Positions 1-64,000 of a stretch of 64,000 bases of DNA are shown here, piece after piece (positions within the stretch are counted from its first letter, which is position 1; every line of letters starts with the position of its first letter). The notes beneath the pieces are model-generated. The model ran no database searches. It saw only the letters and a program-made list of their open reading frames with translations, and had not been told where the DNA came from. A program made the position numbers and the translations under genes. This DNA is from Microbacterium sp. W4I20 (lineage in GTDB: Bacteria; Actinomycetota; Actinomycetes; Actinomycetales; Microbacteriaceae), in assembly GCF_030816505.1 (NCBI RefSeq), contig NZ_JAUSYB010000001.1:3038001-3102000 (forward strand), written 5' to 3'.

Positions 1-2
1 AC

Positions 3-1328
3 AATGTGCTCCACGACCTCCCCTACTCCGCGATCTCGATGGGCTGGGGCTGGGGATACATAGACACCCTGGGAGCGCCGGTCGCCGGGAACAACGTGGT
101 CCGGGGCAACCTCGTCTACGACTTCATGAAGGAGCGTCAGGACGGCGGAGCGATCTACACCCTCGGCTCGCAGCTCGGTTCGCAGATCGTGGACAACTAC
201 ACCTACGGCGCCCAGCACATCTTCGGCGGCCTGTACCTCGACAACGGCTCCGCCGGAATCATGGTGAAGAACAACGTCGTGAGCAACGAGGCGGCGAGCT
301 CGAACCAGTGGGCGCTCGTGAACACCTCAGCCGGCGGGTACTGGAACCCGCACGACACCCTCGTGACGCAGAACTTCTTCCGCGCCGGAATGGTCGCCAG
401 CCCCGGCGGCGGCAGCAACGTCGTCACCGCGAACACATCGGTGTCCGGTGCCTGGCCGGCCACGGCGCAAGCGGTGATCGACAACGCCGGTGTGAGCGGA
501 GTGGCAGTCACGGCGGTCGTCCCCGGTGAGCCGGCGCTCTCCACCGGCAAGCCCGCCACGGCCTCGAGCACGTTCTCGGCGACGTATGACCCAGGCAAGG
601 CTGTCGATGGTGACCCGTCCACGCGATGGGCCCAGGGCTCGGGTCTGCCTGACCCCTCGTGGCTGCGAGTGGACCTCGGCGCTCAGTATCAGCTGTCGAG
701 CACGACGACCGTGCCCTACCTGCACACAGGCAAGGCACTCAAGTACAAGATCGAGTACTCGGTGGACGGCAGCACCTGGTCGACCTTCGTGGATCGCACC
801 GCGACCTGGACGGTTCCGGGCACCGACGCCCCTTCCTCCGCGGCGACCGGACGCTATGTGCGCATCACCCTCACTGGCACGCAGGGCCAGGGCGGCAGTC
901 TCCATGAGTTCAAGGTCTACGGCACCCCGGTGCCACCGCTCTCGCAGGGCAAGGCCGCCACGGCTTCGAGCATCTACTCCGGCGCGTACGACGCGAGCAA
1001 GGCGGTCGACGGGAGCGCGGCCACTCGTTGGGCGCAGGGCTCGGACCTGCCTGATCCCTCGTGGCTCCAGGTCGATCTGGGAAGCGCGCAGTCCATCGGT
1101 CGCACCGAGACGCAGGCATATCTCCCGAGCGCCAGCGGCGTGAAGTACAAGATCGAGTACTCCACGAACGGCACGACCTGGTCGATGTTCGCCGACAGGA
1201 CCGCCGCGTTCGTGACTCCCGGGACCGACACCGTCCCGACCGCCGTGTCAGCGCGGTACGTGCGCATCACGTTGACCGGGACGCAGGGCCAAGGCGGCAG
1301 CCTCTACGAGTTCAAGGTCTACGGGTGA
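3..1328 (+). CDS. Right-handed beta-helix protein with two C-terminal discoidin (F5/8C) domains, 5'-truncated by the window
   Basis: The open frame runs in from the left window edge, so the true start is upstream. The first ~165 codons carry the N/G/D-rich short strands of a right-handed parallel beta-helix (VVRGNLVYDF, GLYLDNGSAGIMVKNNVVSN), as in polysaccharide lyases and some glycosidases. Two F5/8 type C / CBM32-like domains follow, at about residues 175-305 and 310-440. They are near-duplicates sharing KPATASS or KAATASS, AVDG, TRWAQGS, DPSWL, VDLG, KYKIEYS and YVRITLTGTQGQGGSL. This suggests an extracellular, glycan-bound enzyme or adhesin, but the substrate cannot be told from the part seen. 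The stop overlaps the start of the downstream esterase by 4 nt (GTGA), so the two are probably co-transcribed. Confidence 0.8.
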   Translation, partial: NVLHDLPYSAISMGWGWGYIDTLGAPVAGNNVVRGNLVYDFMKERQDGGAIYTLGSQLGSQIVDNYTYGAQHIFGGLYLDNGSAGIMVKNNVVSNEAASSNQWALVNTSAGGYWNPHDTLVTQNFFRAGMVASPGGGSNVVTANTSVSGAWPATAQAVIDNAGVSGVAVTAVVPGEPALSTGKPATASSTFSATYDPGKAVDGDPSTRWAQGSGLPDPSWLRVDLGAQYQLSSTTTVPYLHTGKALKYKIEYSVDGSTWSTFVDRTATWTVPGTDAPSSAATGRYVRITLTGTQGQGGSLHEFKVYGTPVPPLSQGKAATASSIYSGAYDASKAVDGSAATRWAQGSDLPDPSWLQVDLGSAQSIGRTETQAYLPSASGVKYKIEYSTNGTTWSMFADRTAAFVTPGTDTVPTAVSARYVRITLTGTQGQGGSLYEFKVYG

Positions 1329-2293
1329 GCGCAGAGCGACGACTTCAGATCCGTCCGCCCGCACCAGAGGGCATCAGCGAAGAGGCGCGGCTGTTCCTCG
1401 ACAGCCAGCCCGCGGCGACCACGGTCGAGTCCCGTACGATCCCTCTCGACGATGTGGAGGGGTGGGAGCGGCTGATCGCAGAGGCGGATGCCGCCACGAG
1501 AGAGCTGCTCGTCGCCTGTCTGCCACCGGCCGGCTCGCTCCTCGTCGAGGACGATCTGATCGGCGACGTCCGAGTGTTCCGCATCCGCCCCCGTGACGGC
1601 GTCGCGGACGAAGGCCCCTTGTTCCTCGATGTGCACGGCGGCGGTCTGATCCAGTGTGGAGGTGACCTCGCCTGGATGACGTCCGCCCTCGCGGCGGCCG
1701 GACGGGACGGTGTCACCTGGGTGCCCGACTACCGGATGCCGCCGCGCCATCCGTATCCCGCGGCGCTCGATGACATCATCGCGGTCTATCGCGCAGCGCT
1801 CAGACACCGCCCCGCATCGCAGATCGTCGTCTCCGGGACGAGCGCGGGCGGAAACCTGGCTGCCGCACTGATGCTGCGAGCGGAGGACGAAGGTCTCCCC
1901 CTGCCCGCTGCCGTCGTCCTGCTCACACCCGAGGTCGACCTGACGGAGTCCGGTGACACGTTCCGCACTCTGATGGGCATCGACATGCTGGACTCCCTGC
2001 GCACCGTGAACGAGCTCTACGCCGCGGGCGCAGATCTCGCGCATCCGTACCTGTCACCGCTGTTCGGAGACGTGACCGGCTGGCCGCCCACGTTCCTCCA
2101 GTCCGGCACGCGCGACCTCTTCCTCTCCAACACGGTGCGGCTGCACCGCAAGCTTCTCGCCGCCGCCGTTCCCGTGGAACTCCACGTCTTCGAGGCCATG
2201 CCGCACGGAAGCTTCGGCGGGCGCACCCCGGAAGATGACGAGCTCCGCGACCACGTGCGCCGCTTCGAGCGGAAACACCTCGGGAGCGTCTGA
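1325..2293 (+). CDS. Alpha/beta hydrolase, HSL-like esterase family
   Basis: A 322-aa hydrolase. The GTG start at 1325 overlaps the preceding stop (GTGA); an upstream extension in this frame would only be the out-of-frame shadow of the discoidin gene. Visible hormone-sensitive-lipase family motifs are the oxyanion-hole HGGG at about residue 104, nucleophile elbow GTSAGG at about 171, an acid in TRDLF at about 262 and the catalytic His in MPHGSF at about 292. There is no signal peptide, so it is likely cytoplasmic. The family cleaves short-chain esters. Lying directly behind a probable glycan-binding protein, it may remove acyl decorations from an imported carbohydrate (inference). Confidence 0.85.
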   Translation: MSAERRLQIRPPAPEGISEEARLFLDSQPAATTVESRTIPLDDVEGWERLIAEADAATRELLVACLPPAGSLLVEDDLIGDVRVFRIRPRDGVADEGPLFLDVHGGGLIQCGGDLAWMTSALAAAGRDGVTWVPDYRMPPRHPYPAALDDIIAVYRAALRHRPASQIVVSGTSAGGNLAAALMLRAEDEGLPLPAAVVLLTPEVDLTESGDTFRTLMGIDMLDSLRTVNELYAAGADLAHPYLSPLFGDVTGWPPTFLQSGTRDLFLSNTVRLHRKLLAAAVPVELHVFEAMPHGSFGGRTPEDDELRDHVRRFERKHLGSV

Positions 2294-2321
2294 TCGCGGT
2301 CTTCTCGGTCGTCCGGCAGGC

Positions 2322-3260
2322 TCAGACCTCGTCGACCGAGAACCGGAACACCGCCCCCTGCCGGAACGGCTCGACGATCTCGAAGTTCTCGAAGGCGGGG
2401 CCGCCGGGGATGGGTGAGGCGCTCGCCCAGTAGGACCAGCGGGCGTTGACGACGGCCTCGAGTTCGGGGTGCGGGTCGTCGACGCGCCAGGTCTGCACCG
2501 CACGACGTCCGAGGAACCGCCAATGCGGGGCGGTATCCGCCGAGTACTCGACCGCGGTCGGGTCGAGCTCGTCTCCGGTCGCACTTACGATCGCAGCGTC
2601 GCCGTCGCGCGTCAGGTCGGCCAACGGGAAGCGTCCGTGCTCGGTGAACGCCGTGCCGGTGAACCCGGGCCAGAGCTCTGCGGGGGTGACGACCCGGTCG
2701 GCGAGGTGCAGGCGGCGCAGCCGCGCCCAGTTGCCCATGGTCGCGGTGAGGATCAGGTGCGAGAGCGGGACGGATGCCGCGTTCGTGAACCCCGCGAGTT
2801 CGACCTCGTGCGGGCGGTCGGCGAAGAACCGAAGCCGAACCCGCACGTCAGCGCCGTTGTCGAACCGCTCCACGCCGATCCATACCGTGAGGGTCTCGAC
2901 GCCGTCGACGGTCTCGATGACCCCGGCGGCCGGCGCGGAAGTCGCACCGCGCTCGGCGGCATCCGACGCATCCGCCGACCAGAACCGCTTACCGCGCTCG
3001 CTGGGATCGAGGGTGCTGGGCTCGAGCTCGGAGAAGCCCCGAGCCGTCGCGCCGACCGGGATCGGCTCCACGGCGATGAAGTTGACCAGGCGCTCGCGCG
3101 GATGGTCGAGGTAGGGCGTGAACACCCGCAGCAGCCCGCGCGGGCCGGGGATCGGCGGGATTCCGACCTGGATGCCGTCGACATGACCCCAGCGGGACTC
3201 GGCGGCAGGAGCACCGGATGGTCGGAGCCATCCGGCAGCGGGGGAGAGGGACATGACCAT
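2322..3260 (-). CDS. Conserved hypothetical protein, probable D-arabinan regulon member
   Basis: A 312-aa protein with no signal peptide, transmembrane segment or family I can name. It is rich in beta-strand-like stretches (TVWIGVERFDNGADVRVRLRFFADRP, broken here only to show its style) and acidic/aromatic residues, consistent with a beta-sandwich or mutarotase-like fold (weak inference). Two in-frame ATGs, 3260 and 3254, are possible. It is transcribed divergently from the GH183 lipoprotein gene, and the LacI-type palindrome at 3275-3286 lies 15 nt upstream of its start. It is therefore probably controlled with the locus and concerned with the same sugar; its function is unknown. Confidence 0.7.
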   Translation of the reverse strand: MVMSLSPAAGWLRPSGAPAAESRWGHVDGIQVGIPPIPGPRGLLRVFTPYLDHPRERLVNFIAVEPIPVGATARGFSELEPSTLDPSERGKRFWSADASDAAERGATSAPAAGVIETVDGVETLTVWIGVERFDNGADVRVRLRFFADRPHEVELAGFTNAASVPLSHLILTATMGNWARLRRLHLADRVVTPAELWPGFTGTAFTEHGRFPLADLTRDGDAAIVSATGDELDPTAVEYSADTAPHWRFLGRRAVQTWRVDDPHPELEAVVNARWSYWASASPIPGGPAFENFEIVEPFRQGAVFRFSVDEV

Positions 3261-3274
3261 GACCCTAGTGCGAT

Positions 3275-3294
3275 GAAATCGATTTCGCTAGATT
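3275..3294 (+). promoter_or_regulatory. LacI-type operator plus -10 box for the GH183 lipoprotein gene
   Basis: GAAATCGATTTC is a perfect 12-bp palindrome (3275-3286) followed two bases later by TAGATT (3289-3294), a good actinobacterial -10. The ATG at 3302 lies 7 nt after the -10 with no Shine-Dalgarno sequence, so this transcript is probably leaderless. The same palindrome recurs at 4478 and 15905, and with one mismatch at 14274. Confidence 0.8.
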
Positions 3295-3301
3295 CGATCC
3301 C

Positions 3302-4450
3302 ATGCACCGACGCACCCCCTCATCCCGTCGCGCCCTCGTCGCGGCATCCGTCGTCCTGGCTCTCGGCCTCGCCGGGTGCGCAACCGGTGGCAGTCCCGAG
3401 GTCGATCCCGATCCGGACAAGCCGTTCGTGCTGACGGGGGTGACCGACGTCACCGAGATCGCGCAACTCACCGGCCCCGACGCCATGAACGACACGGCAT
3501 CCGTCTCCGTCGCCGGCACGGATCTCGGGTCGATGGTGAACGTCGGCGAGAAGACGTTCTTCCTGTTCGGCGACACATTCGGGGAGCGGGATCCCGACTC
3601 CATCGGCGGGCAGGGCGAGTTCTGGCGATCGAACGTCGCCGCCTGGACCACCGATGACGATCCGACCGACGGCATCGACTTCGAGGGCTGGGTGGAAGAC
3701 GACATCGGTCTGGCCGCCCCGCTCATCGAGGGCGATCACGACGCCAACGGAGCAGGCGGCGAGGTGACGAACATCCCCACCTACGGCTTCGCGATCGGCG
3801 AGACGATCTACGTGTCGTACATGTCGGTGAAGTTCTGGGGCGAGCCGGGCGCCTGGGATGCGAACCGTTCCGCGCTCATCGTCTCGCGCGACGACGGCGA
3901 GAGCTGGTCTCCGGTGGAGGGCGTCGAGTGGCCCGGTGACTCGAACTTCGTCCAGTTCGCGACCGCGCAGGTGAGCGAGGGCGGACAGGACTGGATCTAC
4001 TTCTGGTCGATCCCGTCCGGGCGGTTCGGCGGCGTGCAGCTGATGCGCGTGCCCGCCACCGAGAAGGCCGTCGAAGACCAGGGCGCCTACTCGTACTTCG
4101 CCGGGATCGACGGCGAGAACCCGCGCTGGAGCGACGATCTCGCCGACGCCGAGACGATCGTCGAGGGTACGATCGGCGAGCTCTCGGTGATGTGGTCGAC
4201 CTATCTCGAGCGGTGGATCATGACGTATTCGGATGCCGGCAGCGCCTACATCCGCGAGGGGATCACGCCGTGGGGACCGTGGGGCGATCCGATCGAGCTC
4301 GTGCCGGGCGCGGACTATCCCGGCCTCTACTCGCCGTACTTGAATCCGCGCTATGTCACGGAGGACGGCCGCCGGATCCACTTCTCGCTCTCCCTGTGGG
4401 ACCCGTACAACGTGTTCTGGTTCTCGGCCGATCTCCAGCGGGCTGAGTAA
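3302..4450 (+). CDS. DUF4185 / GH183-type endo-D-arabinanase, lipoprotein
   Basis: A 382-aa lipoprotein: Arg-rich n-region, hydrophobic core and lipobox LAGC with Cys26. The rest is a DUF4185 domain, a five-bladed propeller fold now called GH183 whose characterised members are endo-acting D-arabinanases on mycobacterial arabinogalactan and lipoarabinomannan. The two Asp motifs shared with the other two copies in this window are TDLG (Asp74) and FGDT (Asp91), followed by a C-terminal S-W-PYN motif. It should sit on the outer face of the membrane and cut D-arabinan into importable oligosaccharides. It is the first gene after a LacI operator, upstream of the ABC importer, and its start looks leaderless. 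Confidence 0.85.
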   Translation: MHRRTPSSRRALVAASVVLALGLAGCATGGSPEVDPDPDKPFVLTGVTDVTEIAQLTGPDAMNDTASVSVAGTDLGSMVNVGEKTFFLFGDTFGERDPDSIGGQGEFWRSNVAAWTTDDDPTDGIDFEGWVEDDIGLAAPLIEGDHDANGAGGEVTNIPTYGFAIGETIYVSYMSVKFWGEPGAWDANRSALIVSRDDGESWSPVEGVEWPGDSNFVQFATAQVSEGGQDWIYFWSIPSGRFGGVQLMRVPATEKAVEDQGAYSYFAGIDGENPRWSDDLADAETIVEGTIGELSVMWSTYLERWIMTYSDAGSAYIREGITPWGPWGDPIELVPGADYPGLYSPYLNPRYVTEDGRRIHFSLSLWDPYNVFWFSADLQRAE

Positions 4451-4477
4451 CATGACCCATGCTTTTCCCTTGCGCAT

Positions 4478-4498
4478 GAAATCGATTTCGCCTACTCT
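4478..4498 (+). promoter_or_regulatory. LacI-type operator and -10 box of the D-arabinan ABC importer operon
   Basis: GAAATCGATTTC (4478-4489), identical to the copy at 3275, followed three bases later by TACTCT (4493-4498) as a -10. The expected transcript starts near 4505 and has a leader of about 100 nt before the substrate-binding protein. Confidence 0.8.
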
Positions 4499-4605
4499 GG
4501 CGCTACCCGGTCACTGAGGATCGATCGGCCCGGCCGGTGGTCTTCGGCAACAGCCGAGCACACAGCACCGACTCGACGAGGAGTCCGTTCCCTGAGGAGG
4601 AACAA

Positions 4606-5973
4606 ATGAGAATCACCACCCGAACCCGCCGCACCGCGGTCGCCGCTCTCGGCGCCCTCACGGTCGGCGCGATGCTCGCCGCCTGCGGCGCCGGCACCCC
4701 CGGTGGAACGGCCGGAGGGGACGGCGGCGAAGACGGCGTCACCACCATCCAGTTCTGGCACCGCAACTTCACGCCCGCCGAGAACGAGTGGTACGCCAAC
4801 ATCGTCAAGGAGTTCAACAAGTCCCAGGACGAGATCAAGGTCGTCGACACCGAGGTGCCGGCCGACGCGTGGGACCAGAAGATGAAGGCCGCGCAGGCCG
4901 CCGGCAAGGCTCCCGACGTCTACACGAGCTCGGCGAACCTGCTCGACCTGGTCAACGCGGGCTCGGTGCACGAGCTCGACTCGATCGTCTCGGAAGACGC
5001 CCTCCGCCAGATCCTGGACAACGCGACGTCGATCTCCGAGGTCGGCGGCAAGCACTACGCCTACCCGCTCCTGCTCGAGCCGCAGACCGTGCTGTTCTGG
5101 AACACCGACATGCTCGACGCCGCCGGTGTCGACTCGGCTGCCGCTCCCGAGACCTGGGACGACCTGCTCGACGCCTGCGCGAAGATCCAGCCGACGCTCG
5201 GCGACGGGCAGTACTGCATCTCCCCGGCGCAGGACGCCGTGACCTTCGCCTGGTCGACGGTCGGGCAGCAGTACAACTTCGCCGGCCACCTCGCCCTGAC
5301 CGATGACTGGGCGGCGCCCGACATCGACAACGACGGCTACCGGTCGCTGATGGAGCAGTACAAGGTGCTGTGGGACAAGGGCTACATGCCGAAGCAGCCC
5401 CTCGCCGCGTACGTCGCCGGTGAGGACTTCGGCCAGCAGAAGGTGGCGTTCAAGGTCTCCGGCTCCTGGATGATGTCGGAGATCGGCTCGGACTACCCCG
5501 ACCTGCTCTCGAAGACCGGCGTCGGCGCATTCCCGAACGCCTCGGATGCCGACGGCCGCACCGCCACCACGATGGGCAACTTCACCTGGGTGGTCGACGC
5601 CAAGAGCAAGAACGCGGAGGCCGCAGGGAAGTTCCTCGAGTGGTCGATCGCGGGCGACCCGGAGAACCTCGTGCCGTTCTTCGTCGACACGCAGTTCACC
5701 AAGGTGCCGGTCCGCCAGTCGGTGCAGGATGCCGTCGCCGCCAGCCAGGAGGCCGCAGACGCCCCGTGGTCGAGCATCATCGTCGACGACATCGCGCCGG
5801 ACGCGATCGCGGGTGCGACCTACCCGTGGGACGTCAACCTCGCCGTCGGCACCGCCATGGAGTCCGTGATGAAGGGCTCGGCGTCGCCTGACGACGCGAT
5901 CAAGACGGCCAACGCCGCGATCCAGACGGTCATCGACCGTGACGGGCTGCCCGACAAGGCGCCCAAGAACTGA
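4606..5973 (+). CDS. CUT1-family ABC transporter substrate-binding lipoprotein
   Basis: A 455-aa extracellular sugar-binding protein. The ATG at 4606 follows a strong AGGAGG; upstream in-frame codons lie in the leader. Twin-Arg-like n-region, hydrophobic stretch and lipobox LAAC (Cys27) mark a lipoprotein. The remainder is typical of solute-binding family 1 (TTIQFWHR, WDQKMKAAQAAGKAPDV, ETWDDLLDAC). It is followed by two permease genes but no ATPase. Position between two GH183 genes and under the shared operator indicates that it binds D-arabino-oligosaccharides (inference). CUT1 systems lacking their own ATPase usually share an MsiK-type ATPase encoded elsewhere. Confidence 0.92.
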   Translation: MRITTRTRRTAVAALGALTVGAMLAACGAGTPGGTAGGDGGEDGVTTIQFWHRNFTPAENEWYANIVKEFNKSQDEIKVVDTEVPADAWDQKMKAAQAAGKAPDVYTSSANLLDLVNAGSVHELDSIVSEDALRQILDNATSISEVGGKHYAYPLLLEPQTVLFWNTDMLDAAGVDSAAAPETWDDLLDACAKIQPTLGDGQYCISPAQDAVTFAWSTVGQQYNFAGHLALTDDWAAPDIDNDGYRSLMEQYKVLWDKGYMPKQPLAAYVAGEDFGQQKVAFKVSGSWMMSEIGSDYPDLLSKTGVGAFPNASDADGRTATTMGNFTWVVDAKSKNAEAAGKFLEWSIAGDPENLVPFFVDTQFTKVPVRQSVQDAVAASQEAADAPWSSIIVDDIAPDAIAGATYPWDVNLAVGTAMESVMKGSASPDDAIKTANAAIQTVIDRDGLPDKAPKN

Positions 5974-6049
5974 TATCGCTCGCTGTTCGGGGGCCGGGCC
6001 CATCCGGTCCCCGAACAGCGTCGCACCCTGAGATCGCGACGAGGTGGAA

Positions 6050-6976
6050 ATGGCCAGTCAGGCTGTGCAGGAACGCCGGGAGATCCGGCAGAGACAGAAC
6101 CGGTACAAGTACCGCGACAACAGGACCGCCTACTGGTTCCTGGTCCCGCTGGTGGTGCTGCTGGGGATCTTCGTGATCTGGCCGGCGATCTACGCCGGGT
6201 TCCTCTCGTTCCAGGACTGGAGCTTCTACAAGGATCCGGAGTTCGTCGGCATCCGCAACTACGCCAACGTGCTGAAGGACCCGCTGTTCATCGCGACGAT
6301 CGGGCGCGGCTTCCTGTTCGTGCTGATGACGGTCCCGCCGATGCTGATCCTGGCCTTCCTGTTCGCCAGTCTCGTGGTGGCGGTGTCGCGCCGGGCCGCG
6401 AGCGTGCTGAAGGTCAGCATCTACATCCCGACGATCATCTCCGCGGTGATCACGTCGATCATCTTCGTGCTGATCTACAACTACTCCGGCGGTCTGCTGA
6501 ACGCGTTCCTCGGGGTGTTCGGCGTCGAGCCGATCGCGTGGATCGGTGACCCGAAGTGGGCGCTGCTCGCCGTCGCCGTCCCGGCCATCTGGCTCGGGAT
6601 GGGGCTCACCTCCCTGATCATGGTCGCCGCGATGGTCGACATCCCGACCGAGTACTACGAGGCGGCCGCGATGGAAGGCGCGAACTGGGGGCAGAAGACG
6701 GCGTACATCACGATCCCGCAGATGAAGAACGTGATGCTCTACCTGCTCATCACCGGGTTCGTCGCGGCGATCCAGCAGTTCGAGCTCCCGCTCGTGATGA
6801 CGCAGGGCGGTCCGCTCGACTCGACGACCCTGCCGAACCTCTTCATCTTCAACCACTTCCGCAACGACGTGAACGTCGGCTATTCGATCGCGGCCGCGCT
6901 GCTGCTGTTCGTGGTGCTGGGAACCATCTCGGCGCTGGTGTTCAAGTTCGTCAACTCCGAGAGGCTGGTCGACTGA
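6050..6976 (+). CDS. CUT1 sugar ABC transporter permease (MalF-like)
   Basis: A 308-aa integral membrane protein with six predicted segments and the EAA-loop signature (YYEAAAMEGANWGQKTAYITIPQ region, around residues 203-225). ATG 6050 is preferred over GTG 6044 because GAGGTGG lies at the right distance from it. It lies 77 nt after the binding-protein gene and 1 nt before the second permease. It forms the transmembrane channel heterodimer for import of oligosaccharides produced by the GH183 enzymes (inference from context). Confidence 0.92.
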   Translation: MASQAVQERREIRQRQNRYKYRDNRTAYWFLVPLVVLLGIFVIWPAIYAGFLSFQDWSFYKDPEFVGIRNYANVLKDPLFIATIGRGFLFVLMTVPPMLILAFLFASLVVAVSRRAASVLKVSIYIPTIISAVITSIIFVLIYNYSGGLLNAFLGVFGVEPIAWIGDPKWALLAVAVPAIWLGMGLTSLIMVAAMVDIPTEYYEAAAMEGANWGQKTAYITIPQMKNVMLYLLITGFVAAIQQFELPLVMTQGGPLDSTTLPNLFIFNHFRNDVNVGYSIAAALLLFVVLGTISALVFKFVNSERLVD

Positions 6977-6977
6977 G

Positions 6978-7874
6978 ATGGTCGTCATGCAGGACACCAC
7001 CCGCATCGTCCTCGCCGGCAAGGAGCCGCGGGCGCAGCGCAAGGCACCGCGCACCGCCGGCGGCTGGCTCCTCGTTCTCGGCAAGGTGATCCTCGGCGCG
7101 ATCTTCGTGATCGCCTCGCTGTTCCCGCTCGCCTGGATGATCATCGCCGGCTTCAAGTCCAAGACCGAGGTCGTCGAGACGCCGTTCCAGTTCTTCCCCG
7201 AGGTGTGGCTGTGGCAGAACTACGCGCAGATCCTCGCCGACCCGACGTTTCTGCAGACGCTCGCGTGGACGTTCATGGGAGCCGTGCTGTTCACGGTGGG
7301 AAGCCTCGCGGTGAACTCGCTCGCGGCCTACGCCTTCGCGCGGCTGGACTTCCGGTTCAAGGGGATCATCTGGGTGATCGTCATCACCACGATGTTCATC
7401 CCGGGCATGACCATCCTGCTCACGAGCTTCATCGTCGTCACCCGGCTGTCGATGCTCGACACCCTCAGCGTGCTGGTCATCCCCGGTCTTGCGAGCGCCG
7501 GCATGGTCTTCTTCATCCGGCAGTTCTACCTGAACATCCCGAAGAGCCTCGAGGAGGCGGCGATGCTCGACGGCTGCGGCCGGTTCGGCATCTTCGTGCG
7601 CATCTTCCTGCCGCTGTCGAAGCCGCCGTTCGTGGTGATGGGCATCACGGCCTTCCTCGGCTACTGGAACTCGTACGTCTGGCCGATCCTGACGATCACC
7701 TCGCCCGAGCGCTTCGTGCTGCAGCAGTACCTCGCGACGTTCCGCTCCGAGCGCAGCACCGAGCTCGGGCTGCTGATGGCCGGCTCCGTGCTGGCCGCGG
7801 CACCGGTGATCATCCTGTTCCTGATCTTCCAGCGCCAGATCATCGGCAACATCAAGATGGCGGGACTCAAGTAA
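6978..7874 (+). CDS. CUT1 sugar ABC transporter permease (MalG-like)
   Basis: A 298-aa permease, partner of the preceding MalF-like protein. It has hydrophobic segments, a periplasmic-type loop (FKSKTEVVETPFQFFPE) and the EAA motif (EEAAMLDGCGRFGIFVRIFLP region). ATG 6978 follows the previous TGA by one base. The downstream gene (GH183 copy 2) starts 22 nt later with GAGAGGAGAGG as ribosome site, so importer and secreted hydrolase are probably one operon. Confidence 0.92.
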   Translation: MVVMQDTTRIVLAGKEPRAQRKAPRTAGGWLLVLGKVILGAIFVIASLFPLAWMIIAGFKSKTEVVETPFQFFPEVWLWQNYAQILADPTFLQTLAWTFMGAVLFTVGSLAVNSLAAYAFARLDFRFKGIIWVIVITTMFIPGMTILLTSFIVVTRLSMLDTLSVLVIPGLASAGMVFFIRQFYLNIPKSLEEAAMLDGCGRFGIFVRIFLPLSKPPFVVMGITAFLGYWNSYVWPILTITSPERFVLQQYLATFRSERSTELGLLMAGSVLAAAPVIILFLIFQRQIIGNIKMAGLK

Positions 7875-7896
7875 GCGGTACCGAGAGGAGAGGTCG

Positions 7897-8997
7897 ATGA
7901 AGACCGAGAACACGTACGGACCGAAGATCAGTCGCCGGGGAGTGCTCCAGGGCGCGGCGGTGGTGGGAGCGTCCTTCTTCGCCGCGACCGCGGTGCCGGC
8001 GCCGGCGTCGGCCGCCGGCCTGACCGTGTCGAGAATCAAGGTGCTCGCGGGCACGCAGAGTCCCTCGCAGTACGGCATCGGGGCGACGGATCTCGGCATC
8101 CCCGCACGAACGCCGGACGGGCGGATGCTGTTCCTGTTCGGCGACACGTGGGCCGACCACGTCGGCGGCGCGAACTGGCGCTCCCCGGTCGCGCTGTACT
8201 CGTCGACCACGAACCTCGCGGCCGGAGTGACCTTCAACGGCTCCGGCGGGGCGGGCGCGAACACGCAGGGTGTGGCTCCGCAGCTCTGGTACTACCCGCA
8301 TGACGCCTACTTCACGACGGTCATCCCCTCGGACGTGATCACGATCGGATCGCGGATGTATCTGCACGCGATCGTGAACGGCCCGGCCTTCGGGGCCGTG
8401 CGCTGGACGGAGCTGTGGAAGTCGGACGACAACGGCGCCACCTGGCAGCACACCGGTCTGCAGTTCCCGGCGAACATGGCCGGCGGCAAGTTCCAGTGCA
8501 TCACGTGGGGCCTCGGCAGCGACGGCTACGTGTACATCTACGGCACCGGCTTCCAGCGAGACAAGGGCATCGTGCTCTACCGGGTGCCGTCGAACAACAT
8601 GACCACGCTCTCGGCCTACCAGCCGTGGGGCTTCGCGAACGGATCCTGGGGCTGGGGCAAGCCGGTGACCGAAGTGCTCTCCGGCGGGTTCGGCGAGATG
8701 TGCCTGCGTCCGCTCGGCGGCAAGTGGATCCTCACGTGGTTCAACGCCCCGGCGTACCGGATCGACGCGATGGTGCTGAACACCCCGACCGACAACCTCT
8801 ATACGGCGACGAAGACCACGCTGCTGTACGGGAGCGAGTGGAACCAGGAGGATGCTTCGCACGTCGCGCAGCTGTACGGCGGCTACATCATCCCCGGGTC
8901 GACCCTGTCGGATCTGCACCTCAGCGTGAGCCAGTGGCACACCGGGAACAACAGCGTCTACCACTCCGAGCAGTTCCGGGTGCAGGGGCTCGTGTAG
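7897..8997 (+). CDS. DUF4185 / GH183-type endo-D-arabinanase, Tat-exported
   Basis: A 366-aa protein with a twin-arginine signal (ISRRGVLQG, Arg13-Arg14), hydrophobic core and cleavage near ASAAG (about residue 40). The mature part is a single DUF4185 domain with the shared Asp motifs TDLG (Asp65) and FGDTW (Asp83), and ends in the SQWHTGNNSVYHSE motif. There is no lipobox and no accessory module, so it should be released folded outside the cell. The expected activity is endo-cleavage of D-arabinan, as in GH183. It is the last gene of the importer operon. Confidence 0.87.
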   Translation: MKTENTYGPKISRRGVLQGAAVVGASFFAATAVPAPASAAGLTVSRIKVLAGTQSPSQYGIGATDLGIPARTPDGRMLFLFGDTWADHVGGANWRSPVALYSSTTNLAAGVTFNGSGGAGANTQGVAPQLWYYPHDAYFTTVIPSDVITIGSRMYLHAIVNGPAFGAVRWTELWKSDDNGATWQHTGLQFPANMAGGKFQCITWGLGSDGYVYIYGTGFQRDKGIVLYRVPSNNMTTLSAYQPWGFANGSWGWGKPVTEVLSGGFGEMCLRPLGGKWILTWFNAPAYRIDAMVLNTPTDNLYTATKTTLLYGSEWNQEDASHVAQLYGGYIIPGSTLSDLHLSVSQWHTGNNSVYHSEQFRVQGLV

Positions 8998-9051
8998 GGG
9001 TCGCGAGAGGAGCGCGTCACGCCCGTAGGCTTGCTGCGGGACGGAGACGAC

Positions 9052-10203
9052 GTGAAGCTGACAGCTCGCACGCTGCGGGGCCTGGAATGGGTCGCCGCCG
9101 CCGAGATCGAGCGACGACTGCCGGACGCGACGAGCATCCGGATGGCGCCGCGCGAGGTGACCTTCGAGTACCCGATCCTCGACGCGGCCCTGCTTCAGCT
9201 CCAGCCCGTCGACGACATTTTCTGCGTGGTCTCGACGATCGACGGTGTCGGATCGACGAAGGATGCGGTCGCCGACCTGGCGAGCCGGATGCAACGCCTC
9301 GACTGGGAGCCGGTGCTGGCCGAGCTGCGGAGTGTGCGGACGATCCCGGACGGGTTCTTCTTCGACGTGGTCGCGAGCATCGACGGCGCCCACCGCTACA
9401 ACCGGTTCGACGTCGAGAACGCGGCCGGCGCCGCACTCGCCCCGCAGCTCGGGGGTACGCACCTCGCGCGCACGGCGGAGGGCTTCGCGTCGGCGGATCG
9501 GCCGGATCTCACGGTGCGGGTGTTCGTGCAGGACGGGTCTGCCGTGGTGGCGGTGCGGCTGACCGCGGCGCCTCTGCATCGGCGCCCGTACAAGCAGGCG
9601 ACGGGGCCGGGCACCCTCCACCCGCCGGCCGCGGCGGCGCTCGCCACCATCGCGGGCGTGACCTCCGACGATCGCGTCTACGACCCGTTCTGCGGTGACG
9701 GGACGATCGCCATCGAGACCGCGCTGCAGCATCCGGGCATCGTCTTCGGGGCCAGTGACCTCGATCCGGTCCGCGTGGACAACGCGCGGCAGAACGCCGG
9801 CCGCGCAGGGGTGGACGTGGACTTCCGCGTCGCGGATGCCGCGCTGATCTCCTGGCAGGAGGTCGAACCGTCGGTCGTCCTCACCAACCCGCCCTGGAAC
9901 AACGCCGTGCATGCGGCCGGCGGAGCAGCGGCATCCCTCGACGCAGTCTGGCGCGCGGCCCGGCCGGCACTGCGCGGAGGGCGCCTCTGCGTGCTGGCCG
10001 ACGAGAAGCTCGGCATCCCGGAGCGGTTGGCGGGACTCGGCTACCGCCCCAGCTTCACGACCCTCATCCGGCTCAACGGACGCCTCACGTCGCTGGTCGT
10101 CGCGGGCGCGGGCGACGGTCCCGGGCCGGAGCTCGCGCCCGAGCTGCGGGCCTGGCATACAGCCGCGCACTCAGGAGACGGAAAAGTCGGCTTCCTAGCG
10201 TGA
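9052..10203 (+). CDS. THUMP-domain class I SAM-dependent RNA methyltransferase
   Basis: A 383-aa protein. The GTG at 9052 (VKLTARTLRGLEW) is chosen because GGAG lies about 7 nt upstream; a TTG at 9031 is the longer alternative. The N-terminal half (about 40-165) resembles a THUMP/ferredoxin-like RNA-binding part. The C-terminal half is a Rossmann methyltransferase with DPFCGDGTIAIE (SAM motif I) and the NPPW catalytic motif, which marks N-methylation of a base amino group. It is similar in layout to TrmN/RlmL-type enzymes, so the substrate is probably tRNA or 23S rRNA. It has no obvious link to arabinan use and is a housekeeping gene embedded in the locus. Confidence 0.8.
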   Translation: MKLTARTLRGLEWVAAAEIERRLPDATSIRMAPREVTFEYPILDAALLQLQPVDDIFCVVSTIDGVGSTKDAVADLASRMQRLDWEPVLAELRSVRTIPDGFFFDVVASIDGAHRYNRFDVENAAGAALAPQLGGTHLARTAEGFASADRPDLTVRVFVQDGSAVVAVRLTAAPLHRRPYKQATGPGTLHPPAAAALATIAGVTSDDRVYDPFCGDGTIAIETALQHPGIVFGASDLDPVRVDNARQNAGRAGVDVDFRVADAALISWQEVEPSVVLTNPPWNNAVHAAGGAAASLDAVWRAARPALRGGRLCVLADEKLGIPERLAGLGYRPSFTTLIRLNGRLTSLVVAGAGDGPGPELAPELRAWHTAAHSGDGKVGFLA

Positions 10204-10265
10204 GAGCAGGGAAAGCCCCTGCTCCGCGCTCGCGCGGGTGTCCTGCCACGAAGGATCGACCTCCG

Positions 10266-10706
10266 ATGACGAACACCAAAGCCCCCTCTCCCGCCGTCTC
10301 TCTGGGACTCCTCGTCCTGCGCGTCGTCGTCGGCGCCGTCTTCGCCGCACACGGCGCGCAGAAGATCTTCGAGTTCACCATTCCCGGCACCATCGGCAGC
10401 TTCGCCGACATGGGCATCCCGCTGCCCGAGCTCGCCGCACCCGTCGTCGCGTTCGTCGAGCTGATCGGCGGCATCCTGCTGATTCTCGGCTTCCTCACGC
10501 GCCCCGTCGGCATCCTGCTCACGGTCGACATGGCCGTCGCGCTCGTCGCCGTGCACCTCCCCGCGGGCCTCTGGGTCGGAGAGGGCGGCTACGAGTTCGT
10601 GGCGGTCCTCGGCGTCGCGGCTCTCGCCCTTGCCCTGACCGGTGCGGGACGGTTCTCGCTCGACGGCGCGCTGCTGCGCGGACGCGCCCCGGCCTGGCTC
10701 AGCTGA
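10266..10706 (+). CDS. DoxX family membrane protein
   Basis: A 146-aa, four-helix membrane protein of the DoxX/TQO-like family. It shows the typical LLVLRVVVGAVFAAHGAQKI first helix and a conserved P/E-rich middle (IPLPELAAPVVAFVELIGGILLILGF region). The ATG at 10266 fits the family start; the upstream GTG at 10200 would add unrelated residues overlapping the end of the methyltransferase gene. DoxX proteins are tied to redox and thiol homeostasis in actinobacteria, but this copy's precise role is unknown. Its 3' end overlaps the convergent GGCT-like gene by 8 nt. Confidence 0.85.
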   Translation: MTNTKAPSPAVSLGLLVLRVVVGAVFAAHGAQKIFEFTIPGTIGSFADMGIPLPELAAPVVAFVELIGGILLILGFLTRPVGILLTVDMAVALVAVHLPAGLWVGEGGYEFVAVLGVAALALALTGAGRFSLDGALLRGRAPAWLS

Positions 10707-11040
10707 CCTCGAGGTACGCCCACGCAGTGCGGCCGGAGGTGAGCGTCACCTCTCGACGGCCGTAGTCGTCGACCTCGTAATCGTCGGTGGCCTGGAGCTC
10801 GGTGTCCGAGAGCTCGAGGCAGGCGCCGTCGACGGCATCCGTCTCCGTTCCTCGCCGAAGGATCGGATGCCGGTCCGACCCGCTCGTCGCGATGACGAGC
10901 GGGTCGGTGATCAGCAGCCAATCCAGGCGGTACCCGGGAAGCGAGTCGACGGTCGTCGGCACCTCGCGGCCGTACAGCGCGCGCTGCACCTCGGCCTGTC
11001 GAAGGGTTCCGTACGAGAAGACGCGGTGCGGGGTGCTCAC
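10699..11040 (-). CDS. Gamma-glutamylcyclotransferase-like (AIG2/GGCT fold) protein
   Basis: A 113-aa protein beginning MSTPHRVFSYGTLRQ. The YGTLR motif near the N-terminus is the hallmark of the GGCT/AIG2 fold, and the later ELQATDDYEVDDY stretch supplies the acidic residues expected for the active site. Members turn over gamma-glutamyl peptides, but many bacterial ones are uncharacterised. It follows the third GH183 gene on the same strand with a 9-nt gap and may be at the end of that operon. Confidence 0.8.
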   Translation of the reverse strand: MSTPHRVFSYGTLRQAEVQRALYGREVPTTVDSLPGYRLDWLLITDPLVIATSGSDRHPILRRGTETDAVDGACLELSDTELQATDDYEVDDYGRREVTLTSGRTAWAYLEVS

Positions 11041-11049
11041 CGATCCAGG

Positions 11050-12594
11050 TTAGGGCGACCGGACCAGGGCGACGTCGTCGAGCTGCAACCAGATGTCGCC
11101 GCTGTTCGTCCACACCCCGCCGAACACCTGCACCTGGTCGTTCGCGCCCGTGTCGACGTCGACCGTGAAGCGCGTCCACGCGCCGACCGAGACGAAGTGC
11201 GCCTCGCCGAGCACGGTGCCGTCGAGCTCACGCACCCCGAAGTAGCCGTTGTCGCTGTTCGTCGACGTGCGGAGGAATCCGGTCAGCCGGTACGAGGTGT
11301 TCGGCTCGACCGCGACGTCCTGCCAGATGTCGCGCCACCCCGAGTTGTACCGCACGAAGATGTTCCGGTCGCCGGTGAATCCGCCGCCCGGCGCCGTGTC
11401 GATGCCCGAGTTGGGCTTGGCGCCCCAGGTGCCGTCCGCTCCGGTGCCGACCGCATCCGACCGTTCGAAGCTCGGGTCGACGATCAGGTTCGGGTCGACG
11501 ATCATCCCGTGCTTGTCGAGCCGCATGTGCATCAGGTACACGTTGTACGGGTTCCACTGCGACATCGCGAAGTAGATCTCGCCGTCCTTGTTCCACGGAT
11601 GGAAGTAGCCGCCGTACAGCGCCGGATAGTCGGTCGAGCTCGCGACCGTCTGCGCCGGGCTCCACGGGCCCTCGGGGTTCTTCGCGGTGTGCAGCACGAT
11701 GTCCTCGCCGGACAGCGTCATCAGCAGGAACCGCTTGCTGTGTGCGTCGTACTGCACCGAGACCTCGCTCATCGGCGCATCGATGACGGGAGCGGCATCC
11801 GCTTCTTTCTTGCTCCACTTGCGGCCGTCCCAGTAGCGGTACTGGGACTTGTCGAGCAGCTTCTTCGCGGGGACCTTGGCGACCGAGACCGGGCCGTTGC
11901 GCCCGTTCTGCGTGCCGAAGACGTAGATGGTGCCGCCCTTCTGCACGTAGGACTGCATCTGGAACGGGTCGTCGCCGTCGGGGTTCTCCCACCGGGTGTC
12001 CGACACGGTCCAGTTCGCCCCGCCGTCGTCGGAGTAGGCGATGCCGGCGTGGTTCGTGTCCCACATCCCGGGCGGGCCCCACTGCTTCACCGACATGAAT
12101 CCGAGGTACTGCCGGTCGCCCACCGAGATGCCGGCCGTCGGGATCACGGTGATCTCGTCGCCGTTGATCTTCTTCGACGGGATGATCTCCTTCGCCACAC
12201 CCTGGGGTGCCTGCGCCGCCCAGTCGAACAGCATCCCGTCGGAGAGATCCGCGTCACTCGAGCGCACCAGCACGTTGCTGCGCCAGTTGCCGTTGGGCGG
12301 GGCGCCGCCGCCGGGACCGGTCCACGAGTTGCCGAACGTGTCACCGAACGCCGTCAACACATGGCCGTCGCCGTCGTCCCACATGATGCCGAGGTCGGTG
12401 GCCTTGATGTCCCACCGGCCCCAGGTGTTGTTCGGGGCGTCGGGTCCGGTGAGCTTCTCGACCACCGTGACCGGCGTCGACGCGGTCGTCGCGATCGCGG
12501 GTGCCGAGACGGCCGCGCTCGCCACGACCACCACCAGCGAAGCCAATGCGGCACCGGCCGCGAGTCGTCGTCTCTTCAGAGGCGCCATTGCCAT
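11050..12594 (-). CDS. DUF4185 / GH183-type endo-D-arabinanase with C-terminal carbohydrate-binding module, Sec-exported
   Basis: A 514-aa protein with a Sec signal peptide (KRRR n-region, hydrophobic core, cleavage near IATTA at about residue 36). The DUF4185 domain spans about residues 45-365, with the shared motifs TDLG (Asp67) and FGDTF (Asp85). A jelly-roll module follows from about residue 372 to the end (LIVDPSFERS..., WRDIWQDVAVEPNTSYRLTGFLRT region), of the CBM4/9-like kind that binds glycans. It is therefore a modular secreted endo-enzyme able to stay on cell-wall arabinan. It lies downstream of GH172 and a GNAT gene on the same strand, so the LacI operator at 14274 may control all three. 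The Asp-Gly-Asp-Gly stretch near residue 75 is unlike the other two copies. Confidence 0.87.
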   Translation of the reverse strand: MAMAPLKRRRLAAGAALASLVVVVASAAVSAPAIATTASTPVTVVEKLTGPDAPNNTWGRWDIKATDLGIMWDDGDGHVLTAFGDTFGNSWTGPGGGAPPNGNWRSNVLVRSSDADLSDGMLFDWAAQAPQGVAKEIIPSKKINGDEITVIPTAGISVGDRQYLGFMSVKQWGPPGMWDTNHAGIAYSDDGGANWTVSDTRWENPDGDDPFQMQSYVQKGGTIYVFGTQNGRNGPVSVAKVPAKKLLDKSQYRYWDGRKWSKKEADAAPVIDAPMSEVSVQYDAHSKRFLLMTLSGEDIVLHTAKNPEGPWSPAQTVASSTDYPALYGGYFHPWNKDGEIYFAMSQWNPYNVYLMHMRLDKHGMIVDPNLIVDPSFERSDAVGTGADGTWGAKPNSGIDTAPGGGFTGDRNIFVRYNSGWRDIWQDVAVEPNTSYRLTGFLRTSTNSDNGYFGVRELDGTVLGEAHFVSVGAWTRFTVDVDTGANDQVQVFGGVWTNSGDIWLQLDDVALVRSP

Positions 12595-12636
12595 CTCCTT
12601 GTGTCGCCCGCGCGCGGCGGGATGTCAGTGTCAGAA

Positions 12637-13128
12637 CTACGGTTTCCGTGCGAGCCGATACCTCGTGTAGGAGGAGAACACCTCGACGGGAGCGAAACCG
12701 GCTCTCGAGAGCACCGCCTCGCTGCGGACGTTGCCGTGCGAGATGCCGGCGAAGATCTCGGTCGCGCCGACTGCGCGGTGGGCATGGTCGATGAGCGCGC
12801 GAAGCGATGCCGTCGCGAGACCGCGACCAGTGGCCTCCTCCGCAAGCCAGTACCCGCATCCGTACCGTGGCGGGTCGACGGGCACCAGGCTCACGACGCC
12901 CTGGAGCCGGTTATCCTCGAAGATGCCGAAGAGAAATCCGGCCGTATCGTCGCGGACGAGCCTGTCAGCGAGTCCGGCGTGATCAAGGGTGACCAGATCG
13001 CCGTAGTCTCCCCCGGCGGTGAGGTGGGCACGATTGTCGGCGACCACTTTGCGGAGGCTGGCCACGTCGCCGATGCCGAGCGGCCGGAGCCGCACCTCGT
13101 CGATCGTCGTGACCAGCCACTCGGACAT
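12637..13128 (-). CDS. GNAT family N-acetyltransferase (RimJ/RimL-like)
   Basis: A 163-aa acetyltransferase. It opens with VRLRPLGIGDVASLRKVV, shows the acetyl-CoA-binding turn (YWLAEEATGRGLATASLRALIDHA region, with the Q/R-x-x-G-x-G/A pattern) and ends with an RAGF-type strand typical of the RimJ/RimL group. Its ATG follows the GH172 stop by one base (TGACATG), so it is translationally coupled to that gene. Whether it acts on a protein or on an amino-substituted sugar is not visible; its place in the operon is unexplained. Confidence 0.85.
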   Translation of the reverse strand: MSEWLVTTIDEVRLRPLGIGDVASLRKVVADNRAHLTAGGDYGDLVTLDHAGLADRLVRDDTAGFLFGIFEDNRLQGVVSLVPVDPPRYGCGYWLAEEATGRGLATASLRALIDHAHRAVGATEIFAGISHGNVRSEAVLSRAGFAPVEVFSSYTRYRLARKP

Positions 13129-13129
13129 G

Positions 13130-14263
<1,134 letters not shown>

Positions 14264-14270
14264 GGCCGCC

Positions 14271-14285
14271 AATGTAATCGATTTC
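14271..14285 (-). promoter_or_regulatory. LacI-type operator and overlapping -10 for the GH172 operon
   Basis: Read on the minus strand, GAAATCGATTAC (14285-14274) differs in one base from the palindrome at 3275, 4478 and 15905. It runs into TACATT (14276-14271), a -10 box for GH172. It lies between GH172 and the divergent lacI gene, so it could also serve autoregulation. Confidence 0.7.
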
Positions 14286-14365
14286 AGCCGAGAACTCCAT
14301 AGATCGTGTTCCTCCGCGATACTGTTGCTGCACGTCCGGCGCAACCGGGCAGGCAGCGAGGACAC

Positions 14366-15352
14366 ATGGCCACGATCTACGACGTCGCAGAACTCGCGGG
14401 GGTCTCTCCCGCGACGGTCTCGCGTGTCTTCAACGGCACGAGCGTGTCGGACGAGAAGGTCGCCGCTGTCCGCGATGCCGCGGCACAGCTGAGCTTCACG
14501 CCGAATCGCACCGCCCGGTCGTTGCGTCGACAGAGCTCCGAGGTCATCGCGCTCGTCATCCCCGACATCGAGAACCCGTACTTCACCGAGATGGCCCGCG
14601 GCGTCGAGGATGTCGCGTCCGAGGCCGGCTATTCCGTCGTGCTCTGCAACTCCGACTCGCAGATGGAGAAGGAGGCGACGTATCTTCGGATCGCGATCGC
14701 CGAGCACATGTCGGGCATCATCATCGCCACCGCCGAAGAGCACTCCAACCTCGACAGCATCCTCGCCACAGGACGTCCGGTCGTGGCGGTCGACCGCAGC
14801 ACGACGTACGACATCGACGGCGTCGTGATGGCGAATCGGGCGGCGGGAATGTCGGCGACGAAGGATCTGATCGACGCCGGATACCGCCGTATCGCCTACA
14901 TCGGCGGGCCCGAGCACATCGACACGGCGGCGGAACGCGCGGCCGGCTGGCGATCAGCGCTCGGTGCCGCTCAGCCCGACCTCGACCTGGACTCTCTGGA
15001 ACGCTTCGCGACGTTCCGTGTGGACGGCGGCCGTGCGGCGATGGAGGAGCTCCTCGCGCTGGCGGACCCGCCGGATGCCGTCGTGGCGGGCAACAACCTC
15101 ATCGGGGTCGGTGCGATCCAGGTGCTCACCGAGCACGGACTGACGCCGCCGCAAGTGGGAGTCGCCGTGATCGGCTCGCTGCCGTTCACCACTCTGTCGC
15201 CGAACGCCGTGACGGTCGTGCGGCTGCCGGCGCGGCACATGGGCGTCACGGCGGCACGGATGCTGCTGGAGCGGATCAAGGGCGACAAGCAGCCGGCGCG
15301 TACGGTCGTGCTGCGCAACGAGGTGCAGCCCGCGAGCACGCAGCGCGTCTGA
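14366..15352 (+). CDS. LacI family transcriptional repressor of the D-arabinan locus
   Basis: A 328-aa regulator. The N-terminal LacI helix-turn-helix and hinge are canonical (MATIYDVAELAGVSPATVSR, then NRTARSLRR). A periplasmic-binding-like sugar sensor follows (VIALVIPDIENPYFTEMARG, then IIIATAEE, VVAVDRS, RIAYIGGP). The ATG at 14366 follows AGCGAGG; the in-frame extension to 14306 has no ribosome site. It is divergent from GH172 and lies 550 nt from the kinase promoter. The repeated palindrome at four nearby promoters is the obvious binding site. The inducer is presumably D-arabinose, D-ribulose or a D-arabino-oligosaccharide (inference). Confidence 0.92.
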   Translation: MATIYDVAELAGVSPATVSRVFNGTSVSDEKVAAVRDAAAQLSFTPNRTARSLRRQSSEVIALVIPDIENPYFTEMARGVEDVASEAGYSVVLCNSDSQMEKEATYLRIAIAEHMSGIIIATAEEHSNLDSILATGRPVVAVDRSTTYDIDGVVMANRAAGMSATKDLIDAGYRRIAYIGGPEHIDTAAERAAGWRSALGAAQPDLDLDSLERFATFRVDGGRAAMEELLALADPPDAVVAGNNLIGVGAIQVLTEHGLTPPQVGVAVIGSLPFTTLSPNAVTVVRLPARHMGVTAARMLLERIKGDKQPARTVVLRNEVQPASTQRV

Positions 15353-15364
15353 CGGGGTCTTCCG

Positions 15365-15772
15365 TCAGGAGGACTTCCAGAAACGCGTCGCCAGGTTCGC
15401 GACCTCCTTGTCGAGGTCTTCGAGCCTGCGGTCGATCGATCCCAGGCGCTCGGTGAACTTCGTGTCCATGGCGTCGAATCGGGCATCCATGGCGTCGAAC
15501 TTCACCTCCAGGATTCCGTTCAAGCCGTCGAATCGCGCATCGACGGCCTCTCGGAAGCCGTCGAATCGGGCAGCGGACCCCTCGAAGCGGGCGTCGATTC
15601 CCTCCCTGAGGCCGTCGAATCGCGCCTCGAGACTGTCGAAGCGCGCGGCGTTCTCGTTGCGGACCGACGTGATGATCCGATCGTTCTGACGCAGCAGCAG
15701 CGTGATCGCCCCGATCATGATGGCGGCGAAGACTGCGATCAGCGTCCACACCTGCGGTTCGGTCAACTCCAT
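15365..15772 (-). CDS. Small membrane-anchored coiled-coil protein with seven-residue-phased repeats
   Basis: A 135-aa protein: one N-terminal transmembrane helix (WTLIAVFAAIMIGAITLLL), then a long charged helix. The helix repeats A-R-F-D/E-G or closely related units, mostly every 7 or 14 residues, from about residue 43 to 105 (ARFDSLEARFDGLREGID and further copies). This is a coiled coil anchored to the membrane, probably oligomeric. I know of no function. It is convergent with lacI, with 12 nt between the stops. Confidence 0.7.
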   Translation of the reverse strand: MELTEPQVWTLIAVFAAIMIGAITLLLRQNDRIITSVRNENAARFDSLEARFDGLREGIDARFEGSAARFDGFREAVDARFDGLNGILEVKFDAMDARFDAMDTKFTERLGSIDRRLEDLDKEVANLATRFWKSS

Positions 15773-15904
15773 GGCTCCAGTCTGCGAGGGAAAGGCCAGA
15801 TTGTCACGGTATTCCGGTGGTGGGCGGCGCCGATCGCGCGATCAGTGGAGAACCCTCGACTGACCCGGATTGTGCAGATGAACTCTGCAGCGACCTTGCG
15901 ACAT

Positions 15905-15925
15905 GAAATCGATTTCGCGTACAGT
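15905..15925 (+). promoter_or_regulatory. LacI-type operator and -10 box of the kinase-GH116-isomerase operon
   Basis: GAAATCGATTTC (15905-15916), the third perfect copy, with TACAGT (15920-15925) as -10 three bases downstream. The transcript should start near 15932, giving about 40 nt of leader before the AAGGAGG of the kinase gene. Confidence 0.8.
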
Positions 15926-15973
15926 GACGATCAGGTTTCAGATTCCGCGCTTCAGGTTTCAAGGAGGACGCCC

Positions 15974-17521
15974 ATGCGCTGCACCCTCGGGGTGGACATC
16001 GGCACGTCCAGCAGCAAAGGTGTGCTGGTCGACGACGACGGCGTCATCGTCGCGACGGTGACCAGGGCGCACGAGGTCAGTCGGCCGCGCAGCGGCTGGG
16101 TGGAGATGGACGCGCGGGTCTGGTGGGACGAGTTCGTGTGGATCACCCGCGACCTGATCGCCGCCGCGCCGGACGCCGAGATCGCGGGTGTCGGCGTCAG
16201 CGGCATGGGACCGTGCATCCTCCTCGCCGACGAGCACGATGAGCCGGTGCGCCCGGCCATCCTCTACGGCGTCGACACGCGGTCGACGGCCCAGATCGCG
16301 CGGCTGACCGCCGAGCTCGGAACCGACGCGATCACCCGGGTCGGCGGCTCGACCCTCACCTCGCAGGCGGGCGGCCCGAAGATCGCCTGGATCGCGGACG
16401 AGGAGCCGGAGGCCATGGCCCGCGCCCGTCGCCTGTTCATGCCGGCCAGCTGGCTCGCTCGCAAGCTCACCGGGGCCTACGTGCTCGACCACCAGTCCGC
16501 GAGCCAGGTCTCACCGCTCTACGACATCGAGGGCGAACACTGGCATGAGCCCTGGTGGGCGGAGTACGCGGGGGCGATCGAGCAGCCGGCACTCGGCTGG
16601 GCCGGCGACCGCGCCGGTGAAGTGACCGCTGATGCGGCATCCGCCACCGGCCTTGCTGTCGGCACCCCCGTGATCATCGGCACGATCGACGCGTGGACCG
16701 AGGCGGTCAGCGTCGGCGCGCACGAGGCCGGCGATCTGATGCTCATGTACGGGACCACGATGTTCCTCGTGGTCACGGGGGAGGAGACGCTGCGCACCCC
16801 CTCGATGTGGACCACCGCCGGAGCCTTCGCCGGCACCCGCAACCTCGCCGGCGGCCTCTCGACCTCGGGAGCGCTGACGGCCTGGCTGAAGGACCTGACC
16901 GGCGCCGATTACCCGGAACTCCTCGAGGACGCCGAGAAGTCGGGGCCGGGAGCGCGCGGTCTGCTGGTGCTGCCGTACTTCGCGGGCGAGCGCACCCCGA
17001 TTCAGGATCCCGACGCTCGCGGCGTCATTGCGGGCCTCACCCTCGACCACACGCGCGGCGACCTCTACCGCGCCGCCCTCGAGGCGACGGCTCTCGGCGT
17101 GCGCCACAACGTCGAGACGATGCGCGCGGCCGGTGCCGACATCCGCCGGATCGTCGCGGTCGGCGGCGGCACCCAGGGGCGGCTCTGGCTGCAGATCGTC
17201 TCGGATGTCACGGGACTCGTGCAGGAGGTGCCGCAGACGACCATCGGCGCGAGTTACGGCGCTGCCTTCCTTGCAGCGACCGCGATCGCCGAGGCAGGAG
17301 AGGCACCCGCGATCACGTCCTGGAATCCGATCACCGAGACCATCCAGCCGGATGCTGCGCTGCGCGACTTCCACGACGTCCTGTTCGACCGATACGTGCG
17401 ACTGTACGAGGGGTCGAAGGATGTCGTGCACGAGCTCGCCGCAGAGCAGCGCGAACCAGCACAGCAGCGCGAACCAGCAGAGCAGCGCGAACCAGCAGAT
17501 CAGCGAAAGGCAGCCGCATGA
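15974..17521 (+). CDS. FGGY family carbohydrate kinase, probable D-ribulokinase
   Basis: A 515-aa sugar kinase. The ATG at 15974 has an ideal AAGGAGG upstream; an in-frame GTG at 15845 would run through the operator and is rejected. FGGY signatures are GVDIGTSSSKGVLVDDDG (phosphate-binding N-domain), VGVSGMGPCILLAD, and the C-domain IVAVGGGTQGRLWLQIVSDV. With the isomerase two genes downstream, it is expected to phosphorylate D-ribulose to D-ribulose 5-phosphate, feeding the pentose phosphate pathway. Xylulose- or gluconate-kinase specificity cannot be excluded from sequence alone. The last ~25 residues are a low-complexity QREPA repeat not typical of the family. ATGA overlap with GH116. Confidence 0.88.
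   Translation: MRCTLGVDIGTSSSKGVLVDDDGVIVATVTRAHEVSRPRSGWVEMDARVWWDEFVWITRDLIAAAPDAEIAGVGVSGMGPCILLADEHDEPVRPAILYGVDTRSTAQIARLTAELGTDAITRVGGSTLTSQAGGPKIAWIADEEPEAMARARRLFMPASWLARKLTGAYVLDHQSASQVSPLYDIEGEHWHEPWWAEYAGAIEQPALGWAGDRAGEVTADAASATGLAVGTPVIIGTIDAWTEAVSVGAHEAGDLMLMYGTTMFLVVTGEETLRTPSMWTTAGAFAGTRNLAGGLSTSGALTAWLKDLTGADYPELLEDAEKSGPGARGLLVLPYFAGERTPIQDPDARGVIAGLTLDHTRGDLYRAALEATALGVRHNVETMRAAGADIRRIVAVGGGTQGRLWLQIVSDVTGLVQEVPQTTIGASYGAAFLAATAIAEAGEAPAITSWNPITETIQPDAALRDFHDVLFDRYVRLYEGSKDVVHELAAEQREPAQQREPAEQREPADQRKAAA
17446..17499 (+). repeat. Three tandem 18-bp repeats at the 3' end of the FGGY kinase gene
   Basis: Units at 17446, 17464 and 17482 (GCAGCGCGAACCAGCAGA, with one base differing in the first) encode repeating QREPA plus Q/E/D. 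A degenerate fourth unit follows. Unit loss or gain would keep the frame and only change the length of the kinase tail just before the ATGA junction with GH116. Confidence 0.9.
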
Positions 17522-20190
17522 CCCGGCGCGCACGCGGCATCCCGCACACCTCACAGCCCACGGCCTTTCCCCTCGGCGGCGTCGGCACCGGCAACGTCTC
17601 GATCGGCGCGCGCGGCGAGCTGCGCGACTGGGAGTTCGAGAACCTGCCCGACAAGGGGCGCCGCAACCCGCACTCCTTCTTCGCGATCCACGCCCGCCCC
17701 GAAGGCGGCACACCCGTGACCCGGGTGCTCGAAGCGAAGCTCACCGGCCGCCACGATGCCGACGCGGGTTATGCATTCGATCAGCTGGCGGGCCTTCCGC
17801 GGCTCGACGGCGCGACCCTGCACGGCGAGTATCCCGTCGTCGACGTCGATTTCACCGACGCGATTCTGCCGGTCGACGTCTCGCTACACGCCTTCACCCC
17901 GCTCGTGCCGCTCGACGCCGACGCATCCGGCATCCCGAGCGCGGTGCTGCGATACCGCGTGACGAACCCCGGCACGGTGCCGGTCGCCGTGACCGTGGTC
18001 GGCAGCGTCTCGCACACCGCCGGTCGCGGCACGCCAGGACCGGACGCGCCCTGGGGCATGCGCGCGACCCAGACCGTGCGGTGGCGTGAAGACGCAGACG
18101 TGCGCGGTCTCGACTTCGGCATCGACCTCCCCGAGGACGACCCGGGCTACGGCACGCTGAGCCTGACGACGACGGATGCCGCCACCACGGTCAAACCGCA
18201 GTGGGTCACGAGCTACTGGCCGGATGGCGCCCGACTGTTCTGGAACGACCTCACCGACGACGGGCTGCTCGCGCCCGAGCCACGGCTCACACTGGAGGAT
18301 CGCCCGCGCGGGCTGTTCGCCGAGCTCGACGCCGATCCGGATGCTGCGCCGCTCACCGAGGAGGAGATGCTCGCGAAGCTCCCGCGGCTGCGTACGGGCT
18401 CCCTCGGCATCGTGCACACCCTCGCCCCCGGCGAGTCGCGCGACTTCGAGTTCATGCTGTCGTGGAGCTTCCCCAACCGGAGGCGCGGCTGGCACGGGCA
18501 CATCATTCAAGAAACACCGATGAATGCCGATGGGTCCCTGAGCCTGTCGAAGGGCGCGGATCCTCCCGCCGACGGCCCGCTGTCCCCCATCGTCCGCAAC
18601 CACTACGCGACCCTCTGGCCCGATGCCTGGGCGGCGGCGACGCACCTGCACACCCACCTGCCCACGCTCGAGTCCGCGACCGACGCGTTCGTCGAGGCGC
18701 TGTATGGCAGCAGCCTCGACCCCGTGCTCATCGACGCGATCGGGGCGAACATCGCCGCCGCCCGCTCGACCACCGGATTCGTCCTCGAGTCGCCGAATCC
18801 GGGACTCGGCGACGGGCCGGTGTTCGCGGCCTGGGAAGGATCCTTCGACCACGGCGGATCGTGCGAGGGCACCTGCACGCACGTCTGGTCGTACGCGCAG
18901 ACCCTGGCCTGGCTGTTCCCTTCGCTCGAGCGCAGCGCGCGCCGGGTCGAGTACCTGCTCGAGACCGATGAGGCCGGCGCGCAGAAGTTCCGCGGCAACC
19001 GCATCTTCGGCGGGCCGTCCTGGTTCATGGCTCCGGCGGTCGACGGGCAGCTCGGAACCCTGCTGCGGCTGCTCCGGGAGTGGCGGTTCAGCGGGGACGA
19101 CGACTTCCTGCGCGAGCTGTGGCCCGCGGCATCCCGCACCCTCGACTACGCGATCCGCGAGTGGGATCGCGACGGCGACGGGCTGCTCGACGGCGAGATG
19201 CACAACACCTACGACATCGAGTTCCACGGCGCCGAGCCGCTCGCGAACGGTGTCTACCTCGCCGCCCTCCGCGCCGGCACCCGGATGGCGCAGCACCTCG
19301 GTGAGCCGGAACGCGCGCGCGACTGGGCGGCCAGAGCCGACCACGTCGCGGCCGCGATGGACGAGACGCTCTGGAACGGCGAGTACTACCGTCAGGTGAT
19401 CGACGACGCCGACGCGCACCGGTACCAGTACGGCGACGGCGTGCTGTCCGATCAGCTGCTCGGACAGTTCCACGCCTCCGTGAACGGGCTGGGGCACATC
19501 CTCCCCGCTGAGCGGGTCGACTCCGCGCTCGCCGCAATCGTCGCCCACAACCACCGCGACGACCTGTCCACCCATGAGAGCACCCAGCGGGTGTACGCGC
19601 TGAACGACGAGGGCGGACTGCTGCTCGCCTCCTGGCCGAACGGCGGGCGACCCGCGATCCCGTTCGTGTACTCCGACGAGGTGTGGACGGGCGTGGAGCA
19701 CCAGGTCGCGGCATCCCTCCTCTTCGCCGGCCGCTACGACGACGCGCTGCTCGTCGAACGCACACTGCGCGCCCGCTACGACGGTGAGCACCGCAGCCCG
19801 TGGAACGAGATCGAGTGCGGCAACCACTACGCCCGCTCGCTCGCCTCCTGGGCGCTGCTGCTCGGCGCGACCGGCGCGCAGTGGGATGCGCCGTCGGGCG
19901 TGCTGTCGTTCGCGCCGGTCGGCGGCGCTTCGACAGGCTCAGCGACCCAGGGTGGACGCTCAGCGACCGACCGGTTCCTCTTCACCACCGGCACCGGCTG
20001 GGGACGCGTCGAGATCGACGGCGACGCCCTGACCCTCCACCTCGACGGCGGCGATCTCGACATCGCCGAACTGCAGCTGCACGGCCGGACCATCGGTCGC
20101 GGCATCCGACTCGGCGCGGGCGACTCGTCGCCCGGCTCGACCACCCAGCGTTTCCCCCTCAGCACGACCACGACACCGGAGGCATCATGA
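17518..20190 (+). CDS. GH116 family glycoside hydrolase, probable exo-D-arabinofuranosidase
   Basis: An 890-aa cytoplasmic enzyme starting MTRRARGIPHTSQPTAFPLGGVGTG, the GBA2/GH116 N-terminal signature (GG-x-G-x-G). The beta-sandwich N-domain reaches about residue 330, then an (alpha/alpha)6 barrel follows. Candidate catalytic regions are GSCEGTCTHVW (about residue 446, nucleophile Glu) and DGEMHNTYDIEF (about 555, acid/base Asp). GH116 includes beta-glucosidases and beta-xylosidases, but a Microbacterium member with exo-D-arabinofuranosidase activity has been reported (recalled). Context strongly favours the latter. There is no signal peptide. Start and stop overlap the neighbours by ATGA. 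A 28-bp dispersed repeat (18529-18556) is inserted in frame as a SLSLSKG loop. Confidence 0.88.
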   Translation: MTRRARGIPHTSQPTAFPLGGVGTGNVSIGARGELRDWEFENLPDKGRRNPHSFFAIHARPEGGTPVTRVLEAKLTGRHDADAGYAFDQLAGLPRLDGATLHGEYPVVDVDFTDAILPVDVSLHAFTPLVPLDADASGIPSAVLRYRVTNPGTVPVAVTVVGSVSHTAGRGTPGPDAPWGMRATQTVRWREDADVRGLDFGIDLPEDDPGYGTLSLTTTDAATTVKPQWVTSYWPDGARLFWNDLTDDGLLAPEPRLTLEDRPRGLFAELDADPDAAPLTEEEMLAKLPRLRTGSLGIVHTLAPGESRDFEFMLSWSFPNRRRGWHGHIIQETPMNADGSLSLSKGADPPADGPLSPIVRNHYATLWPDAWAAATHLHTHLPTLESATDAFVEALYGSSLDPVLIDAIGANIAAARSTTGFVLESPNPGLGDGPVFAAWEGSFDHGGSCEGTCTHVWSYAQTLAWLFPSLERSARRVEYLLETDEAGAQKFRGNRIFGGPSWFMAPAVDGQLGTLLRLLREWRFSGDDDFLRELWPAASRTLDYAIREWDRDGDGLLDGEMHNTYDIEFHGAEPLANGVYLAALRAGTRMAQHLGEPERARDWAARADHVAAAMDETLWNGEYYRQVIDDADAHRYQYGDGVLSDQLLGQFHASVNGLGHILPAERVDSALAAIVAHNHRDDLSTHESTQRVYALNDEGGLLLASWPNGGRPAIPFVYSDEVWTGVEHQVAASLLFAGRYDDALLVERTLRARYDGEHRSPWNEIECGNHYARSLASWALLLGATGAQWDAPSGVLSFAPVGGASTGSATQGGRSATDRFLFTTGTGWGRVEIDGDALTLHLDGGDLDIAELQLHGRTIGRGIRLGAGDSSPGSTTQRFPLSTTTTPEAS
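18529..18556 (+). repeat. Dispersed 28-bp repeat inside GH116
   Basis: Identical over all 28 bases to 39942-39969 inside the unrelated GH38 gene. The core is CTGAGCCTGTCGAAG. Here it is in frame and encodes part of GSLSLSKGA in a loop between the two GH116 domains. Confidence 0.9.
19928..19949 (-). repeat. Inverted, two-mismatch copy of the dispersed repeat near the GH116 3' end
   Basis: On the minus strand this reads TGGGTCGCTGAGCCTGTCGAAG, matching the 18529 and 39942 copies except for one base in this core and one beyond it. It lies in frame in GH116 (GGASTGSATQ), in a region likely to be a surface loop. Confidence 0.8.
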
Positions 20191-21821
20191 CCACCTACAC
20201 CCTGCCGACACCGGCATCCCGCCCGGCATCCGCGCCCCAGACCGCGTACCTGATCGCCTCCGGTGACCTGCGCGAAGCGGCCAACACGGGCGGCTGGCCG
20301 GTGCAGGTCGAGCTCGAGGCGGGCGTCACCGGCGTGTTCGAGGGCCTCGGGTGGACGGTCATCCGCGCCAATGAGGTCGATCCCACCACCGGCCACGGGT
20401 TCATCTCGAGCCAGCGCATGGGCCTCGAGGTCTTCAAGAACATCCCGACGGATGCTCCGCTCATCGTGGCCGAGGCCGTGTGGCAGTACTCGCACCACGT
20501 GCTCGCCGGACTCCGCACGCACCGGGGGCCGATCCTCACGGTCGCGAACTTCGCCGGCGACTGGCCGGGGCTCGTCGGGCTGCTCGGGCTCAACGCGGGG
20601 CTCACGAAGATGGACAAGCCGTACGCCTCGATCTGGTCGGTCGATTTCACCGACGACTGGTTCAAGGCCGGTATCAAGGAGTGGACCGAGACCGGCTCGA
20701 TCACGCACGACGGCTCGCACGTGCGCGCCCTGCCCGAGCTGCCCGACAGCCCGGAGAAGCAGCTGGGCGAGGCGCTCGCCGCAGAACTGTTGGCGGAGAA
20801 GGCCATCATCGGCGTCTTCGACGAGGGCTGCATGGGCATGTACAACGCCATCTTCGACGACGAGCTGCTGAACAAGACCGGCATCTACAAGGAGCGCCTG
20901 TCGCAGTCGGCGCTGTACGCCGAGATGCTGAACGTGTCGGAGGACGAGGCGGATGCCGCCTACACCTGGCTGACCGACAAGGGCATGACCTTCGTCTACG
21001 GCGAGGATGCCGCCACCGAACTCACCCGCGAGCAGGTGCAGTGGCAGATGAAGATGTACATCGCCGCCCTCCGCATCGCGGACGACTTCGGCCTCGACGC
21101 GGTCGGCATCCAGTACCAGCAGGGTCTCAAGGACCTCGTCCCGGCATCCGACCTGGCCGAGGGCATGCTGAACTCGACCGAGCGTCCGCCGGTGACCTCG
21201 CGCGACGGCTCGCGCGTGCTGCACGAGGGCCGTGCGTTCCCGCACTTCAACGAGGCCGACGAGGGTGTCGCGGTCGACGCGCTGGTCACCGACCGGGTCT
21301 GGCGCGCGATGGGACTCGTGCCCGACAACACCCTGCACGACGTGCGCTGGGGTGAGGACTTCGACGGCCAGTTCGTCTGGGTCTACGAGATCTCGGGCTC
21401 GGTGCCGGCCTCGCACCTCGGCGGCTGGCAGAACGCCGAGGGCTGGCGCCAGGGCCACGTGTTCTTCCCGGCGGGTGGCGCGACGATCAACGGCGTCTCG
21501 AAGCCGGGCGAGATCGTGCTGTCGCGGGTGTTCATCGCCGACGGCATCCTGCAGGCCGACATCTTCCGCGCGTCGGTCGTCGAGCTGCCGGCCGAGGAGA
21601 CGAAGCGCCGCAAGGACGCCACGAACCCGGAGTGGCCCATCGCGCACGTGGTGCTGCACGGCATCTCGCGCGACCAGTTCATGGCCCGGCACAAGGCGAA
21701 CCACGCGCAGACCGTCTACGCGCCGGATGCCGAGACCGCCGACAAGGCTCTCATCGCGAAGGCCGCGATGTTCGCCGGCATGGGCATCAAGGTCAACCTC
21801 GTGGGAGACGTGAACCTCTGA
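20187..21821 (+). CDS. L-fucose/D-arabinose isomerase family protein
   Basis: A 544-aa member of the L-fucose/L-arabinose isomerase superfamily (FucI/COG2407-like), an enzyme class that also converts D-arabinose to D-ribulose. Visible features are VFDEGCMGMYN (metal-binding Glu candidate), a central IGIQYQQG-like strand (VGIQYQQGLKDLVP) and the C-terminal HGISRDQFMARHKANH with the conserved His/Asn-His. It is cytoplasmic. The ATG overlaps the GH116 stop (ATGA) and ends the operon kinase-GH116-isomerase. With the kinase it gives the two steps from D-arabinose to D-ribulose 5-phosphate. A strong hairpin follows the stop. Confidence 0.85.
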   Translation: MTTYTLPTPASRPASAPQTAYLIASGDLREAANTGGWPVQVELEAGVTGVFEGLGWTVIRANEVDPTTGHGFISSQRMGLEVFKNIPTDAPLIVAEAVWQYSHHVLAGLRTHRGPILTVANFAGDWPGLVGLLGLNAGLTKMDKPYASIWSVDFTDDWFKAGIKEWTETGSITHDGSHVRALPELPDSPEKQLGEALAAELLAEKAIIGVFDEGCMGMYNAIFDDELLNKTGIYKERLSQSALYAEMLNVSEDEADAAYTWLTDKGMTFVYGEDAATELTREQVQWQMKMYIAALRIADDFGLDAVGIQYQQGLKDLVPASDLAEGMLNSTERPPVTSRDGSRVLHEGRAFPHFNEADEGVAVDALVTDRVWRAMGLVPDNTLHDVRWGEDFDGQFVWVYEISGSVPASHLGGWQNAEGWRQGHVFFPAGGATINGVSKPGEIVLSRVFIADGILQADIFRASVVELPAEETKRRKDATNPEWPIAHVVLHGISRDQFMARHKANHAQTVYAPDAETADKALIAKAAMFAGMGIKVNLVGDVNL

Positions 21822-21834
21822 CCTGGACTGGTCT

Positions 21835-21882
21835 GGATCAGAAATGCCGCTCCCGCCTGGCCGGGGGCGGCATTTCTGATCC
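21835..21882 (+). terminator. Intrinsic-type hairpin after the isomerase gene
   Basis: Perfect 16-bp arms: GGATCAGAAATGCCGC (21835-21850) and its complement (21867-21882), with a GC-rich loop. There is no clear T-tract, as is common in actinobacteria. It separates the D-arabinan operon from the GH18 gene. Confidence 0.8.
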
Positions 21883-21913
21883 ACCGTCTTCTCATGACCC
21901 TTCAGCTCGCGTG

Positions 21914-21930
21914 ACTTAAGCGATATAGTC
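21914..21930 (+). promoter_or_regulatory. Operator-like motif and -10 of the GH18 gene
   Basis: ACTTAAGCGATATAGTC resembles the motifs at 29729 (plus strand) and 29628 (minus strand). The shared pattern is CTNAAGCG-N-T, followed by TATAGT, which is also a good -10 (21924-21929). It is probably the site of a LacI-type regulator of the mannan/N-glycan genes. Confidence 0.6.
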
Positions 21931-21991
21931 GGCGGCAGGTCGCGCCGATGCGGCCAGATCTCGACATCGATGATGAAGGAGACGATCTGTC

Positions 21992-23197
21992 ATGAGTCAG
22001 TCACGCATCAGGAGTCACCGGTTCCGAAAGGGCCTCGCGGCCGTGGCGGGACTTGCCGTCGCCGCAGCCGGTGCTGTCGCTGCCGGCCCGGCCGCCGCGG
22101 ACGAGACGCCCGACGTCGACCCGCAGCTCGCGGTCTACGTCGAGGTGAACTCGAACGATTTAGCGAACGTCGCCGACTACACGCTCGCCGATTCGGGGGA
22201 GGCCGCCATCGACATGGCGATGATCTTCGCCGCCAACATCAACTACGACGGCGAGAAGGCGTACCTGCACTTCAACGAGCGCGTCACCGAGACGCTGAAC
22301 GACGCCGAGAACCAGATCCGACCCGTGCAGGAGCAGGGCACGAAGGTGCTGCTGTCCGTGCTCGGCAATCACCAGGGCGCCGGGTTCGCGAACTTCACCT
22401 CCTACGAGCAGGCGGATGCTTTCGCCGCACAGCTCGCCGACGCGGTGACCACCTACGGGCTCGACGGGATCGACTTCGACGACGAGTGGACCGAGTACGG
22501 CGCGAACGGCACCCCGCAGCCCAACGCGCAGTCGTTCGGCTGGCTGGCCACGGCGCTCCGCGAGCGGATCGGTGACGACAAGATCATCAGCCTCTACGCG
22601 ATCGGCCCCTCGTACACGACGACGGACTTCACCTCCTTCGATGCCGAGGGTGTGCTCGACTACGCCTGGAACCCGTACTACCCGACCTACGACGCCCCGA
22701 CGGTGCCCGGGCTCGAGGACCGCACGCGCATCGGCGCCGCGGCGATCGACCTCGCGAACACCAGCGCGGCGACAGCGGCGGACTTCGCGAACCGCACGAT
22801 CGCCGACGGATACGGCGTCTACGTGGCGTACGACCTCACCGCGACGGATCAGTCGGCCTACCTCTCCGGAATCACCCAGGCGCTCAAGGGCGAGGCGACC
22901 GAGTACCGCGCGGCGCCGAAGGACCGCACCGCTCCGACCGTGACGGTGAAGCAGGGAGCGGGGTTCACGAGCGGATCCGCCGAGGCGTACTCGAAGGTCA
23001 GCTTCAAGCTCTACGACGCGGGCAAGATCGATCGGCTCAGCGTCAACGGCGTCGTGAAGGACCTCACCGACAACACCTGGAGCGACCTCAACTTCGTGAA
23101 GCCCGGAGCGTTCGGCGCGGTCGCCGGGTCGAACACGCTTGAGGTGCTCGACGTCGCGGGCAACCGCACCCAGGTGTCGTTCGTGCTGGCGGGCTGA
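21992..23197 (+). CDS. Secreted GH18 endo-beta-N-acetylglucosaminidase (EndoH-like)
   Basis: A 401-aa protein with a Sec signal peptide (RSHRFRKG n-region, Ala-rich core, cleavage near AAADE at about residue 36). The catalytic TIM barrel carries DGIDFDDEW at about residues 158-166, the D-x-x-D-x-D-x-E motif of GH18 with the Glu as acid/base. The short barrel and the ELAVYVEVNSND-like start (QLAVYVEVNSND) resemble EndoH-type enzymes that cut the chitobiose core of high-mannose N-glycans. The C-terminal ~95 residues form an Ig-like module (APTVTVKQGAGFTSGSAEAY region). It is the extracellular first step of the mannose-glycan locus and is convergent with the GH92 gene. Confidence 0.87.
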   Translation: MSQSRIRSHRFRKGLAAVAGLAVAAAGAVAAGPAAADETPDVDPQLAVYVEVNSNDLANVADYTLADSGEAAIDMAMIFAANINYDGEKAYLHFNERVTETLNDAENQIRPVQEQGTKVLLSVLGNHQGAGFANFTSYEQADAFAAQLADAVTTYGLDGIDFDDEWTEYGANGTPQPNAQSFGWLATALRERIGDDKIISLYAIGPSYTTTDFTSFDAEGVLDYAWNPYYPTYDAPTVPGLEDRTRIGAAAIDLANTSAATAADFANRTIADGYGVYVAYDLTATDQSAYLSGITQALKGEATEYRAAPKDRTAPTVTVKQGAGFTSGSAEAYSKVSFKLYDAGKIDRLSVNGVVKDLTDNTWSDLNFVKPGAFGAVAGSNTLEVLDVAGNRTQVSFVLAG

Positions 23198-23213
23198 TCT
23201 CGACCCGAACTCT

Positions 23214-26200
23214 TCAGTCCAGGTCGAAGAGCTCGAGCTGACGGATCGTGACCTCGGCCTCCGCTCGCACGCGGAGCGCCGAGGTCTCGATGCGCTCGGC
23301 CAGAGTGAACGGCGTCGTCCGGTTCGGTAGCAGCGCCGCCTGATGGGTCGTGTGGACAGGAACCCACTCGTCATCCGCCCCGAGAACTTCCCAACGGAGG
23401 GCGGAAGCGGATGCTGCGCCCACGGTCGTCACGGTCAGGTCGCTGATGGCGCGGGGTGCGGGGAACCGCCAGCCCACCCACTCCCCGGCGTGCAGCGCGG
23501 TGCCGGCATCACCCGAGAGTGCGCCGTCGTCGAACACCCGCTCGGGGTGGGAAAGTCCGGGGGAGGAGATCACCTGGCCATCGCCGGACGTCAGGTCGGA
23601 GTGCCACCCATCCATGGCTCGGGCCGATGACGGGGCGCCGGTCTCGAGCGCCGCCGCCGGGTCGACGCCGAACTCCAGTTCGAGCACGGCGTCTCCTACG
23701 AGCGCGTCGATCGGCAGCTCCGCGTTCGACAGAAGGATGCCGTCGAGCCGCGCCTCCTGCAGGATGTGAGCCAAGGGCTCGCTGCGCCGAGACACGACGC
23801 GCAGCGAGGAGCCGTCGCCGCGATCGACCCGGATGTCGTCGAACAGCGGCGACCCGATCCGCAGCATGCCCGAGGCGAGCTCCAGCGGGTACAGCCCGAG
23901 CGCGGCCCACAGCCACCACGCACTCATCTCGCCGTTGTCCTCGTCGCCGGGGAACCCCTGGCCGATGTGCGCGCCGGCGAACAGGCGCCCGGCGAGGTCG
24001 TGCACGAGGGCGCCGGTCCGCCACGGCTGGTCACTGAACGCGTACATGAACGGGATGTGGTGCGCCGGCTGATTCGAGATCGCGCACATGCCGGAGCGCA
24101 GCGCGCGCGCCTCCCGCTGCTCGTGGATGACCGTGCCGTAGGCGCCGCCGAACCGCTCGTCCGCGGTCTCCGGTTCGGCGAACAGGGCGTCGAGGTGTCG
24201 ACGGAGACCGGCGGGACCGCCGTAGAGGGCGGCCAGACCGACGCCGTCGTGCACGGCCCCGACCGACATGCCCCAGGCGTTCGTCTCGACGTTGTCTCCG
24301 CCCCAGGTCCGCGGGTCGAAGCCGTCTGCGGCGGCGAAGGCTCCTCGGTCGTCTCTGCCGCGGAAGAACCCGGTCTCGTTGTCGAACAGCGTGCGGTACG
24401 ACCGCGCCCGGTTGGCGAAGTACCGGGAGAAGGACCGGTAGCGCGCGGCATCCGCCACAGACTCCGTGTCGGCAGCGAGCCGCGAGGCGAACCGACCGAG
24501 CGCGGCGTCGCTCACCGCGTTCTCGATGCTCCAGCTCATCCCTTCGGGGACGCCCGAGGAGATGTATCCGGTGAAGCGACCTCGGGCGATGCCTTTGCGG
24601 CCGCGGCGGGCGTCGGGCCCCGGCTCGCAGGCGTTGCGCCATCCGCTCTCGAACGCGGCGACGCGGTCGAACCCCACGTCCCAGCGCGCGGCGTCGGCGA
24701 AGATCTGATCGCTGGAGGTGCCGACCATGCTGTCGACGTACCCCGGGGCGCTCCACCGCGCCATCCATCCTCCGCGGCGGTGCTGCTCGAGCTGGCCGTC
24801 GAGCAGCCGTCCGGCGAGTGCGGGATCGAGAAGGGCGAGCGCCGGCCACTCGGTGCGATAGGTGTCCCAGTAGCCGTTGTTGACGACGAGTTCTCCGTCG
24901 GCGACAGGGTCTCCCTCGGCGCCGGTGGCGTCGGCGAACACGTCGGCGAATCGCCAGACCGGCGCATCGCGCGTGCCGGTGTTCTCGCCCGCGGTGTTCG
25001 GATACAGGTGCATCCGGTGGAGGGCGGCAGCGATTCGCGCCCGGTGCTCCTCGTCGGCGAGCGAGCGGTACGGGGCTTCTTCCTCCGGCAGCGGCGGGAT
25101 CGTGACGCGCCCCAGCAGGCGATTCCAGGATGCCGCCGATGTCTCACGCAGCTGCCCGAAGGACACCTCCGAGGGTGCCTCGATCGCGAGGCTGCGCCTG
25201 GCCTGCGCGACCGACAGGAACGAGACCGCGATCCGCACCTCGAGCGACCCGTGTCCGCTCACGAAGCCGGCGACCTCGCTCCGGCCGTCGTCATCGAGAC
25301 GGCCGCAATCGCCCCCGCCACCAGGCAGTACGACGCCGGCGAAGAAGCAGCGGGGTGCGTTGCCCCAGTCCTCCGGCCCTTCCGGGATCCAGCCCTCGAA
25401 CCCTCCGACATCCGCCCATTCGAGGCGTCCGTCAGCGTTGAGCTGATCGATCACGAAGCCGATCCGGGCGTCGGAGTCCGCACTCTGCACGCGGAAGGCC
25501 GCGGCGTGCGAGGTCGCCGTCATCTCGACGTGCAGCCCGTCGCCGAGGTCGGCCGCATACTCGTGCGGACGCGCGCGCTCGCTGCCGGGGACGATCCAAC
25601 GGCGGCGACCCGCGCGCTGCGACACCGGTCGGCCGACGAACGGCATCAGCTGCAGTACCGAGCGATCGCCGATCCACGGGCTGGGCTGATGCGAGAACTG
25701 GAGCGCCTCGAGGCGGCGGCCCTGCGGGTCGTCGTGCACGAAGGGGCGGTACGGCCAGCGCGAGTCGGCAGCATCCGTCGCCGGAGTCACGAAGGTGAAG
25801 CCGTGCGGCACGGCCACCGCCGGGATCGTGTTTCCGCGCGAGAACCGCGGACCCGAGTGCGAGCCGCGCCTGGTGTCGACCTGTTCGACGGGAGTGAGGG
25901 GTGCGGATGCCGCGGGCTGCTCGACCGTGACCTGCACGTATCCCGAGACCTCGCCAGGGAGAGCCTCGGCTCCCGCCAGCGAGCCAGCGCCGAGCACGAC
26001 CTCGACCGTTCCGCGGCGATCTGCCACCGGCGCGAGCGAGACGGTGTCGGCATTCCACTGTTCCGGCATACTCCAGCGCGCGCCGAACTGCTCCTCTGCG
26101 GTGATCGGGAAGTCGTACCGATCGCGGACCGCCGCGATCTCGCTCAGTCGGCTGCCGTCGGCGAATCGCACATCGACCGCCACCGCAAGCGCCGCATGCG

Positions 26201-26420
26201 GGGCCAGCGTCGCCGCAGGCCCGTCGGCGTAGAACGCCCAGTGCAGCACGGTCTCCCGCGAGAACGTGAGATCCGCGAGCCCCGGCACATCGATCCGCTG
26301 CTCACCCGCCGCCGGGTCGAACGCGAACGAGAACACAGGGCCGGCCAGCACGCCCGCGCGGGGACGCGAAGAGGGAGGATCCGCCGGACCGTCGGCCGGA
26401 GAGAGGTGCACGGTGCTCAC
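23214..26420 (-). CDS. GH92 family alpha-mannosidase, cytoplasmic
   Basis: A 1068-aa enzyme. The GTG at 26420 overlaps the permease stop (GTGA), which sets the start; longer frames upstream are out-of-frame with the permease. The N-terminal beta-sandwich begins at about residue 240 (VEQVDTRRGSHSGPRFSRGNTIPAVAVP). The barrel shows PFMYAFSDQPW and GFPGDEDNGEMSAWWLWAALGLYPL, the GH92 active-site signature with the Ca-dependent acidic cluster. A C-terminal F5/8C-like domain lies at about 930-1068. GH92 enzymes are exo-alpha-mannosidases (1,2/1,3/1,4/1,6). There is no signal peptide, so it should act on imported manno-oligosaccharides. Confidence 0.87.
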   Translation of the reverse strand: MSTVHLSPADGPADPPSSRPRAGVLAGPVFSFAFDPAAGEQRIDVPGLADLTFSRETVLHWAFYADGPAATLAPHAALAVAVDVRFADGSRLSEIAAVRDRYDFPITAEEQFGARWSMPEQWNADTVSLAPVADRRGTVEVVLGAGSLAGAEALPGEVSGYVQVTVEQPAASAPLTPVEQVDTRRGSHSGPRFSRGNTIPAVAVPHGFTFVTPATDAADSRWPYRPFVHDDPQGRRLEALQFSHQPSPWIGDRSVLQLMPFVGRPVSQRAGRRRWIVPGSERARPHEYAADLGDGLHVEMTATSHAAAFRVQSADSDARIGFVIDQLNADGRLEWADVGGFEGWIPEGPEDWGNAPRCFFAGVVLPGGGGDCGRLDDDGRSEVAGFVSGHGSLEVRIAVSFLSVAQARRSLAIEAPSEVSFGQLRETSAASWNRLLGRVTIPPLPEEEAPYRSLADEEHRARIAAALHRMHLYPNTAGENTGTRDAPVWRFADVFADATGAEGDPVADGELVVNNGYWDTYRTEWPALALLDPALAGRLLDGQLEQHRRGGWMARWSAPGYVDSMVGTSSDQIFADAARWDVGFDRVAAFESGWRNACEPGPDARRGRKGIARGRFTGYISSGVPEGMSWSIENAVSDAALGRFASRLAADTESVADAARYRSFSRYFANRARSYRTLFDNETGFFRGRDDRGAFAAADGFDPRTWGGDNVETNAWGMSVGAVHDGVGLAALYGGPAGLRRHLDALFAEPETADERFGGAYGTVIHEQREARALRSGMCAISNQPAHHIPFMYAFSDQPWRTGALVHDLAGRLFAGAHIGQGFPGDEDNGEMSAWWLWAALGLYPLELASGMLRIGSPLFDDIRVDRGDGSSLRVVSRRSEPLAHILQEARLDGILLSNAELPIDALVGDAVLELEFGVDPAAALETGAPSSARAMDGWHSDLTSGDGQVISSPGLSHPERVFDDGALSGDAGTALHAGEWVGWRFPAPRAISDLTVTTVGAASASALRWEVLGADDEWVPVHTTHQAALLPNRTTPFTLAERIETSALRVRAEAEVTIRQLELFDLD

Positions 26421-27349
26421 CCCTTGATCGCGCCCTCCTGCACGCCCTTGAAGAAGAATCGCTGCGTGAACGAGAACATGATCACGATCGGCACGAGCGC
26501 GATCATGGTCCCGGCGGCGATCAGTCGCGGGTCGACCGAGAAGCTGCTGTTGAGGTAGGCCATGCCGACCGTCAGCGTGTACTTTCCGGGGTCGGAGAGC
26601 ACGATGAGCGGCCACAGGTAGTCGTCCCAGGCGCCGATGAACGCGAAGATCGCGACCACCGAGACCATGCCGCGGATGTTCGGCCAGACGATGTGGCGGA
26701 TGCGCTGCCAGGTCGTCGCGCCGTCGACGGTCGCGGCATCCAGCACGTCCTTCGGGATCATGCGGCAGGCCGTGGCGATCAGGAGCACGTTCATCGCGCT
26801 GATCGCACCGGGCAGGAAGACGCCCCACAGGGTGTCGGCGAGTCCCAGTGCGCGGATCGTGAGGAAGTTGCTCGTCACCGTGACCTCGCCGGGGAACAGC
26901 AGGGTCGAGAGCAGGATCGCCATCACGATCCACTTGCCGCGGAACCGCATGCAGCCGAGCGCGTAGCCGGCGAACGTGGCCAGCACGACGTTGCTGACGA
27001 CCGTGCCCACCGAGACGAGGAGCGAGTGCCAGGCGTAGAGGTAGACCGGCACGATGTCGGCGACGGTGGAGTAGTTGCCCAGCGTCGGCTCGCGCGGGAT
27101 GAGGTTCGGCGGGAACGAGTAGATGTTCTCCTGCGGGCCCTTGAACGACGTCGACAGCTGCCAGAGGAACGGGCCGATGACGAGCACGAGCACGAACAGC
27201 AGCAGCGCGTAGCGGCCGATCAGTCCGCCGAGGGTCGGCTTGCTGAAGTCGCCGGAACCCCGGCGGCGGAAGACGCGCTCGCGCTCGGGCTTCGCCGCAG
27301 CATCCGTCGCACGATCGTCGTGGGTGCGGGGCGGGGTGAGGATGCTCAT
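26417..27349 (-). CDS. CUT1 sugar ABC transporter permease (MalG-like), mannose-glycan importer
   Basis: A 310-aa permease with a ~45-residue charged cytoplasmic N-terminus, six hydrophobic segments and the EAA loop (DAATVDGATTWQRIRHIVWP). ATG 27349 overlaps the upstream permease stop (ATGA), and its own stop overlaps the GH92 GTG. The order binding protein - MalF-like - MalG-like - GH92 marks it as the second permease of an oligosaccharide importer whose cargo is degraded by GH92 (inference). Confidence 0.92.
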   Translation of the reverse strand: MSILTPPRTHDDRATDAAAKPERERVFRRRGSGDFSKPTLGGLIGRYALLLFVLVLVIGPFLWQLSTSFKGPQENIYSFPPNLIPREPTLGNYSTVADIVPVYLYAWHSLLVSVGTVVSNVVLATFAGYALGCMRFRGKWIVMAILLSTLLFPGEVTVTSNFLTIRALGLADTLWGVFLPGAISAMNVLLIATACRMIPKDVLDAATVDGATTWQRIRHIVWPNIRGMVSVVAIFAFIGAWDDYLWPLIVLSDPGKYTLTVGMAYLNSSFSVDPRLIAAGTMIALVPIVIMFSFTQRFFFKGVQEGAIKG

Positions 27350-28272
27350 GCGGGGACCTTCGCCTTCTTCTCGCGATTCATGAAGGCGATCGCGGCGAGC
27401 GGGATGAGGGTGAGGAGGAACAGCGCCACGCTGATCGCGGACGCGTACCCGATGTTGCCGTTCAGGCCGGAGCCGACCTGGCGGATCAGCATCACCAGCG
27501 ACATGTCGTAGCCGCCGGGTCCTCCGGTGCTCTTGGAAAGTACGTCGAGCTCGGCGAACACCCTCATCGCGGAGACGGCGATGAGCACGGCGATCAGGAG
27601 CATCGCCCCGCGCACCGATGGGATCGTGACGGAGAGGAAGCGGCGGAAGGCGCCGGCACCGTCGAGCATCGCGGCCTCGTGCAGCTCCTTGCCGACGTTG
27701 CCGAGGGCGGCGAGGTACACGACCATGTAGTAGCCGAGCCCCTTCCACACCGTGAGCAGGATGGCGCAACCCAGCAGCAGCCAGCGATCCACGAGGAACG
27801 CCATCGGCTTGTCGACGAGTCCGAGGAACTCGAGCGTCTGGTTGATGATGCCGCGGCTGTCGAACAGCCAGGTCCAGATGAGCGCCACCACGACGACCGA
27901 CGCGATCACGGGGAAGTAGAAGGTGGTGCGGAAGAACGCGATGCCCGGCAGCTTCTTCTGCACGAGAAGGGCCAGCAGGAGCGGCAGGATCGTGAGCAGC
28001 GGCACGCACACGACGACGTAGATGATGCAGGTCGTCAGGGCGTTCCAGAACATCTCGTCGCCGAACATGCGGTCGTAGTTTGCCGCGCCGATGAACTCGG
28101 GTGTGCGCAGCGGACGCGCGTCGGTGAAGCTGAGGAAGACCGTGTTGAGGAACGGCCAGAGCGCGAACACCAGCACCCAGATGACGGCGGGGCCGAGGAG
28201 AAGCCAGGGCGTGAACCATCGGTGGGATCTCATCGATCTCACCCTGCTCCGGATGCCGGTGTCCGCGCTCAT
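27346..28272 (-). CDS. CUT1 sugar ABC transporter permease (MalF-like), mannose-glycan importer
   Basis: A 308-aa permease. ATG 28272 (MSADTGIRSRVRS) lies 2 nt after the binding-protein stop; the longer reading frame is a shadow of that gene. It has six hydrophobic segments and the EAA motif (LHEAAMLDGAGAFRRFLSVTIP region). It pairs with the MalG-like protein encoded downstream. No ATPase gene is nearby, so energising probably depends on a shared MsiK-type subunit. Confidence 0.92.
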   Translation of the reverse strand: MSADTGIRSRVRSMRSHRWFTPWLLLGPAVIWVLVFALWPFLNTVFLSFTDARPLRTPEFIGAANYDRMFGDEMFWNALTTCIIYVVVCVPLLTILPLLLALLVQKKLPGIAFFRTTFYFPVIASVVVVALIWTWLFDSRGIINQTLEFLGLVDKPMAFLVDRWLLLGCAILLTVWKGLGYYMVVYLAALGNVGKELHEAAMLDGAGAFRRFLSVTIPSVRGAMLLIAVLIAVSAMRVFAELDVLSKSTGGPGGYDMSLVMLIRQVGSGLNGNIGYASAISVALFLLTLIPLAAIAFMNREKKAKVPA

Positions 28273-28274
28273 GC

Positions 28275-29576
28275 TTACTGGTCCACGCGGTTCGCGTTGG
28301 CGTACTCGACGATCTTGTCGAGCTGCGTCGCAGCATCCGCCTCGCCGTTGATCGCCAGGGCGATCTGCTGCGTCATGTAGGTGGCCATGTCGGAGGTCCA
28401 CTGGAACGGCAGCGCCTTCGCGCCTTCCATCGCAGTGAAGACGGTGTCGATCGCGGCGAGCTGCTTCTCGTCGGTGATCGACGAGGAGATGTTCTCCACG
28501 ACCTTGTCACCTCCGGCAGCGGTGCCAGGAGCGGTGCCGACGGCGAGCGACGAGAACGCGACCTGGTTCTCCTCGTTGGTCACGAACTCGGCGAAGGCGA
28601 GCGCGGCCTCCTTGTTGTCGGAGTCGGCCGAGACGTTGAGTCCCTGCACGTAGAGCGGCGGCACGCCCAGGCGCTGCGTCGCGACGGTGTTCTCCAGCAG
28701 AGCCGGCGCATCCTTCTGCAGGTCGGTGGTGAAGCCGGTGCCTCCGGTCGTGAACGCGACCTTCTCCTGGATGTAGGCCTCGGCGTTCCCGCCGTAGTCG
28801 CCGGTCAGCGCCTCGGCGGGCATCGCACCCGCGGCGTAGGCGTCGGCGTAGGCCTGGATGATCTCGGCGGCCTCGTCGGTGTTGAAGTCGAACTCGCCCT
28901 TGTCGTTGATGACCTCCATGCCGGCGGCCGTGAAGGTGTCGAGCGCGGGGATCGACGAGAGCAGCTGCACCTTGCCGTCGGACTCGGTGGCGACCTTCTT
29001 CGCGAGGGTGAGGAGTTCGTCGACAGTGGTCGGCAGGTTTTCCTCGGTGACGCCGAACGGGGCGAGCTGCGCGAGGTTCCACCACGAGGCGTCGCTGGAG
29101 AGGTACCAGGGGAGCCCGTAGGTGCCCTCGACCTCGGGGTACTGGCTGTAGGACTCCCAGGCGCCGGCGTTGTAGACCGACTTCAGATCGGGGTCGGCCG
29201 TGTCGATGTCGACGAGCTTGCCGGCCGCGACGAGCGGGTAGGCGATGTCCGGCGGCAGGTTCAGCACGTCGGGGAGGGTGTCGGCGTTCGCCTGGCTCAG
29301 GATCTTCTCCTGGTAGCCGTCGCCCGGCTGGTCGAGCCACTCGACCGTGACGTCGGGGTTCTCCTTCTCGAACGCGTCGATCAGGTCCTCGAAGTAGGGC
29401 GTGAACTTCTCGTTCTTGAGCGACCAGGTCTGGAACTGGATCGATCCGCTCAGCTCGCCGGAGGTGTCGATGGGGCCGCTGTCGCCGGAGCCTCCGCCGC
29501 CCCCGGTGCAACTCGTCAGCGCCAGGACGCCGATGCTGAATGCGGCCAGAGCGGCAATGCGTGTCGGAACTCTCAT
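28275..29576 (-). CDS. CUT1-family ABC transporter substrate-binding lipoprotein, mannose-glycan importer
   Basis: A 433-aa lipoprotein: MRVPTRIAALAAF signal with lipobox LTSC (Cys23), a Gly/Ser-rich linker, then a solute-binding family 1 domain (SIQFQTWSLKNEKFTPYFEDL, LPDVLNLPPDIAYPL). The preceding start at 29618 would add residues with no signal logic and is rejected. It is the first gene of the importer-GH92 operon and lies 52 nt downstream of an operator-like motif. Its cargo is probably the mannose-rich oligosaccharide released by GH18. Confidence 0.92.
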   Translation of the reverse strand: MRVPTRIAALAAFSIGVLALTSCTGGGGGSGDSGPIDTSGELSGSIQFQTWSLKNEKFTPYFEDLIDAFEKENPDVTVEWLDQPGDGYQEKILSQANADTLPDVLNLPPDIAYPLVAAGKLVDIDTADPDLKSVYNAGAWESYSQYPEVEGTYGLPWYLSSDASWWNLAQLAPFGVTEENLPTTVDELLTLAKKVATESDGKVQLLSSIPALDTFTAAGMEVINDKGEFDFNTDEAAEIIQAYADAYAAGAMPAEALTGDYGGNAEAYIQEKVAFTTGGTGFTTDLQKDAPALLENTVATQRLGVPPLYVQGLNVSADSDNKEAALAFAEFVTNEENQVAFSSLAVGTAPGTAAGGDKVVENISSSITDEKQLAAIDTVFTAMEGAKALPFQWTSDMATYMTQQIALAINGEADAATQLDKIVEYANANRVDQ

Positions 29577-29627
29577 CGTGCTTCTTCCTCGAGGCGGGCG
29601 ATTCCGCGTGGCGCCCACGGATGAATG

Positions 29628-29646
29628 GACTGCAACGCTTTAGCAG
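29628..29646 (-). promoter_or_regulatory. Operator-like motif upstream of the mannose-glycan importer operon
   Basis: On the minus strand this reads CTGCTAAAGCGTTGCAGTC, sharing CTNAAGCG-N-T and the following AGT with the sites at 21914 and 29729. It lies 52 nt upstream of the binding-protein ATG. Confidence 0.6.
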
Positions 29647-29728
29647 ATGAAACCACCGGATGCTGCGCCTGTCAAGGTGCTGGCGGAGGGTCTCACGGGA
29701 ATCCGGTTCTGGTGGTGGGTTGTTCGTT

Positions 29729-29745
29729 GCTCAAGCGTTATAGTG
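29729..29745 (+). promoter_or_regulatory. Operator-like motif and -10 upstream of the GH5 gene
   Basis: GCTCAAGCGTTATAGTG contains the shared CTNAAGCG-N-T and a consensus-like TATAGT -10 (29739-29744). The 216-nt divergent region 29577-29792 therefore holds two copies of the motif, one per direction, and nothing else I can identify. Confidence 0.6.
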
Positions 29746-29792
29746 ATGCGACATGCCCTCGCCGGAGGGCGCCGTCGGAAAGGTCCGGACAC

Positions 29793-31103
29793 ATGACGCA
29801 GCGTGGCGCTCTCGATGCTTCCCTGAGATTCGGGGCGAACTACACGCCGTCGAAGGACTGGATGCACTCCTGGCTCGACTTCACGCCCGACGACGTGCGC
29901 CGCGATTTCGCCGCGCTCGCCGAGCTGGGCCTCGACCATGTGCGTGTCTTCCCCCTGTGGAACGTGCTCCAGCCGAACCGCACGCTCATCCGCGCGAAGG
30001 CCGTCGACGACGTGCGCACCATGGTCGACATCGCCAGCGAGTTCGGGCTCGACGCCAGCGTCGACGTGATCCAGGGGCACCTGTCGAGCTTCGACTTCGT
30101 CCCGTCCTGGCTGTACACCTGGCACGACAAGAACATGTTCACCGATCCGAAGGCGCTGGAGGGGCAGGTCGCGCTCGTCGACCGGCTCGGACAGGCGCTG
30201 CGCGAGGCGCCGAACTTCCTCGGCCTGACCCTCGGCAACGAGACCAACCAGTTCTCGGCGCACACCCACCCCTCGCCGTGGCCGGTCACGCAGGACGAGG
30301 CGGGCGAGTGGATCTCGGCGCTGCTCGCGGCGGCGGATGCTGCGGCGCCCGGCCACACGAACGTGCACAGCGAGTACGACGCGGTCTGGTTCATGGACGG
30401 CCACGGGTTCACGCCCGCGCATGCCTCGCGCCTCGGCGCGATGACCACGATCCACTCCTGGATCTTCAACGGCACCGCGCAGCGCTACGGCGGGCGCTCG
30501 GTCGCGTCAGACCGGCACGCCGAGTACCTGATCGAGCTGTCCCGCGCCTTCGCGACCGACCCCGACCGGGTGGTCTGGCTGCAGGAGGTCGGTGCGCCCT
30601 CGAACTGCCTCGAAGAGGACGAGATGCCCGGGTTCCTGGAGGCGACGGTGCGCTCGGCCGCGCGCACCGAGAATCTCTGGGGTATCACCTGGTGGTGCTC
30701 GCACGACGTGAGCCGCGACCTCGGCGACTTCCCCGAGCTGGAGTACTCGCTCGGTCTGGTCGGGCAGGACGGGGAGGCGAAGCCCCTCGGACGCCGGCTG
30801 GCCGAGCTCATCCCCGAGCTTCGCGTGCGTCAGACGCCGCCGGCGCGGGAGACCGCGATCGTGGTCGACGTCGATGAGCGCGAGGTGCCCGTGAGCCGTG
30901 CGGCCCTGAGCCCCGGAGGAGTGGTGTTCCAGGCGTGGGTGGATGCCTGCGCGGCAGGACTCGACCCGGCGTTCGTCACTTCACGGACGGCCCAGGATTC
31001 TGCGGCGCTCGAGGCCCGCGGCATCCGTCATCTGATCCGCCCCGACGTGTCGGCGAACGAGGTCGACCCCTATGGCTCGGTGAACACGGTCGTCGGAGCC
31101 TGA
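29793..31103 (+). CDS. GH5 family beta-mannosidase-like enzyme (GH5_18-like)
   Basis: A 436-aa cytoplasmic TIM-barrel hydrolase. It starts [21 protein letters not shown], typical of the GH5_18 subfamily as I recall it. The acid/base Glu lies in [10 protein letters not shown] (about residue 150, the GH5 N-E pair) and the nucleophile Glu in [11 protein letters not shown] (about 264). A small C-terminal beta domain follows. Bifidobacterial GH5_18 enzymes split Man-beta-1,4-GlcNAc left after N-glycan trimming, which would complete the pathway here. It is divergent from the importer and shares its operator-like motif. Endo-mannanase activity is the alternative. Confidence 0.8.
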
Positions 31104-31132
31104 CGCGGGGTCGGGTGTCAGTGCCAGAGTCG

Positions 31133-31930
31133 CTACGACCACCCGAAGTGCCGCAAGACAGCGTTGGCGACGCCGTCGATGCTGTCTCTCTGGCTATCGG
31201 TCAGAGGAGCGACCTCGCTGTACGCGGCGATGAATGTCGCGCGATTGGCCAGGCTCATCGGGCGCCAGTCGTGGTACTGGGTACCGAGCAGAACCGCGGA
31301 CCGTCCTACTTCCCACGCCCTGTCCTGGTAACAGGCTTCGTCGAAGTCGAGGATCGCGGCGATTTCGCCGTGTCGCTGGAGGACGTTCGCAGACCGGAAG
31401 TCCCCATGCACGAGCTGCCCCGTCTCGCCTGGCACGGCGGTAAGGCGCGGCGGGTACGCGGCCAGCGCCTTGTGCAGCAGCGCCAGCGTCCGACCGGCGG
31501 CCACCAGCTGGTGGCCATCCTCAACGTCGAGCGGATCCCCCATGATCGCTGGATAAAGGCCGACAGAGATGCGATCGCGTTCGACTCGCAAGCCGCCATC
31601 CCGGCTTCGAACCGGTGCGGCCACGGGCACGCCTTCGGCGTCGAGCCACGCGATAAGTGTGTCGATTTCCGCTAGTCCTGGGAACAACGACGGGTCCACA
31701 GCGCACTTGGCGACGAACGACTCGCCGTCGATCGTCACCCATGCAAGGAGCTTGCTCGCACTCATCACCAGGCGGTCGCAGCTCTCAACGTCGAGCGCCC
31801 ACGCATCGCGAAGGGTTTCGCTGAGCCACACGGCAGCGGCATCGACGCCGGCGAACCCGAAGCGTTCAGCCAGTGCCGTTGTCGGCTCGACGGACTCCCA
31901 TAACATCTGCAACTCAGGCTGGGAAATCAT
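31133..31930 (-). CDS. APH-fold phosphotransferase family protein
   Basis: A 265-aa kinase-fold protein. The catalytic loop HGDFRSANVL (about residue 174) and the metal-binding DFDEA (about 193) are the Brenner and DFG-equivalent motifs of aminoglycoside/choline kinases. VAKCAV supplies the ATP-site Lys. Such genes are often annotated as resistance or small-molecule kinases, but the substrate cannot be read from sequence. It is convergent with GH5 and single-standing. Confidence 0.82.
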   Translation of the reverse strand: MISQPELQMLWESVEPTTALAERFGFAGVDAAAVWLSETLRDAWALDVESCDRLVMSASKLLAWVTIDGESFVAKCAVDPSLFPGLAEIDTLIAWLDAEGVPVAAPVRSRDGGLRVERDRISVGLYPAIMGDPLDVEDGHQLVAAGRTLALLHKALAAYPPRLTAVPGETGQLVHGDFRSANVLQRHGEIAAILDFDEACYQDRAWEVGRSAVLLGTQYHDWRPMSLANRATFIAAYSEVAPLTDSQRDSIDGVANAVLRHFGWS

Positions 31931-32020
31931 GAGTTCGAGTCAATCATTGAAGTCGCTGGCTGCTCGAGTGAGTGTGCCGATACTCATCGTTTTCGGCGGG
32001 CAGAGCGGCCCATTTGTCGC

Positions 32021-32824
32021 CTAATCGCGTAAAGCGAGGATGGCCTCGGCTAGGGGGGTATGTCGGTGTTGCTGCTCGTCGTCCCAATGCCCGAGGAGGT
32101 GCAGCGTCACGGTCCGGAACAGCAACGCGCGCAGCAGCAACTGACACCAGTGTTCGATGCCGAAGTCGCGGCTCAGCTCCTGAACGGGGTGGTCGTGCCA
32201 GCAGGCGGCGTCGACCACCGCAATCGCCGCACCAAGGCCCGAAGGCCGCCAATACGGTGCCCAGTCGATGACGCAGGGAGGGTGACCCTCGGCGAACATG
32301 ACATTGCCCAACAGGTCGCCGTGGATCACCTGGTCGGATGCTGCGATCGGCCGACGCTCGTTCGCGAGACGCTCGAGGAAACCATCGGTCGGGAGAGTCG
32401 CCTCGCCCCACGCGATCCGGTCGGCTCGACTCCAGGGGTCTGAGGATGCCTCGATGAACGGCGGGCGAGGCTCCGAGGCGATTGCCTCATGAAACGCCAA
32501 CCCCGCGCGCACGACGTCTTCGACGCGGGTCTCGTCCGCGGCACCGGGCACCCACTCCATCGCATGCCACCCGTCTCGCACCCAGCTTCCCTCGGCGTCC
32601 AAGAGGGGTCGGGGGACACGGAATTCGCTGGACCCCTGCAATCCGGAAAGGACTTCTGACTTCCAGGTCGCCTCGAGCGCGTCCCCCGTCGGCCGCAGAA
32701 CCACGTCGCCGACCCGCCACGTCAGACCCCGCCCGCCGGGCAGCAGCTCCGGCACTCCTACGCAGCCGAACGCTCCGGTTATCCGTGCGGACGGGGGCAC
32801 CGGTCGAGTCGTTTCCACCATCAC
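32021..32824 (-). CDS. APH-fold protein, TIGR02569-like
   Basis: A 267-aa protein with HGDLLGNVMF (catalytic loop, about residue 170) and VIDWAPYWRP (metal-binding Asp, about 188). The N-terminal GCVGVPELLPGGRGLTWRVGDVVLRP resembles the TIGR02569 family of actinobacterial APH-like proteins of unknown substrate. It is separated by 90 nt from the other APH-fold gene downstream; the two are only distantly alike, so this is not a recent duplication. Confidence 0.78.
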   Translation of the reverse strand: MMVETTRPVPPSARITGAFGCVGVPELLPGGRGLTWRVGDVVLRPTGDALEATWKSEVLSGLQGSSEFRVPRPLLDAEGSWVRDGWHAMEWVPGAADETRVEDVVRAGLAFHEAIASEPRPPFIEASSDPWSRADRIAWGEATLPTDGFLERLANERRPIAASDQVIHGDLLGNVMFAEGHPPCVIDWAPYWRPSGLGAAIAVVDAACWHDHPVQELSRDFGIEHWCQLLLRALLFRTVTLHLLGHWDDEQQHRHTPLAEAILALRD

Positions 32825-32874
32825 CTCAGTATGGAGCCGTCCGGTTTGGTCGGAGACTGAATCGCAAAAATAGT

Positions 32875-32912
32875 GTCCTCCACGACAGTAATATGATACT
32901 GTCCCAGAGGAC
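32875..32912 (+). promoter_or_regulatory. Nested palindrome in the promoter of the NTF2-like gene
   Basis: The outer arms are GTCCTC (32875-32880) and GAGGAC (32907-32912). The inner arms are GACAGTA (32884-32890) and TACTGTC (32897-32903). The right half GTCCCAGAGGAC matches the MarR-group motif seen at 34401-34441 and 35133. The rest of the 247-nt gap 32825-33071 shows no gene. Confidence 0.65.
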
Positions 32913-33071
32913 GGTATCTACGACGGCCCGCGGTGGAGTCCCAAGATTTCTGGCTCGCTGCCTGGCTGTATCGGTGTCACTCGTGGTGTCCGTTCTGGCA
33001 TTTCCTGGCGGTCGCAATCAGCGTCCGTCTCATCGAAAGCACGAGACATCTCGTCGAAGAAAGGACACGCA

Positions 33072-33428
33072 ATGAGCAAGGAACTGAAGAATGAAGAACT
33101 GCCGGCGGCCGTGCACGGTTTCGTCGACGGGTGGCAGTCGGGTGATGCGGACAAGGTCGAGGCGCTGTTCACCGAGAACGCGGTCGTCACCGACGAAGGC
33201 CACACGCATCGCGGCAAGGACGAGATCCGCACCTGGATCCGCAACACGATCCACCTCTTCACCACCACCCTCACGTTCCTCGGGGGACGCGAGGTCGGCG
33301 GGATGGTGGGAGCGTCGTACCGCCTCGAGGGCGACTTCCCGGGCGGAGTCGTGGCACTGGAGTACCAGTTCCACCTCGATGAGGAGGGCCAGATCGTCGA
33401 GCTGGACTTCGCCGAGTCGGCAGCCTGA
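33072..33428 (+). CDS. NTF2-like / SnoaL-like protein
   Basis: A 118-aa cone-shaped-fold protein (VHGFVDGWQSGDADKVEALFTENAVVTDEG, then FDFAES-like ending ELDFAESAA). AAAGGA lies 8 nt before the ATG. SnoaL/NTF2-like proteins include ketosteroid-isomerase-type enzymes and ligand-binding proteins, so the activity is open. Its promoter shares a palindromic element with the SDR gene downstream on the other strand. The two are likely controlled together by the MarR proteins encoded at 34.5 and 36.3 kb. Confidence 0.8.
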   Translation: MSKELKNEELPAAVHGFVDGWQSGDADKVEALFTENAVVTDEGHTHRGKDEIRTWIRNTIHLFTTTLTFLGGREVGGMVGASYRLEGDFPGGVVALEYQFHLDEEGQIVELDFAESAA

Positions 33429-33440
33429 CAGACCAGCGCG

Positions 33441-33486
33441 CAGCAGAAGAGGCTGCCTCCCCACCCGGAGGCAGCCTCTTCTGCTG
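33441..33486. terminator. Bidirectional terminator between convergent genes
   Basis: Perfect 20-bp arms at 33441-33460 and 33467-33486 with a 6-nt loop, immediately after the NTF2-like gene. Confidence 0.85.
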
Positions 33487-33505
33487 CGTGCTGCGAGTGC
33501 AAGAA

Positions 33506-33538
33506 GCGCCGGCCAGCCATGGTGTGGCTGACCGGCGC
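33506..33538 (-). terminator. Second hairpin, downstream of the SDR gene
   Basis: GCGCCGG-C-CAGCCA (33506-33519) pairs with TGGCTG-A-CCGGCGC (33525-33538), 13 bp with one mismatch and a 5-nt loop. It lies just beyond the SDR stop on the minus strand. Confidence 0.7.
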
Positions 33539-33551
33539 ATGAACCGTGTCT

Positions 33552-34337
33552 TCAGACCGTACGGACTGTTCCTCCGTCGATGACGACCTCCGTGCTGACG
33601 ATGGCCGATGCTCGGTCGGAGACCAGGAACCCTACGAGGTCCGCGATCTCCTCCGTCTCGGCGAACCGGCCCAGGGGTACGCCTCCGAGAGAGTCCATGA
33701 CCCGCTGTGCGGCGGCTTCGCGACTGATCCCGTTGGCTTCGGCGAGTCGGTCGTAGAACACCGCGGTGGCCTCTGTGTTGATGCCGCCGGGACTGAGGGC
33801 GTTCACGCGCACGCCCTTCGGCGCGAGCTCGGTCGCCAATCCCTTGCTGTAGGTGCGCAGTGCCGCCTTCGCCGCCGCGTAGGGGAGTGTCGATTCCCAC
33901 TGCGGTTGCACATGCTGGATCGAGGTGAAGTGCAGCACGACTCCTGATCCCTTGGCGATCATTCCGGGGATCAGCGCGTGGTCGAGGCGCACGGCGCCGA
34001 GGAAGTTGAGCTGAAGTTCGGTGATCCACTGCTCCTCGGGAACGGCCTCGAACCCGCCCGCCGGAGTCGAGCTGCCACCCACGACGTGCACGATGATGTC
34101 GGCGCCGCCAGCTTTCGACAACTCTGCGGCGACGAGGTCCGTGCCCTCCTTGGTGGAGGTGTCAGCCGCGATGAAACGGTCGGGGTGCTCGTAGCCTGCG
34201 GGCATCGATCGGGCGGTCACGTAGACGTCCGCGCCGAGTTCTCGCAGCCTGTCGACCACCGCGGCGCCCGCGCCCTTCGTTCCTCCGGTGACCAGCGTTC
34301 GGCGACCGTCCAGGCGGTCGCGATCTGTCTGTGACAT
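33552..34337 (-). CDS. Short-chain dehydrogenase/reductase (SDR)
   Basis: A 261-aa classical SDR: cofactor turn TGGTKGAGAAV (about residue 17), catalytic Ser in HFTSIQ, YAAAK (Tyr/Lys), NALSPGGI and the closing VIDGGTVRTV. The start at 34337 (MSQTDRD) is chosen; MGSRHM at 34352 is possible. The basic/Thr-rich turn and ARSM after strand 2 suggest NADP(H). The substrate is unknown. Two tandem MarR-type palindromes lie 64-104 nt upstream. Confidence 0.87.
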   Translation of the reverse strand: MSQTDRDRLDGRRTLVTGGTKGAGAAVVDRLRELGADVYVTARSMPAGYEHPDRFIAADTSTKEGTDLVAAELSKAGGADIIVHVVGGSSTPAGGFEAVPEEQWITELQLNFLGAVRLDHALIPGMIAKGSGVVLHFTSIQHVQPQWESTLPYAAAKAALRTYSKGLATELAPKGVRVNALSPGGINTEATAVFYDRLAEANGISREAAAQRVMDSLGGVPLGRFAETEEIADLVGFLVSDRASAIVSTEVVIDGGTVRTV

Positions 34338-34400
34338 GTGTCTGCTTCCCATCGCTCGGTGAGGTCTTCGAGCGCGACCGAGTCGTCGCGCACGAGATCC

Positions 34401-34441
34401 TGTCTCCCAGGACACTATCATGTACCGTCCCACAGGACACT
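34401..34441. promoter_or_regulatory. Two tandem MarR-type operator candidates upstream of the SDR gene
   Basis: TGTCTCCCAGGACACT (34401-34416) and CGTCCCACAGGACACT (34426-34441) are 25 nt apart. Both fit YGTCYY-N2-AGGACA, matching 35133 (TGTCCTGTAGGACA) and 32900. They lie between the SDR and MarR genes. Confidence 0.65.
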
Positions 34442-34525
34442 AAAATCATCGGCGCACGACGAAACTCGTCGCTGCCAAGGCTGGCCAGCAGGGATGCCGG
34501 ACGCTCGCTTCGCTGCCGCCGAGCC

Positions 34526-35056
34526 TCAGGACTCGTCGGGGAGGAGGCCTCGTTCGAGCATCCGATCGGCCGATGCGATCGCATCCTTCACGAATCGCTC
34601 GGTGAGGGCTGTGTACCGACGCACGTCGGCGGGAGACCACCCCTCGAGCACCTCGGCGATCATCCGGTCGCCGAGCGCGTAGACGCCTCGGGCCGCCTCT
34701 TCTCCCGCCTCGGTGAGGCTGATCAGAGTCGCGCGGCGGTCGGTCGGATCCGTCTTGCGCTCGACGAGTCCATCGCTTTCGAGCCGTCGCACGATCTTGC
34801 TGACGTACGAGGCGCCGGTCGCCAGCACCTCCGAGAGTGCGGTCGGCCGCATCGGCCCCCACGCGAGAAGATGCCTGAGCGTCTGGTGGGACGGCTGGTC
34901 GATCGTCTCGCCGCTCTTGGCGAGGATGTCGCCCTGGAGGGCGGGCGAATCCCAGAGAAGGATCAGGGCACTGAGGTTGGCGAGTAGCTCTGACCGGTAG
35001 GGGAAGTCGCTGGCGCGCAGCGATCGTGAGCCGTCGCCCGTTCTGCTGTTCTCCAC
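34526..35056 (-). CDS. MarR family transcriptional regulator, copy A
   Basis: A 176-aa winged-helix regulator. It has LLAWGPMRPTALSEVLATGASYVSKIVRRLESDGLV as the recognition region (about residues 75-110), then DRRATLISLTEAGEEAA as the wing. It is a close paralogue of the gene at 36315, sharing ALIL-WDSP-LQG-ILAKSGE-IDQP and RGVYALGDRMIAEVLEGWS. It is divergent from the AlkC-type gene. The palindromes around 34401-34441 and 35133 are its likely targets. Confidence 0.88.
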   Translation of the reverse strand: MENSRTGDGSRSLRASDFPYRSELLANLSALILLWDSPALQGDILAKSGETIDQPSHQTLRHLLAWGPMRPTALSEVLATGASYVSKIVRRLESDGLVERKTDPTDRRATLISLTEAGEEAARGVYALGDRMIAEVLEGWSPADVRRYTALTERFVKDAIASADRMLERGLLPDES

Positions 35057-35132
35057 AACGCGACTCTACAGACAATGCTCCCTGAGACAGTTTCTCGGTG
35101 ACGACTCCCACCGGATCAGATGTCCGCTATCC

Positions 35133-35146
35133 TGTCCTGTAGGACA
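35133..35146 (+). promoter_or_regulatory. MarR-type operator candidate upstream of the AlkC-like gene
   Basis: TGTCCTGTAGGACA, an almost perfect 14-bp palindrome (6-bp arms), between the divergent MarR gene A and the AlkC-like gene. It is the best copy of the motif also seen at 32900 and 34401-34441. Confidence 0.7.
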
Positions 35147-35194
35147 ATAACCTCACCTGCCGAGGACGAGGCGCGACGACGGAGAGGGAACGCC

Positions 35195-36313
35195 ATGGGA
35201 ACCATGGACGAGCTGATCGACCCGGGCGTCGTTGCCCGCTTGCGGGATTCGCTGACAGCGGTCGCGCCGGGGCTGCCGCTGCCGGCGCTCACGGAAGCCG
35301 GGCGTGCGATCCCCGGGAAGCGGTTGCGGGACCGAGTGGACATCGTTCGTGATGCCCTCCTGACCGACGTGCCGGCGGGGTTCCCCGCCGCTCGGAGGAT
35401 GGTACTGGACCTCCTGAAGGTCCCGCAGTTCGGGGGCTGGAGCATCTGGCCCACGAGCGAATTCGTGACAGCCCGCGCACTCGAGACTGGCTCGACGACC
35501 GACTTCGATGCGGCGATGGAGGTGCTGGCGCAGCTCACGATCGGCCTCAGCAGCGAGTTCGCGGTTCGCGACCTTCTGATCGCTCGACCGGAGCGCGCCC
35601 TCGGCGTCATGCGCAGCTGGACCGGTCACGAGAACGAGCATGTGCGCCGCCTCGCGACCGAAGGGTCACGTTCGTATCTGCCGTGGGCCAAGCGGGTCCC
35701 CTGGCTCATTGCACACCCCGACGCCACGCGGGGAATCCTCGACGCGATCTACCGCGACCCTGCGGAGTATGTGCGTCGTTCGGTCGCCAACCACCTCAAC
35801 GACCTGAGCCGCGTCGACCCTGCCCTCGTGGCCGAGATCGGTCGCGGCTGGCACGGGCAGCCCGACGTGAACACGCCGTGGGTGCTCCGGCACGGCCTGC
35901 GCACCCTCGTCAAGAAGGGCGACCCGGAGTCGCTATCGCTGCTGGGGTATAAGGGCGATGGCCTCAGCGTGGGACTCCCGCGCCTCTCCAGCCCGAGCGT
36001 CCCGCAGGGCGGCGCGCTCGAGTTCTCGGCGGTGGTGACCAACGACGGCAGCATCGACGCGGCCGTGGCGATCGACTACTCCATCGGATTCCTGCGCGCC
36101 AACGGCTCGGTGAGTCCGAAGACCTTCAAGCTCGCGTCACGCCGGCTCGCTCCGGGAGAGAGTGTCGTGGTGAGCAAGACGCACTCGTTCCGCCCCATCA
36201 CGACGCGCACCTACTATCCCGGCAGGCACTCCGTGACCGTGCAGGTCAACGGCAAGGTTTCCCCATCGGCTGACTTCGCGCTCGAGGGCGACGCGGGCCC
36301 CCAGCAGGGGTGA
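35195..36313 (+). CDS. AlkC-type DNA alkylation repair protein with C-terminal Ig-like domain
   Basis: A 372-aa protein. Residues ~1-260 are HEAT-like helical repeats with AlkC/AlkD-family character (LTIGLSSEFAVRDLLIARPERALGVMRSWTGHENEHVRRLATEGSR, then VRRSVANHLNDLSRVDP). Residues ~270-370 form an Ig-like beta-sandwich (AVVTNDGSIDAAVAIDYSIGF, FKLASRRLAPGESVVVSKTHSF), as in the AlkC-alpha subgroup of non-base-flipping DNA glycosylases that excise alkylated bases. ATG 35195 (MGTMDEL) follows GGAGAGGG. Its stop is 1 nt before the second MarR gene, so repair enzyme and regulator form an operon. Confidence 0.85.
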   Translation: MGTMDELIDPGVVARLRDSLTAVAPGLPLPALTEAGRAIPGKRLRDRVDIVRDALLTDVPAGFPAARRMVLDLLKVPQFGGWSIWPTSEFVTARALETGSTTDFDAAMEVLAQLTIGLSSEFAVRDLLIARPERALGVMRSWTGHENEHVRRLATEGSRSYLPWAKRVPWLIAHPDATRGILDAIYRDPAEYVRRSVANHLNDLSRVDPALVAEIGRGWHGQPDVNTPWVLRHGLRTLVKKGDPESLSLLGYKGDGLSVGLPRLSSPSVPQGGALEFSAVVTNDGSIDAAVAIDYSIGFLRANGSVSPKTFKLASRRLAPGESVVVSKTHSFRPITTRTYYPGRHSVTVQVNGKVSPSADFALEGDAGPQQG

Positions 36314-36314
36314 C

Positions 36315-36854
36315 ATGAAAGGCGAACGCGATGCGAAGGGCCGGGCGGACGTCGGCGGTACCGACCTTCCGGACGCTCGCGGCTTTCCCTACCGGTCGAA
36401 GCTGCTGTCGAGTCTGAGCGCGCTGATCCTGATGTGGGATTCGCCCGTCCTGCAGGGCGAGATCCTCGCGAAGTCGGGGGAGGCCATCGACCAGCCGGCT
36501 CACCAGGCTCTGCGCCATCTGCTGGCATGGGGACCGACCAGGCCGAGCGTGCTTGCCGAGGTCATCGGGACCGGCGCTTCGAACGTGAGCAAGATCATCG
36601 GGCGCCTCGACCAGGACGGCCTGGTCGAACGCGGCGCCGATGATGACGACGGACGTGTCACCGTCATCTCACTCACACCGCTGGGCGAGGAAGCGGCGCG
36701 TGGGGTCTATGCGCTCGGAGATCGGATGATCGCCGAAGTGCTCGAGGGGTGGTCGCTCGGCGATGTGCGGCGGTACACGACCCTCACCGAGCGGTTCGTC
36801 ACCGACGCGATCACATCCACGGCACGGATGCGCGAGCGCGGACTGCGCCCGTGA
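36315..36854 (+). CDS. MarR family transcriptional regulator, copy B
   Basis: A 179-aa winged-helix regulator, about two-thirds identical by eye to copy A (34526-35056) over its whole length (FPYRSKLLSSLSALILMWDSPVLQGEILAKSGEAIDQPAHQALRHLLAWGPTRPS, shown only to mark the shared core). It starts one base after the AlkC-like stop. It is convergent with the lacI gene. The duplication flanks the AlkC gene on both sides, on opposite strands. Confidence 0.88.
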   Translation: MKGERDAKGRADVGGTDLPDARGFPYRSKLLSSLSALILMWDSPVLQGEILAKSGEAIDQPAHQALRHLLAWGPTRPSVLAEVIGTGASNVSKIIGRLDQDGLVERGADDDDGRVTVISLTPLGEEAARGVYALGDRMIAEVLEGWSLGDVRRYTTLTERFVTDAITSTARMRERGLRP

Positions 36855-36864
36855 CGTGACGACG

Positions 36865-37896
36865 TCAGTCGAGCCGCGCCGGCGGAGCCGTGCTCTCGCG
36901 CGCCGTGAGCACCGGCGTCGGCCCCTCGACGCTCGGCAGGTTCGCGCCCGCCTCGATCTGCTGCAGCAGCAGGGTGGCCGCGCGCTCGCCGAGCTCGAAG
37001 GTGTCGCGGGTCATCGCGGTGATCGAGGGGTTGATCAGGCCGGCGATGACGGAGTCGTCGAACGACGCGAGCGACACATCCCGCGGCACGGCCCGCCCCA
37101 TCTCCTGCGAGACGCGGAGTCCGGCGACGGCCATCACGTCGTTGTCGTAGACGATCGCGGTCGGACGCTGGCGTCCGGAGAGCAGTGAGCGGGTGACCGC
37201 GGAGGCGCGCGCGGGCGAGAAGTCCGTCGTGATCACCTCGCCTTCGACACCGTCGGAAGCCATACGCTCGAGCACCTCGGCGCGCAGGTGCGTGTGCTCG
37301 AGGTCGGCAGGGCCGGCGACGTAGGCGATCCGGGTGTGCCCGAGGGCCGCGAGATAGGAGAACAGCGTCTCGGCCACCGCATCGTCGCCGATCCAGACGC
37401 TCGGCACCGAACCGTCTGGAGAGGGCTTGGAGCCGATCATCACGGCACGGGCGTCGAGCGCCTCGATCCGTGCAGCACGGGGGTCGTCGTCGCGCGGATC
37501 GATGAAGATGAAGCCGTCGACCTGATTCGAGGAGCGCCACTGCCGGTGCACCTCCATCTCCTCGGCGACGTCGCTCACGAGACGCAGCTGCAGGCTGACC
37601 TTGCTCTCCGAGAGCCGCGACTCGATGCCGGCGATCAGGTCGGTGAAGAACGCCTCCGCACCGAGGGATCGCGCAGGGCGGGCGAGCGCGAAGCCGACCG
37701 TGTTCGCCTTCGCCCCGACGAGCGCGCGCGCCGCCGAGCTCGGCTGCCAGCCGTTCTGCTCGACGATCGAGAGGATCCGCTGCCGGGTCTCGTCGCTCAC
37801 GCCGGGACGGCCGTTCAGAGCGAAGGAAACGGCTCCGGGGGAGACCCCGGCCATCCGCGCGATATCGGCGATGGTGACGCGTTTCGCCGGACTCAT
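36865..37896 (-). CDS. LacI family transcriptional regulator of the GH38 gene
   Basis: A 343-aa LacI regulator: VTIADIARMAGVSPGAVSFALNGRPGVSDETRQRI as HTH and hinge, then a sugar-binding sensor domain (FFTDLIAGIESRLSESKV, VDGFIFIDPRDDD, VAGPADLEHTHLRAEV, AIVYDNDVMAVAGL). It is divergent from the GH38 alpha-mannosidase gene with two copies of an ACT-N-GATCG-N-TTTAGT palindrome between them. It probably represses both genes and answers to mannose or a manno-oligosaccharide (inference). Confidence 0.9.
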   Translation of the reverse strand: MSPAKRVTIADIARMAGVSPGAVSFALNGRPGVSDETRQRILSIVEQNGWQPSSAARALVGAKANTVGFALARPARSLGAEAFFTDLIAGIESRLSESKVSLQLRLVSDVAEEMEVHRQWRSSNQVDGFIFIDPRDDDPRAARIEALDARAVMIGSKPSPDGSVPSVWIGDDAVAETLFSYLAALGHTRIAYVAGPADLEHTHLRAEVLERMASDGVEGEVITTDFSPARASAVTRSLLSGRQRPTAIVYDNDVMAVAGLRVSQEMGRAVPRDVSLASFDDSVIAGLINPSITAMTRDTFELGERAATLLLQQIEAGANLPSVEGPTPVLTARESTAPPARLD

Positions 37897-37909
37897 AGTC
37901 CCTCACCAT

Positions 37910-37977
37910 ACTTGATCGGTTTAGTCTCGAGAAGCACGGATACGGTGTCCTAGACTTGGACACTAGATCGTTTTAGT
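37910..37977. promoter_or_regulatory. Two palindromic operator candidates between lacI and GH38
   Basis: ACTTGATCGGTTTAGT (37910-37925) and ACTAGATCGTTTTAGT (37962-37977) fit the palindromic consensus ACTARAWCGWTYTAGT, 52 nt centre to centre. One site faces each gene, suggesting control of both by the adjacent LacI protein. Confidence 0.75.
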
Positions 37978-38009
37978 AACCCTCACCGTCGAGCCGGAGA
38001 TTCCCCCAC

Positions 38010-41000
38010 ATGCATGACGACACCTCGCTCACCGTCGGCCGCGTCAAGCGGGTCCTCGAGGAGCGCATCCGCCCGGCGATCCACTCGGCATCCGTGCCGT
38101 TGACCGTCGAACTCCACGAGCTGCCCGGAGAGCCGATCAGTCCCGCGGAAGGCCTCGCCCTCGACTTCGCGCCCGGCGCCGTCGGAGAGCCGTGGGGTCC
38201 CGCCTGGGGGACCACCTGGTTCCGGCTCACCGGATCCGTCCCCGCCGAGTGGGCCGGCCGCCGCGTCGAAGCCGTCATCGACCTCGGGTTCGACATCAAC
38301 ATGCCCGGCTTCCAGTGCGAGGCACTCGTGTACCGCCCGGACGGCAGCCCGGTGAAGAGCATCAACCCGCGCAACCAGTGGCTGCCGATCACCGAGACCG
38401 CCGACGGCGACGAGCCCGTCGAGCTGTACCTCGAGGCCGCAGCCAACCCCGTGCTGCTCGACTACCACCCCTTCCTGCCGACGCAGGAGGGTGACATCCA
38501 GACCTCCTCGCGCGAGCCGCTCTACCGCTCGCGGCGGATGGACCTCGCCGTGTTCGAGCAGGATGTGTTCGAGCTCTCGCTCGATCTCGAGGTGCTGTTC
38601 GAGCTGCAGGCCGAGCTCGCACCGACCTCGCCGCGCCGCATGCGCATCCTGCAGGCGATGGACGACGCCCTCGACGCCCTCGACCTGCAGCGCATCGCCG
38701 CGACCGCCCCGGATGCCCGCGCCCGCCTCGCCGACGTGCTCGCAGCCCCCGCCGAGGCCAGTGCGCACCGCATCTCGGCCATCGGTCACGCACACATCGA
38801 CTCCGCCTGGCTGTGGCCGGTGCGCGAGACGATCCGCAAGGTCGCCCGCACCACCTCGTCGATGACGACCCTGCTCGAGGAGCAGCCCGAGTTCCAGTAC
38901 GGCATGTCCAGCGCGCAGCAGTACGTCTGGCTCAAGGAGCACCGTCCCGAGGTCTACGAGCGCGTCAAGGCTGCGGTCGCCGAAGGACGCTTCCTGCCGC
39001 TGGGTGGCATGTGGGTCGAGTCCGACACCGTGATGCCGACCGGCGAATCGCTGGTGCGCCAGTTCTCGCACGGCCAGCGGTTCTTCGAGCGCGAGTTCGG
39101 CATCCGCTCGAAGGGCGTCTGGCTGCCCGACAGCTTCGGCTATTCCCCGGCTCTGCCGCAGCTGATGCGCCGTGCCGGTTTCGAGTGGTTCTTCACGCAG
39201 AAGATCTCGTGGAACCAGCAGAACGTGTTCCCGCACCACTCCTTCCAGTGGGAGGGCATCGACGGCTCGCAGGTGTTCACGCACTTCCCGTCGATGGACA
39301 CCTACAACTCGCAGCTGAGCGGCATGGAGGTCGCGAAGGCCTCGCGTCAGTTCAAGGAGAACCGGCTCAGCTCCCGGTCGATCGCACCCGTGGGCTGGGG
39401 TGACGGGGGCGGCGGCACGACCCGCGAGATGACAGGCAAGGCGAAGCGCCTCGCGAACCTCGAGGGCAGCGCGCAGGTCGTGTGGGAGCATCCGGACGTC
39501 TTCTTCGACGCCGCCAAGGCCGAGCTGCCGCACCCCGCCGTCTGGGTCGGCGAGCTCTACCTCGAACTGCACCGCGGAACCCTGACCAGCCAGCACGCCA
39601 CCAAGGCGCTGCACCGCTGGGCCGAGCACGCGCTCATCGAGGCCGAGCTGTGGGCGACGACGGATGCCGTGCGCACGGGAGCCGCGTACCCCCAGGACGA
39701 ACTCGACCGGCTCTGGAAGATCGTGCTGCTGCACGAGTTCCACGACATCCTTCCCGGCACGTCGATCGCATGGGTGCACCGCGAGGCCGTCGAGGTGCTG
39801 ACGAACGTGCTGACGGATGCCGAGGAGATCTCGGCATCCGCGCGCCGCTCGCTCGCCGGCGAAGGGGAGCGTGAACTGGTCTTCGAGCCGACCTCCGTCG
39901 GGCGCGGGAAGGCCCTCGGAGCATCCTTCGTCCCCGCCGAGGATGGGTCCCTGAGCCTGTCGAAGGGCGTGTCGCTCACCGAAGAGGACGGCGGCTGGCG
40001 CCATGGAGAACGACCTCGTGTCGGTCCTCGTCTCGGCGGACGGACTCATCGTCTCGGCCGTCGACCGCGCCACCGGTCGCGAGGCCGTCGCGGCGGGTCA
40101 GGCGGCGAACCTCTTCCAGCTCCACCAGGACTTCCCGAACATGTGGGACGCGTGGGACATCGACAAGTACTACCGCAACAGCGTCGACGACCTCACCGCG
40201 GTGTCGTCGATCGAGGCGACCGTGCACGGCGGCACGGCGGTCGTCACCGTGCGCCGGGAGTTCTCCGAGTCGACCATCGAGCAGAACATCTCCCTCCGCC
40301 CGGGGGAGCGCACGGTGCTGCTGCGCAACGACATCGACTGGAACGAGACCGAGAAACTGCTCAAGCTCGCCTTCCCGCTCGACGTGCAGGCGTCGCACAC
40401 CGACGCCGAGACGCAGTTCGGCTTCCAGTCGCGCGTGACCCACACCAACACGAGCTGGGAGGCCGCGAAGTTCGAGACCTCGATGCACCGGTTCGTGATG
40501 GTGCGCGAGCAGGACTTCGGGGTCGCGCTGGTGAACGACTCGATCTACGGCTACGACACCACGCGGGAGGTCGACGGCGATGCCGTGACGACGACCGTTC
40601 GGCTGTCGCTGCTACGCGCTCCGCGCTTCCCCGACCCTGACACCGACCACGGGCCCCACCAGATCGAGGTCGGCTTCGTGATCGGAGCGGATGCCGCGAT
40701 CGCGACGGCCGAGGGCATCCGGATGAACGCGATGGCGACGGTCGTGCGCGGGGAGCGCGAGGTCGAGCCGCTGGTCTCGGTCGAGGGCGAGGGGATCATC
40801 GTGTCGGCGGTCAAGCTCGCCGACGACGGATCCGGTGACGTGATCGTGCGCGTGTACGAGGCTCTCGGGCGACGGACGTCGGGCGTGCTCACGGTCGACT
40901 TCCCGCATCGCCAGGTGCGGGAGGTGAGCCTGATCGAGGACGAGCTCGACGAGCCGCGTCTCGGCGGCGAACTGAAGCTGCGGCCGTTCGAGGTGCGTAC

Positions 41001-41019
41001 GCTCCGCATCATCCGCTGA
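38010..41019 (+). pseudogene. GH38 alpha-mannosidase, split by a single-base frameshift
   Basis: Together the two frames encode a ~1002-aa GH38 protein. Frame 1 (38010 to ~40001, ~664 aa) carries the N-terminal domain and catalytic part: zinc-site HAHIDSAWLW (about residue 259) and nucleophile Asp in WLPDSFGYSPALPQLMRRAG (about 372). Frame 2 (from ~40000 to 41019, ~338 aa) starts MENDLVSVLVSADG and continues the C-terminal beta domains to VRTLRIIR. One surplus C at 40001-40002 (TGGCGCC-ATG) would explain the break; removing it gives GGWR-MENDLVS. Frame 1 otherwise runs on as nonsense to 40640. Either this is a sequencing error, a real mutation, or ATG 40003 restarts a separate chain. There is no signal peptide. 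The break lies 30 nt after a 28-bp dispersed repeat. Confidence 0.82.
39942..39969 (+). repeat. Dispersed 28-bp repeat inside GH38
   Basis: Identical over 28 bases to 18529-18556 in GH116, in the same reading frame (GSLSLSKG). It sits in the linker between the catalytic and C-terminal domains of GH38. Confidence 0.9.
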
Positions 41020-41116
41020 CTTCGAGCCCGCGGGGTTCGAACCCGCTGAGGTGATCGCCCGCCTCGCTCCGGCCGTGGTGCTGGTGCGAGGCGGGGATCA
41101 GCGAGATCATGGCCTC

Positions 41117-41527
41117 ATGGCCACCATCGACGATCTGCGCGAGATCGCGCTCGCGCTGCCCGGCGTGCACGAGGTGATCGATGGGCACACCGGTGATGCC
41201 GCGTGGCGGGTCAAGAGCGGGATGTTCACCGGTCTTCGTGGTCCGCGACAGACCGACCTCCGCCAGCTCGAGGACCTCGGGCGGGAGTGGCCGGCCGGCG
41301 TCGTGATCGGAGTGCGGACGGCGAGCCTCGAGGAGAAGGAAGCCCTGCTCGCGGCCGAGCCGGATGCACTCTTCACGATCCCGCATTTCGACGGATATCC
41401 GGGGCTGCTCGTTCGGCTCGACGTGATCGATCGGGAACGCCTGGCCGAGCTCGTCACGGATGCCTGGCTCACGCGCGCACCCGTGCGAGTCGCGAAGGAG
41501 TGGCTCGCGGAGCACGGGCTGGAGTGA
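41117..41527 (+). CDS. MmcQ/YjbR family protein
   Basis: A 136-aa protein with the YjbR fold pattern: MATIDDLREIALALPGVHE, AAWRVKSGMFTGLR, IPHFDGYPGLLVRLD and a C-terminal AWLTRAPVRVAKEWL. ATG 41117 is chosen over the frame opening at 41051. Family members are small CyaY-like-fold proteins of unknown, possibly DNA-linked, role. It stands alone between the GH38 gene and a convergent MarR gene. Confidence 0.85.
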   Translation: MATIDDLREIALALPGVHEVIDGHTGDAAWRVKSGMFTGLRGPRQTDLRQLEDLGREWPAGVVIGVRTASLEEKEALLAAEPDALFTIPHFDGYPGLLVRLDVIDRERLAELVTDAWLTRAPVRVAKEWLAEHGLE

Positions 41528-41534
41528 CCCCGCG

Positions 41535-41984
41535 CTAGACGCCCGTCTTCAGCGCGCGGGTGATCTCGCTGACCTGCTGCAGCTGCTCGTCGTCGAGGTG
41601 GTCGACGAAGAGCTCGCGGATCGCGCGAAGGTGCGGCACGTTCGATCGCCGGAAGGCTCCGGCGCCTTCCTCGGTCAGGACGACGACGGCTCCGCGGTTG
41701 TCGGTCGCGCAGTCGTCACGTCGGATCAGGCCGCGGCGCTCCATGCGTCCGAGGTGGTGCGACAGTCGGCTGCGTTCCCACCCGATGGCTGCGGCGAGCT
41801 CGCTCGACCGGAGCTCGTGGTCGCTCTGATCGCTCAGCGCGAGCAGCACGGAGTAGTCCGCCGCCGAGAGACCGGACTCGTCCTGCAGGCGTCGCCCCAG
41901 TTCGCCCTGGATATCGGCGACGGTCTCGATGAAGTCTCGCCAAATGCGCAGCTGCGGCGCGGTGGGCGTGCGGCGCGTGGTCAT
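41535..41984 (-). CDS. MarR family transcriptional regulator
   Basis: A 149-aa regulator. The start at 41984 (MTTRRTPTAPQ) has AGGAGG 6 nt upstream; the longer version to 42053 would run through the operators. Winged-helix core: SGLSAADYSVLLALSDQ, LRSSELAAAIGWERSRLSHHLGRMERRGLI, then the wing DNRGAVVVLTEEG. It is divergent from two luciferase-like oxidoreductase genes and probably represses them and itself through the TTGAC palindromes between. Confidence 0.88.
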   Translation of the reverse strand: MTTRRTPTAPQLRIWRDFIETVADIQGELGRRLQDESGLSAADYSVLLALSDQSDHELRSSELAAAIGWERSRLSHHLGRMERRGLIRRDDCATDNRGAVVVLTEEGAGAFRRSNVPHLRAIRELFVDHLDDEQLQQVSEITRALKTGV

Positions 41985-41998
41985 GGGTCCTCCTGAAG

Positions 41999-42053
41999 TT
42001 GACATGTCCATCATATCGGAATAGAAAGAGGGGGCAAGTGGTTGACGTGTCAA
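41999..42053. promoter_or_regulatory. Pair of TTGAC/GTCAA operator candidates
   Basis: TTGACATGTCCA (41999-42010) and TTGACGTGTCAA (42042-42053). The second has perfect 5-bp arms around two bases, and the first matches it with a degraded right arm. They are 43 nt apart between the divergent MarR and oxidoreductase genes. Confidence 0.65.
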
Positions 42054-42077
42054 TAGTCGAAGAGAGCGGGAGGCGTC

Positions 42078-43124
42078 GTGGACGTGCAGGGATTCGAGAT
42101 CGGCCTCAACTCGTTCGGTGACACGGCGTCATCGGGCGGGCGGGACCTGAGCGGCGCCGAGACGGTGCGGCTGCTCGTGGATGAGGCTCGGCGAGCCGAG
42201 GATGTCGGGATCGACGTGTTCAGCGTCGGGGAGCACTATCGCCCCGGACACAACGACTCCGCCGCACCCGTGCTGCTGGCCGCGATGGCGACCGCGACCG
42301 AGCGGATCGGACTCGGAACGAGCGTCACGGTGCTCAGCACCAACGACCCGGTGCGGCTGTATCACGAGTTCTCCACGCTGGATGCCGTCTCGAACGGCCG
42401 CGCGCAACTCGTGCTCGGCCGCGCCTCGGCGACCGAGTCGTTCCCGCTCTTCGGCTACGACCTGGCCGACTACGAGGAGCTGTTCGAGGAGAAGCTCGAA
42501 CTCTTCATGCGACTCCAGCGCGAGGAGGCCGTCACGTGGTCCGGCACGACGAGAGCGCCGCTGCGGGAGCACCTCGCCCAGCCGCGGATGCGCCCCGGCG
42601 GCATCCCGACCTGGATCGGCGTGGGTGGGAGTCCCGCCTCGGTGATCCGCGCCGCGACCTACGGGCTTCCTCTCATGCTCGCCATCATCGGCGGCGACCC
42701 GCAGCGGTTCGCCGGGCACGTCGACCTCTATCACCGCGCCCTCGTGCAGGCCGGTCACGCCATCCAGCCTGTCGGGATGCATTCGCTCGGCCTCGTCGCC
42801 GACACCGACGAAGAGGCGAAGGAGACCTGGTGGCGCTACTGGGAGCCTGTCGTCACCGACCTCGCGAACGAGCGCGGTTTCTACGCGCCGACACGCGCGC
42901 GGTATGAGCACGAGATCGCCGATGGCGCACTGTTCGTCGGTTCGCCCGAGACGGTCGCCCGCAAGATCGCGCAGTCCGCGCGCGACCTGAGCCTCGATCG
43001 CTTCGACCTGAAGTACGACATCATGCACCTGCCGACCGAGGCCCGCGCCCGCACGATCGAGCTGCTCGGCCAGGAAGTCGCACCCCGCGTGCGCGAGCTC
43101 CTCTCCGTCGAGCGCGCCGCCTGA
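42078..43124 (+). CDS. LLM-class (luciferase-like) flavin-dependent oxidoreductase, copy 1
   Basis: A 348-aa TIM-barrel protein. GTG start at 42078 with GGGAGG upstream. Luciferase-like signatures: [64 protein letters not shown] (core of the fold) and a late [13 protein letters not shown]. It uses reduced FMN or F420. Which one is not evident, although the reductase two genes on resembles F420:NADP enzymes. The substrate is unknown. It is close in sequence to copy 2. Confidence 0.87.
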
Positions 43125-43153
43125 ACCCCTCACACCCGAGAAGAGAAAGAACC

Positions 43154-44227
43154 ATGAACGACTCAGCATCCGTCGACAACCTCGAATTCGGCCTCGACAC
43201 CTTCGGCGACCTCACCGAAGACGAGAACGGCGAGCTGTCCACCTACGCCGACGCCATCCGCCAGACCGTCGACGAGGCGGTGCTCGCCGATCAGCTCGGC
43301 GTCGACGTGTTCCTCGTCGGCGAGCACCACCGCGCGGAGTACGCGATCTCGAGTCCAGAGACCGTGCTCGCCGGCATCGCGACCCGCACCTCGCGCATCC
43401 GCCTGGGATCCGGCGTGACCGTCCTCAGCTCCGACGATCCCGTGCGGGTCTTCCAGCGCTTCGCCACCGTCGATGCCCTGTCGAACGGCCGCGCCGAGGT
43501 TATCCTCGGGCGCGGCTCGTTCACCGAGTCCTTCCCCCTCTTCGGATACGACCTCGCCGACTACGAGGTGCTCTTCGACGAGAAGATCGACCTGTTCGCC
43601 GAGCTCGTGAAAGAGGCGCCGGTCACGTGGTCGGGCACGCAGCGCCCGGCGCTCGTCGATGCCGACGTCTTCCCGAAGACCGAGGGTGGGCTGAGCACCT
43701 GGGTGGGGGTCGGCGGCTCCCCGCGGTCCGTCATCCGCACGGCGCACTACGGCTTCCCCCTCATGCTCGCCATCATCGGCGGCGCCCCCGAACGGTTCGC
43801 CGGCTACATCGATCTGTACCGGCGGGCAGCCGAGCAGTTCGGCACGACGGCGCACCCGGTCGGCATGCACTCGCCGGGCTTCATCGCCGACACCGACGAA
43901 GAGGCGCGGGAGCTCCTCTGGCCGCGATACCGGGTGATCCGCGACCGGATCGGTGCACTGCGAGGCTGGCCGCCGATCCGCCGGGAGGAGTTCGACCAGG
44001 AGATCGAGAGCGGCTCGATGTACGTCGGCTCGCCCGAGACGGTGGCGCAGAAGATCGCCCGCACCCTGGGCGCACTCGACGTCGGCCGCTTCGACCTCAT
44101 CTACACGATGGGCACCCTGCCTGCGGCGGCGCGGATGCGGGCCGTCGAGCTCTACGGATCGGTCGTGATCCCGCGGGTGCGCGAGCTGTTGGCGGCTCAG
44201 CAGGCGGAGAACGAGGTGGCGGCATGA
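43154..44227 (+). CDS. LLM-class flavin-dependent oxidoreductase, copy 2
   Basis: A 357-aa paralogue of the previous protein (shared [39 protein letters not shown] against [30 protein letters not shown]). AAGAGAAAG precedes the ATG at 43154. The two tandem copies probably arose by duplication and may form a heterodimer as in bacterial luciferase, or act separately. Its stop overlaps the next ATG (ATGA). Confidence 0.87.
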
Positions 44228-44904
44228 GTGACCCTCGAGCCGAAGGGCTGACGCTCGGCATCCTCGGGGCGGGCAAAGTGGGCACGGTCATCGCCCGGCT
44301 CGCCGTCGCCGCGGGGTACCGGGTGCTCATCGCAGCTTCCGGTGACCCGGCGAAGATCGCGCTGACCGTGGAGGTGCTCGCCCCCGGCGCGGTCGCCACG
44401 ACCGCGGCATCCGCGGCTCAGCAGGCCGACATCGTGATCCTGGCGCTGCCGCTCGGCAAGCACCGTTCGGTGTCGGCGGAGCTGCTGCGCGGAAAGGTCG
44501 TCGTCGACGCGATGAACTACTGGTGGGAGACGGATGGGATCCGCGAGGAGTTCACGGGTTCGACGAGTGAGATCGTGCAACGGTTCCTGCCGGACTCGCT
44601 CGTGGTGAAGGCTTTCAACCACATGGGCTATCACGACATGGAGGCGGAGTCGCGGCCGTCCGGTGCACCGGAGCGCAAGGCGATCGCGCTCGTCGGAGAC
44701 GACGAAAGCGCCCTCACGCAGGTCGCACGGCTGATCGACGATCTGGGGTTCGACCCCGTGTCTGCGGGGACGCTCGCCGACGGCATCCGCCTGCAGCCGG
44801 GTACGGGAGCCTTCGGGGCGAATGTCGCGCGCGACGATCTGGTCGCGCTCGTCGAGGCTTTCGACCCCGAGCGCGATCGGCTGAAGCTCCCGGTTTTCGG
44901 CTGA
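44224..44904 (+). CDS. NADPH-dependent F420 reductase-like / NADP-binding oxidoreductase
   Basis: A 226-aa Rossmann protein: [17 protein letters not shown] dinucleotide site, then a SGDPAKIAL loop, [25 protein letters not shown] and [13 protein letters not shown]. This layout is that of the F420:NADP oxidoreductase (Fno)/DUF2520-like group. ATGA overlap with the oxidoreductase gene. It probably supplies reduced cofactor to the two luciferase-like enzymes (inference). If the organism lacks F420, it would act as another NADP-dependent reductase. Confidence 0.8.
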
Positions 44905-44911
44905 GGGATGC

Positions 44912-45586
44912 TCAGTCCGCCGCGATCAGAAAGGGCCGCGCGGCGGCGAGGAACGCGCGCGGGTCGTCGGCCCAGAGGCGGATGCGGATGACCTCGTGGT
45001 GTCCGCCCTTCGGCTGAAGGCCGGGGAGGCGGATCGTGACGGGGCGTTCCAGCTCGATCTCGATGTTGGTCTCGTCCTGCATCCGCTCGGCGTACTCGGC
45101 ACCCTCTTCGGTAGCGGTGATCCGCGGCTGCTTCGGCTCGTCGACGCGCTTCGCGATGGCGACCGAGGCGATGTCGTTCCACGACACCGCGACGTCGAGC
45201 TCCAGCCCGCTGCGGATGCGGATGCCGTCGGGCCCGACCGCGTGCGGACGCATGAGCATCGCGCAGAGCAGTCCGATCATCCAGGTCAGACCCCAGATGC
45301 CGAGGATCAGGATGGGGATGCGCACGGCGGGCCAGGGGTGCACGATGAGGTCGAGGATCGGGATCTCGACGGCCGACAGCACGATGAAGATGATGAGGAT
45401 GGTCATCACCGGCTGGTGGTAGGCGATGCCGGTGCCGCCGCGCGGGACCGCGGGTCGTCGCGCGATCGCGCGACCGATGCTGGAGTAGACGCGCAGCTCC
45501 GCGATGAGGGCCCGGTACAGGAAGTTCAGTGCGCGCGCCGTGCGAGTCGGGGCGGGTGGGGCTGTCGACCTGGTCTCGGTGCTCAT
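44912..45586 (-). CDS. Membrane protein with PH-like C-terminal region
   Basis: A 224-aa protein with two central transmembrane helices (VMTILIIFIVLSAVEIPIL and IPILILGIWGLTWMIGLLCAML). The soluble C-terminus (GPDGIRIRSGLELDVAVSWNDIASVAI) is of the kind annotated as bacterial PH domain. ATG 45586 overlaps the stop of the MarR gene upstream (45583-45586), so the two are co-translated. Its function is unknown; it may be the regulator's target. Confidence 0.75.
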   Translation of the reverse strand: MSTETRSTAPPAPTRTARALNFLYRALIAELRVYSSIGRAIARRPAVPRGGTGIAYHQPVMTILIIFIVLSAVEIPILDLIVHPWPAVRIPILILGIWGLTWMIGLLCAMLMRPHAVGPDGIRIRSGLELDVAVSWNDIASVAIAKRVDEPKQPRITATEEGAEYAERMQDETNIEIELERPVTIRLPGLQPKGGHHEVIRIRLWADDPRAFLAAARPFLIAAD

Positions 45587-46041
45587 GACGCAGCCTGATC
45601 TTCGGTGCCCGCCGCCGCTGCGACGAGCGTCTCCAGGTGGGTGGCGATGGCCGCGATGCCCCGTTCGACGGCGGCACGATCCTTCGGGGCGACGGCGGCG
45701 AGCAGCGTGTCGTTGAGCTCGGTGTGTTCCTGCTGCATCCGGGCCATCGTCTCGGCAGCGGTCGCCGTCAGCTCGACGATCACCGAGCGACGGTCGGTCG
45801 GATGCGGCGTGCGGCGGACGTGGCCGGATTCCTCGAGGCCGTCGACCAGTCCGGTGATGTTGCGCGGCGTGACCTCGCAGAGGCGGGCGAGGTCGCGCTG
45901 CGTCGACGGTCCGGCGTGCTGCAGCACCCAGAGCAGGTGCACGCGGGCGGTGGTGAGCCCGGTGCCGTCGAAAGCCCGGGCCATGTCTCTCTGGAACAGT
46001 TCACCGATCAGCAGCAACCGGTCGAGCAGCACGGTCTCCAT
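45583..46041 (-). CDS. MarR family transcriptional regulator
   Basis: A 152-aa regulator: LLWVLQHAGPSTQRDLARLCEVTPRNITGLVDGLEESGHV as the winged-helix recognition core, with the wing HPTDRRSVIVELTATA. It is coupled by a 4-nt overlap to a downstream membrane-protein gene. The short AT-rich stretch at 46045-46080, just upstream, contains GTTACCC/GTAACC-like half sites. The ligand is unknown. Confidence 0.87.
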   Translation of the reverse strand: METVLLDRLLLIGELFQRDMARAFDGTGLTTARVHLLWVLQHAGPSTQRDLARLCEVTPRNITGLVDGLEESGHVRRTPHPTDRRSVIVELTATAAETMARMQQEHTELNDTLLAAVAPKDRAAVERGIAAIATHLETLVAAAAGTEDQAAS

Positions 46042-46084
46042 ACAGTGAACCTACTACATGGTTACCCAACTTCACTACTTTTGA

Positions 46085-46147
46085 TGCTCCCGTGGCAGTT
46101 GCTGCGGGTTCAGCGGCCGTGAACCCGCACGAACTGCCACGGGAGCA
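46085..46147. terminator. Very stable two-tier hairpin between minus-strand genes
   Basis: Outer arms TGCTCCCGTGGCAGTT (46085-46100) and its exact complement (46132-46147). Inner arms GCGGGTTCA (46104-46112) and TGAACCCGC (46120-46128). It lies after the stop of the 46163-46750 gene and before the MarR gene, so it probably terminates the former. The arms could also be protein-binding. Confidence 0.75.
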
Positions 46148-46162
46148 GCACGAGCAGCGGGG

Positions 46163-46750
46163 TCAGGCCGGATCGAGCCGCAGCACCTCGGGGGACTCGC
46201 CGCCGGTGAGATCATCGGCGATGCGGATGCTGCGTGCCAGGTCGTCGAGCGCTCCGGTCAGTGTGCCGAAGCGCTCCCGGTCGCTGCACACGGCGGTCAG
46301 GGTCACGAGGTGCGTCCCGGTGTCCCACGTGTAGGTCGCGAACGGTGGCGAAGCCTCGGAGGGCGGCAGCGGGACGAGCAGCTTCTCGCCGGCACCGAGA
46401 CGCGTCGGGAACGACTGCGTGTCGTCGTAGTCCATCGGCATCGAGGCCCGCGCGATGCGCACCTCCGGCGTCAGCTCCTGCGCGGTCGCCATCGCCACGA
46501 CCAGCTCGGGCTCGGCCTTCCATGTCCACACCAGCACGCGGCCGTCCGCGCGCTTCATGAGCATCGGGGCCGCCTGGCTCATCGCCCACGCACCGAACCG
46601 CGAACCCGGACGCTCGGTCGCCCCGACCGCCGCATTGACCTGGCCCAGCAGCATCCGGATCGCCGCCTTGCGGTGTCGTCGTCCACGCCAGCCCAGCGAG
46701 TCCGTCACGGGAATCCACAGCTGGGGATCGGCGTCGGCAGTCAATCGCAT
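46163..46750 (-). CDS. Hypothetical protein
   Basis: A 195-aa protein I do not recognise. It has no signal peptide and no transmembrane helix. Alternating beta strands (VLVWTWKAEPELVVAMATAQEL, PFATYTWDTGTHLVTLTAVCSDRERF) and an acidic end suggest a small alpha/beta domain like those of SCP/immunity-style actinobacterial proteins. It is divergent from the first glycosyltransferase gene. Confidence 0.6.
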   Translation of the reverse strand: MRLTADADPQLWIPVTDSLGWRGRRHRKAAIRMLLGQVNAAVGATERPGSRFGAWAMSQAAPMLMKRADGRVLVWTWKAEPELVVAMATAQELTPEVRIARASMPMDYDDTQSFPTRLGAGEKLLVPLPPSEASPPFATYTWDTGTHLVTLTAVCSDRERFGTLTGALDDLARSIRIADDLTGGESPEVLRLDPA

Positions 46751-46871
46751 GCCTTCACGCTAACGGCTCACCCTGGGGGATGCCGGTACGCCTCGGCGGC
46801 GCGATCAGGCCCCTCGGGTAGAGTGGCCAGCGCCCGACCGGGCTCCCCTGGCCGCCGTACCGTAAGGCAGA

Positions 46872-48086
46872 ATGTCTTCCTCTCCCTCCGATCCGACGAA
46901 CGCCGCGGACACCCCGCCCCGTCCGCTCAAGATCCTGATCGGCTGCGACACCTTCGCTCCCGACATCAACGGTGCCGCCCGATTCGCCGAGCGTCTCGCC
47001 GCGGGTCTCGTGCAGCGAGGCCATGACGTGCACGTGTCGGCACCCAACCAGGCTTACCGCCGCGCCCAGCCGCGCACCGAGGTCATCGAGGGCGAGCCGA
47101 TGACCCTGCACCGGCTGCCGTCGCTGCGCTGGCCCCCGCACGACTGGCTGCGATTCGTCTGGCCGTGGCGCTCCAAGCACTACGCGCGCATCGTGCTCGA
47201 CCGCGTGCAGCCCGACGTCGTGCACATCCAGTCGCACATCGTCATCGGTCGTGGTCTCGCCCACGTCGCGCATGAGCGCGGCATCCCGGTCATCGCCACC
47301 AACCACGTCATGGCCGAGAACATCCTCGACCACACGACCATGCCGAAGTTCATCGACGACCTGGTGCTGAAGTTCGCCTGGGCCGACGCCAAGCGCACGT
47401 TCGACATCGTACGCGCCATCACCACCCCCACCCGTCGTGCCGCCGACTTCCTCGAGCGCACGGTCGAGGTCACGGGCGTCATACCGGTCAGCTGCGGCAT
47501 CGACCGCACGCAGTACACCCCGGTGATCGCCCCGCGCGACAAGAACCGCATCGTCTTCGTCGGCCGCCTCACCGCCGAGAAGCAGGTCGAGGTCATCCTG
47601 CAGGCCATGACGAAGCTCGACCCCGCCCTCGACACCACGTTCGACATCGTCGGCGGCGGCGACCAGCGCAAGCAGCTCGAGAACCTCACCGCACAGCTCG
47701 GGCTCTCCGACCGTGTCACGTTCCACGGCCGCACGACCGACGAGGAGCTGCGCGCCCTGCTGTCGCGCGCGAGCCTGTTCGTGATCGCGTCGATCGCTGA
47801 ACTGCAGTCCATCGCGACCATGGAGGCGATGGCCTCGGCCCTGCCGATCGTCGCGGCGGATGCCGTCGCCCTCCCGCACCTGGTGCACGACGGCGAGAAC
47901 GGCCACCTGTTCGAGCCGGGGAACGTCGACGAGCTCGCCGCCCGCCTGACGGATGTGCTCACGGCGTCGCCGGCGGAGTTCGAGCGGATGCAGCGCGCCT
48001 CGCTCGACGGCGTCGCGATCCACGACATCAACCGCACGCTCGACACGTTCGAGGCGCTGTACCGCGACGAGCCGCTGCCCGCGTAG
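46872..48086 (+). CDS. GT4 family glycosyltransferase, copy 1
   Basis: A 404-aa GT-B enzyme. N-domain: LKILIGCDTFAPDINGAARFAERLAAGL with the flexible glycine loop; acceptor half: DVVHIQSHIVIGRG. Donor half: RIVFVGRLTAEKQVEVILQAM and the E-x7-E region (IAELQSIATMEAMASALPIVA). This is the pattern of alpha-mannosyl/glucosyl transferases acting on lipids in actinobacteria. It lies 14 nt before a second GT4 gene, so the two probably act in sequence on a glycolipid or cell-wall glycan (inference). Confidence 0.87.
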   Translation: MSSSPSDPTNAADTPPRPLKILIGCDTFAPDINGAARFAERLAAGLVQRGHDVHVSAPNQAYRRAQPRTEVIEGEPMTLHRLPSLRWPPHDWLRFVWPWRSKHYARIVLDRVQPDVVHIQSHIVIGRGLAHVAHERGIPVIATNHVMAENILDHTTMPKFIDDLVLKFAWADAKRTFDIVRAITTPTRRAADFLERTVEVTGVIPVSCGIDRTQYTPVIAPRDKNRIVFVGRLTAEKQVEVILQAMTKLDPALDTTFDIVGGGDQRKQLENLTAQLGLSDRVTFHGRTTDEELRALLSRASLFVIASIAELQSIATMEAMASALPIVAADAVALPHLVHDGENGHLFEPGNVDELAARLTDVLTASPAEFERMQRASLDGVAIHDINRTLDTFEALYRDEPLPA

Positions 48087-48100
48087 CGCGGCACCCCGAC

Positions 48101-49339
48101 ATGCACATCGTCTTCTTCGGCGATCAGCACCTCGACTCCCTCGGCGGCGCACAGGTGTCGATGCGGCTGCAGCGGCAGTTCCTCGAGCGTGCCGGTCACA
48201 CCGTGACGGTCGTCGCCCCGAGGATGCACGGCGCCAGGTCGGGCTCGGCGCCCCAGGGCGCTGCGGATCCGGCCAACGTCGACCTGCCGTCGATGCCGAT
48301 CACGCTCGATCGGGAGTACTCGATGAGCTGGCCGGGCCGCGCGACCGACCGGTTCCTCGACCGTGCGATGACCCGTCGGCCTGCGGTCGACCTGGTGCAC
48401 GTGCAGGCCGACTTCTGGGGTGCGTTCGCCGGACACCGCTACGCCCGGCGCCACGGCATCCCCGTGGTGCACACCATGCACAACCGGGTCGACGTGGGTA
48501 TCGCGGCGGTCACTCCGTTGCACCGGCCGGTGCTCGCAGTGCTCAACGCCTGGCGCCGCGGCGCGATGCGCGGCATCGGCGAGCGGGTCCGCGGCAGCGA
48601 CGGCTGGGCATTCCTGCGCGGTCTCGCCGCCGGCGCCTCCGCGGTCACGGCGCCCTCGACGCATTTCGCCCGCCGGCTGGAGGAACACAAGGTGTTCTCG
48701 TCCGTCGACGTCGTCTGGAACGGCATCGACGACGACCTCCGTGCCGCAACACTCGCCGCGGCCCCGACTGAGCGCGAGCCAGGGCGCCCGCGGTTCGTCT
48801 GGCTCGGCCGGATGAGTCCCGAGAAGCGGCTGCTGCCGTTCCTGCACGCCTTCGTCTCGTCGGGCATCGATGCCGACCTCGAGATCATCGGCGGCGGGGC
48901 ACAGCGCCCCGCGGCGGAGAAGATCGTCGCCGGTCGCTCCGGTGTCCACTTCGCCGGGCGTCTCACCTACCCGCAGACACTGGCCCGCATCGCCGCGGCC
49001 GACGCGCTCGTGCAGACGTCGATCGGCTTCGAGACCCAGGGGATGACCCCCTTCGAGGCCGCGACCCTCGGAACCCCGTCGATCATCTGCGACCCCGACA
49101 TCGCCGCAGAACTCGGCGGCGGACTCTGGGCTGTATCGGATGCCGACGCCACGGCGGACCCGCGCGAGCGCGAGGCGCAGCGAACGGCCGCGCTCGCCGA
49201 GACGCTGCGACGCGCAGCATCCGACATCGCCGCCGGCTCTGCGCCGGTTCCCGATCGGGAGGTCTCCGAGGCGTTCCGGCAGTCGTCGCGCACCGCCGCG
49301 ATGATCGAGGTCTACGAGCGGGTGCTCGCGAGCCGCTGA
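48101..49339 (+). CDS. GT4 family glycosyltransferase, copy 2
   Basis: A 412-aa GT-B enzyme: MHIVFFGDQHLDSLGGAQVS, acceptor half DLVHVQADFWGAFAG, donor half FVWLGRMSPEKRLLPFLHAF and the E-x7-E region (IGFETQGMTPFEAATLGTPSII). ATG 48101 lies 14 nt after the first GT stop. It is only distantly similar to copy 1, so not a recent duplicate. Confidence 0.87.
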   Translation: MHIVFFGDQHLDSLGGAQVSMRLQRQFLERAGHTVTVVAPRMHGARSGSAPQGAADPANVDLPSMPITLDREYSMSWPGRATDRFLDRAMTRRPAVDLVHVQADFWGAFAGHRYARRHGIPVVHTMHNRVDVGIAAVTPLHRPVLAVLNAWRRGAMRGIGERVRGSDGWAFLRGLAAGASAVTAPSTHFARRLEEHKVFSSVDVVWNGIDDDLRAATLAAAPTEREPGRPRFVWLGRMSPEKRLLPFLHAFVSSGIDADLEIIGGGAQRPAAEKIVAGRSGVHFAGRLTYPQTLARIAAADALVQTSIGFETQGMTPFEAATLGTPSIICDPDIAAELGGGLWAVSDADATADPREREAQRTAALAETLRRAASDIAAGSAPVPDREVSEAFRQSSRTAAMIEVYERVLASR

Positions 49340-49358
49340 CCCGCGCGGCCGCTCACGG

Positions 49359-49956
49359 TCAGAAGAAGCGGTAGAACAGCGACGAGATCCAGCCGAGCAC
49401 GATGCCGATCAGCTGGATGCCGCCGACACCGATGGCGATGCCCGCGAGGAGATGCCCGCCGGGTCGTCGAGCGGCGATCAGGCCGAGGACGAGGGCTGCG
49501 GCGCCTGCCGAGGAAGAGGATCACCGCGAAGACGAAGCTGAAGACTCCCCAGTTGCCGGCGTCGTATCCGAACGAGGCGAGCACGAACGGCTGTGACAGG
49601 ATCTGCAGCGCCCCGACGGCGGCGACGACCAGCGCGACGATGAACGCCGTGCGGGCCAGCGAGTTGCCGGTGCCCGAGGGGCGCGACTGGCCGTGCGGCT
49701 GCTGGCCGTAGGGCTGCTGCCCGTACGGCGGCTGTCCGGAGGACTGCGGCTGAGCCGGATACTGCGGTTGGTAGGACTGCGGCTGGGGCGACTGCGGCTG
49801 GGCCGCCGGGTACCCCTGCGGCTGGGCCGGGGGGAATCCCTGCGGCTGCGACGGGTACTGGGGCGCTGCCGGGAGGTGCGCGGCGGGCGGCGCGGGCGGG
49901 GACGCGGGGTTCGGCTGTGCGGACGGCGGGACAGGGGGCTGCTGCGGCTCGCTCAT
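49359..49956 (-). pseudogene. Pro/Gln/Tyr-rich membrane protein gene with a single-base frameshift
   Basis: The start at 49956 reads MSEPQQPPVPPSAQPN, followed by a P/Q/Y/G-rich tail to about residue 95, then two hydrophobic helices (TAFIVALVVAAVGALQILSQ, WGVFSFVFAVILFLG). Around 49500-49512 the frame switches: the starting frame gives Arg-rich nonsense to 49312. The next frame gives AAALVLGLIAARRPGG, GIAIGVGGIQLIGIVLGW and a normal end FYRFF at 49359. The 598-nt span fits one extra base. The N-terminal tail resembles DUF4190-type actinobacterial membrane proteins. Sequencing error or genuine mutation cannot be told apart here. Confidence 0.7.
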
Positions 49957-50008
49957 GAGGTCGAGCGTAGCCCGGGAATGCGGATGCCGGGAGTGCCGGC
50001 GCCGCATC

Positions 50009-50170
50009 TCAGCGGTAGACGTGCCCGGACTCCGCGTGCTGCGACACGTCGCGCCCGGCGAGGCGGTTCCAATCGGTCGGGGTCGGGCGGAAGCCGTCGC
50101 GGCGCAGTTCGACGACGGTGGCGATGCTGGCCCAGAGCACCAGTGCGATCAGGGCGATGATGAGTATCAT
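50009..50170 (-). CDS. Small single-pass membrane protein
   Basis: A 53-aa protein (59 aa if it starts at ATG 50188): MILIIALIALVLWASIATV helix, then RRDGFRPTPTDWNRLAGRDVSQ and a short tail. Codon use and the typical transmembrane-plus-basic layout support a real gene. It resembles small actinobacterial membrane proteins with no known role. Its start region overlaps the promoter of the divergent AraC-type gene. Confidence 0.6.
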   Translation of the reverse strand: MILIIALIALVLWASIATVVELRRDGFRPTPTDWNRLAGRDVSQHAESGHVYR

Positions 50171-50255
50171 GGCAGAAACGCTACGCATGCAGCAGAACGG
50201 CCACGAGTGGCAGATGAGACTGCAGGCGTATGAAAACTGCCAACCCGGAGAACTC

Positions 50256-51266
50256 ATGAAGACGGTCGCCTGCGTCATCCAGGACGGGTTCGCCCCGTTC
50301 GAGTTCGGCGTCGCCTGCGAGGCATTCGGCCTCGACCGCGCCGACGACGGCGTGCCGAACTTCGACTTCCGCATCGTCGCACCGAAGGCAGGAGTCGTGA
50401 CCTCGAAGATCGGCTTCTCGGTCAACGTCGAGCACGACCTCTCGTTCGCGTACGAGGCAGACCTCGTCGTCTTCTGCCCGGTGCCGCGGGCCCACTGGCC
50501 GCAGATCGATCCGCTCCTGCTCGACCTCGCCCGCGACGCGGTCGCCCGTGACGCCTGGGTGATGAGCGTCTGCAGCGGATCGTTCATCCTCGCCGCCGCG
50601 GGCGTGCTCGACGACCGCCGTGCCACCACGCACTGGATGTACGCGCACGTGATGGCGGAGATGTACCCGCAGATCGACATCGACCCGGACGTGCTCTTCG
50701 TGCAGGATGGCAAGATCATCACCAGTGCCGGGACCGCCGCCGGCATCGACGCCTGCCTGCACCTGTTGCGTCAGGAGCTGGGCGCCGAGCTCACGAATCG
50801 CATCGCCCGCCGCATGGTCGTCCCGCCGCAGCGCGACGGCGGGCAGGCGCAGTTCATCGACCGCCCGATCCCGGTGGTCCCCACTGACTCGCTCGCTGCC
50901 GTCGCCGACTGGGCCGTGGACCACCTCCGCGACGAGCTCGGGGTCGACCAGCTCGCCTCACGCGCACTGATGTCGCCCCGCACGTTCGCCCGTCGGTTCA
51001 AGGCGGAGTACGGCGCGACCCCGGCGGCGTGGCTCGCGCGCCAGCGCATCATCCACGCGCAGCGGATGCTGGAGCGCACCGATCTTCCCCTCGAGCAGAT
51101 CGCCGACGAGTGCGGGTTCGGCTCCGCCGCGGTGTTGCGCCAGAACTTCGCGCGCGTGCTCGGGATCACGCCGACCGCCTACCGCGCGCGGTTCTCCTGC
51201 GCGGAGCCCGAGGGTGTGCCGGAACGGCTGTCGGGCAGGATGCCGGAGCGGATGCCGGCGGCCTGA
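50256..51266 (+). CDS. GlxA family AraC-type transcriptional regulator
   Basis: A 336-aa regulator. ATG 50256 has GGAG 9 nt upstream; the longer opening at 50118 overlaps the divergent small gene. Residues ~1-185 form a class I glutamine amidotransferase-like (DJ-1/PfpI) domain with the elbow VMSVCSGSFILAAAG. Residues ~215-320 form the AraC double HTH (VDQLASRALMSPRTFARRFKAEYGATPAAW, LEQIADECGFGSAAVLRQNF). It stands next to the purine genes and is a candidate local regulator, though this is inference. Confidence 0.88.
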   Translation: MKTVACVIQDGFAPFEFGVACEAFGLDRADDGVPNFDFRIVAPKAGVVTSKIGFSVNVEHDLSFAYEADLVVFCPVPRAHWPQIDPLLLDLARDAVARDAWVMSVCSGSFILAAAGVLDDRRATTHWMYAHVMAEMYPQIDIDPDVLFVQDGKIITSAGTAAGIDACLHLLRQELGAELTNRIARRMVVPPQRDGGQAQFIDRPIPVVPTDSLAAVADWAVDHLRDELGVDQLASRALMSPRTFARRFKAEYGATPAAWLARQRIIHAQRMLERTDLPLEQIADECGFGSAAVLRQNFARVLGITPTAYRARFSCAEPEGVPERLSGRMPERMPAA

Positions 51267-51302
51267 GCATCCGTTCGCCGGGCGCTACACCGATACCGCA
51301 TC

Positions 51303-51320
51303 GTGGAAATGGAATTCCAC
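51303..51320. promoter_or_regulatory. GTGGAA/TTCCAC inverted repeat upstream of guanine deaminase
   Basis: GTGGAA (51303-51308) and TTCCAC (51315-51320), with the overlapping perfect palindrome TGGAATTCCA (51310-51319). It lies ~180 nt upstream of the deaminase start and is a possible regulator site of IclR-like type. Confidence 0.5.
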
Positions 51321-51371
51321 ATAGGGGTGGACGCCCGCGGCATCCGGTGTTACAGTCGATCCCAGTCCGGA

Positions 51372-51449
51372 CCTCAACAGAGGCCTACGGGCGGAAGCAG
51401 AAAAACCTAGCGGTTCGACGTATATCTCGCGGAACGGCCTGATCCAGGC
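51372..51449 (+). other. Structured 5' leader candidate upstream of guanine deaminase
   Basis: The 233-nt gap 51267-51499 contains two clear hairpins, CCTCAACAGAGG (51372-51383) and GCCTGATCCAGGC (51437-51449). An AT-richer stretch (GAAGCAGAAAAACCTAG) lies between them. It may fold into a regulatory leader, but I cannot match it to a known riboswitch class. Confidence 0.35.
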
Positions 51450-51499
51450 TCGACCCGATAAGCCGTATCACTGCGACGACAGCAAGGAAGCTCTCCGTC

Positions 51500-52012
51500 A
51501 TGCACAGTACCGCTATGCCCGAAATCGGGCAGCAGACCACCCCCGCCGAATATCTCGCTCGGGCCGTCGCCCTCGCGACCGACAACGTCCGGAACGAAGG
51601 CGGCCCGTTCGGCGCCATCGTCGTCTCGGCCGACGGACGCGTGTTCGAAGGCGTCAACCGCGTCACCGCGAACCTCGATCCCTCGGCGCACGCCGAGGTG
51701 ACCGCGATCCGTAACGCGTGCCAGCAGCTCGGCACCTTCGACCTCACCGGAGCCGTGCTCTACAGCAGCTGCGAGCCGTGCCCGATGTGCCTCGCCACCT
51801 CGCTCTGGGCCCGCGTCGACCGCGTCTACTTCGCCGCCGATCGCGACGACGCCGCGGATGCCGGGTTCGACGACGCCGTCTTCTACCGCTACTTCGAGGG
51901 TGGAGAGGAAGACCGGGCGATGATGCCGGTCGCGCAGGAGACCCTGCCGCCCGCCGAGCGGATCGCTCCCTTCACCGAGTGGAGCACCACCGCCACTCGA
52001 GTCGACTACTGA
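51500..52012 (+). CDS. Nucleoside deaminase family, probable guanine deaminase
   Basis: A 170-aa zinc deaminase: HAEVTAIRNA (His zinc ligand and catalytic Glu, about residue 69) and PCPMCLA (two Cys ligands, about 94). GGPFGAIVV near the start and the FYRYFEGGEEDRAMMPV region resemble GuaD-type guanine deaminases rather than tRNA deaminases. It converts guanine to xanthine, the substrate of the XDH encoded downstream. It lies 24 nt before the permease gene. GTG/ATG alternatives are few; ATG 51500 also has a second Met six codons on. Confidence 0.85.
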   Translation: MHSTAMPEIGQQTTPAEYLARAVALATDNVRNEGGPFGAIVVSADGRVFEGVNRVTANLDPSAHAEVTAIRNACQQLGTFDLTGAVLYSSCEPCPMCLATSLWARVDRVYFAADRDDAADAGFDDAVFYRYFEGGEEDRAMMPVAQETLPPAERIAPFTEWSTTATRVDY

Positions 52013-52036
52013 CCGCGCGGAAGACAGGAGACGAAG

Positions 52037-53551
52037 ATGTCCACCTCAGCATTCCTGCCCGGCGAGCCCGAGACCGGGGCCACCCCCGCGGTCGAGCACC
52101 CGCCGCTGCCCACCGGCGCCACGACCACCGTCGACGCCGAACCCCGTAACCGCCTCGACCGCTTCTTCGAGATCACGCAGCGCGGTTCCACCTTCGGTCG
52201 TGAGATCCGAGGCGGCATCGTCACCTTCGTGACCATGGCCTACATCGTCATCCTCAACCCGCTGATCCTCGGCGGCGTGAACGACGTCGAGGGCAACGCG
52301 CTGCAGGCGGCGCAGATCGGTGCGGCCACAGGTCTCACCGCCGGGGTCATGACGATCCTCTTCGGACTGATCGCCCGCCTCCCGTTCGCGCTCGCCGCGG
52401 GCCTCGGCATCAACTCCTTCCTCGCGGTGTCGGTCGTCGGCCAGGTCACCTGGCCGGAGGCGATGGGCCTCGTCGTCATCAACGGCATCCTCATCGTGCT
52501 CTTCGGGGCCACCGGCATCCGAACCGCGATCTTCAACGCGGTGCCCGCTCCGCTCAAGGCGGCGATCACGGTCGGCATCGGCCTGTTCATCGCCTTCATC
52601 GGCTTCGTCGACTCGGGCTTCGTCAACCGCACCCCCGGCGGCCCGCCGGTGCAGCTCGGCGACGGCGGATCGATCACCTCGGTCCCGACCCTGATCTTCC
52701 TGCTCGGCCTGCTCATCATCGGTGTGCTGGTCGCCCGCAAGGTGCCGGGCGGCATCCTGATCGGCATCGTCGCGGCGACCGTCATCGCGGTCATCGCGCA
52801 GGCGTTCCTGAAGCTCGGCCCGAGCTTCGAGGAGCCGGGCGGGTGGCACATGACGATCCCCGAGATCCCGACGTCGTTCGTCACGATCCCCGACTTCGGG
52901 CTCATCGGACAGTTCGATCTGTTCGGCTCGTTCAGCCGGATCGGCGCACTCGCGGCGACGATGCTGGTGTTCACGCTCGTGTTCTCCAACTTCTTCGACG
53001 CGATGGGCACCATGACCGGGCTCGCGAAGAACGCCGGGCTCGCGTACAAGGACGGCACGTTCCCGCGGCTGCGCTCCGCGTTCGTGGTCGAGGGCCTCGG
53101 CGCCGTCGCCGGCGGCGCGACCTCGACCTCGTCGAACACCGTGTTCGTCGACAGTGCGTCCGGGATCGGCGAAGGTGCCAGGACCGGCCTCGCCTCGGTG
53201 GTCGTCGGTGCGCTCTTCCTGCTCTCGATGTTCTTCACCCCGCTCACGCTCGTGGTGCCGATCGAGGTCGGATCCGCCGCACTGGTCGTGGTCGGCGCGA
53301 TGATGATGTCGCAGATCAAGGAGATCAAGTTCACGAACTTCGCCGTGGCGCTCCCCGCGTTCCTCACGATCGTGACCATGCCGCTCACGTACTCGATCGC
53401 CAACGGGATCGGCGTGGGCTTCATCGCCTGGGCCCTGGTCAACGCCCTCTCCGGCCGCGCTCGCAAGGTGCACTGGCTGATGTGGATCGTCGCCGCCGGA
53501 TTCGCCCTGTACTTCGTCCGCGGGCCGATCGAACAGCTGCTCGCCGGCTGA
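52037..53551 (+). CDS. NCS2 family permease, AzgA-like (guanine/hypoxanthine)
   Basis: A 504-aa membrane protein with about 12-14 helices. AzgA-type signatures: RFFEITQRGSTFGREIRGGIVTF at the N-terminus, NPLILGG, GLGINSFLAV, a central FSNFFDAMGTMTGLAK motif and SSNTVFVDSASGIGEGARTGL. It imports guanine or hypoxanthine by proton symport. It is placed between guanine deaminase and xanthine dehydrogenase genes with short gaps, so it belongs to a purine-use operon. Confidence 0.9.
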   Translation: MSTSAFLPGEPETGATPAVEHPPLPTGATTTVDAEPRNRLDRFFEITQRGSTFGREIRGGIVTFVTMAYIVILNPLILGGVNDVEGNALQAAQIGAATGLTAGVMTILFGLIARLPFALAAGLGINSFLAVSVVGQVTWPEAMGLVVINGILIVLFGATGIRTAIFNAVPAPLKAAITVGIGLFIAFIGFVDSGFVNRTPGGPPVQLGDGGSITSVPTLIFLLGLLIIGVLVARKVPGGILIGIVAATVIAVIAQAFLKLGPSFEEPGGWHMTIPEIPTSFVTIPDFGLIGQFDLFGSFSRIGALAATMLVFTLVFSNFFDAMGTMTGLAKNAGLAYKDGTFPRLRSAFVVEGLGAVAGGATSTSSNTVFVDSASGIGEGARTGLASVVVGALFLLSMFFTPLTLVVPIEVGSAALVVVGAMMMSQIKEIKFTNFAVALPAFLTIVTMPLTYSIANGIGVGFIAWALVNALSGRARKVHWLMWIVAAGFALYFVRGPIEQLLAG

Positions 53552-53583
53552 GACGCCCCGGAATACACTGAGGAAGACCCACC

Positions 53584-55071
53584 ATGAATGACATCGCCGT
53601 CAACGTCAATGGGCGCACCCGCCCGCTCGCCGGTGTGGCCGCACACGCGACCGCACTCGACTGGCTGCGCGACACCGGTCTCTCCGGCAGCAAGGAGGGA
53701 TGCGCGGAGGGCGAGTGCGGAGCATGCGCGATGCTGCTCGCCACCCCCACGCCCGACGGCGGCACGGAGTGGACCCCGGTCAACGCGTGCCTGGTGCCGG
53801 TCTACGCGCTGAACGGCCAGGAGATCGTCACGGCCGAGGGGCTCGGCACTCCCGATGCGCTGCACCCGGTGCAGGAGAAGCTGGCCGAGGCCGGCGGGTC
53901 GCAGTGCGGATACTGCACCCCCGGCTTCGCCTGCAGCATGGCGGGGGAGTACTACCGCTCCGCCCGCACCCCGGTCGAGAGCACGCCGGCTCTGGCCGGC
54001 ACCGGGCACGATGACGGCCTCCCCTCGCACGACGCGGAGCACGGCCCCAACGGGTTCGACCTGCATGCCCTCAGCGGCAACCTCTGCCGCTGCACCGGGT
54101 ACCGCCCGATCCGGGATGCCGCCTACACGCTGGGCTCGCCGGAGGAGACCGACCCCCTGCAGCAACGGCTCGCGGCACCGGCGCCCGCCGCCGTCGCGAC
54201 CGACGCCCAGGTGGACGGGTCGCGCTTCATCCGCCCGGCATCCCTCGACGAGGCCCTGCGCCTGCTCCGCGACGAGCCGGACGCGCTCCTCGTCGCCGGC
54301 TCCACCGACTGGGGTGTCGAGGTGAACATCCGCGGCCGCCGGGCGCCGCTCGTCATCGCGATCGAGCAGCTCGACGAGCTCCGCACCCTGCATCACGACG
54401 ATGAGGTGCTCGAGATCGGCGCGGCGCTCCCGCTCTCCGACATCGAGAAGCGCCTCGACGGCGCGGTGCCGCTGCTCGCTCAGCTGCTTCCGCAGTTCGC
54501 CTCGCGGCTGATCCGCAACCGCGCCACGTTCGGCGGGAACCTCGGCACCGGATCCCCGATCGGCGACAGCCCGCCCGCGCTCCTCGCGCTCGGCGCCAAG
54601 CTCGTCCTGGCATCCACCGAGGGGGAGCGCGAGGTCGAGCTGTCGGAGTACTTCACCGGCTACCGGCAGACGATCCGCCGCCCCGATGAGCTGATCCGCG
54701 CCGTGCGCATCCCGCTGCCGCTCGCTCCGGTGACCGCGTTCCAGAAGATCGCGAAGCGCCGCTTCGACGACATCTCCAGCGTCGCGATCGCGTTCGCCCT
54801 CGACATCGAGGACGGGGTCGTCACCGCGGCGAGGATCGGCCTCGGCGGCGTCGCCGCCACGCCGCTCCGCGCCCACGCCACGGAGGCGGCCCTGATCGGC
54901 CGACCCTGGAACATCGCCACCGTGCGCGCGGCATCCGAGATCCTCGGCTCCGAGGGCACCCCGATGTCCGACCACCGCGCGAGTGCGGACTACCGCTCGC
55001 TCATGCTCAACACCGCCCTGCTGAAGCTGTACAGCTCGACGGTCATCAGCTCGAAGGAGGTATCGGCATGA
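53584..55071 (+). CDS. xdhA: Xanthine dehydrogenase small subunit (2Fe-2S and FAD domains)
   Basis: A 495-aa fused iron-sulfur/FAD subunit. Plant-type 2Fe-2S: CAEGECGACAMLL and a later C (about residues 40-62). Second cluster: CGYCTPGF (about 109) and LCRCTGYRP (about 168). FAD-binding domain from about 215: LLVAGSTDWGVEVN, NRATFGGNLGTGSPIGD. It transfers electrons from the molybdenum subunit to NAD. An acidic/His-rich insert lies between the two clusters (about 125-160). Its stop overlaps the XdhB start (ATGA). Confidence 0.93.
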   Translation: MNDIAVNVNGRTRPLAGVAAHATALDWLRDTGLSGSKEGCAEGECGACAMLLATPTPDGGTEWTPVNACLVPVYALNGQEIVTAEGLGTPDALHPVQEKLAEAGGSQCGYCTPGFACSMAGEYYRSARTPVESTPALAGTGHDDGLPSHDAEHGPNGFDLHALSGNLCRCTGYRPIRDAAYTLGSPEETDPLQQRLAAPAPAAVATDAQVDGSRFIRPASLDEALRLLRDEPDALLVAGSTDWGVEVNIRGRRAPLVIAIEQLDELRTLHHDDEVLEIGAALPLSDIEKRLDGAVPLLAQLLPQFASRLIRNRATFGGNLGTGSPIGDSPPALLALGAKLVLASTEGEREVELSEYFTGYRQTIRRPDELIRAVRIPLPLAPVTAFQKIAKRRFDDISSVAIAFALDIEDGVVTAARIGLGGVAATPLRAHATEAALIGRPWNIATVRAASEILGSEGTPMSDHRASADYRSLMLNTALLKLYSSTVISSKEVSA

Positions 55072-57440
55072 GTGCTCTCGCCGACAGGCCAGCGAACCCC
55101 GTGGTCGGGCACCGCGCCGCGCACGAGAGCGCCGCTCTGCACGTCACCGGCGCCGCCATGTACACCGACGACCTCGCCGCTCACACTGCCGGAGTGCTGA
55201 CGGCCTGGCCGGTGCAGTCCACGAACGCGCACGCGAAGGTCACCGTCGACGTCTCGGGCGCCTACGAGGTGCCCGGTGTCGTCCGCGTGCTCACGGCCGA
55301 CGACGTGCCCGGCGTCAACGACGCGGGGATCAAGCACGACGAGCCACTGTTCCCCAGCGAGTCGATGTTCTACGGGCACGCGCTCGTCTGGGTGCTCGGC
55401 GAGACCCAGGAGGCCGCGCGCCTCGGCGCCGAGCGGGTCACGGTCGAGTACGAGCCGCTGCCGTCGCTGATCACCGTGCGCGAGGCGATCGACGCCGAGT
55501 CCTACCAGGGCATAGCCCGCACCGTGCAGCGCGGCGACGCGGCATCCGCCCTCTCCTCCGCAGCGCACGTCTTCGAGGGCGTCACCGAGTTCGGCGGGCA
55601 GGAGCACTTCTACCTCGAGACGCACGCCTCGCTCGCCATCCTGGACTCCGAGGGCCAGTACTTCGTGCAGTGCTCGACGCAGCATCCGTCCGAGACGCAG
55701 GAGATCATCGCGCACGTGCTCGGCATCACGTCGAGCCAGGTGACGGTGCAGTCGCTGCGCATGGGCGGCGCGTTCGGCGGCAAGGAGATGCAGCCGCACG
55801 GCCTCGCCGCGATCGCCGCCCTCGGCGCCAAGCTCACCGGACGCCCGGTGCGACTGCGCCTCAACCGCACCCAGGACATCACGATGACGGGCAAGCGGCA
55901 TCCGTTCCACATCTCGTGGAAGGTCGGCTTCGATGCCGACGGGATGCTGCAGGGCCTGGACGCCGTGCTCACCTGCGACGGCGGCTGGAGCCTCGACCTG
56001 TCGGAGCCCGTGCTCGGCCGCGCACTGTGCCACCTGGACAACGCGTACTGGATTCCGAACGTGCACGCCTACGGCCGCATCGCGAAGACCAACAAGGCCT
56101 CGAACACCGCGTTCCGCGGCTTCGGCGGACCGCAGGGTGTCTTCCTGATCGAGGACATCCTCGGTCGGGTCGCGCCCGCGCTCGGCATCGATCCGCTCGA
56201 GCTCCGCGAGAAGAACTTCTACCAGGCGGGTCACACCACCCCGTACGGTCAGCTCGTGAAAGACGCGCCGCGTATGGGCGCCATCTGGAGCGAGCTCCGC
56301 GACGAGGCTGAGATCGACGCGCGTCGCACGGAGATCGCCGAGTTCAACGCACGCAGCCCGCACATCAAGCGCGGGCTGGCACTCACGCCCATCAAGTTCG
56401 GCATCTCGTTCAACTTCGCGGCCTTCAATCAGGCCGGTGCCCTCGTGCACGTGTACAAGGACGGCTCGGTGCTCATCAACCACGGCGGCACCGAGATGGG
56501 GCAGGGTCTGCACACGAAGATGATGCAGGTCGCCGCCACCGCACTCGGGCTGGAGCTGCACCAGGTGCGGCTCGCACCCACCCGCACCGACAAGGTACCG
56601 AACACCTCCGCCACGGCGGCCTCGTCGGGCACCGACCTCAACGGCGGCGCGGTCAAGAACGCCTGCGAGCAGATCCGCGAGCGGATGGCCGACGTCGCCG
56701 GACGCCTGCTGAACGCCGATGCGCGCGACGTCGTCTTCGAGGGCGGGTACGTCACCGCCTTCGGCAACACGACGCAGCGCCTCACCTTCGGTGAGGTCGC
56801 GAATGCCGCGTACCTGCAGCGCGTACAGCTGTTCGCCGCGGGGTACTACCGCACCGAGGGGCTGCACTGGAACCCGGAGATCATGCAGGGCTCGCCCTTC
56901 AAGTACTTCTCCTACGGGGCAGCGGCGACCGAGGTCGAGGTCGACGAGTTCACCGGCCTCTACAGCGTGCGGCGGGTGGACATCATCCACGATGTCGGCG
57001 ACTCGCTGTCGCCGATGCTCGACATCGGGCAGATCGAGGGCGCGTACGTGCAGGGCGTCGGATGGTTGACGCTCGAGGAGCTGCGCTGGGACGAGAGCGA
57101 CGGCCCGAACCGCGGCCGGCTGCAGACCCAGTCGGCGTCGACGTACAAGCTGCCCAGCTTCTCGGAGATGCCCGAGCAGTTCCACGTGCGCCTGTTCGAG
57201 AACGCCCGGGAGGACGGCGCGGTCTACGGCTCGAAGGCCGTCGGAGAGCCGCCGTTCATGCTGGCGTTCAGTGCCCGCGAGGCGCTGCGCCAGGCCGTCG
57301 GCGAGTTCGGTCCGGCAGGACACATGGTCGAGCTGCGGTCGCCGGCGACCCCCGAGGCGGTCTTCTGGGCCGTGCGTGCGGCACAGCAGGCGTCGGATGC
57401 CGCAGGAGTGCCCGACCGGGAACTCCTGGTCGTCCGCTGA
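55068..57440 (+). CDS. xdhB: Xanthine dehydrogenase molybdopterin-binding subunit
   Basis: A 790-aa molybdenum subunit. Motifs: GGAFGGKE (about residue 228), NTAFRGFGGPQG (about 343), GGTEMGQGLHTKM (about 472) and AVGEPPFMLA with the catalytic base Glu (about 726). Length and order match bacterial XdhB. It hydroxylates hypoxanthine to xanthine and xanthine to urate, in complex with XdhA. The operon order xdhA-xdhB-xdhC is the usual one. Confidence 0.94.
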   Translation: MSALADRPANPVVGHRAAHESAALHVTGAAMYTDDLAAHTAGVLTAWPVQSTNAHAKVTVDVSGAYEVPGVVRVLTADDVPGVNDAGIKHDEPLFPSESMFYGHALVWVLGETQEAARLGAERVTVEYEPLPSLITVREAIDAESYQGIARTVQRGDAASALSSAAHVFEGVTEFGGQEHFYLETHASLAILDSEGQYFVQCSTQHPSETQEIIAHVLGITSSQVTVQSLRMGGAFGGKEMQPHGLAAIAALGAKLTGRPVRLRLNRTQDITMTGKRHPFHISWKVGFDADGMLQGLDAVLTCDGGWSLDLSEPVLGRALCHLDNAYWIPNVHAYGRIAKTNKASNTAFRGFGGPQGVFLIEDILGRVAPALGIDPLELREKNFYQAGHTTPYGQLVKDAPRMGAIWSELRDEAEIDARRTEIAEFNARSPHIKRGLALTPIKFGISFNFAAFNQAGALVHVYKDGSVLINHGGTEMGQGLHTKMMQVAATALGLELHQVRLAPTRTDKVPNTSATAASSGTDLNGGAVKNACEQIRERMADVAGRLLNADARDVVFEGGYVTAFGNTTQRLTFGEVANAAYLQRVQLFAAGYYRTEGLHWNPEIMQGSPFKYFSYGAAATEVEVDEFTGLYSVRRVDIIHDVGDSLSPMLDIGQIEGAYVQGVGWLTLEELRWDESDGPNRGRLQTQSASTYKLPSFSEMPEQFHVRLFENAREDGAVYGSKAVGEPPFMLAFSAREALRQAVGEFGPAGHMVELRSPATPEAVFWAVRAAQQASDAAGVPDRELLVVR

Positions 57441-57451
57441 TCGGACCCGAC

Positions 57452-58336
57452 ATGGACTGGATCGATGCGCTGCAGGCGCTGCGCTCCTCGCGCACGCCCG
57501 CGGTGATCGTGACGCTCGCCCTGGTGCGCGGGCATGCGCCCCGCAACGGCGGCGCGAAGATGGTGGTGTCGCCCGATGCGGTGTTCGGCACGGTCGGCGG
57601 CGGGAACCTGGAGGCCACGGCGGTCGACCGGGCGCGAGCGATGCTCAGCGCGGGATCGGCGGAGCCCGAGCTGCTGGTGCTCACGCTCAGCGACAAGGCC
57701 GTCACCGAATACGGCGTGCAGTGCTGCGGAGGAGAGGTCACGATCATGCTCGAGCCTGTGCGGGTCACCCCCAGCATCGCGATCTTCGGGATGGGGCACG
57801 TCGGACTGGAACTCGCGCGCATCCTCGCGCGGCACGAGGTCGACCTGCACCTGATCGACTCCCGGGCCGAGATGCTGGCGGCGGAGCGCATCGGGGTGCC
57901 CGGCGAATCGGGTGTCTTCGCCGACAGCGTCGCGCGCATCCACACGACTCTCGCCCCGGTACCGGAGTCCGCGCTGGCGGGGCTGCCGGCCGGTTCGCAC
58001 GTGCTCGTGATGACGCACGACCACGTCGAGGATCTCGCCGTGGTCGACATGTCGTTGCGCACGGAGGGTCTGGCCTCGATCGGACTGATCGGCTCGTCAT
58101 CGAAGTGGGCGCGCTTCGCGAAGAAGCTCCGTGAGCTCGGTCAGGACGAGAGCGATCTCGCCCGAGTCGTGACGCCGATCGGCATCCCCGAGGTCGCCGG
58201 CAAGCAGCCGGCCGTGATCGCTGTGAGCGTCGCCGCGCGGCTGCTGCAGCTGATCGACGAGGCAGCGGCCGACGAAGGTACGGCCGACGAAGGTACAGCC
58301 GACGAAGGTGCGCTCGAGGAGGGCCCCGGCGCCTGA
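57452..58336 (+). CDS. xdhC: Xanthine dehydrogenase accessory protein XdhC
   Basis: A 294-aa XdhC/CoxI family protein: GHAPRNGGAKMVV and GTVGGGNLEA in the N-terminal domain, then a Rossmann domain with IFGMGHVGLELARIL and HLIDSRAEM. It binds and protects molybdenum cofactor and helps its sulfuration and insertion into XdhB. ATG 57452 lies 11 nt after the xdhB stop. The C-terminus ends in an acidic repeat (ADEGT three times) not typical of the family. Confidence 0.9.
   Translation: MDWIDALQALRSSRTPAVIVTLALVRGHAPRNGGAKMVVSPDAVFGTVGGGNLEATAVDRARAMLSAGSAEPELLVLTLSDKAVTEYGVQCCGGEVTIMLEPVRVTPSIAIFGMGHVGLELARILARHEVDLHLIDSRAEMLAAERIGVPGESGVFADSVARIHTTLAPVPESALAGLPAGSHVLVMTHDHVEDLAVVDMSLRTEGLASIGLIGSSSKWARFAKKLRELGQDESDLARVVTPIGIPEVAGKQPAVIAVSVAARLLQLIDEAAADEGTADEGTADEGALEEGPGA
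58268..58312 (+). repeat. Three tandem 15-bp repeats at the 3' end of xdhC
   Basis: Units at 58268, 58283 and 58298 (GCCGACGAAGGTACG with single-base changes) encode ADEGT, ADEGT, ADEGA. They keep the frame and lengthen an acidic tail. Confidence 0.9.
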
Positions 58337-58338
58337 GG

Positions 58339-58500
58339 TCAGGACGCCTTGGGGAAGAGGATGCGCATCGCGCGGAGGTAGCGGGCGCCGACCTCGCCGC
58401 GGGCGGGCATGTGGAAGTCGGGGTCGATGTTGACGATCGACCGCTCGGAGACGGCGCGCTGCGCCGCGGGAACCTCTGCGATGTCGGAGGGGTTCAGCAT
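58339..58500 (-). CDS. Small conserved-looking protein of unknown function
   Basis: A 53-aa reading frame, MLNPSDIAEVPAAQRAV then ERSIVNIDPDFHMPARGEV and a basic C-terminal end RAMRILFPKAS. ATG 58500 has GAGGTGA 6 nt upstream; a start at 58557 would overlap the palindrome. Its stop is 2 nt from the convergent xdhC stop. I do not recognise it. It has its own promoter-region copy of the TTTC/GGAA motif shared with the purine genes, so it may be co-regulated. Confidence 0.55.
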   Translation of the reverse strand: MLNPSDIAEVPAAQRAVSERSIVNIDPDFHMPARGEVGARYLRAMRILFPKAS

Positions 58501-58538
58501 GATGGTCACCTCGATCCTTCTCTGCCTTGCCGTAGCTA

Positions 58539-58554
58539 TTTCATAATACGGAAA
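58539..58554. promoter_or_regulatory. Degenerate copy of the TTCCG/CGGAA palindrome
   Basis: TTTCATAATACGGAAA, related to 60601 (TTCCGCATAGCGGAA) and 61160 (TTCCGGCATACGGAA). It lies 39 nt upstream of the small minus-strand gene. Confidence 0.5.
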
Positions 58555-58627
58555 CATTGTTCTGCTCTATGAAAAGAGTACGATGAGCCACCCGCGCCGT
58601 CAAGAGGCGCGGATCGACTCGGCGACG

Positions 58628-59329
58628 TCAGGCCGACCAGTGCCCGGGGCGGGGGAGTGTGCGGTCGTGCACCTCGACGCCCGCCGGCGTGACCTCCGCG
58701 GTGCAGTACAGCAGCGACTGCGTCGGATAGCCGTGCGGCCGATTGTCGCGGATGATCGCGCGGTCGTCCTCCGGAGAGAGCCGAGCGGATGCCGCGAGCA
58801 GCGCGATCCACGAATCGACCCAGTCCGCGTCGGCCGCAGCCGGACCGAGCGCGCGGAACTCCGGCAGCCAGGCCGCGATGCGCGGGGTGGAGGGGTCGTC
58901 GAGGTCGTCGTGCGCGATCATGTGCGTGCCCGGGTCGATCGCCGTCTCCCGCAGTACCTCTCCGTCCCAGCTCAGCACCCGCGCGCCCTCCGGGCGCACC
59001 TCGAGCAGGTTGAACCCGTGCATCGGCAGTGGGCCCTCGGGGGAGCGCCCCGCCACCGATTCCAAGGCGAGCGTGCCGCGAGACACGGCACGATCCTCGG
59101 CCAGCCCGCCCACGTCCTCGCGGTTCAGCAGCACCGCGAGTCGGCGCTCCTCGGGATGGACCGCGAGCCAGGCGCCGCCCGCCCGACGATCGCGGATGCC
59201 GATCACGCCCGGGTACCGCTCGGGCCACCACGGACCCAGCGCATCCCAGTCCCGCTCCGGGTCTTCGTCGCGCACCGCGAGCAGTCGCGCGTTCCCGGCC
59301 TCCGCCACATCGATCACGACCGTGCACAC
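58628..59329 (-). CDS. NRDE/TANGO2-like protein
   Basis: A 233-aa protein. The GTG at 59329 gives MCTVVIDVAEAGNARLLAVRDED, the family start with Cys2 as putative N-terminal nucleophile and a NRDE-equivalent RDED. It also shows GAWLAVHPEERRLAVLLNRED and the late IRDNRPHGYPTQSLLY. Eukaryotic TANGO2 is linked to lipid and CoA metabolism; bacterial members are uncharacterised. It is divergent from coaBC with a 55-nt gap, a suggestive neighbourhood. Confidence 0.85.
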   Translation of the reverse strand: MCTVVIDVAEAGNARLLAVRDEDPERDWDALGPWWPERYPGVIGIRDRRAGGAWLAVHPEERRLAVLLNREDVGGLAEDRAVSRGTLALESVAGRSPEGPLPMHGFNLLEVRPEGARVLSWDGEVLRETAIDPGTHMIAHDDLDDPSTPRIAAWLPEFRALGPAAADADWVDSWIALLAASARLSPEDDRAIIRDNRPHGYPTQSLLYCTAEVTPAGVEVHDRTLPRPGHWSA

Positions 59330-59384
59330 GGTCGCCAGTCTAGGTCGTGACCCCGCGGGACGGATGCTGAGGCAGAATCGGAGG

Positions 59385-60599
59385 GTGAACATCGTCGTGG
59401 CGGTAACGGGCGGCATCGCCGCGTACAAGACGGTGCATCTCGTGCGCCTGCTCATCAAGGCCGGTCACGACGTGACGGTGGTCCCCACGGAAGACGCGCT
59501 GCGCTTCGTGGGCACTCCCACGTGGGAGGCCATCAGTCGGCATCCGGTGACGACCAGCGTGCACGACGATGTCGCGAAGGTGCGCCACGTCGCCCTCGGG
59601 CAGGCGGCCGACCTCGTGATCGTGGCGCCGGCGACCGCGAACTCGATCGCCAAGATGACCGCCGGGCTCGCCGACGACCTGTTCGGCACGACGCTGCTCG
59701 CGACCGAGGCCCCCGTGCTGATAGCGCCTGCGATGCACGCCGAGATGTGGCGGCACCCGGCGACCCGGGCGAACATCGAGACCCTCCGCGGCCGCGGCGT
59801 GCACATCGTCGGTCCCGCCGACGGCGAGCTCGCCGGCGGCGACAGCGGACCGGGGCGGATGTCGGAGCCCGAGGAGATCTTCGCCGCAGCGCAGGCCCTG
59901 TTCGCGCCGCGCGACTTCGACGGGGTGCGCGTGGTGATCTCGGCCGGCGGCACGCGGGAGCCGATCGATCCGGTGCGCTTCCTCGGCAATCGGTCGAGCG
60001 GACGGCAGGGAGTGGCGCTGGCCGCCGAGGCCGCAGCGCGCGGGGCCGCCGTGGTGCTCATCGCCGCGAACATCTCCGGCGACGTGCTCGCGGCAGCGCA
60101 GCATCCGTCTATCCGGGTCGTGACCGCGGGCTCCGCCGACGAACTCCAAGCGGCCATGGCGGATGCCGCGCCTGAGGCCGACGTCGTGGTGATGGCGGCG
60201 GCCGTCGCCGACTACCGTCCGGTCGCGGTGTCGGACCGCAAGCTCACCAAGGAGACCGGGGGCATTCCGTCGATCGAACTCGTCGAGAACGCCGACATCG
60301 TCGCGGGCCTGGTCGCCTCCCGCGCACCGGGGCAGGTCATCGTCGGCTTCGCCGCCGAGACGCCGGAGGACGAGCAGGAACTGATCGACCGTGCGCGGCG
60401 GAAGCAGCAGCGCAAGGGCGTCGACCTGCTCGTGGTGAACGAGGTCGGCTGGGACCGCGGCTTCGAGAGCGCGGACAACGCCGTGCACATCTTCGGAGAC
60501 GAGGGGATGCCGCCCGCCATCGCCGCCGGTTCCAAGCGGGAGGTCGCGGCTGCGGTGTGGGATGCCGTGCGCGCTACACTTTCGTCAGACAGAATCTGA
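59385..60599 (+). CDS. coaBC: Bifunctional phosphopantothenoylcysteine decarboxylase/phosphopantothenate-cysteine ligase CoaBC
   Basis: A 404-aa enzyme of CoA synthesis. GTG start at 59385 (VNIVVAVTGGIAAYK) with GAGG just upstream; a frame open from 58743 is a shadow of the divergent gene. CoaC part: VRHVAL (catalytic His), APATANSIAKMTAGLADDL, PAMHAEMW. The usual motif is PxMNxxMW; actinobacterial enzymes, as I recall, carry His here. CoaB part from about residue 185: ISAGGTREPIDPVRFLGNRSSGRQG, AAAVADYRP, KLTKE. Makes 4'-phosphopantetheine. Confidence 0.95.
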   Translation: MNIVVAVTGGIAAYKTVHLVRLLIKAGHDVTVVPTEDALRFVGTPTWEAISRHPVTTSVHDDVAKVRHVALGQAADLVIVAPATANSIAKMTAGLADDLFGTTLLATEAPVLIAPAMHAEMWRHPATRANIETLRGRGVHIVGPADGELAGGDSGPGRMSEPEEIFAAAQALFAPRDFDGVRVVISAGGTREPIDPVRFLGNRSSGRQGVALAAEAAARGAAVVLIAANISGDVLAAAQHPSIRVVTAGSADELQAAMADAAPEADVVVMAAAVADYRPVAVSDRKLTKETGGIPSIELVENADIVAGLVASRAPGQVIVGFAAETPEDEQELIDRARRKQQRKGVDLLVVNEVGWDRGFESADNAVHIFGDEGMPPAIAAGSKREVAAAVWDAVRATLSSDRI

Positions 60600-60600
60600 T

Positions 60601-60615
60601 TTCCGCATAGCGGAA
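60601..60615 (+). promoter_or_regulatory. Perfect TTCCGC-ATA-GCGGAA palindrome upstream of the peroxiredoxin gene
   Basis: 6-bp arms around ATA, directly after the coaBC stop (60599) and 18 nt before the bcp start. It is related to 61160 and 58539. It is a likely repressor site. Confidence 0.7.
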
Positions 60616-60633
60616 GCACCGAATGGAGTCCTC

Positions 60634-61101
60634 ATGACCGAACAGCTCGTCGCCGGCGACGCCGCCCCCGACTTCACGCTCGCCGACGCCGACGGAGCCC
60701 CGACCGCGCTCGCCGACTACCGCGGCAAGAACGTCGTGGTCTACTTCTACCCGAAGGCCGCGACGCCCGGCTGCACGACCGAGGCCTGCGACTTCCGCGA
60801 CAACCTCTCGTCGTTGGCGGCCGCCGGATATGCGGTGCTCGGCATCTCGCCGGACGACACCGCCGACATCCGTGCGTTCGCGGACGCCGAGGGCCTGACC
60901 TTCCCGCTCCTGGCCGACACGGATGCCGCCACGGCGCGCGCCTGGGGAGCTTGGGGCGAGAAGGCCGTCGGGGATCGCACCTTCGACGGTGTCATCCGCT
61001 CGACCTTCGTGCTCGACGGCGACGGCATCGTGCAGCGCGCCGAGTACGGCGTCGACCCGAGCGGTCACGTCGCTCGCCTCCGCGCCGAACTCGGTGTATG
61101 A
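60634..61101 (+). CDS. bcp: Thioredoxin-dependent thiol peroxidase (Bcp/PrxQ type)
   Basis: A 155-aa peroxiredoxin: LVAGDAAPDFTLADADG, YPKAATPGCTTEACDFRD with the peroxidatic Cys and a second Cys five residues on (PrxQ/BCP type), then SVLGISPDD-like AVLGISPDD and STFVLDGDG. It reduces peroxides with thioredoxin. ATG 60634 has GGAG at 60625. Urate oxidase downstream makes H2O2, so a shared regulator motif upstream would be sensible (inference). Confidence 0.93.
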   Translation: MTEQLVAGDAAPDFTLADADGAPTALADYRGKNVVVYFYPKAATPGCTTEACDFRDNLSSLAAAGYAVLGISPDDTADIRAFADAEGLTFPLLADTDAATARAWGAWGEKAVGDRTFDGVIRSTFVLDGDGIVQRAEYGVDPSGHVARLRAELGV

Positions 61102-61159
61102 AGAGGGTTGACATCCGTCTGATCTGTGCGCACACTTGTTACGCATGCTGAAATAACAG

Positions 61160-61174
61160 TTCCGGCATACGGAA
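61160..61174 (+). promoter_or_regulatory. TTCCG-N5-CGGAA palindrome upstream of the urate oxidase operon
   Basis: TTCCGGCATACGGAA lies 70 nt upstream of the OHCU decarboxylase ATG in the 142-nt gap 61102-61243. The gap shows no gene. A related half site (AATCCGTATAG) follows at 61195. Confidence 0.65.
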
Positions 61175-61243
61175 AGTAAGACTTCGCAAGAAGAATCCGT
61201 ATAGTCCTACGCGCCGGATGCCAGCATGTGCTGAGGATCGAAG

Positions 61244-61747
61244 ATGTTGCTCACGGAGTTCAACTCCCGCACTCGCGAAGCCGCTGTCGGCGTCGTGAAG
61301 CCCGCCCTGGACATTCGCCGCTGGTACGACGCGATCGTCGACGGCCGGCCGTACGCCTCGGTCGAGGCGCTGACGGAAGCGGCCTTCGAGGTCGCATCGC
61401 CGCTCACCGAGGACGAGATCGACGGGGCGCTGTCGCACCACCCGCGTATCGGTGAACGCGCCGTGGGTCAGACCGCCGAGGCCGCGCATGCCCGCCGCGA
61501 GCAGTCCGGCGTCGACGCTGCGGCCGCCGACGCGCTGGCCGCCGGCAACCGTGCCTACGAGGAGCGGTTCGACCGCGTCTTCCTCGTCCGCGCGGCCGGT
61601 CGGTCGGCCGATGACATCCTCGCCCTGCTGCAGGAGCGGCTCGGCAACACTTCCGAACAGGAACTGGCGGTGATCGACCAGCAGCTGCGCGAGATCGCGG
61701 CGCTACGCCTCGCCGGTGCCATCGAGACTGAAGGAGCACGCGCATGA
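61244..61747 (+). CDS. uraD: 2-oxo-4-hydroxy-4-carboxy-5-ureidoimidazoline (OHCU) decarboxylase
   Basis: A 167-aa UraD family protein: EFNSRTREAAVGVVKPALDIRRWYDAIV, the SHHPRIGER motif with the catalytic His (about residue 67) and the C-terminal EQELAVIDQQLREIAALRL helix. It catalyses the last step from urate to S-allantoin. ATGA overlap with the HIU hydrolase gene, in the order uraD-hiuH-uricase. Confidence 0.93.
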   Translation: MLLTEFNSRTREAAVGVVKPALDIRRWYDAIVDGRPYASVEALTEAAFEVASPLTEDEIDGALSHHPRIGERAVGQTAEAAHARREQSGVDAAAADALAAGNRAYEERFDRVFLVRAAGRSADDILALLQERLGNTSEQELAVIDQQLREIAALRLAGAIETEGARA

Positions 61748-62085
61748 GCGTCTCTCACGTGACCACCCACATCCTGGACACATCGATCGGGCGCCCTGCG
61801 CCCGGCGTCGCCGTCGTACTCGAGGCCCGAGTCGGCGACGGATGGTCGGGGATCGGTACGGGCCTCACCGATGCCGACGGACGGGTGAAAGACCTGGGCC
61901 CCGAGCGGCTGGAGAGCGGTGCCTACCGCCTCCGGTTCGACACGGGGGCCTACTTCGCCGGCATCGAAACGGACACCTTCTTCCCGGAGGTGGTGCTGAC
62001 CTTCCTGGTCGACAGCGAGCAGGGGCACTATCACGTGCCGTTGCTGCTCAGCCCGTTCGCCTATTCCACTTACCGAGGAAGCTGA
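61744..62085 (+). CDS. 5-hydroxyisourate hydrolase (transthyretin-like)
   Basis: A 113-aa transthyretin-like protein: VTTHILDTSIGRPAPGVAVVLE at the start and the diagnostic C-terminal YRGS (residues 110-113). These are the two signatures that separate HIU hydrolase from transthyretin. It hydrolyses 5-hydroxyisourate made by urate oxidase to OHCU. It lies 7 nt before the urate oxidase gene. Confidence 0.94.
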   Translation: MSVSHVTTHILDTSIGRPAPGVAVVLEARVGDGWSGIGTGLTDADGRVKDLGPERLESGAYRLRFDTGAYFAGIETDTFFPEVVLTFLVDSEQGHYHVPLLLSPFAYSTYRGS

Positions 62086-62092
62086 GAAGAAC

Positions 62093-62986
62093 ATGACGAC
62101 GATCACCCTGGGCAAGAACCAGTACGGCAAGGCAGAGGTCCGCGTCGTGCGGGTCACGCGCGACACCGCCCGCCATGAGATCGAGGATCTCAACGTCACC
62201 TCGCAGCTGCGCGGCGACTTCGCCGACGCCCACTTCAACGGCGACAACGCCAATGTCGTGGCGACCGACACCCAGAAGAACACCGTGTACGCCTTCGCCA
62301 AGGACGGCATCGGCAGCCCCGAGGAGTACCTGCTGCGCCTCGGCCGTCACTTCACCGGCGAGTTCGACTGGGTCAGCGGCGGACGCTGGGAGGCCGAGCA
62401 GTACACCTGGCAGCGGATCGACGTCGACGGGCAGGGCCACGACCACTCGTTCGTCGCCGGCGGCACCGAGACCCGGACCGCTCTCGTCGAGATCGACGGA
62501 GAGCAGACCACGATCATCGCGGGCCTGACCGACCTCAAGGTCCTCAAGTCCACTGAGAGCGGCTTCGTCGGATACCCGAAGGATCGGTACACGACCCTGA
62601 AGGAGACGACCGACCGCATCCTCGCGACCTCGGTCACCGCCAAGTGGCGGTACAACCGCAACGACGTCGACTTCAACGAGGTGTTCGCCGATGTGCGGCG
62701 ACTCCTGCTTGCGGGCTTCGCGGCCAACTACTCCTACGCGCTGCAGAACACCCTGCACGACATGGCCGAGGCCGTGCTCGAGGCGCACCCCGAGATCGAC
62801 GAGATCCGCTTCTCGACGCCGAACAGCCACCACTTCGTCGTCGATCTGTCGCCGTTCGGCCTGGAGAACCCGAACGAGGTGTTCTACGCCGCCGACCGTC
62901 CGTACGGACTGATCGAGGCGTCGTTCCTCCGCGAGGGTGCGGATGCCGACCACCGCGCGTGGGACGGCGTCGCCGGCTTCTGCTGA
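62093..62986 (+). CDS. Urate oxidase (uricase)
   Basis: A 297-aa cofactor-free uricase: LGKNQYGKAEVRVVRVTRDT, LNVTSQLRGDFADAHFNGDNANVVATDTQKNT (the T-domain active site with Thr/Asp), SFVAGG, LKSTESGFVGYPKDRYTTL and the late SPFGLENPNEVFYAADRPYGLIEA. It oxidises urate to 5-hydroxyisourate and releases H2O2. It ends a three-gene operon and is followed by a strong hairpin. Confidence 0.96.
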   Translation: MTTITLGKNQYGKAEVRVVRVTRDTARHEIEDLNVTSQLRGDFADAHFNGDNANVVATDTQKNTVYAFAKDGIGSPEEYLLRLGRHFTGEFDWVSGGRWEAEQYTWQRIDVDGQGHDHSFVAGGTETRTALVEIDGEQTTIIAGLTDLKVLKSTESGFVGYPKDRYTTLKETTDRILATSVTAKWRYNRNDVDFNEVFADVRRLLLAGFAANYSYALQNTLHDMAEAVLEAHPEIDEIRFSTPNSHHFVVDLSPFGLENPNEVFYAADRPYGLIEASFLREGADADHRAWDGVAGFC

Positions 62987-63022
62987 GCCACAGACCCGAT
63001 CGATCCTGATCGATCCAGACCC

Positions 63023-63058
63023 GGGGTGAGTCCGTCACCGACGCACCGGACTCACCCC
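63023..63058 (+). terminator. Terminator hairpin after the urate oxidase operon
   Basis: GGGGTGAGTCCG (63023-63034) and its exact complement (63047-63058) with a 12-nt loop. The rest of the 172-nt gap holds the promoter region of the next permease, without further clear features. Confidence 0.8.
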
Positions 63059-63158
63059 GCTGTACGTCATACCGACGTTCGTCGTACCCGGCGTTCGTCA
63101 TGCCCATCGCCCGATACGCCCACCCCGAAGAGCGGGTCCCGGACAAGGAGGTCCTCCG

Positions 63159-64000
63159 ATGTCAGCAGTACGCAAGACCCCGAAGAACACGAACCCGAAG
63201 AACACGACCAGTGACCGACCGGAGGACGAGCGCCTCGGCCTCGGCACCGCCTTCACGTTCGGGCTCCAGCACGTCCTGACGATGTACGGCGGCATCATCG
63301 CGCCGCCGCTCATCATCGGCGCGGCCGCCGGTCTGACGTCGGCCGAGGTCGGTGTGCTCGTCGCCGCCTGCCTCTTCATGGGCGGTCTCGCGACGCTCCT
63401 GCAGACCCTCGGCATCCCGTTCTTCGGCTCGCAGCTGCCGCTCGTGCAGGGCGTCTCGTTCGCCGGCGTCGCGACCATGCTCGCGATCGTGAATCAGGGG
63501 AGTGGCCTGCCGGCGGTGTTCGGCGCCGTGATCGTCGCCTCGCTGATCGGTCTCGTGGTCGCGCCGTTCTTCGCGCACATCGTGCGCTTCTTCCCGCCGG
63601 TCGTCACGGGCACGGTCATCACGATGATCGGCCTGTCGCTCGTGCCGGTGGCGGCGCGCTGGATCACCGGCGCCGACCCCGAGTCGCCGACCTACGCCGA
63701 TCCGGTGTTCGTCGGCATCGCCGGCTTCACGCTGTTCGTCATCATGCTGCTGAGCAAGCTCGGCAACGCCACCATCTCGCGCCTGTCGATCCTGATCGCC
63801 ATGGTCGTCGGCACGGTCTTCGCCGCGGTCATCGGTCGGGCCGACTTCTCGAAGGTGCTCGAGGGGCCGATCTTCGCGTTCCCGTCGCCGTTCGCGTTCG
63901 GGGTGCCGACCTTCGACCTCGCTGCCATCGTCTCGATGACCATCGTCGTGCTGGTCATCCTCACCGAGACGACGGCCGACATCATCGCCGTCGCCGAGAT
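63159..64000 (+). CDS. NCS2 family nucleobase/urate permease, truncated by the window end
   Basis: At least 280 codons, continuing past 64000. ATG 63159 follows AAGGAGG. NCS2 (uracil/xanthine/urate) signatures: LGLGTAFTFGLQHVLTMYGGIIAPPLIIG, the SQLPLVQGVSFAGVA region with the Q/S pair before helix 3, and FPPVVTGTVITMIGLSLVPVA. These contrast with the AzgA-type copy at 52 kb, so the likely cargo is urate or xanthine. It probably feeds the urate oxidase pathway upstream. Confidence 0.9.
   Translation, partial: MSAVRKTPKNTNPKNTTSDRPEDERLGLGTAFTFGLQHVLTMYGGIIAPPLIIGAAAGLTSAEVGVLVAACLFMGGLATLLQTLGIPFFGSQLPLVQGVSFAGVATMLAIVNQGSGLPAVFGAVIVASLIGLVVAPFFAHIVRFFPPVVTGTVITMIGLSLVPVAARWITGADPESPTYADPVFVGIAGFTLFVIMLLSKLGNATISRLSILIAMVVGTVFAAVIGRADFSKVLEGPIFAFPSPFAFGVPTFDLAAIVSMTIVVLVILTETTADIIAVAE

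Follow-up and report, generated by a model that had tools for sequence, protein, structure and literature searches.

Among the described systems for D-arabinan use, the closest is the locus MIAR_33170-33320 of Microbacterium arabinogalactanolyticum, reported in 2023 with four enzymes, a transporter, an isomerase and a kinase. The main text of that report (PMC10509167) describes induction of the locus by D-arabinose and by mycobacterial wall extract and mentions related clusters in other Actinobacteria, and its Fig. 9b legend gives a D-ribulose-5-phosphate route. Another such system is PUL42 of Dysgonomonas gadei, for which the text of PMC10115798 describes GH172, GH183 and a predicted fucose isomerase, and to which PMC10509167 ascribes a putative GH116 gene. 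The words LacI, operator, repressor and regulator do not occur in the main text of PMC10509167, nor do LacI or regulator in that of PMC10115798. No D-arabinose LacI regulon was found in the literature searched, a body with most subscription papers outside its scope.

The window referred to below is the whole stretch of 64,000 nucleotides analyzed from Microbacterium sp. W4I20. An earlier note on this DNA had assigned three GH183 proteins, GH172, GH116, an importer, an isomerase, a kinase and a LacI protein to positions 2322-21821, all of which are present according to gene calling by codon usage and Pfam scans. Endo- and exo-acting D-arabinan hydrolases, an importer, an isomerase and a kinase, the combination that characterizes a D-arabinan utilization locus, are thus found together. 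The comparison with the published cluster, also raised in that note, makes the locus in the window a near-collinear relative, as far as the text of PMC10509167 describes the latter: both contain a GH183 set, GH172, GH116, an SBP_bac_8-type importer, an isomerase and a kinase, and the locus tags of M. arabinogalactanolyticum run through the order of the window in reverse, their numbers leaving two places free between GH116 and GH172, the position of the kinase and LacI genes in the window. That locus has four GH183 proteins, whereas the window has three, and the window contains a gene for a 312-aa protein and four operators that are unmentioned in the main text of PMC10509167. PUL42 shares GH172, GH183 and a predicted fucose isomerase with the window but belongs to the Bacteroidota.

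It is highly probable that the window holds an inducible D-arabinan utilization locus, orthologous to that of M. arabinogalactanolyticum and placed under a LacI repressor, a reading founded on families, key residues, operators and conservation established from the sequence. The earlier note had presented the whole pathway to D-ribulose 5-phosphate as newly added, a claim that cannot stand because transporter, isomerase, kinase, route and induction are already given in PMC10509167; its other proposed addition, the regulation, is new relative to the main text of that paper. The new elements are therefore the support for a regulator and one 312-aa component, while the locus type, the enzymes, the importer, the isomerase, the kinase and the induction are known.

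Gene content and predicted pathway

Positions 2322-21821 begin with the gene of the 312-aa protein (2322-3260, minus strand), one that the earlier note passed over. It is followed on the plus strand by GH183a (3302-4450), the sugar-binding lipoprotein (SBP) of a CUT1-type importer (4606-5973; PF01547 and PF13416), importer permeases A (6050-6976) and B (6978-7874), both matching PF00528, and GH183b (7897-8997). Beyond a methyltransferase, a DoxX and a GGACT gene lie GH183c (11050-12588), a GNAT gene and GH172 (13130-14215 as called) on the minus strand, and then, on the plus strand, the predicted LacI-family repressor (14366-15352; PF00356 and PF00532), an FGGY pentulose kinase (15974-17521), GH116 (17518-20190) and the isomerase (20187-21821). 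The methyltransferase, DoxX, GGACT and GNAT genes and a short ORF at 15365-15772 have no evident link to D-arabinan. Four-base overlaps join kinase to GH116 and GH116 to isomerase. GH172, GNAT and GH183c are co-oriented and separated by 1 and 48 bases, which would allow transcription of GH183c from the GH172 promoter; in M. azadirachtae (L010), GH183c directly follows GH172. An in-frame ATG at 14263, read by eye, is a likelier GH172 start than the called 14215. At the 3' end of the kinase gene (17440-17505), right before GH116, a short imperfect tandem repeat was seen by eye. No RNA families or tRNAs were found in the window. Among the records listed, from which those very near the window may have been left out, the closest named locus is that of Microbacterium sp. 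EST19A, with a GH172 98% identical.

The hydrolases can be related to crystallized enzymes over nearly their full length: GH183c, which has a C-terminal binding domain, to EndoMA1 (8hhv, 921 bits), GH172 (DUF2961; PF11175) to ExoMA1 (8ic8, 801 bits), and GH116 to ExoMA2 (8ic6, 1543 bits). The DUF4185 domain (PF13810) scores 383, 268 and 236 bits in the three GH183 proteins (267.7 in GH183a, 236 in GH183b) against a curated cut-off of 39.5, and these three are the only GH183 matches in the whole genome of 4.31 Mb. Export signals of the locus proteins were read by eye, including an N-terminal lipobox (LAGC) in GH183a and a twin-arginine-like N-terminus in GH183b. Key residues were mapped by hand from alignments, with a chain-numbering offset of 4 for GH116 that was itself derived by hand, and their roles come from the crystal structures as described in the text of PMC10509167. 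The catalytic acids Asp33, Asp51 and Glu243 of EndoMA1 fall on columns 65, 83 and 275, which are invariant across the three GH183 proteins; Asn253 of ExoMA1, stated in that text to block fructofuranose, is kept in the GH172 alignment; and Glu431, Asp557, His446 and Arg483 of ExoMA2 (nucleophile, acid/base, His and Arg) are kept in GH116. With these matches and kept residues, D-arabinan use by the predicted GH183, GH172 and GH116 hydrolases, as the earlier note had read the locus, is well supported.

Within the locus the importer consists of the SBP and two permeases, and no ABC ATPase is among the genes called there. CUT1 systems of Actinomycetes usually share an MsiK-type ATPase, and one protein of the genome, encoded about 0.7 Mb from the locus, has an OB_MalK domain. 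The kinase is XylB-like and stays under every equivalog cut-off shown in NCBIfam (XylB, 305.5 bits against 380.25); its product would be D-ribulose 5-phosphate. For the isomerase, a longer ORF gives a short match above cut-off to PF02952, the C-terminal domain. Its AF2 model (pLDDT 88.9) resembles in predicted fold the L-fucose/D-arabinose isomerases 1fui, 4c20 and 3a9r (Foldseek E ~1e-20, probability 1.00, 14-16% identity), with a large full-chain rmsd of more than 20 A in the Foldseek matches, and L-arabinose isomerases also match, at 1e-17 and weaker. The sequence has no match to solved isomerases at 0.001, and its profile matches the D-arabinose isomerase of Bacillus pallidus marginally (E 0.074 over 90 positions). 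The fold and the C-terminal domain together point to a predicted L-fucose/D-arabinose isomerase.

In the proposed mechanism, the three exported GH183 enzymes would cut D-arabinan outside the cell, and the pieces would be taken up by the CUT1-type importer with an ATPase encoded elsewhere. Cytoplasmic GH172 and GH116, classed as predicted exo-alpha- and exo-beta-D-arabinofuranosidases, would release D-arabinose from alpha and beta bonds, after which the enzyme of fucose-isomerase fold would form D-ribulose and the FGGY kinase D-ribulose 5-phosphate. The 312-aa mutarotase-like protein may speed the interconversion of the released D-arabinose forms.

Several features were observed in the neighboring DNA. 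Positions 21992-29576, in which the genome-wide search with up to one mismatch places no D-arabinose operator, encode an endo-beta-N-acetylglucosaminidase H (EndoH; above the NCBIfam cut-off), a GH92 mannosidase and a second SBP/permease importer, and look like a high-mannose N-glycan locus. Beside this importer lies a 436-aa protein (29793-31103) without a match in Pfam or NCBIfam, whose N-terminus resembles, by eye, that of a protein in locus L093. A GH38 alpha-mannosidase at 38010-41019 is split over two frames, with N-terminal and middle domains at 38010-40640 and C-terminal domains at 40003-41019; the gene is broken or the sequence contains an error. Genes for purine breakdown occupy 51500-63998: a deaminase, two purine-type permeases, xanthine dehydrogenase subunits with XdhC, OHCU decarboxylase, HIU hydrolase and uricase.

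The predicted LacI repressor and its operator

Four operator sites are distributed over the locus. Exact copies of TGAAATCGATTTCR lie at 3274-3287, between the divergent 312-aa and GH183a genes; at 4477-4490, in the spacer of TTGCGC-N17-TACTCT before SBP; and at 15904-15917, in the spacer of TTGCGA-N18-TACAGT before the kinase. The fourth, at 14273-14286 between the divergent GH172 and LacI genes, has one mismatch. When both strands were searched with up to three mismatches, 14 matches were obtained against a chance mean of 3.5, a number reached by 0 of 100 shuffles. Genome-wide, TGAAATCGATTTCA with up to one mismatch occurs at four places only, all in this locus, and its reversed control pattern at none.

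The association of operator and repressor was followed in 149 genomes of the genus, taken as Microbacterium since places in them coincide with named records, for example G115 with L001. Exact TGAAATCGATTTCR sites are present in 52 of them and LacI (E <= 1e-60) in 55, including all 52 (Fisher p 5e-37, a value that overstates independence since the genomes are related). The stronger point is the placement of the sites, 121 of 122 lying within 20 kb of LacI; no gene of the locus stands near the remaining one, the second place in G098 (L096). Of the three genomes with LacI and no exact site, two have a LacI of 52-54% identity and G143 one of 82%. A chance motif is ruled out by the shuffles, the genome-wide restriction and the co-occurrence with LacI, and the proposal of the earlier note that one operator ties the locus together is borne out. 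The predicted LacI repressor and the 14-bp operator seem to be the candidate switch of the D-arabinan locus. Some copies are broken: one TGA was seen within GH172 in G001 and G042, and one within LacI in G085.

The comparison was extended to the 80 best of at least 580 named GH172 loci, a tblastn hit being kept if its E was <= 1e-8 and 40% or more of the query was covered. In 18 of these 80 (L001-L015, L019, L020 and L025), from Microbacterium, Sanguibacter, a Cryobacterium MAG, a Rhodoglobus MAG, Promicromonospora, Planctomonas and Agromyces, GH172 adjoins a LacI of 62% identity or more. The gap between LacI and GH172 has a one-mismatch site in all 18 and a perfect palindrome in none, an imperfection that would suit a weaker site for autoregulation. 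Drifted operator forms precede kinase, GH172 and LacI in several loci of Streptomyces, where LacI is about 50% identical.

Promoters were counted by the rule that the operator fills the spacer of TTGNNN-N(16-19)-TANNNT. The count covered 32 of 81 sequences (the window and L001-L031) and took every site of no more than one mismatch that has a gene 260 bp away or less; a site between divergent genes was scored once for each gene. The rule holds at 27 of 50 structural-gene counts versus 0 of 45 at LacI/GH172, with 0.2% for shuffled flanks. Two sites in the window, those of SBP and the kinase, obey it, and the one at 3274 does not. The 23 failures comprise all 11 counts at GH183a/312-aa, where no locus keeps to the spacing, six in L027, L030 and L031, two in L025, and one each in L011, L013, L014 and L015. 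Bound to its four TGAAATCGATTTCR-type operators, of which two or more lie within the -35/-10 spacer, LacI would silence the operons, and D-arabinose or a close product would release it.

The gene that the operator accompanies indicates what the switch may sense. The isomerase, present in 68 of the 149 genomes (E <= 1e-100), occurs in all 52 operator genomes, and GH172 in only 34 of them. Twelve of the 18 operator genomes without GH172 were inspected in stretches of 18-19 kb (L085-L095 and L098), which contain LacI and isomerase in 12 of 12, the kinase in 11 of 12 and no GH172 or GH183 hits; the other six (G023, G033, G060, G077, G127 and G146) were covered by the operator, isomerase and LacI searches. 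Because operator genomes lacking GH172 keep LacI and isomerase, a switch for arabinanases alone is ruled out. The operator follows the isomerase rather than the arabinanases, which argues for a predicted D-arabinose switch onto which the arabinanase genes were added, with D-arabinose or a close product as the probable effector; this reading fits the induction by free D-arabinose published in the text of PMC10509167.

Among the inspected stretches, L085, L086 and L088 have LacI, isomerase and kinase beside DHDPS-family, SDR-family, in L086 enolase-family, and other ABC genes, with no GH172 or GH183 in the stretch (DHDPS and SDR of L088 being recognized by eye from the N-terminus); such a gene set may form a parallel oxidative route for pentoses. 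In L093 (genome G022), LacI, operator and isomerase directly adjoin an EndoH gene, and kinase, GH116 and GH172 are absent from the 18-kb stretch.

The 312-aa protein

The 312-aa gene, with an operator 14 bp upstream, belongs to the predicted LacI regulon. Of the 149 genomes 20 have it, each of them one of the 34 GH172 genomes, and in G029 and G090 it was seen broken into two pieces. The protein has no match in Pfam or NCBIfam, and no convincing relatives were found in Pfam, PDB sequences or Foldseek. Its AF2 model (pLDDT 92.2), compared by VIA-align, tentatively suggests a galactose-mutarotase-like fold, and there is no sequence-level match to the galactose mutarotase/aldose 1-epimerase entries 3ty1 and 4bze that represent this fold.

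A role as D-arabinose mutarotase is proposed from the model at modest odds. The fuller proposal, that the protein founds a new D-arabinose mutarotase family, interconverting ring forms and anomers after GH172 and GH116 and sharing with the isomerase the control of a D-arabinose repressor, the operator of which extends from Microbacterium to other Actinomycetes and has drifted in Streptomyces, is tentative and somewhat doubtful. The chances are about even that the protein is instead another supersandwich enzyme with D-arabinan pieces as its substrate, for example a hydrolase, a lyase or an accessory domain. In Z the epimerases are equalled by hydrolase and lyase domains, those of GH36, GH38, GH97, PL26 and a GH174 fucanase scoring level with them against the model; Aldose_epim is not among the Pfam families listed at E <= 10 for any of 44 family members; and the invariant residues of the family do not evidently include the canonical histidine pair of GalM. 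Replacement of the absent gene by an ordinary aldose epimerase was not seen either, the 14 GH172 genomes without it having no Aldose_epim (PF01263) gene closer than 50 kb to GH172 on its contig (the nearest, in G144, is 73 kb away by coordinates compared by hand), so that this test gives the mutarotase idea no support. Against the other supersandwich enzymes stand the single-domain build of about 300 aa, in which no signal sequence was seen by eye, and the fact that in 8 of the 20 genomes the gene comes immediately after that of the isomerase.

Natural substrate and significance

The mycobacterial GH183 enzymes are suggested in the text of PMC10115798 to act on their own wall, and the hydrolases of the locus might similarly remodel the bacterium's own envelope. 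The genome has no Emb-type arabinosyltransferase (PF04602), which the same search finds in the control Corynebacterium glutamicum, and the importer, isomerase and kinase of the same locus also speak against self-remodeling, which is rejected on the former ground and considered extremely improbable. It is conceivable, if rather unlikely, that the locus is real and its natural food is another D-arabinofuranose glycan, such as an O-antigen or a pilin glycan: the hydrolases recognize D-arabinofuranosyl bonds and not a species, and the GH183 set differs among related loci in the comparison of named GH172 loci. However, according to the text of PMC10509167, wall extract of mycobacteria induces the sister locus, whose enzymes break down both arabinogalactan and lipoarabinomannan. 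The mycobacterial or corynebacterial wall would be read as the probable natural food.

For the D-arabinan locus, the analysis names a candidate for the repressor together with an operator of 14 bp. Both are testable by gel shift, and the operator is usable in pattern searches for D-arabinose regulons. The pathway gains one unstudied protein of 312 aa, and enzymes that digest D-arabinan are tools for the analysis of the mycobacterial envelope.
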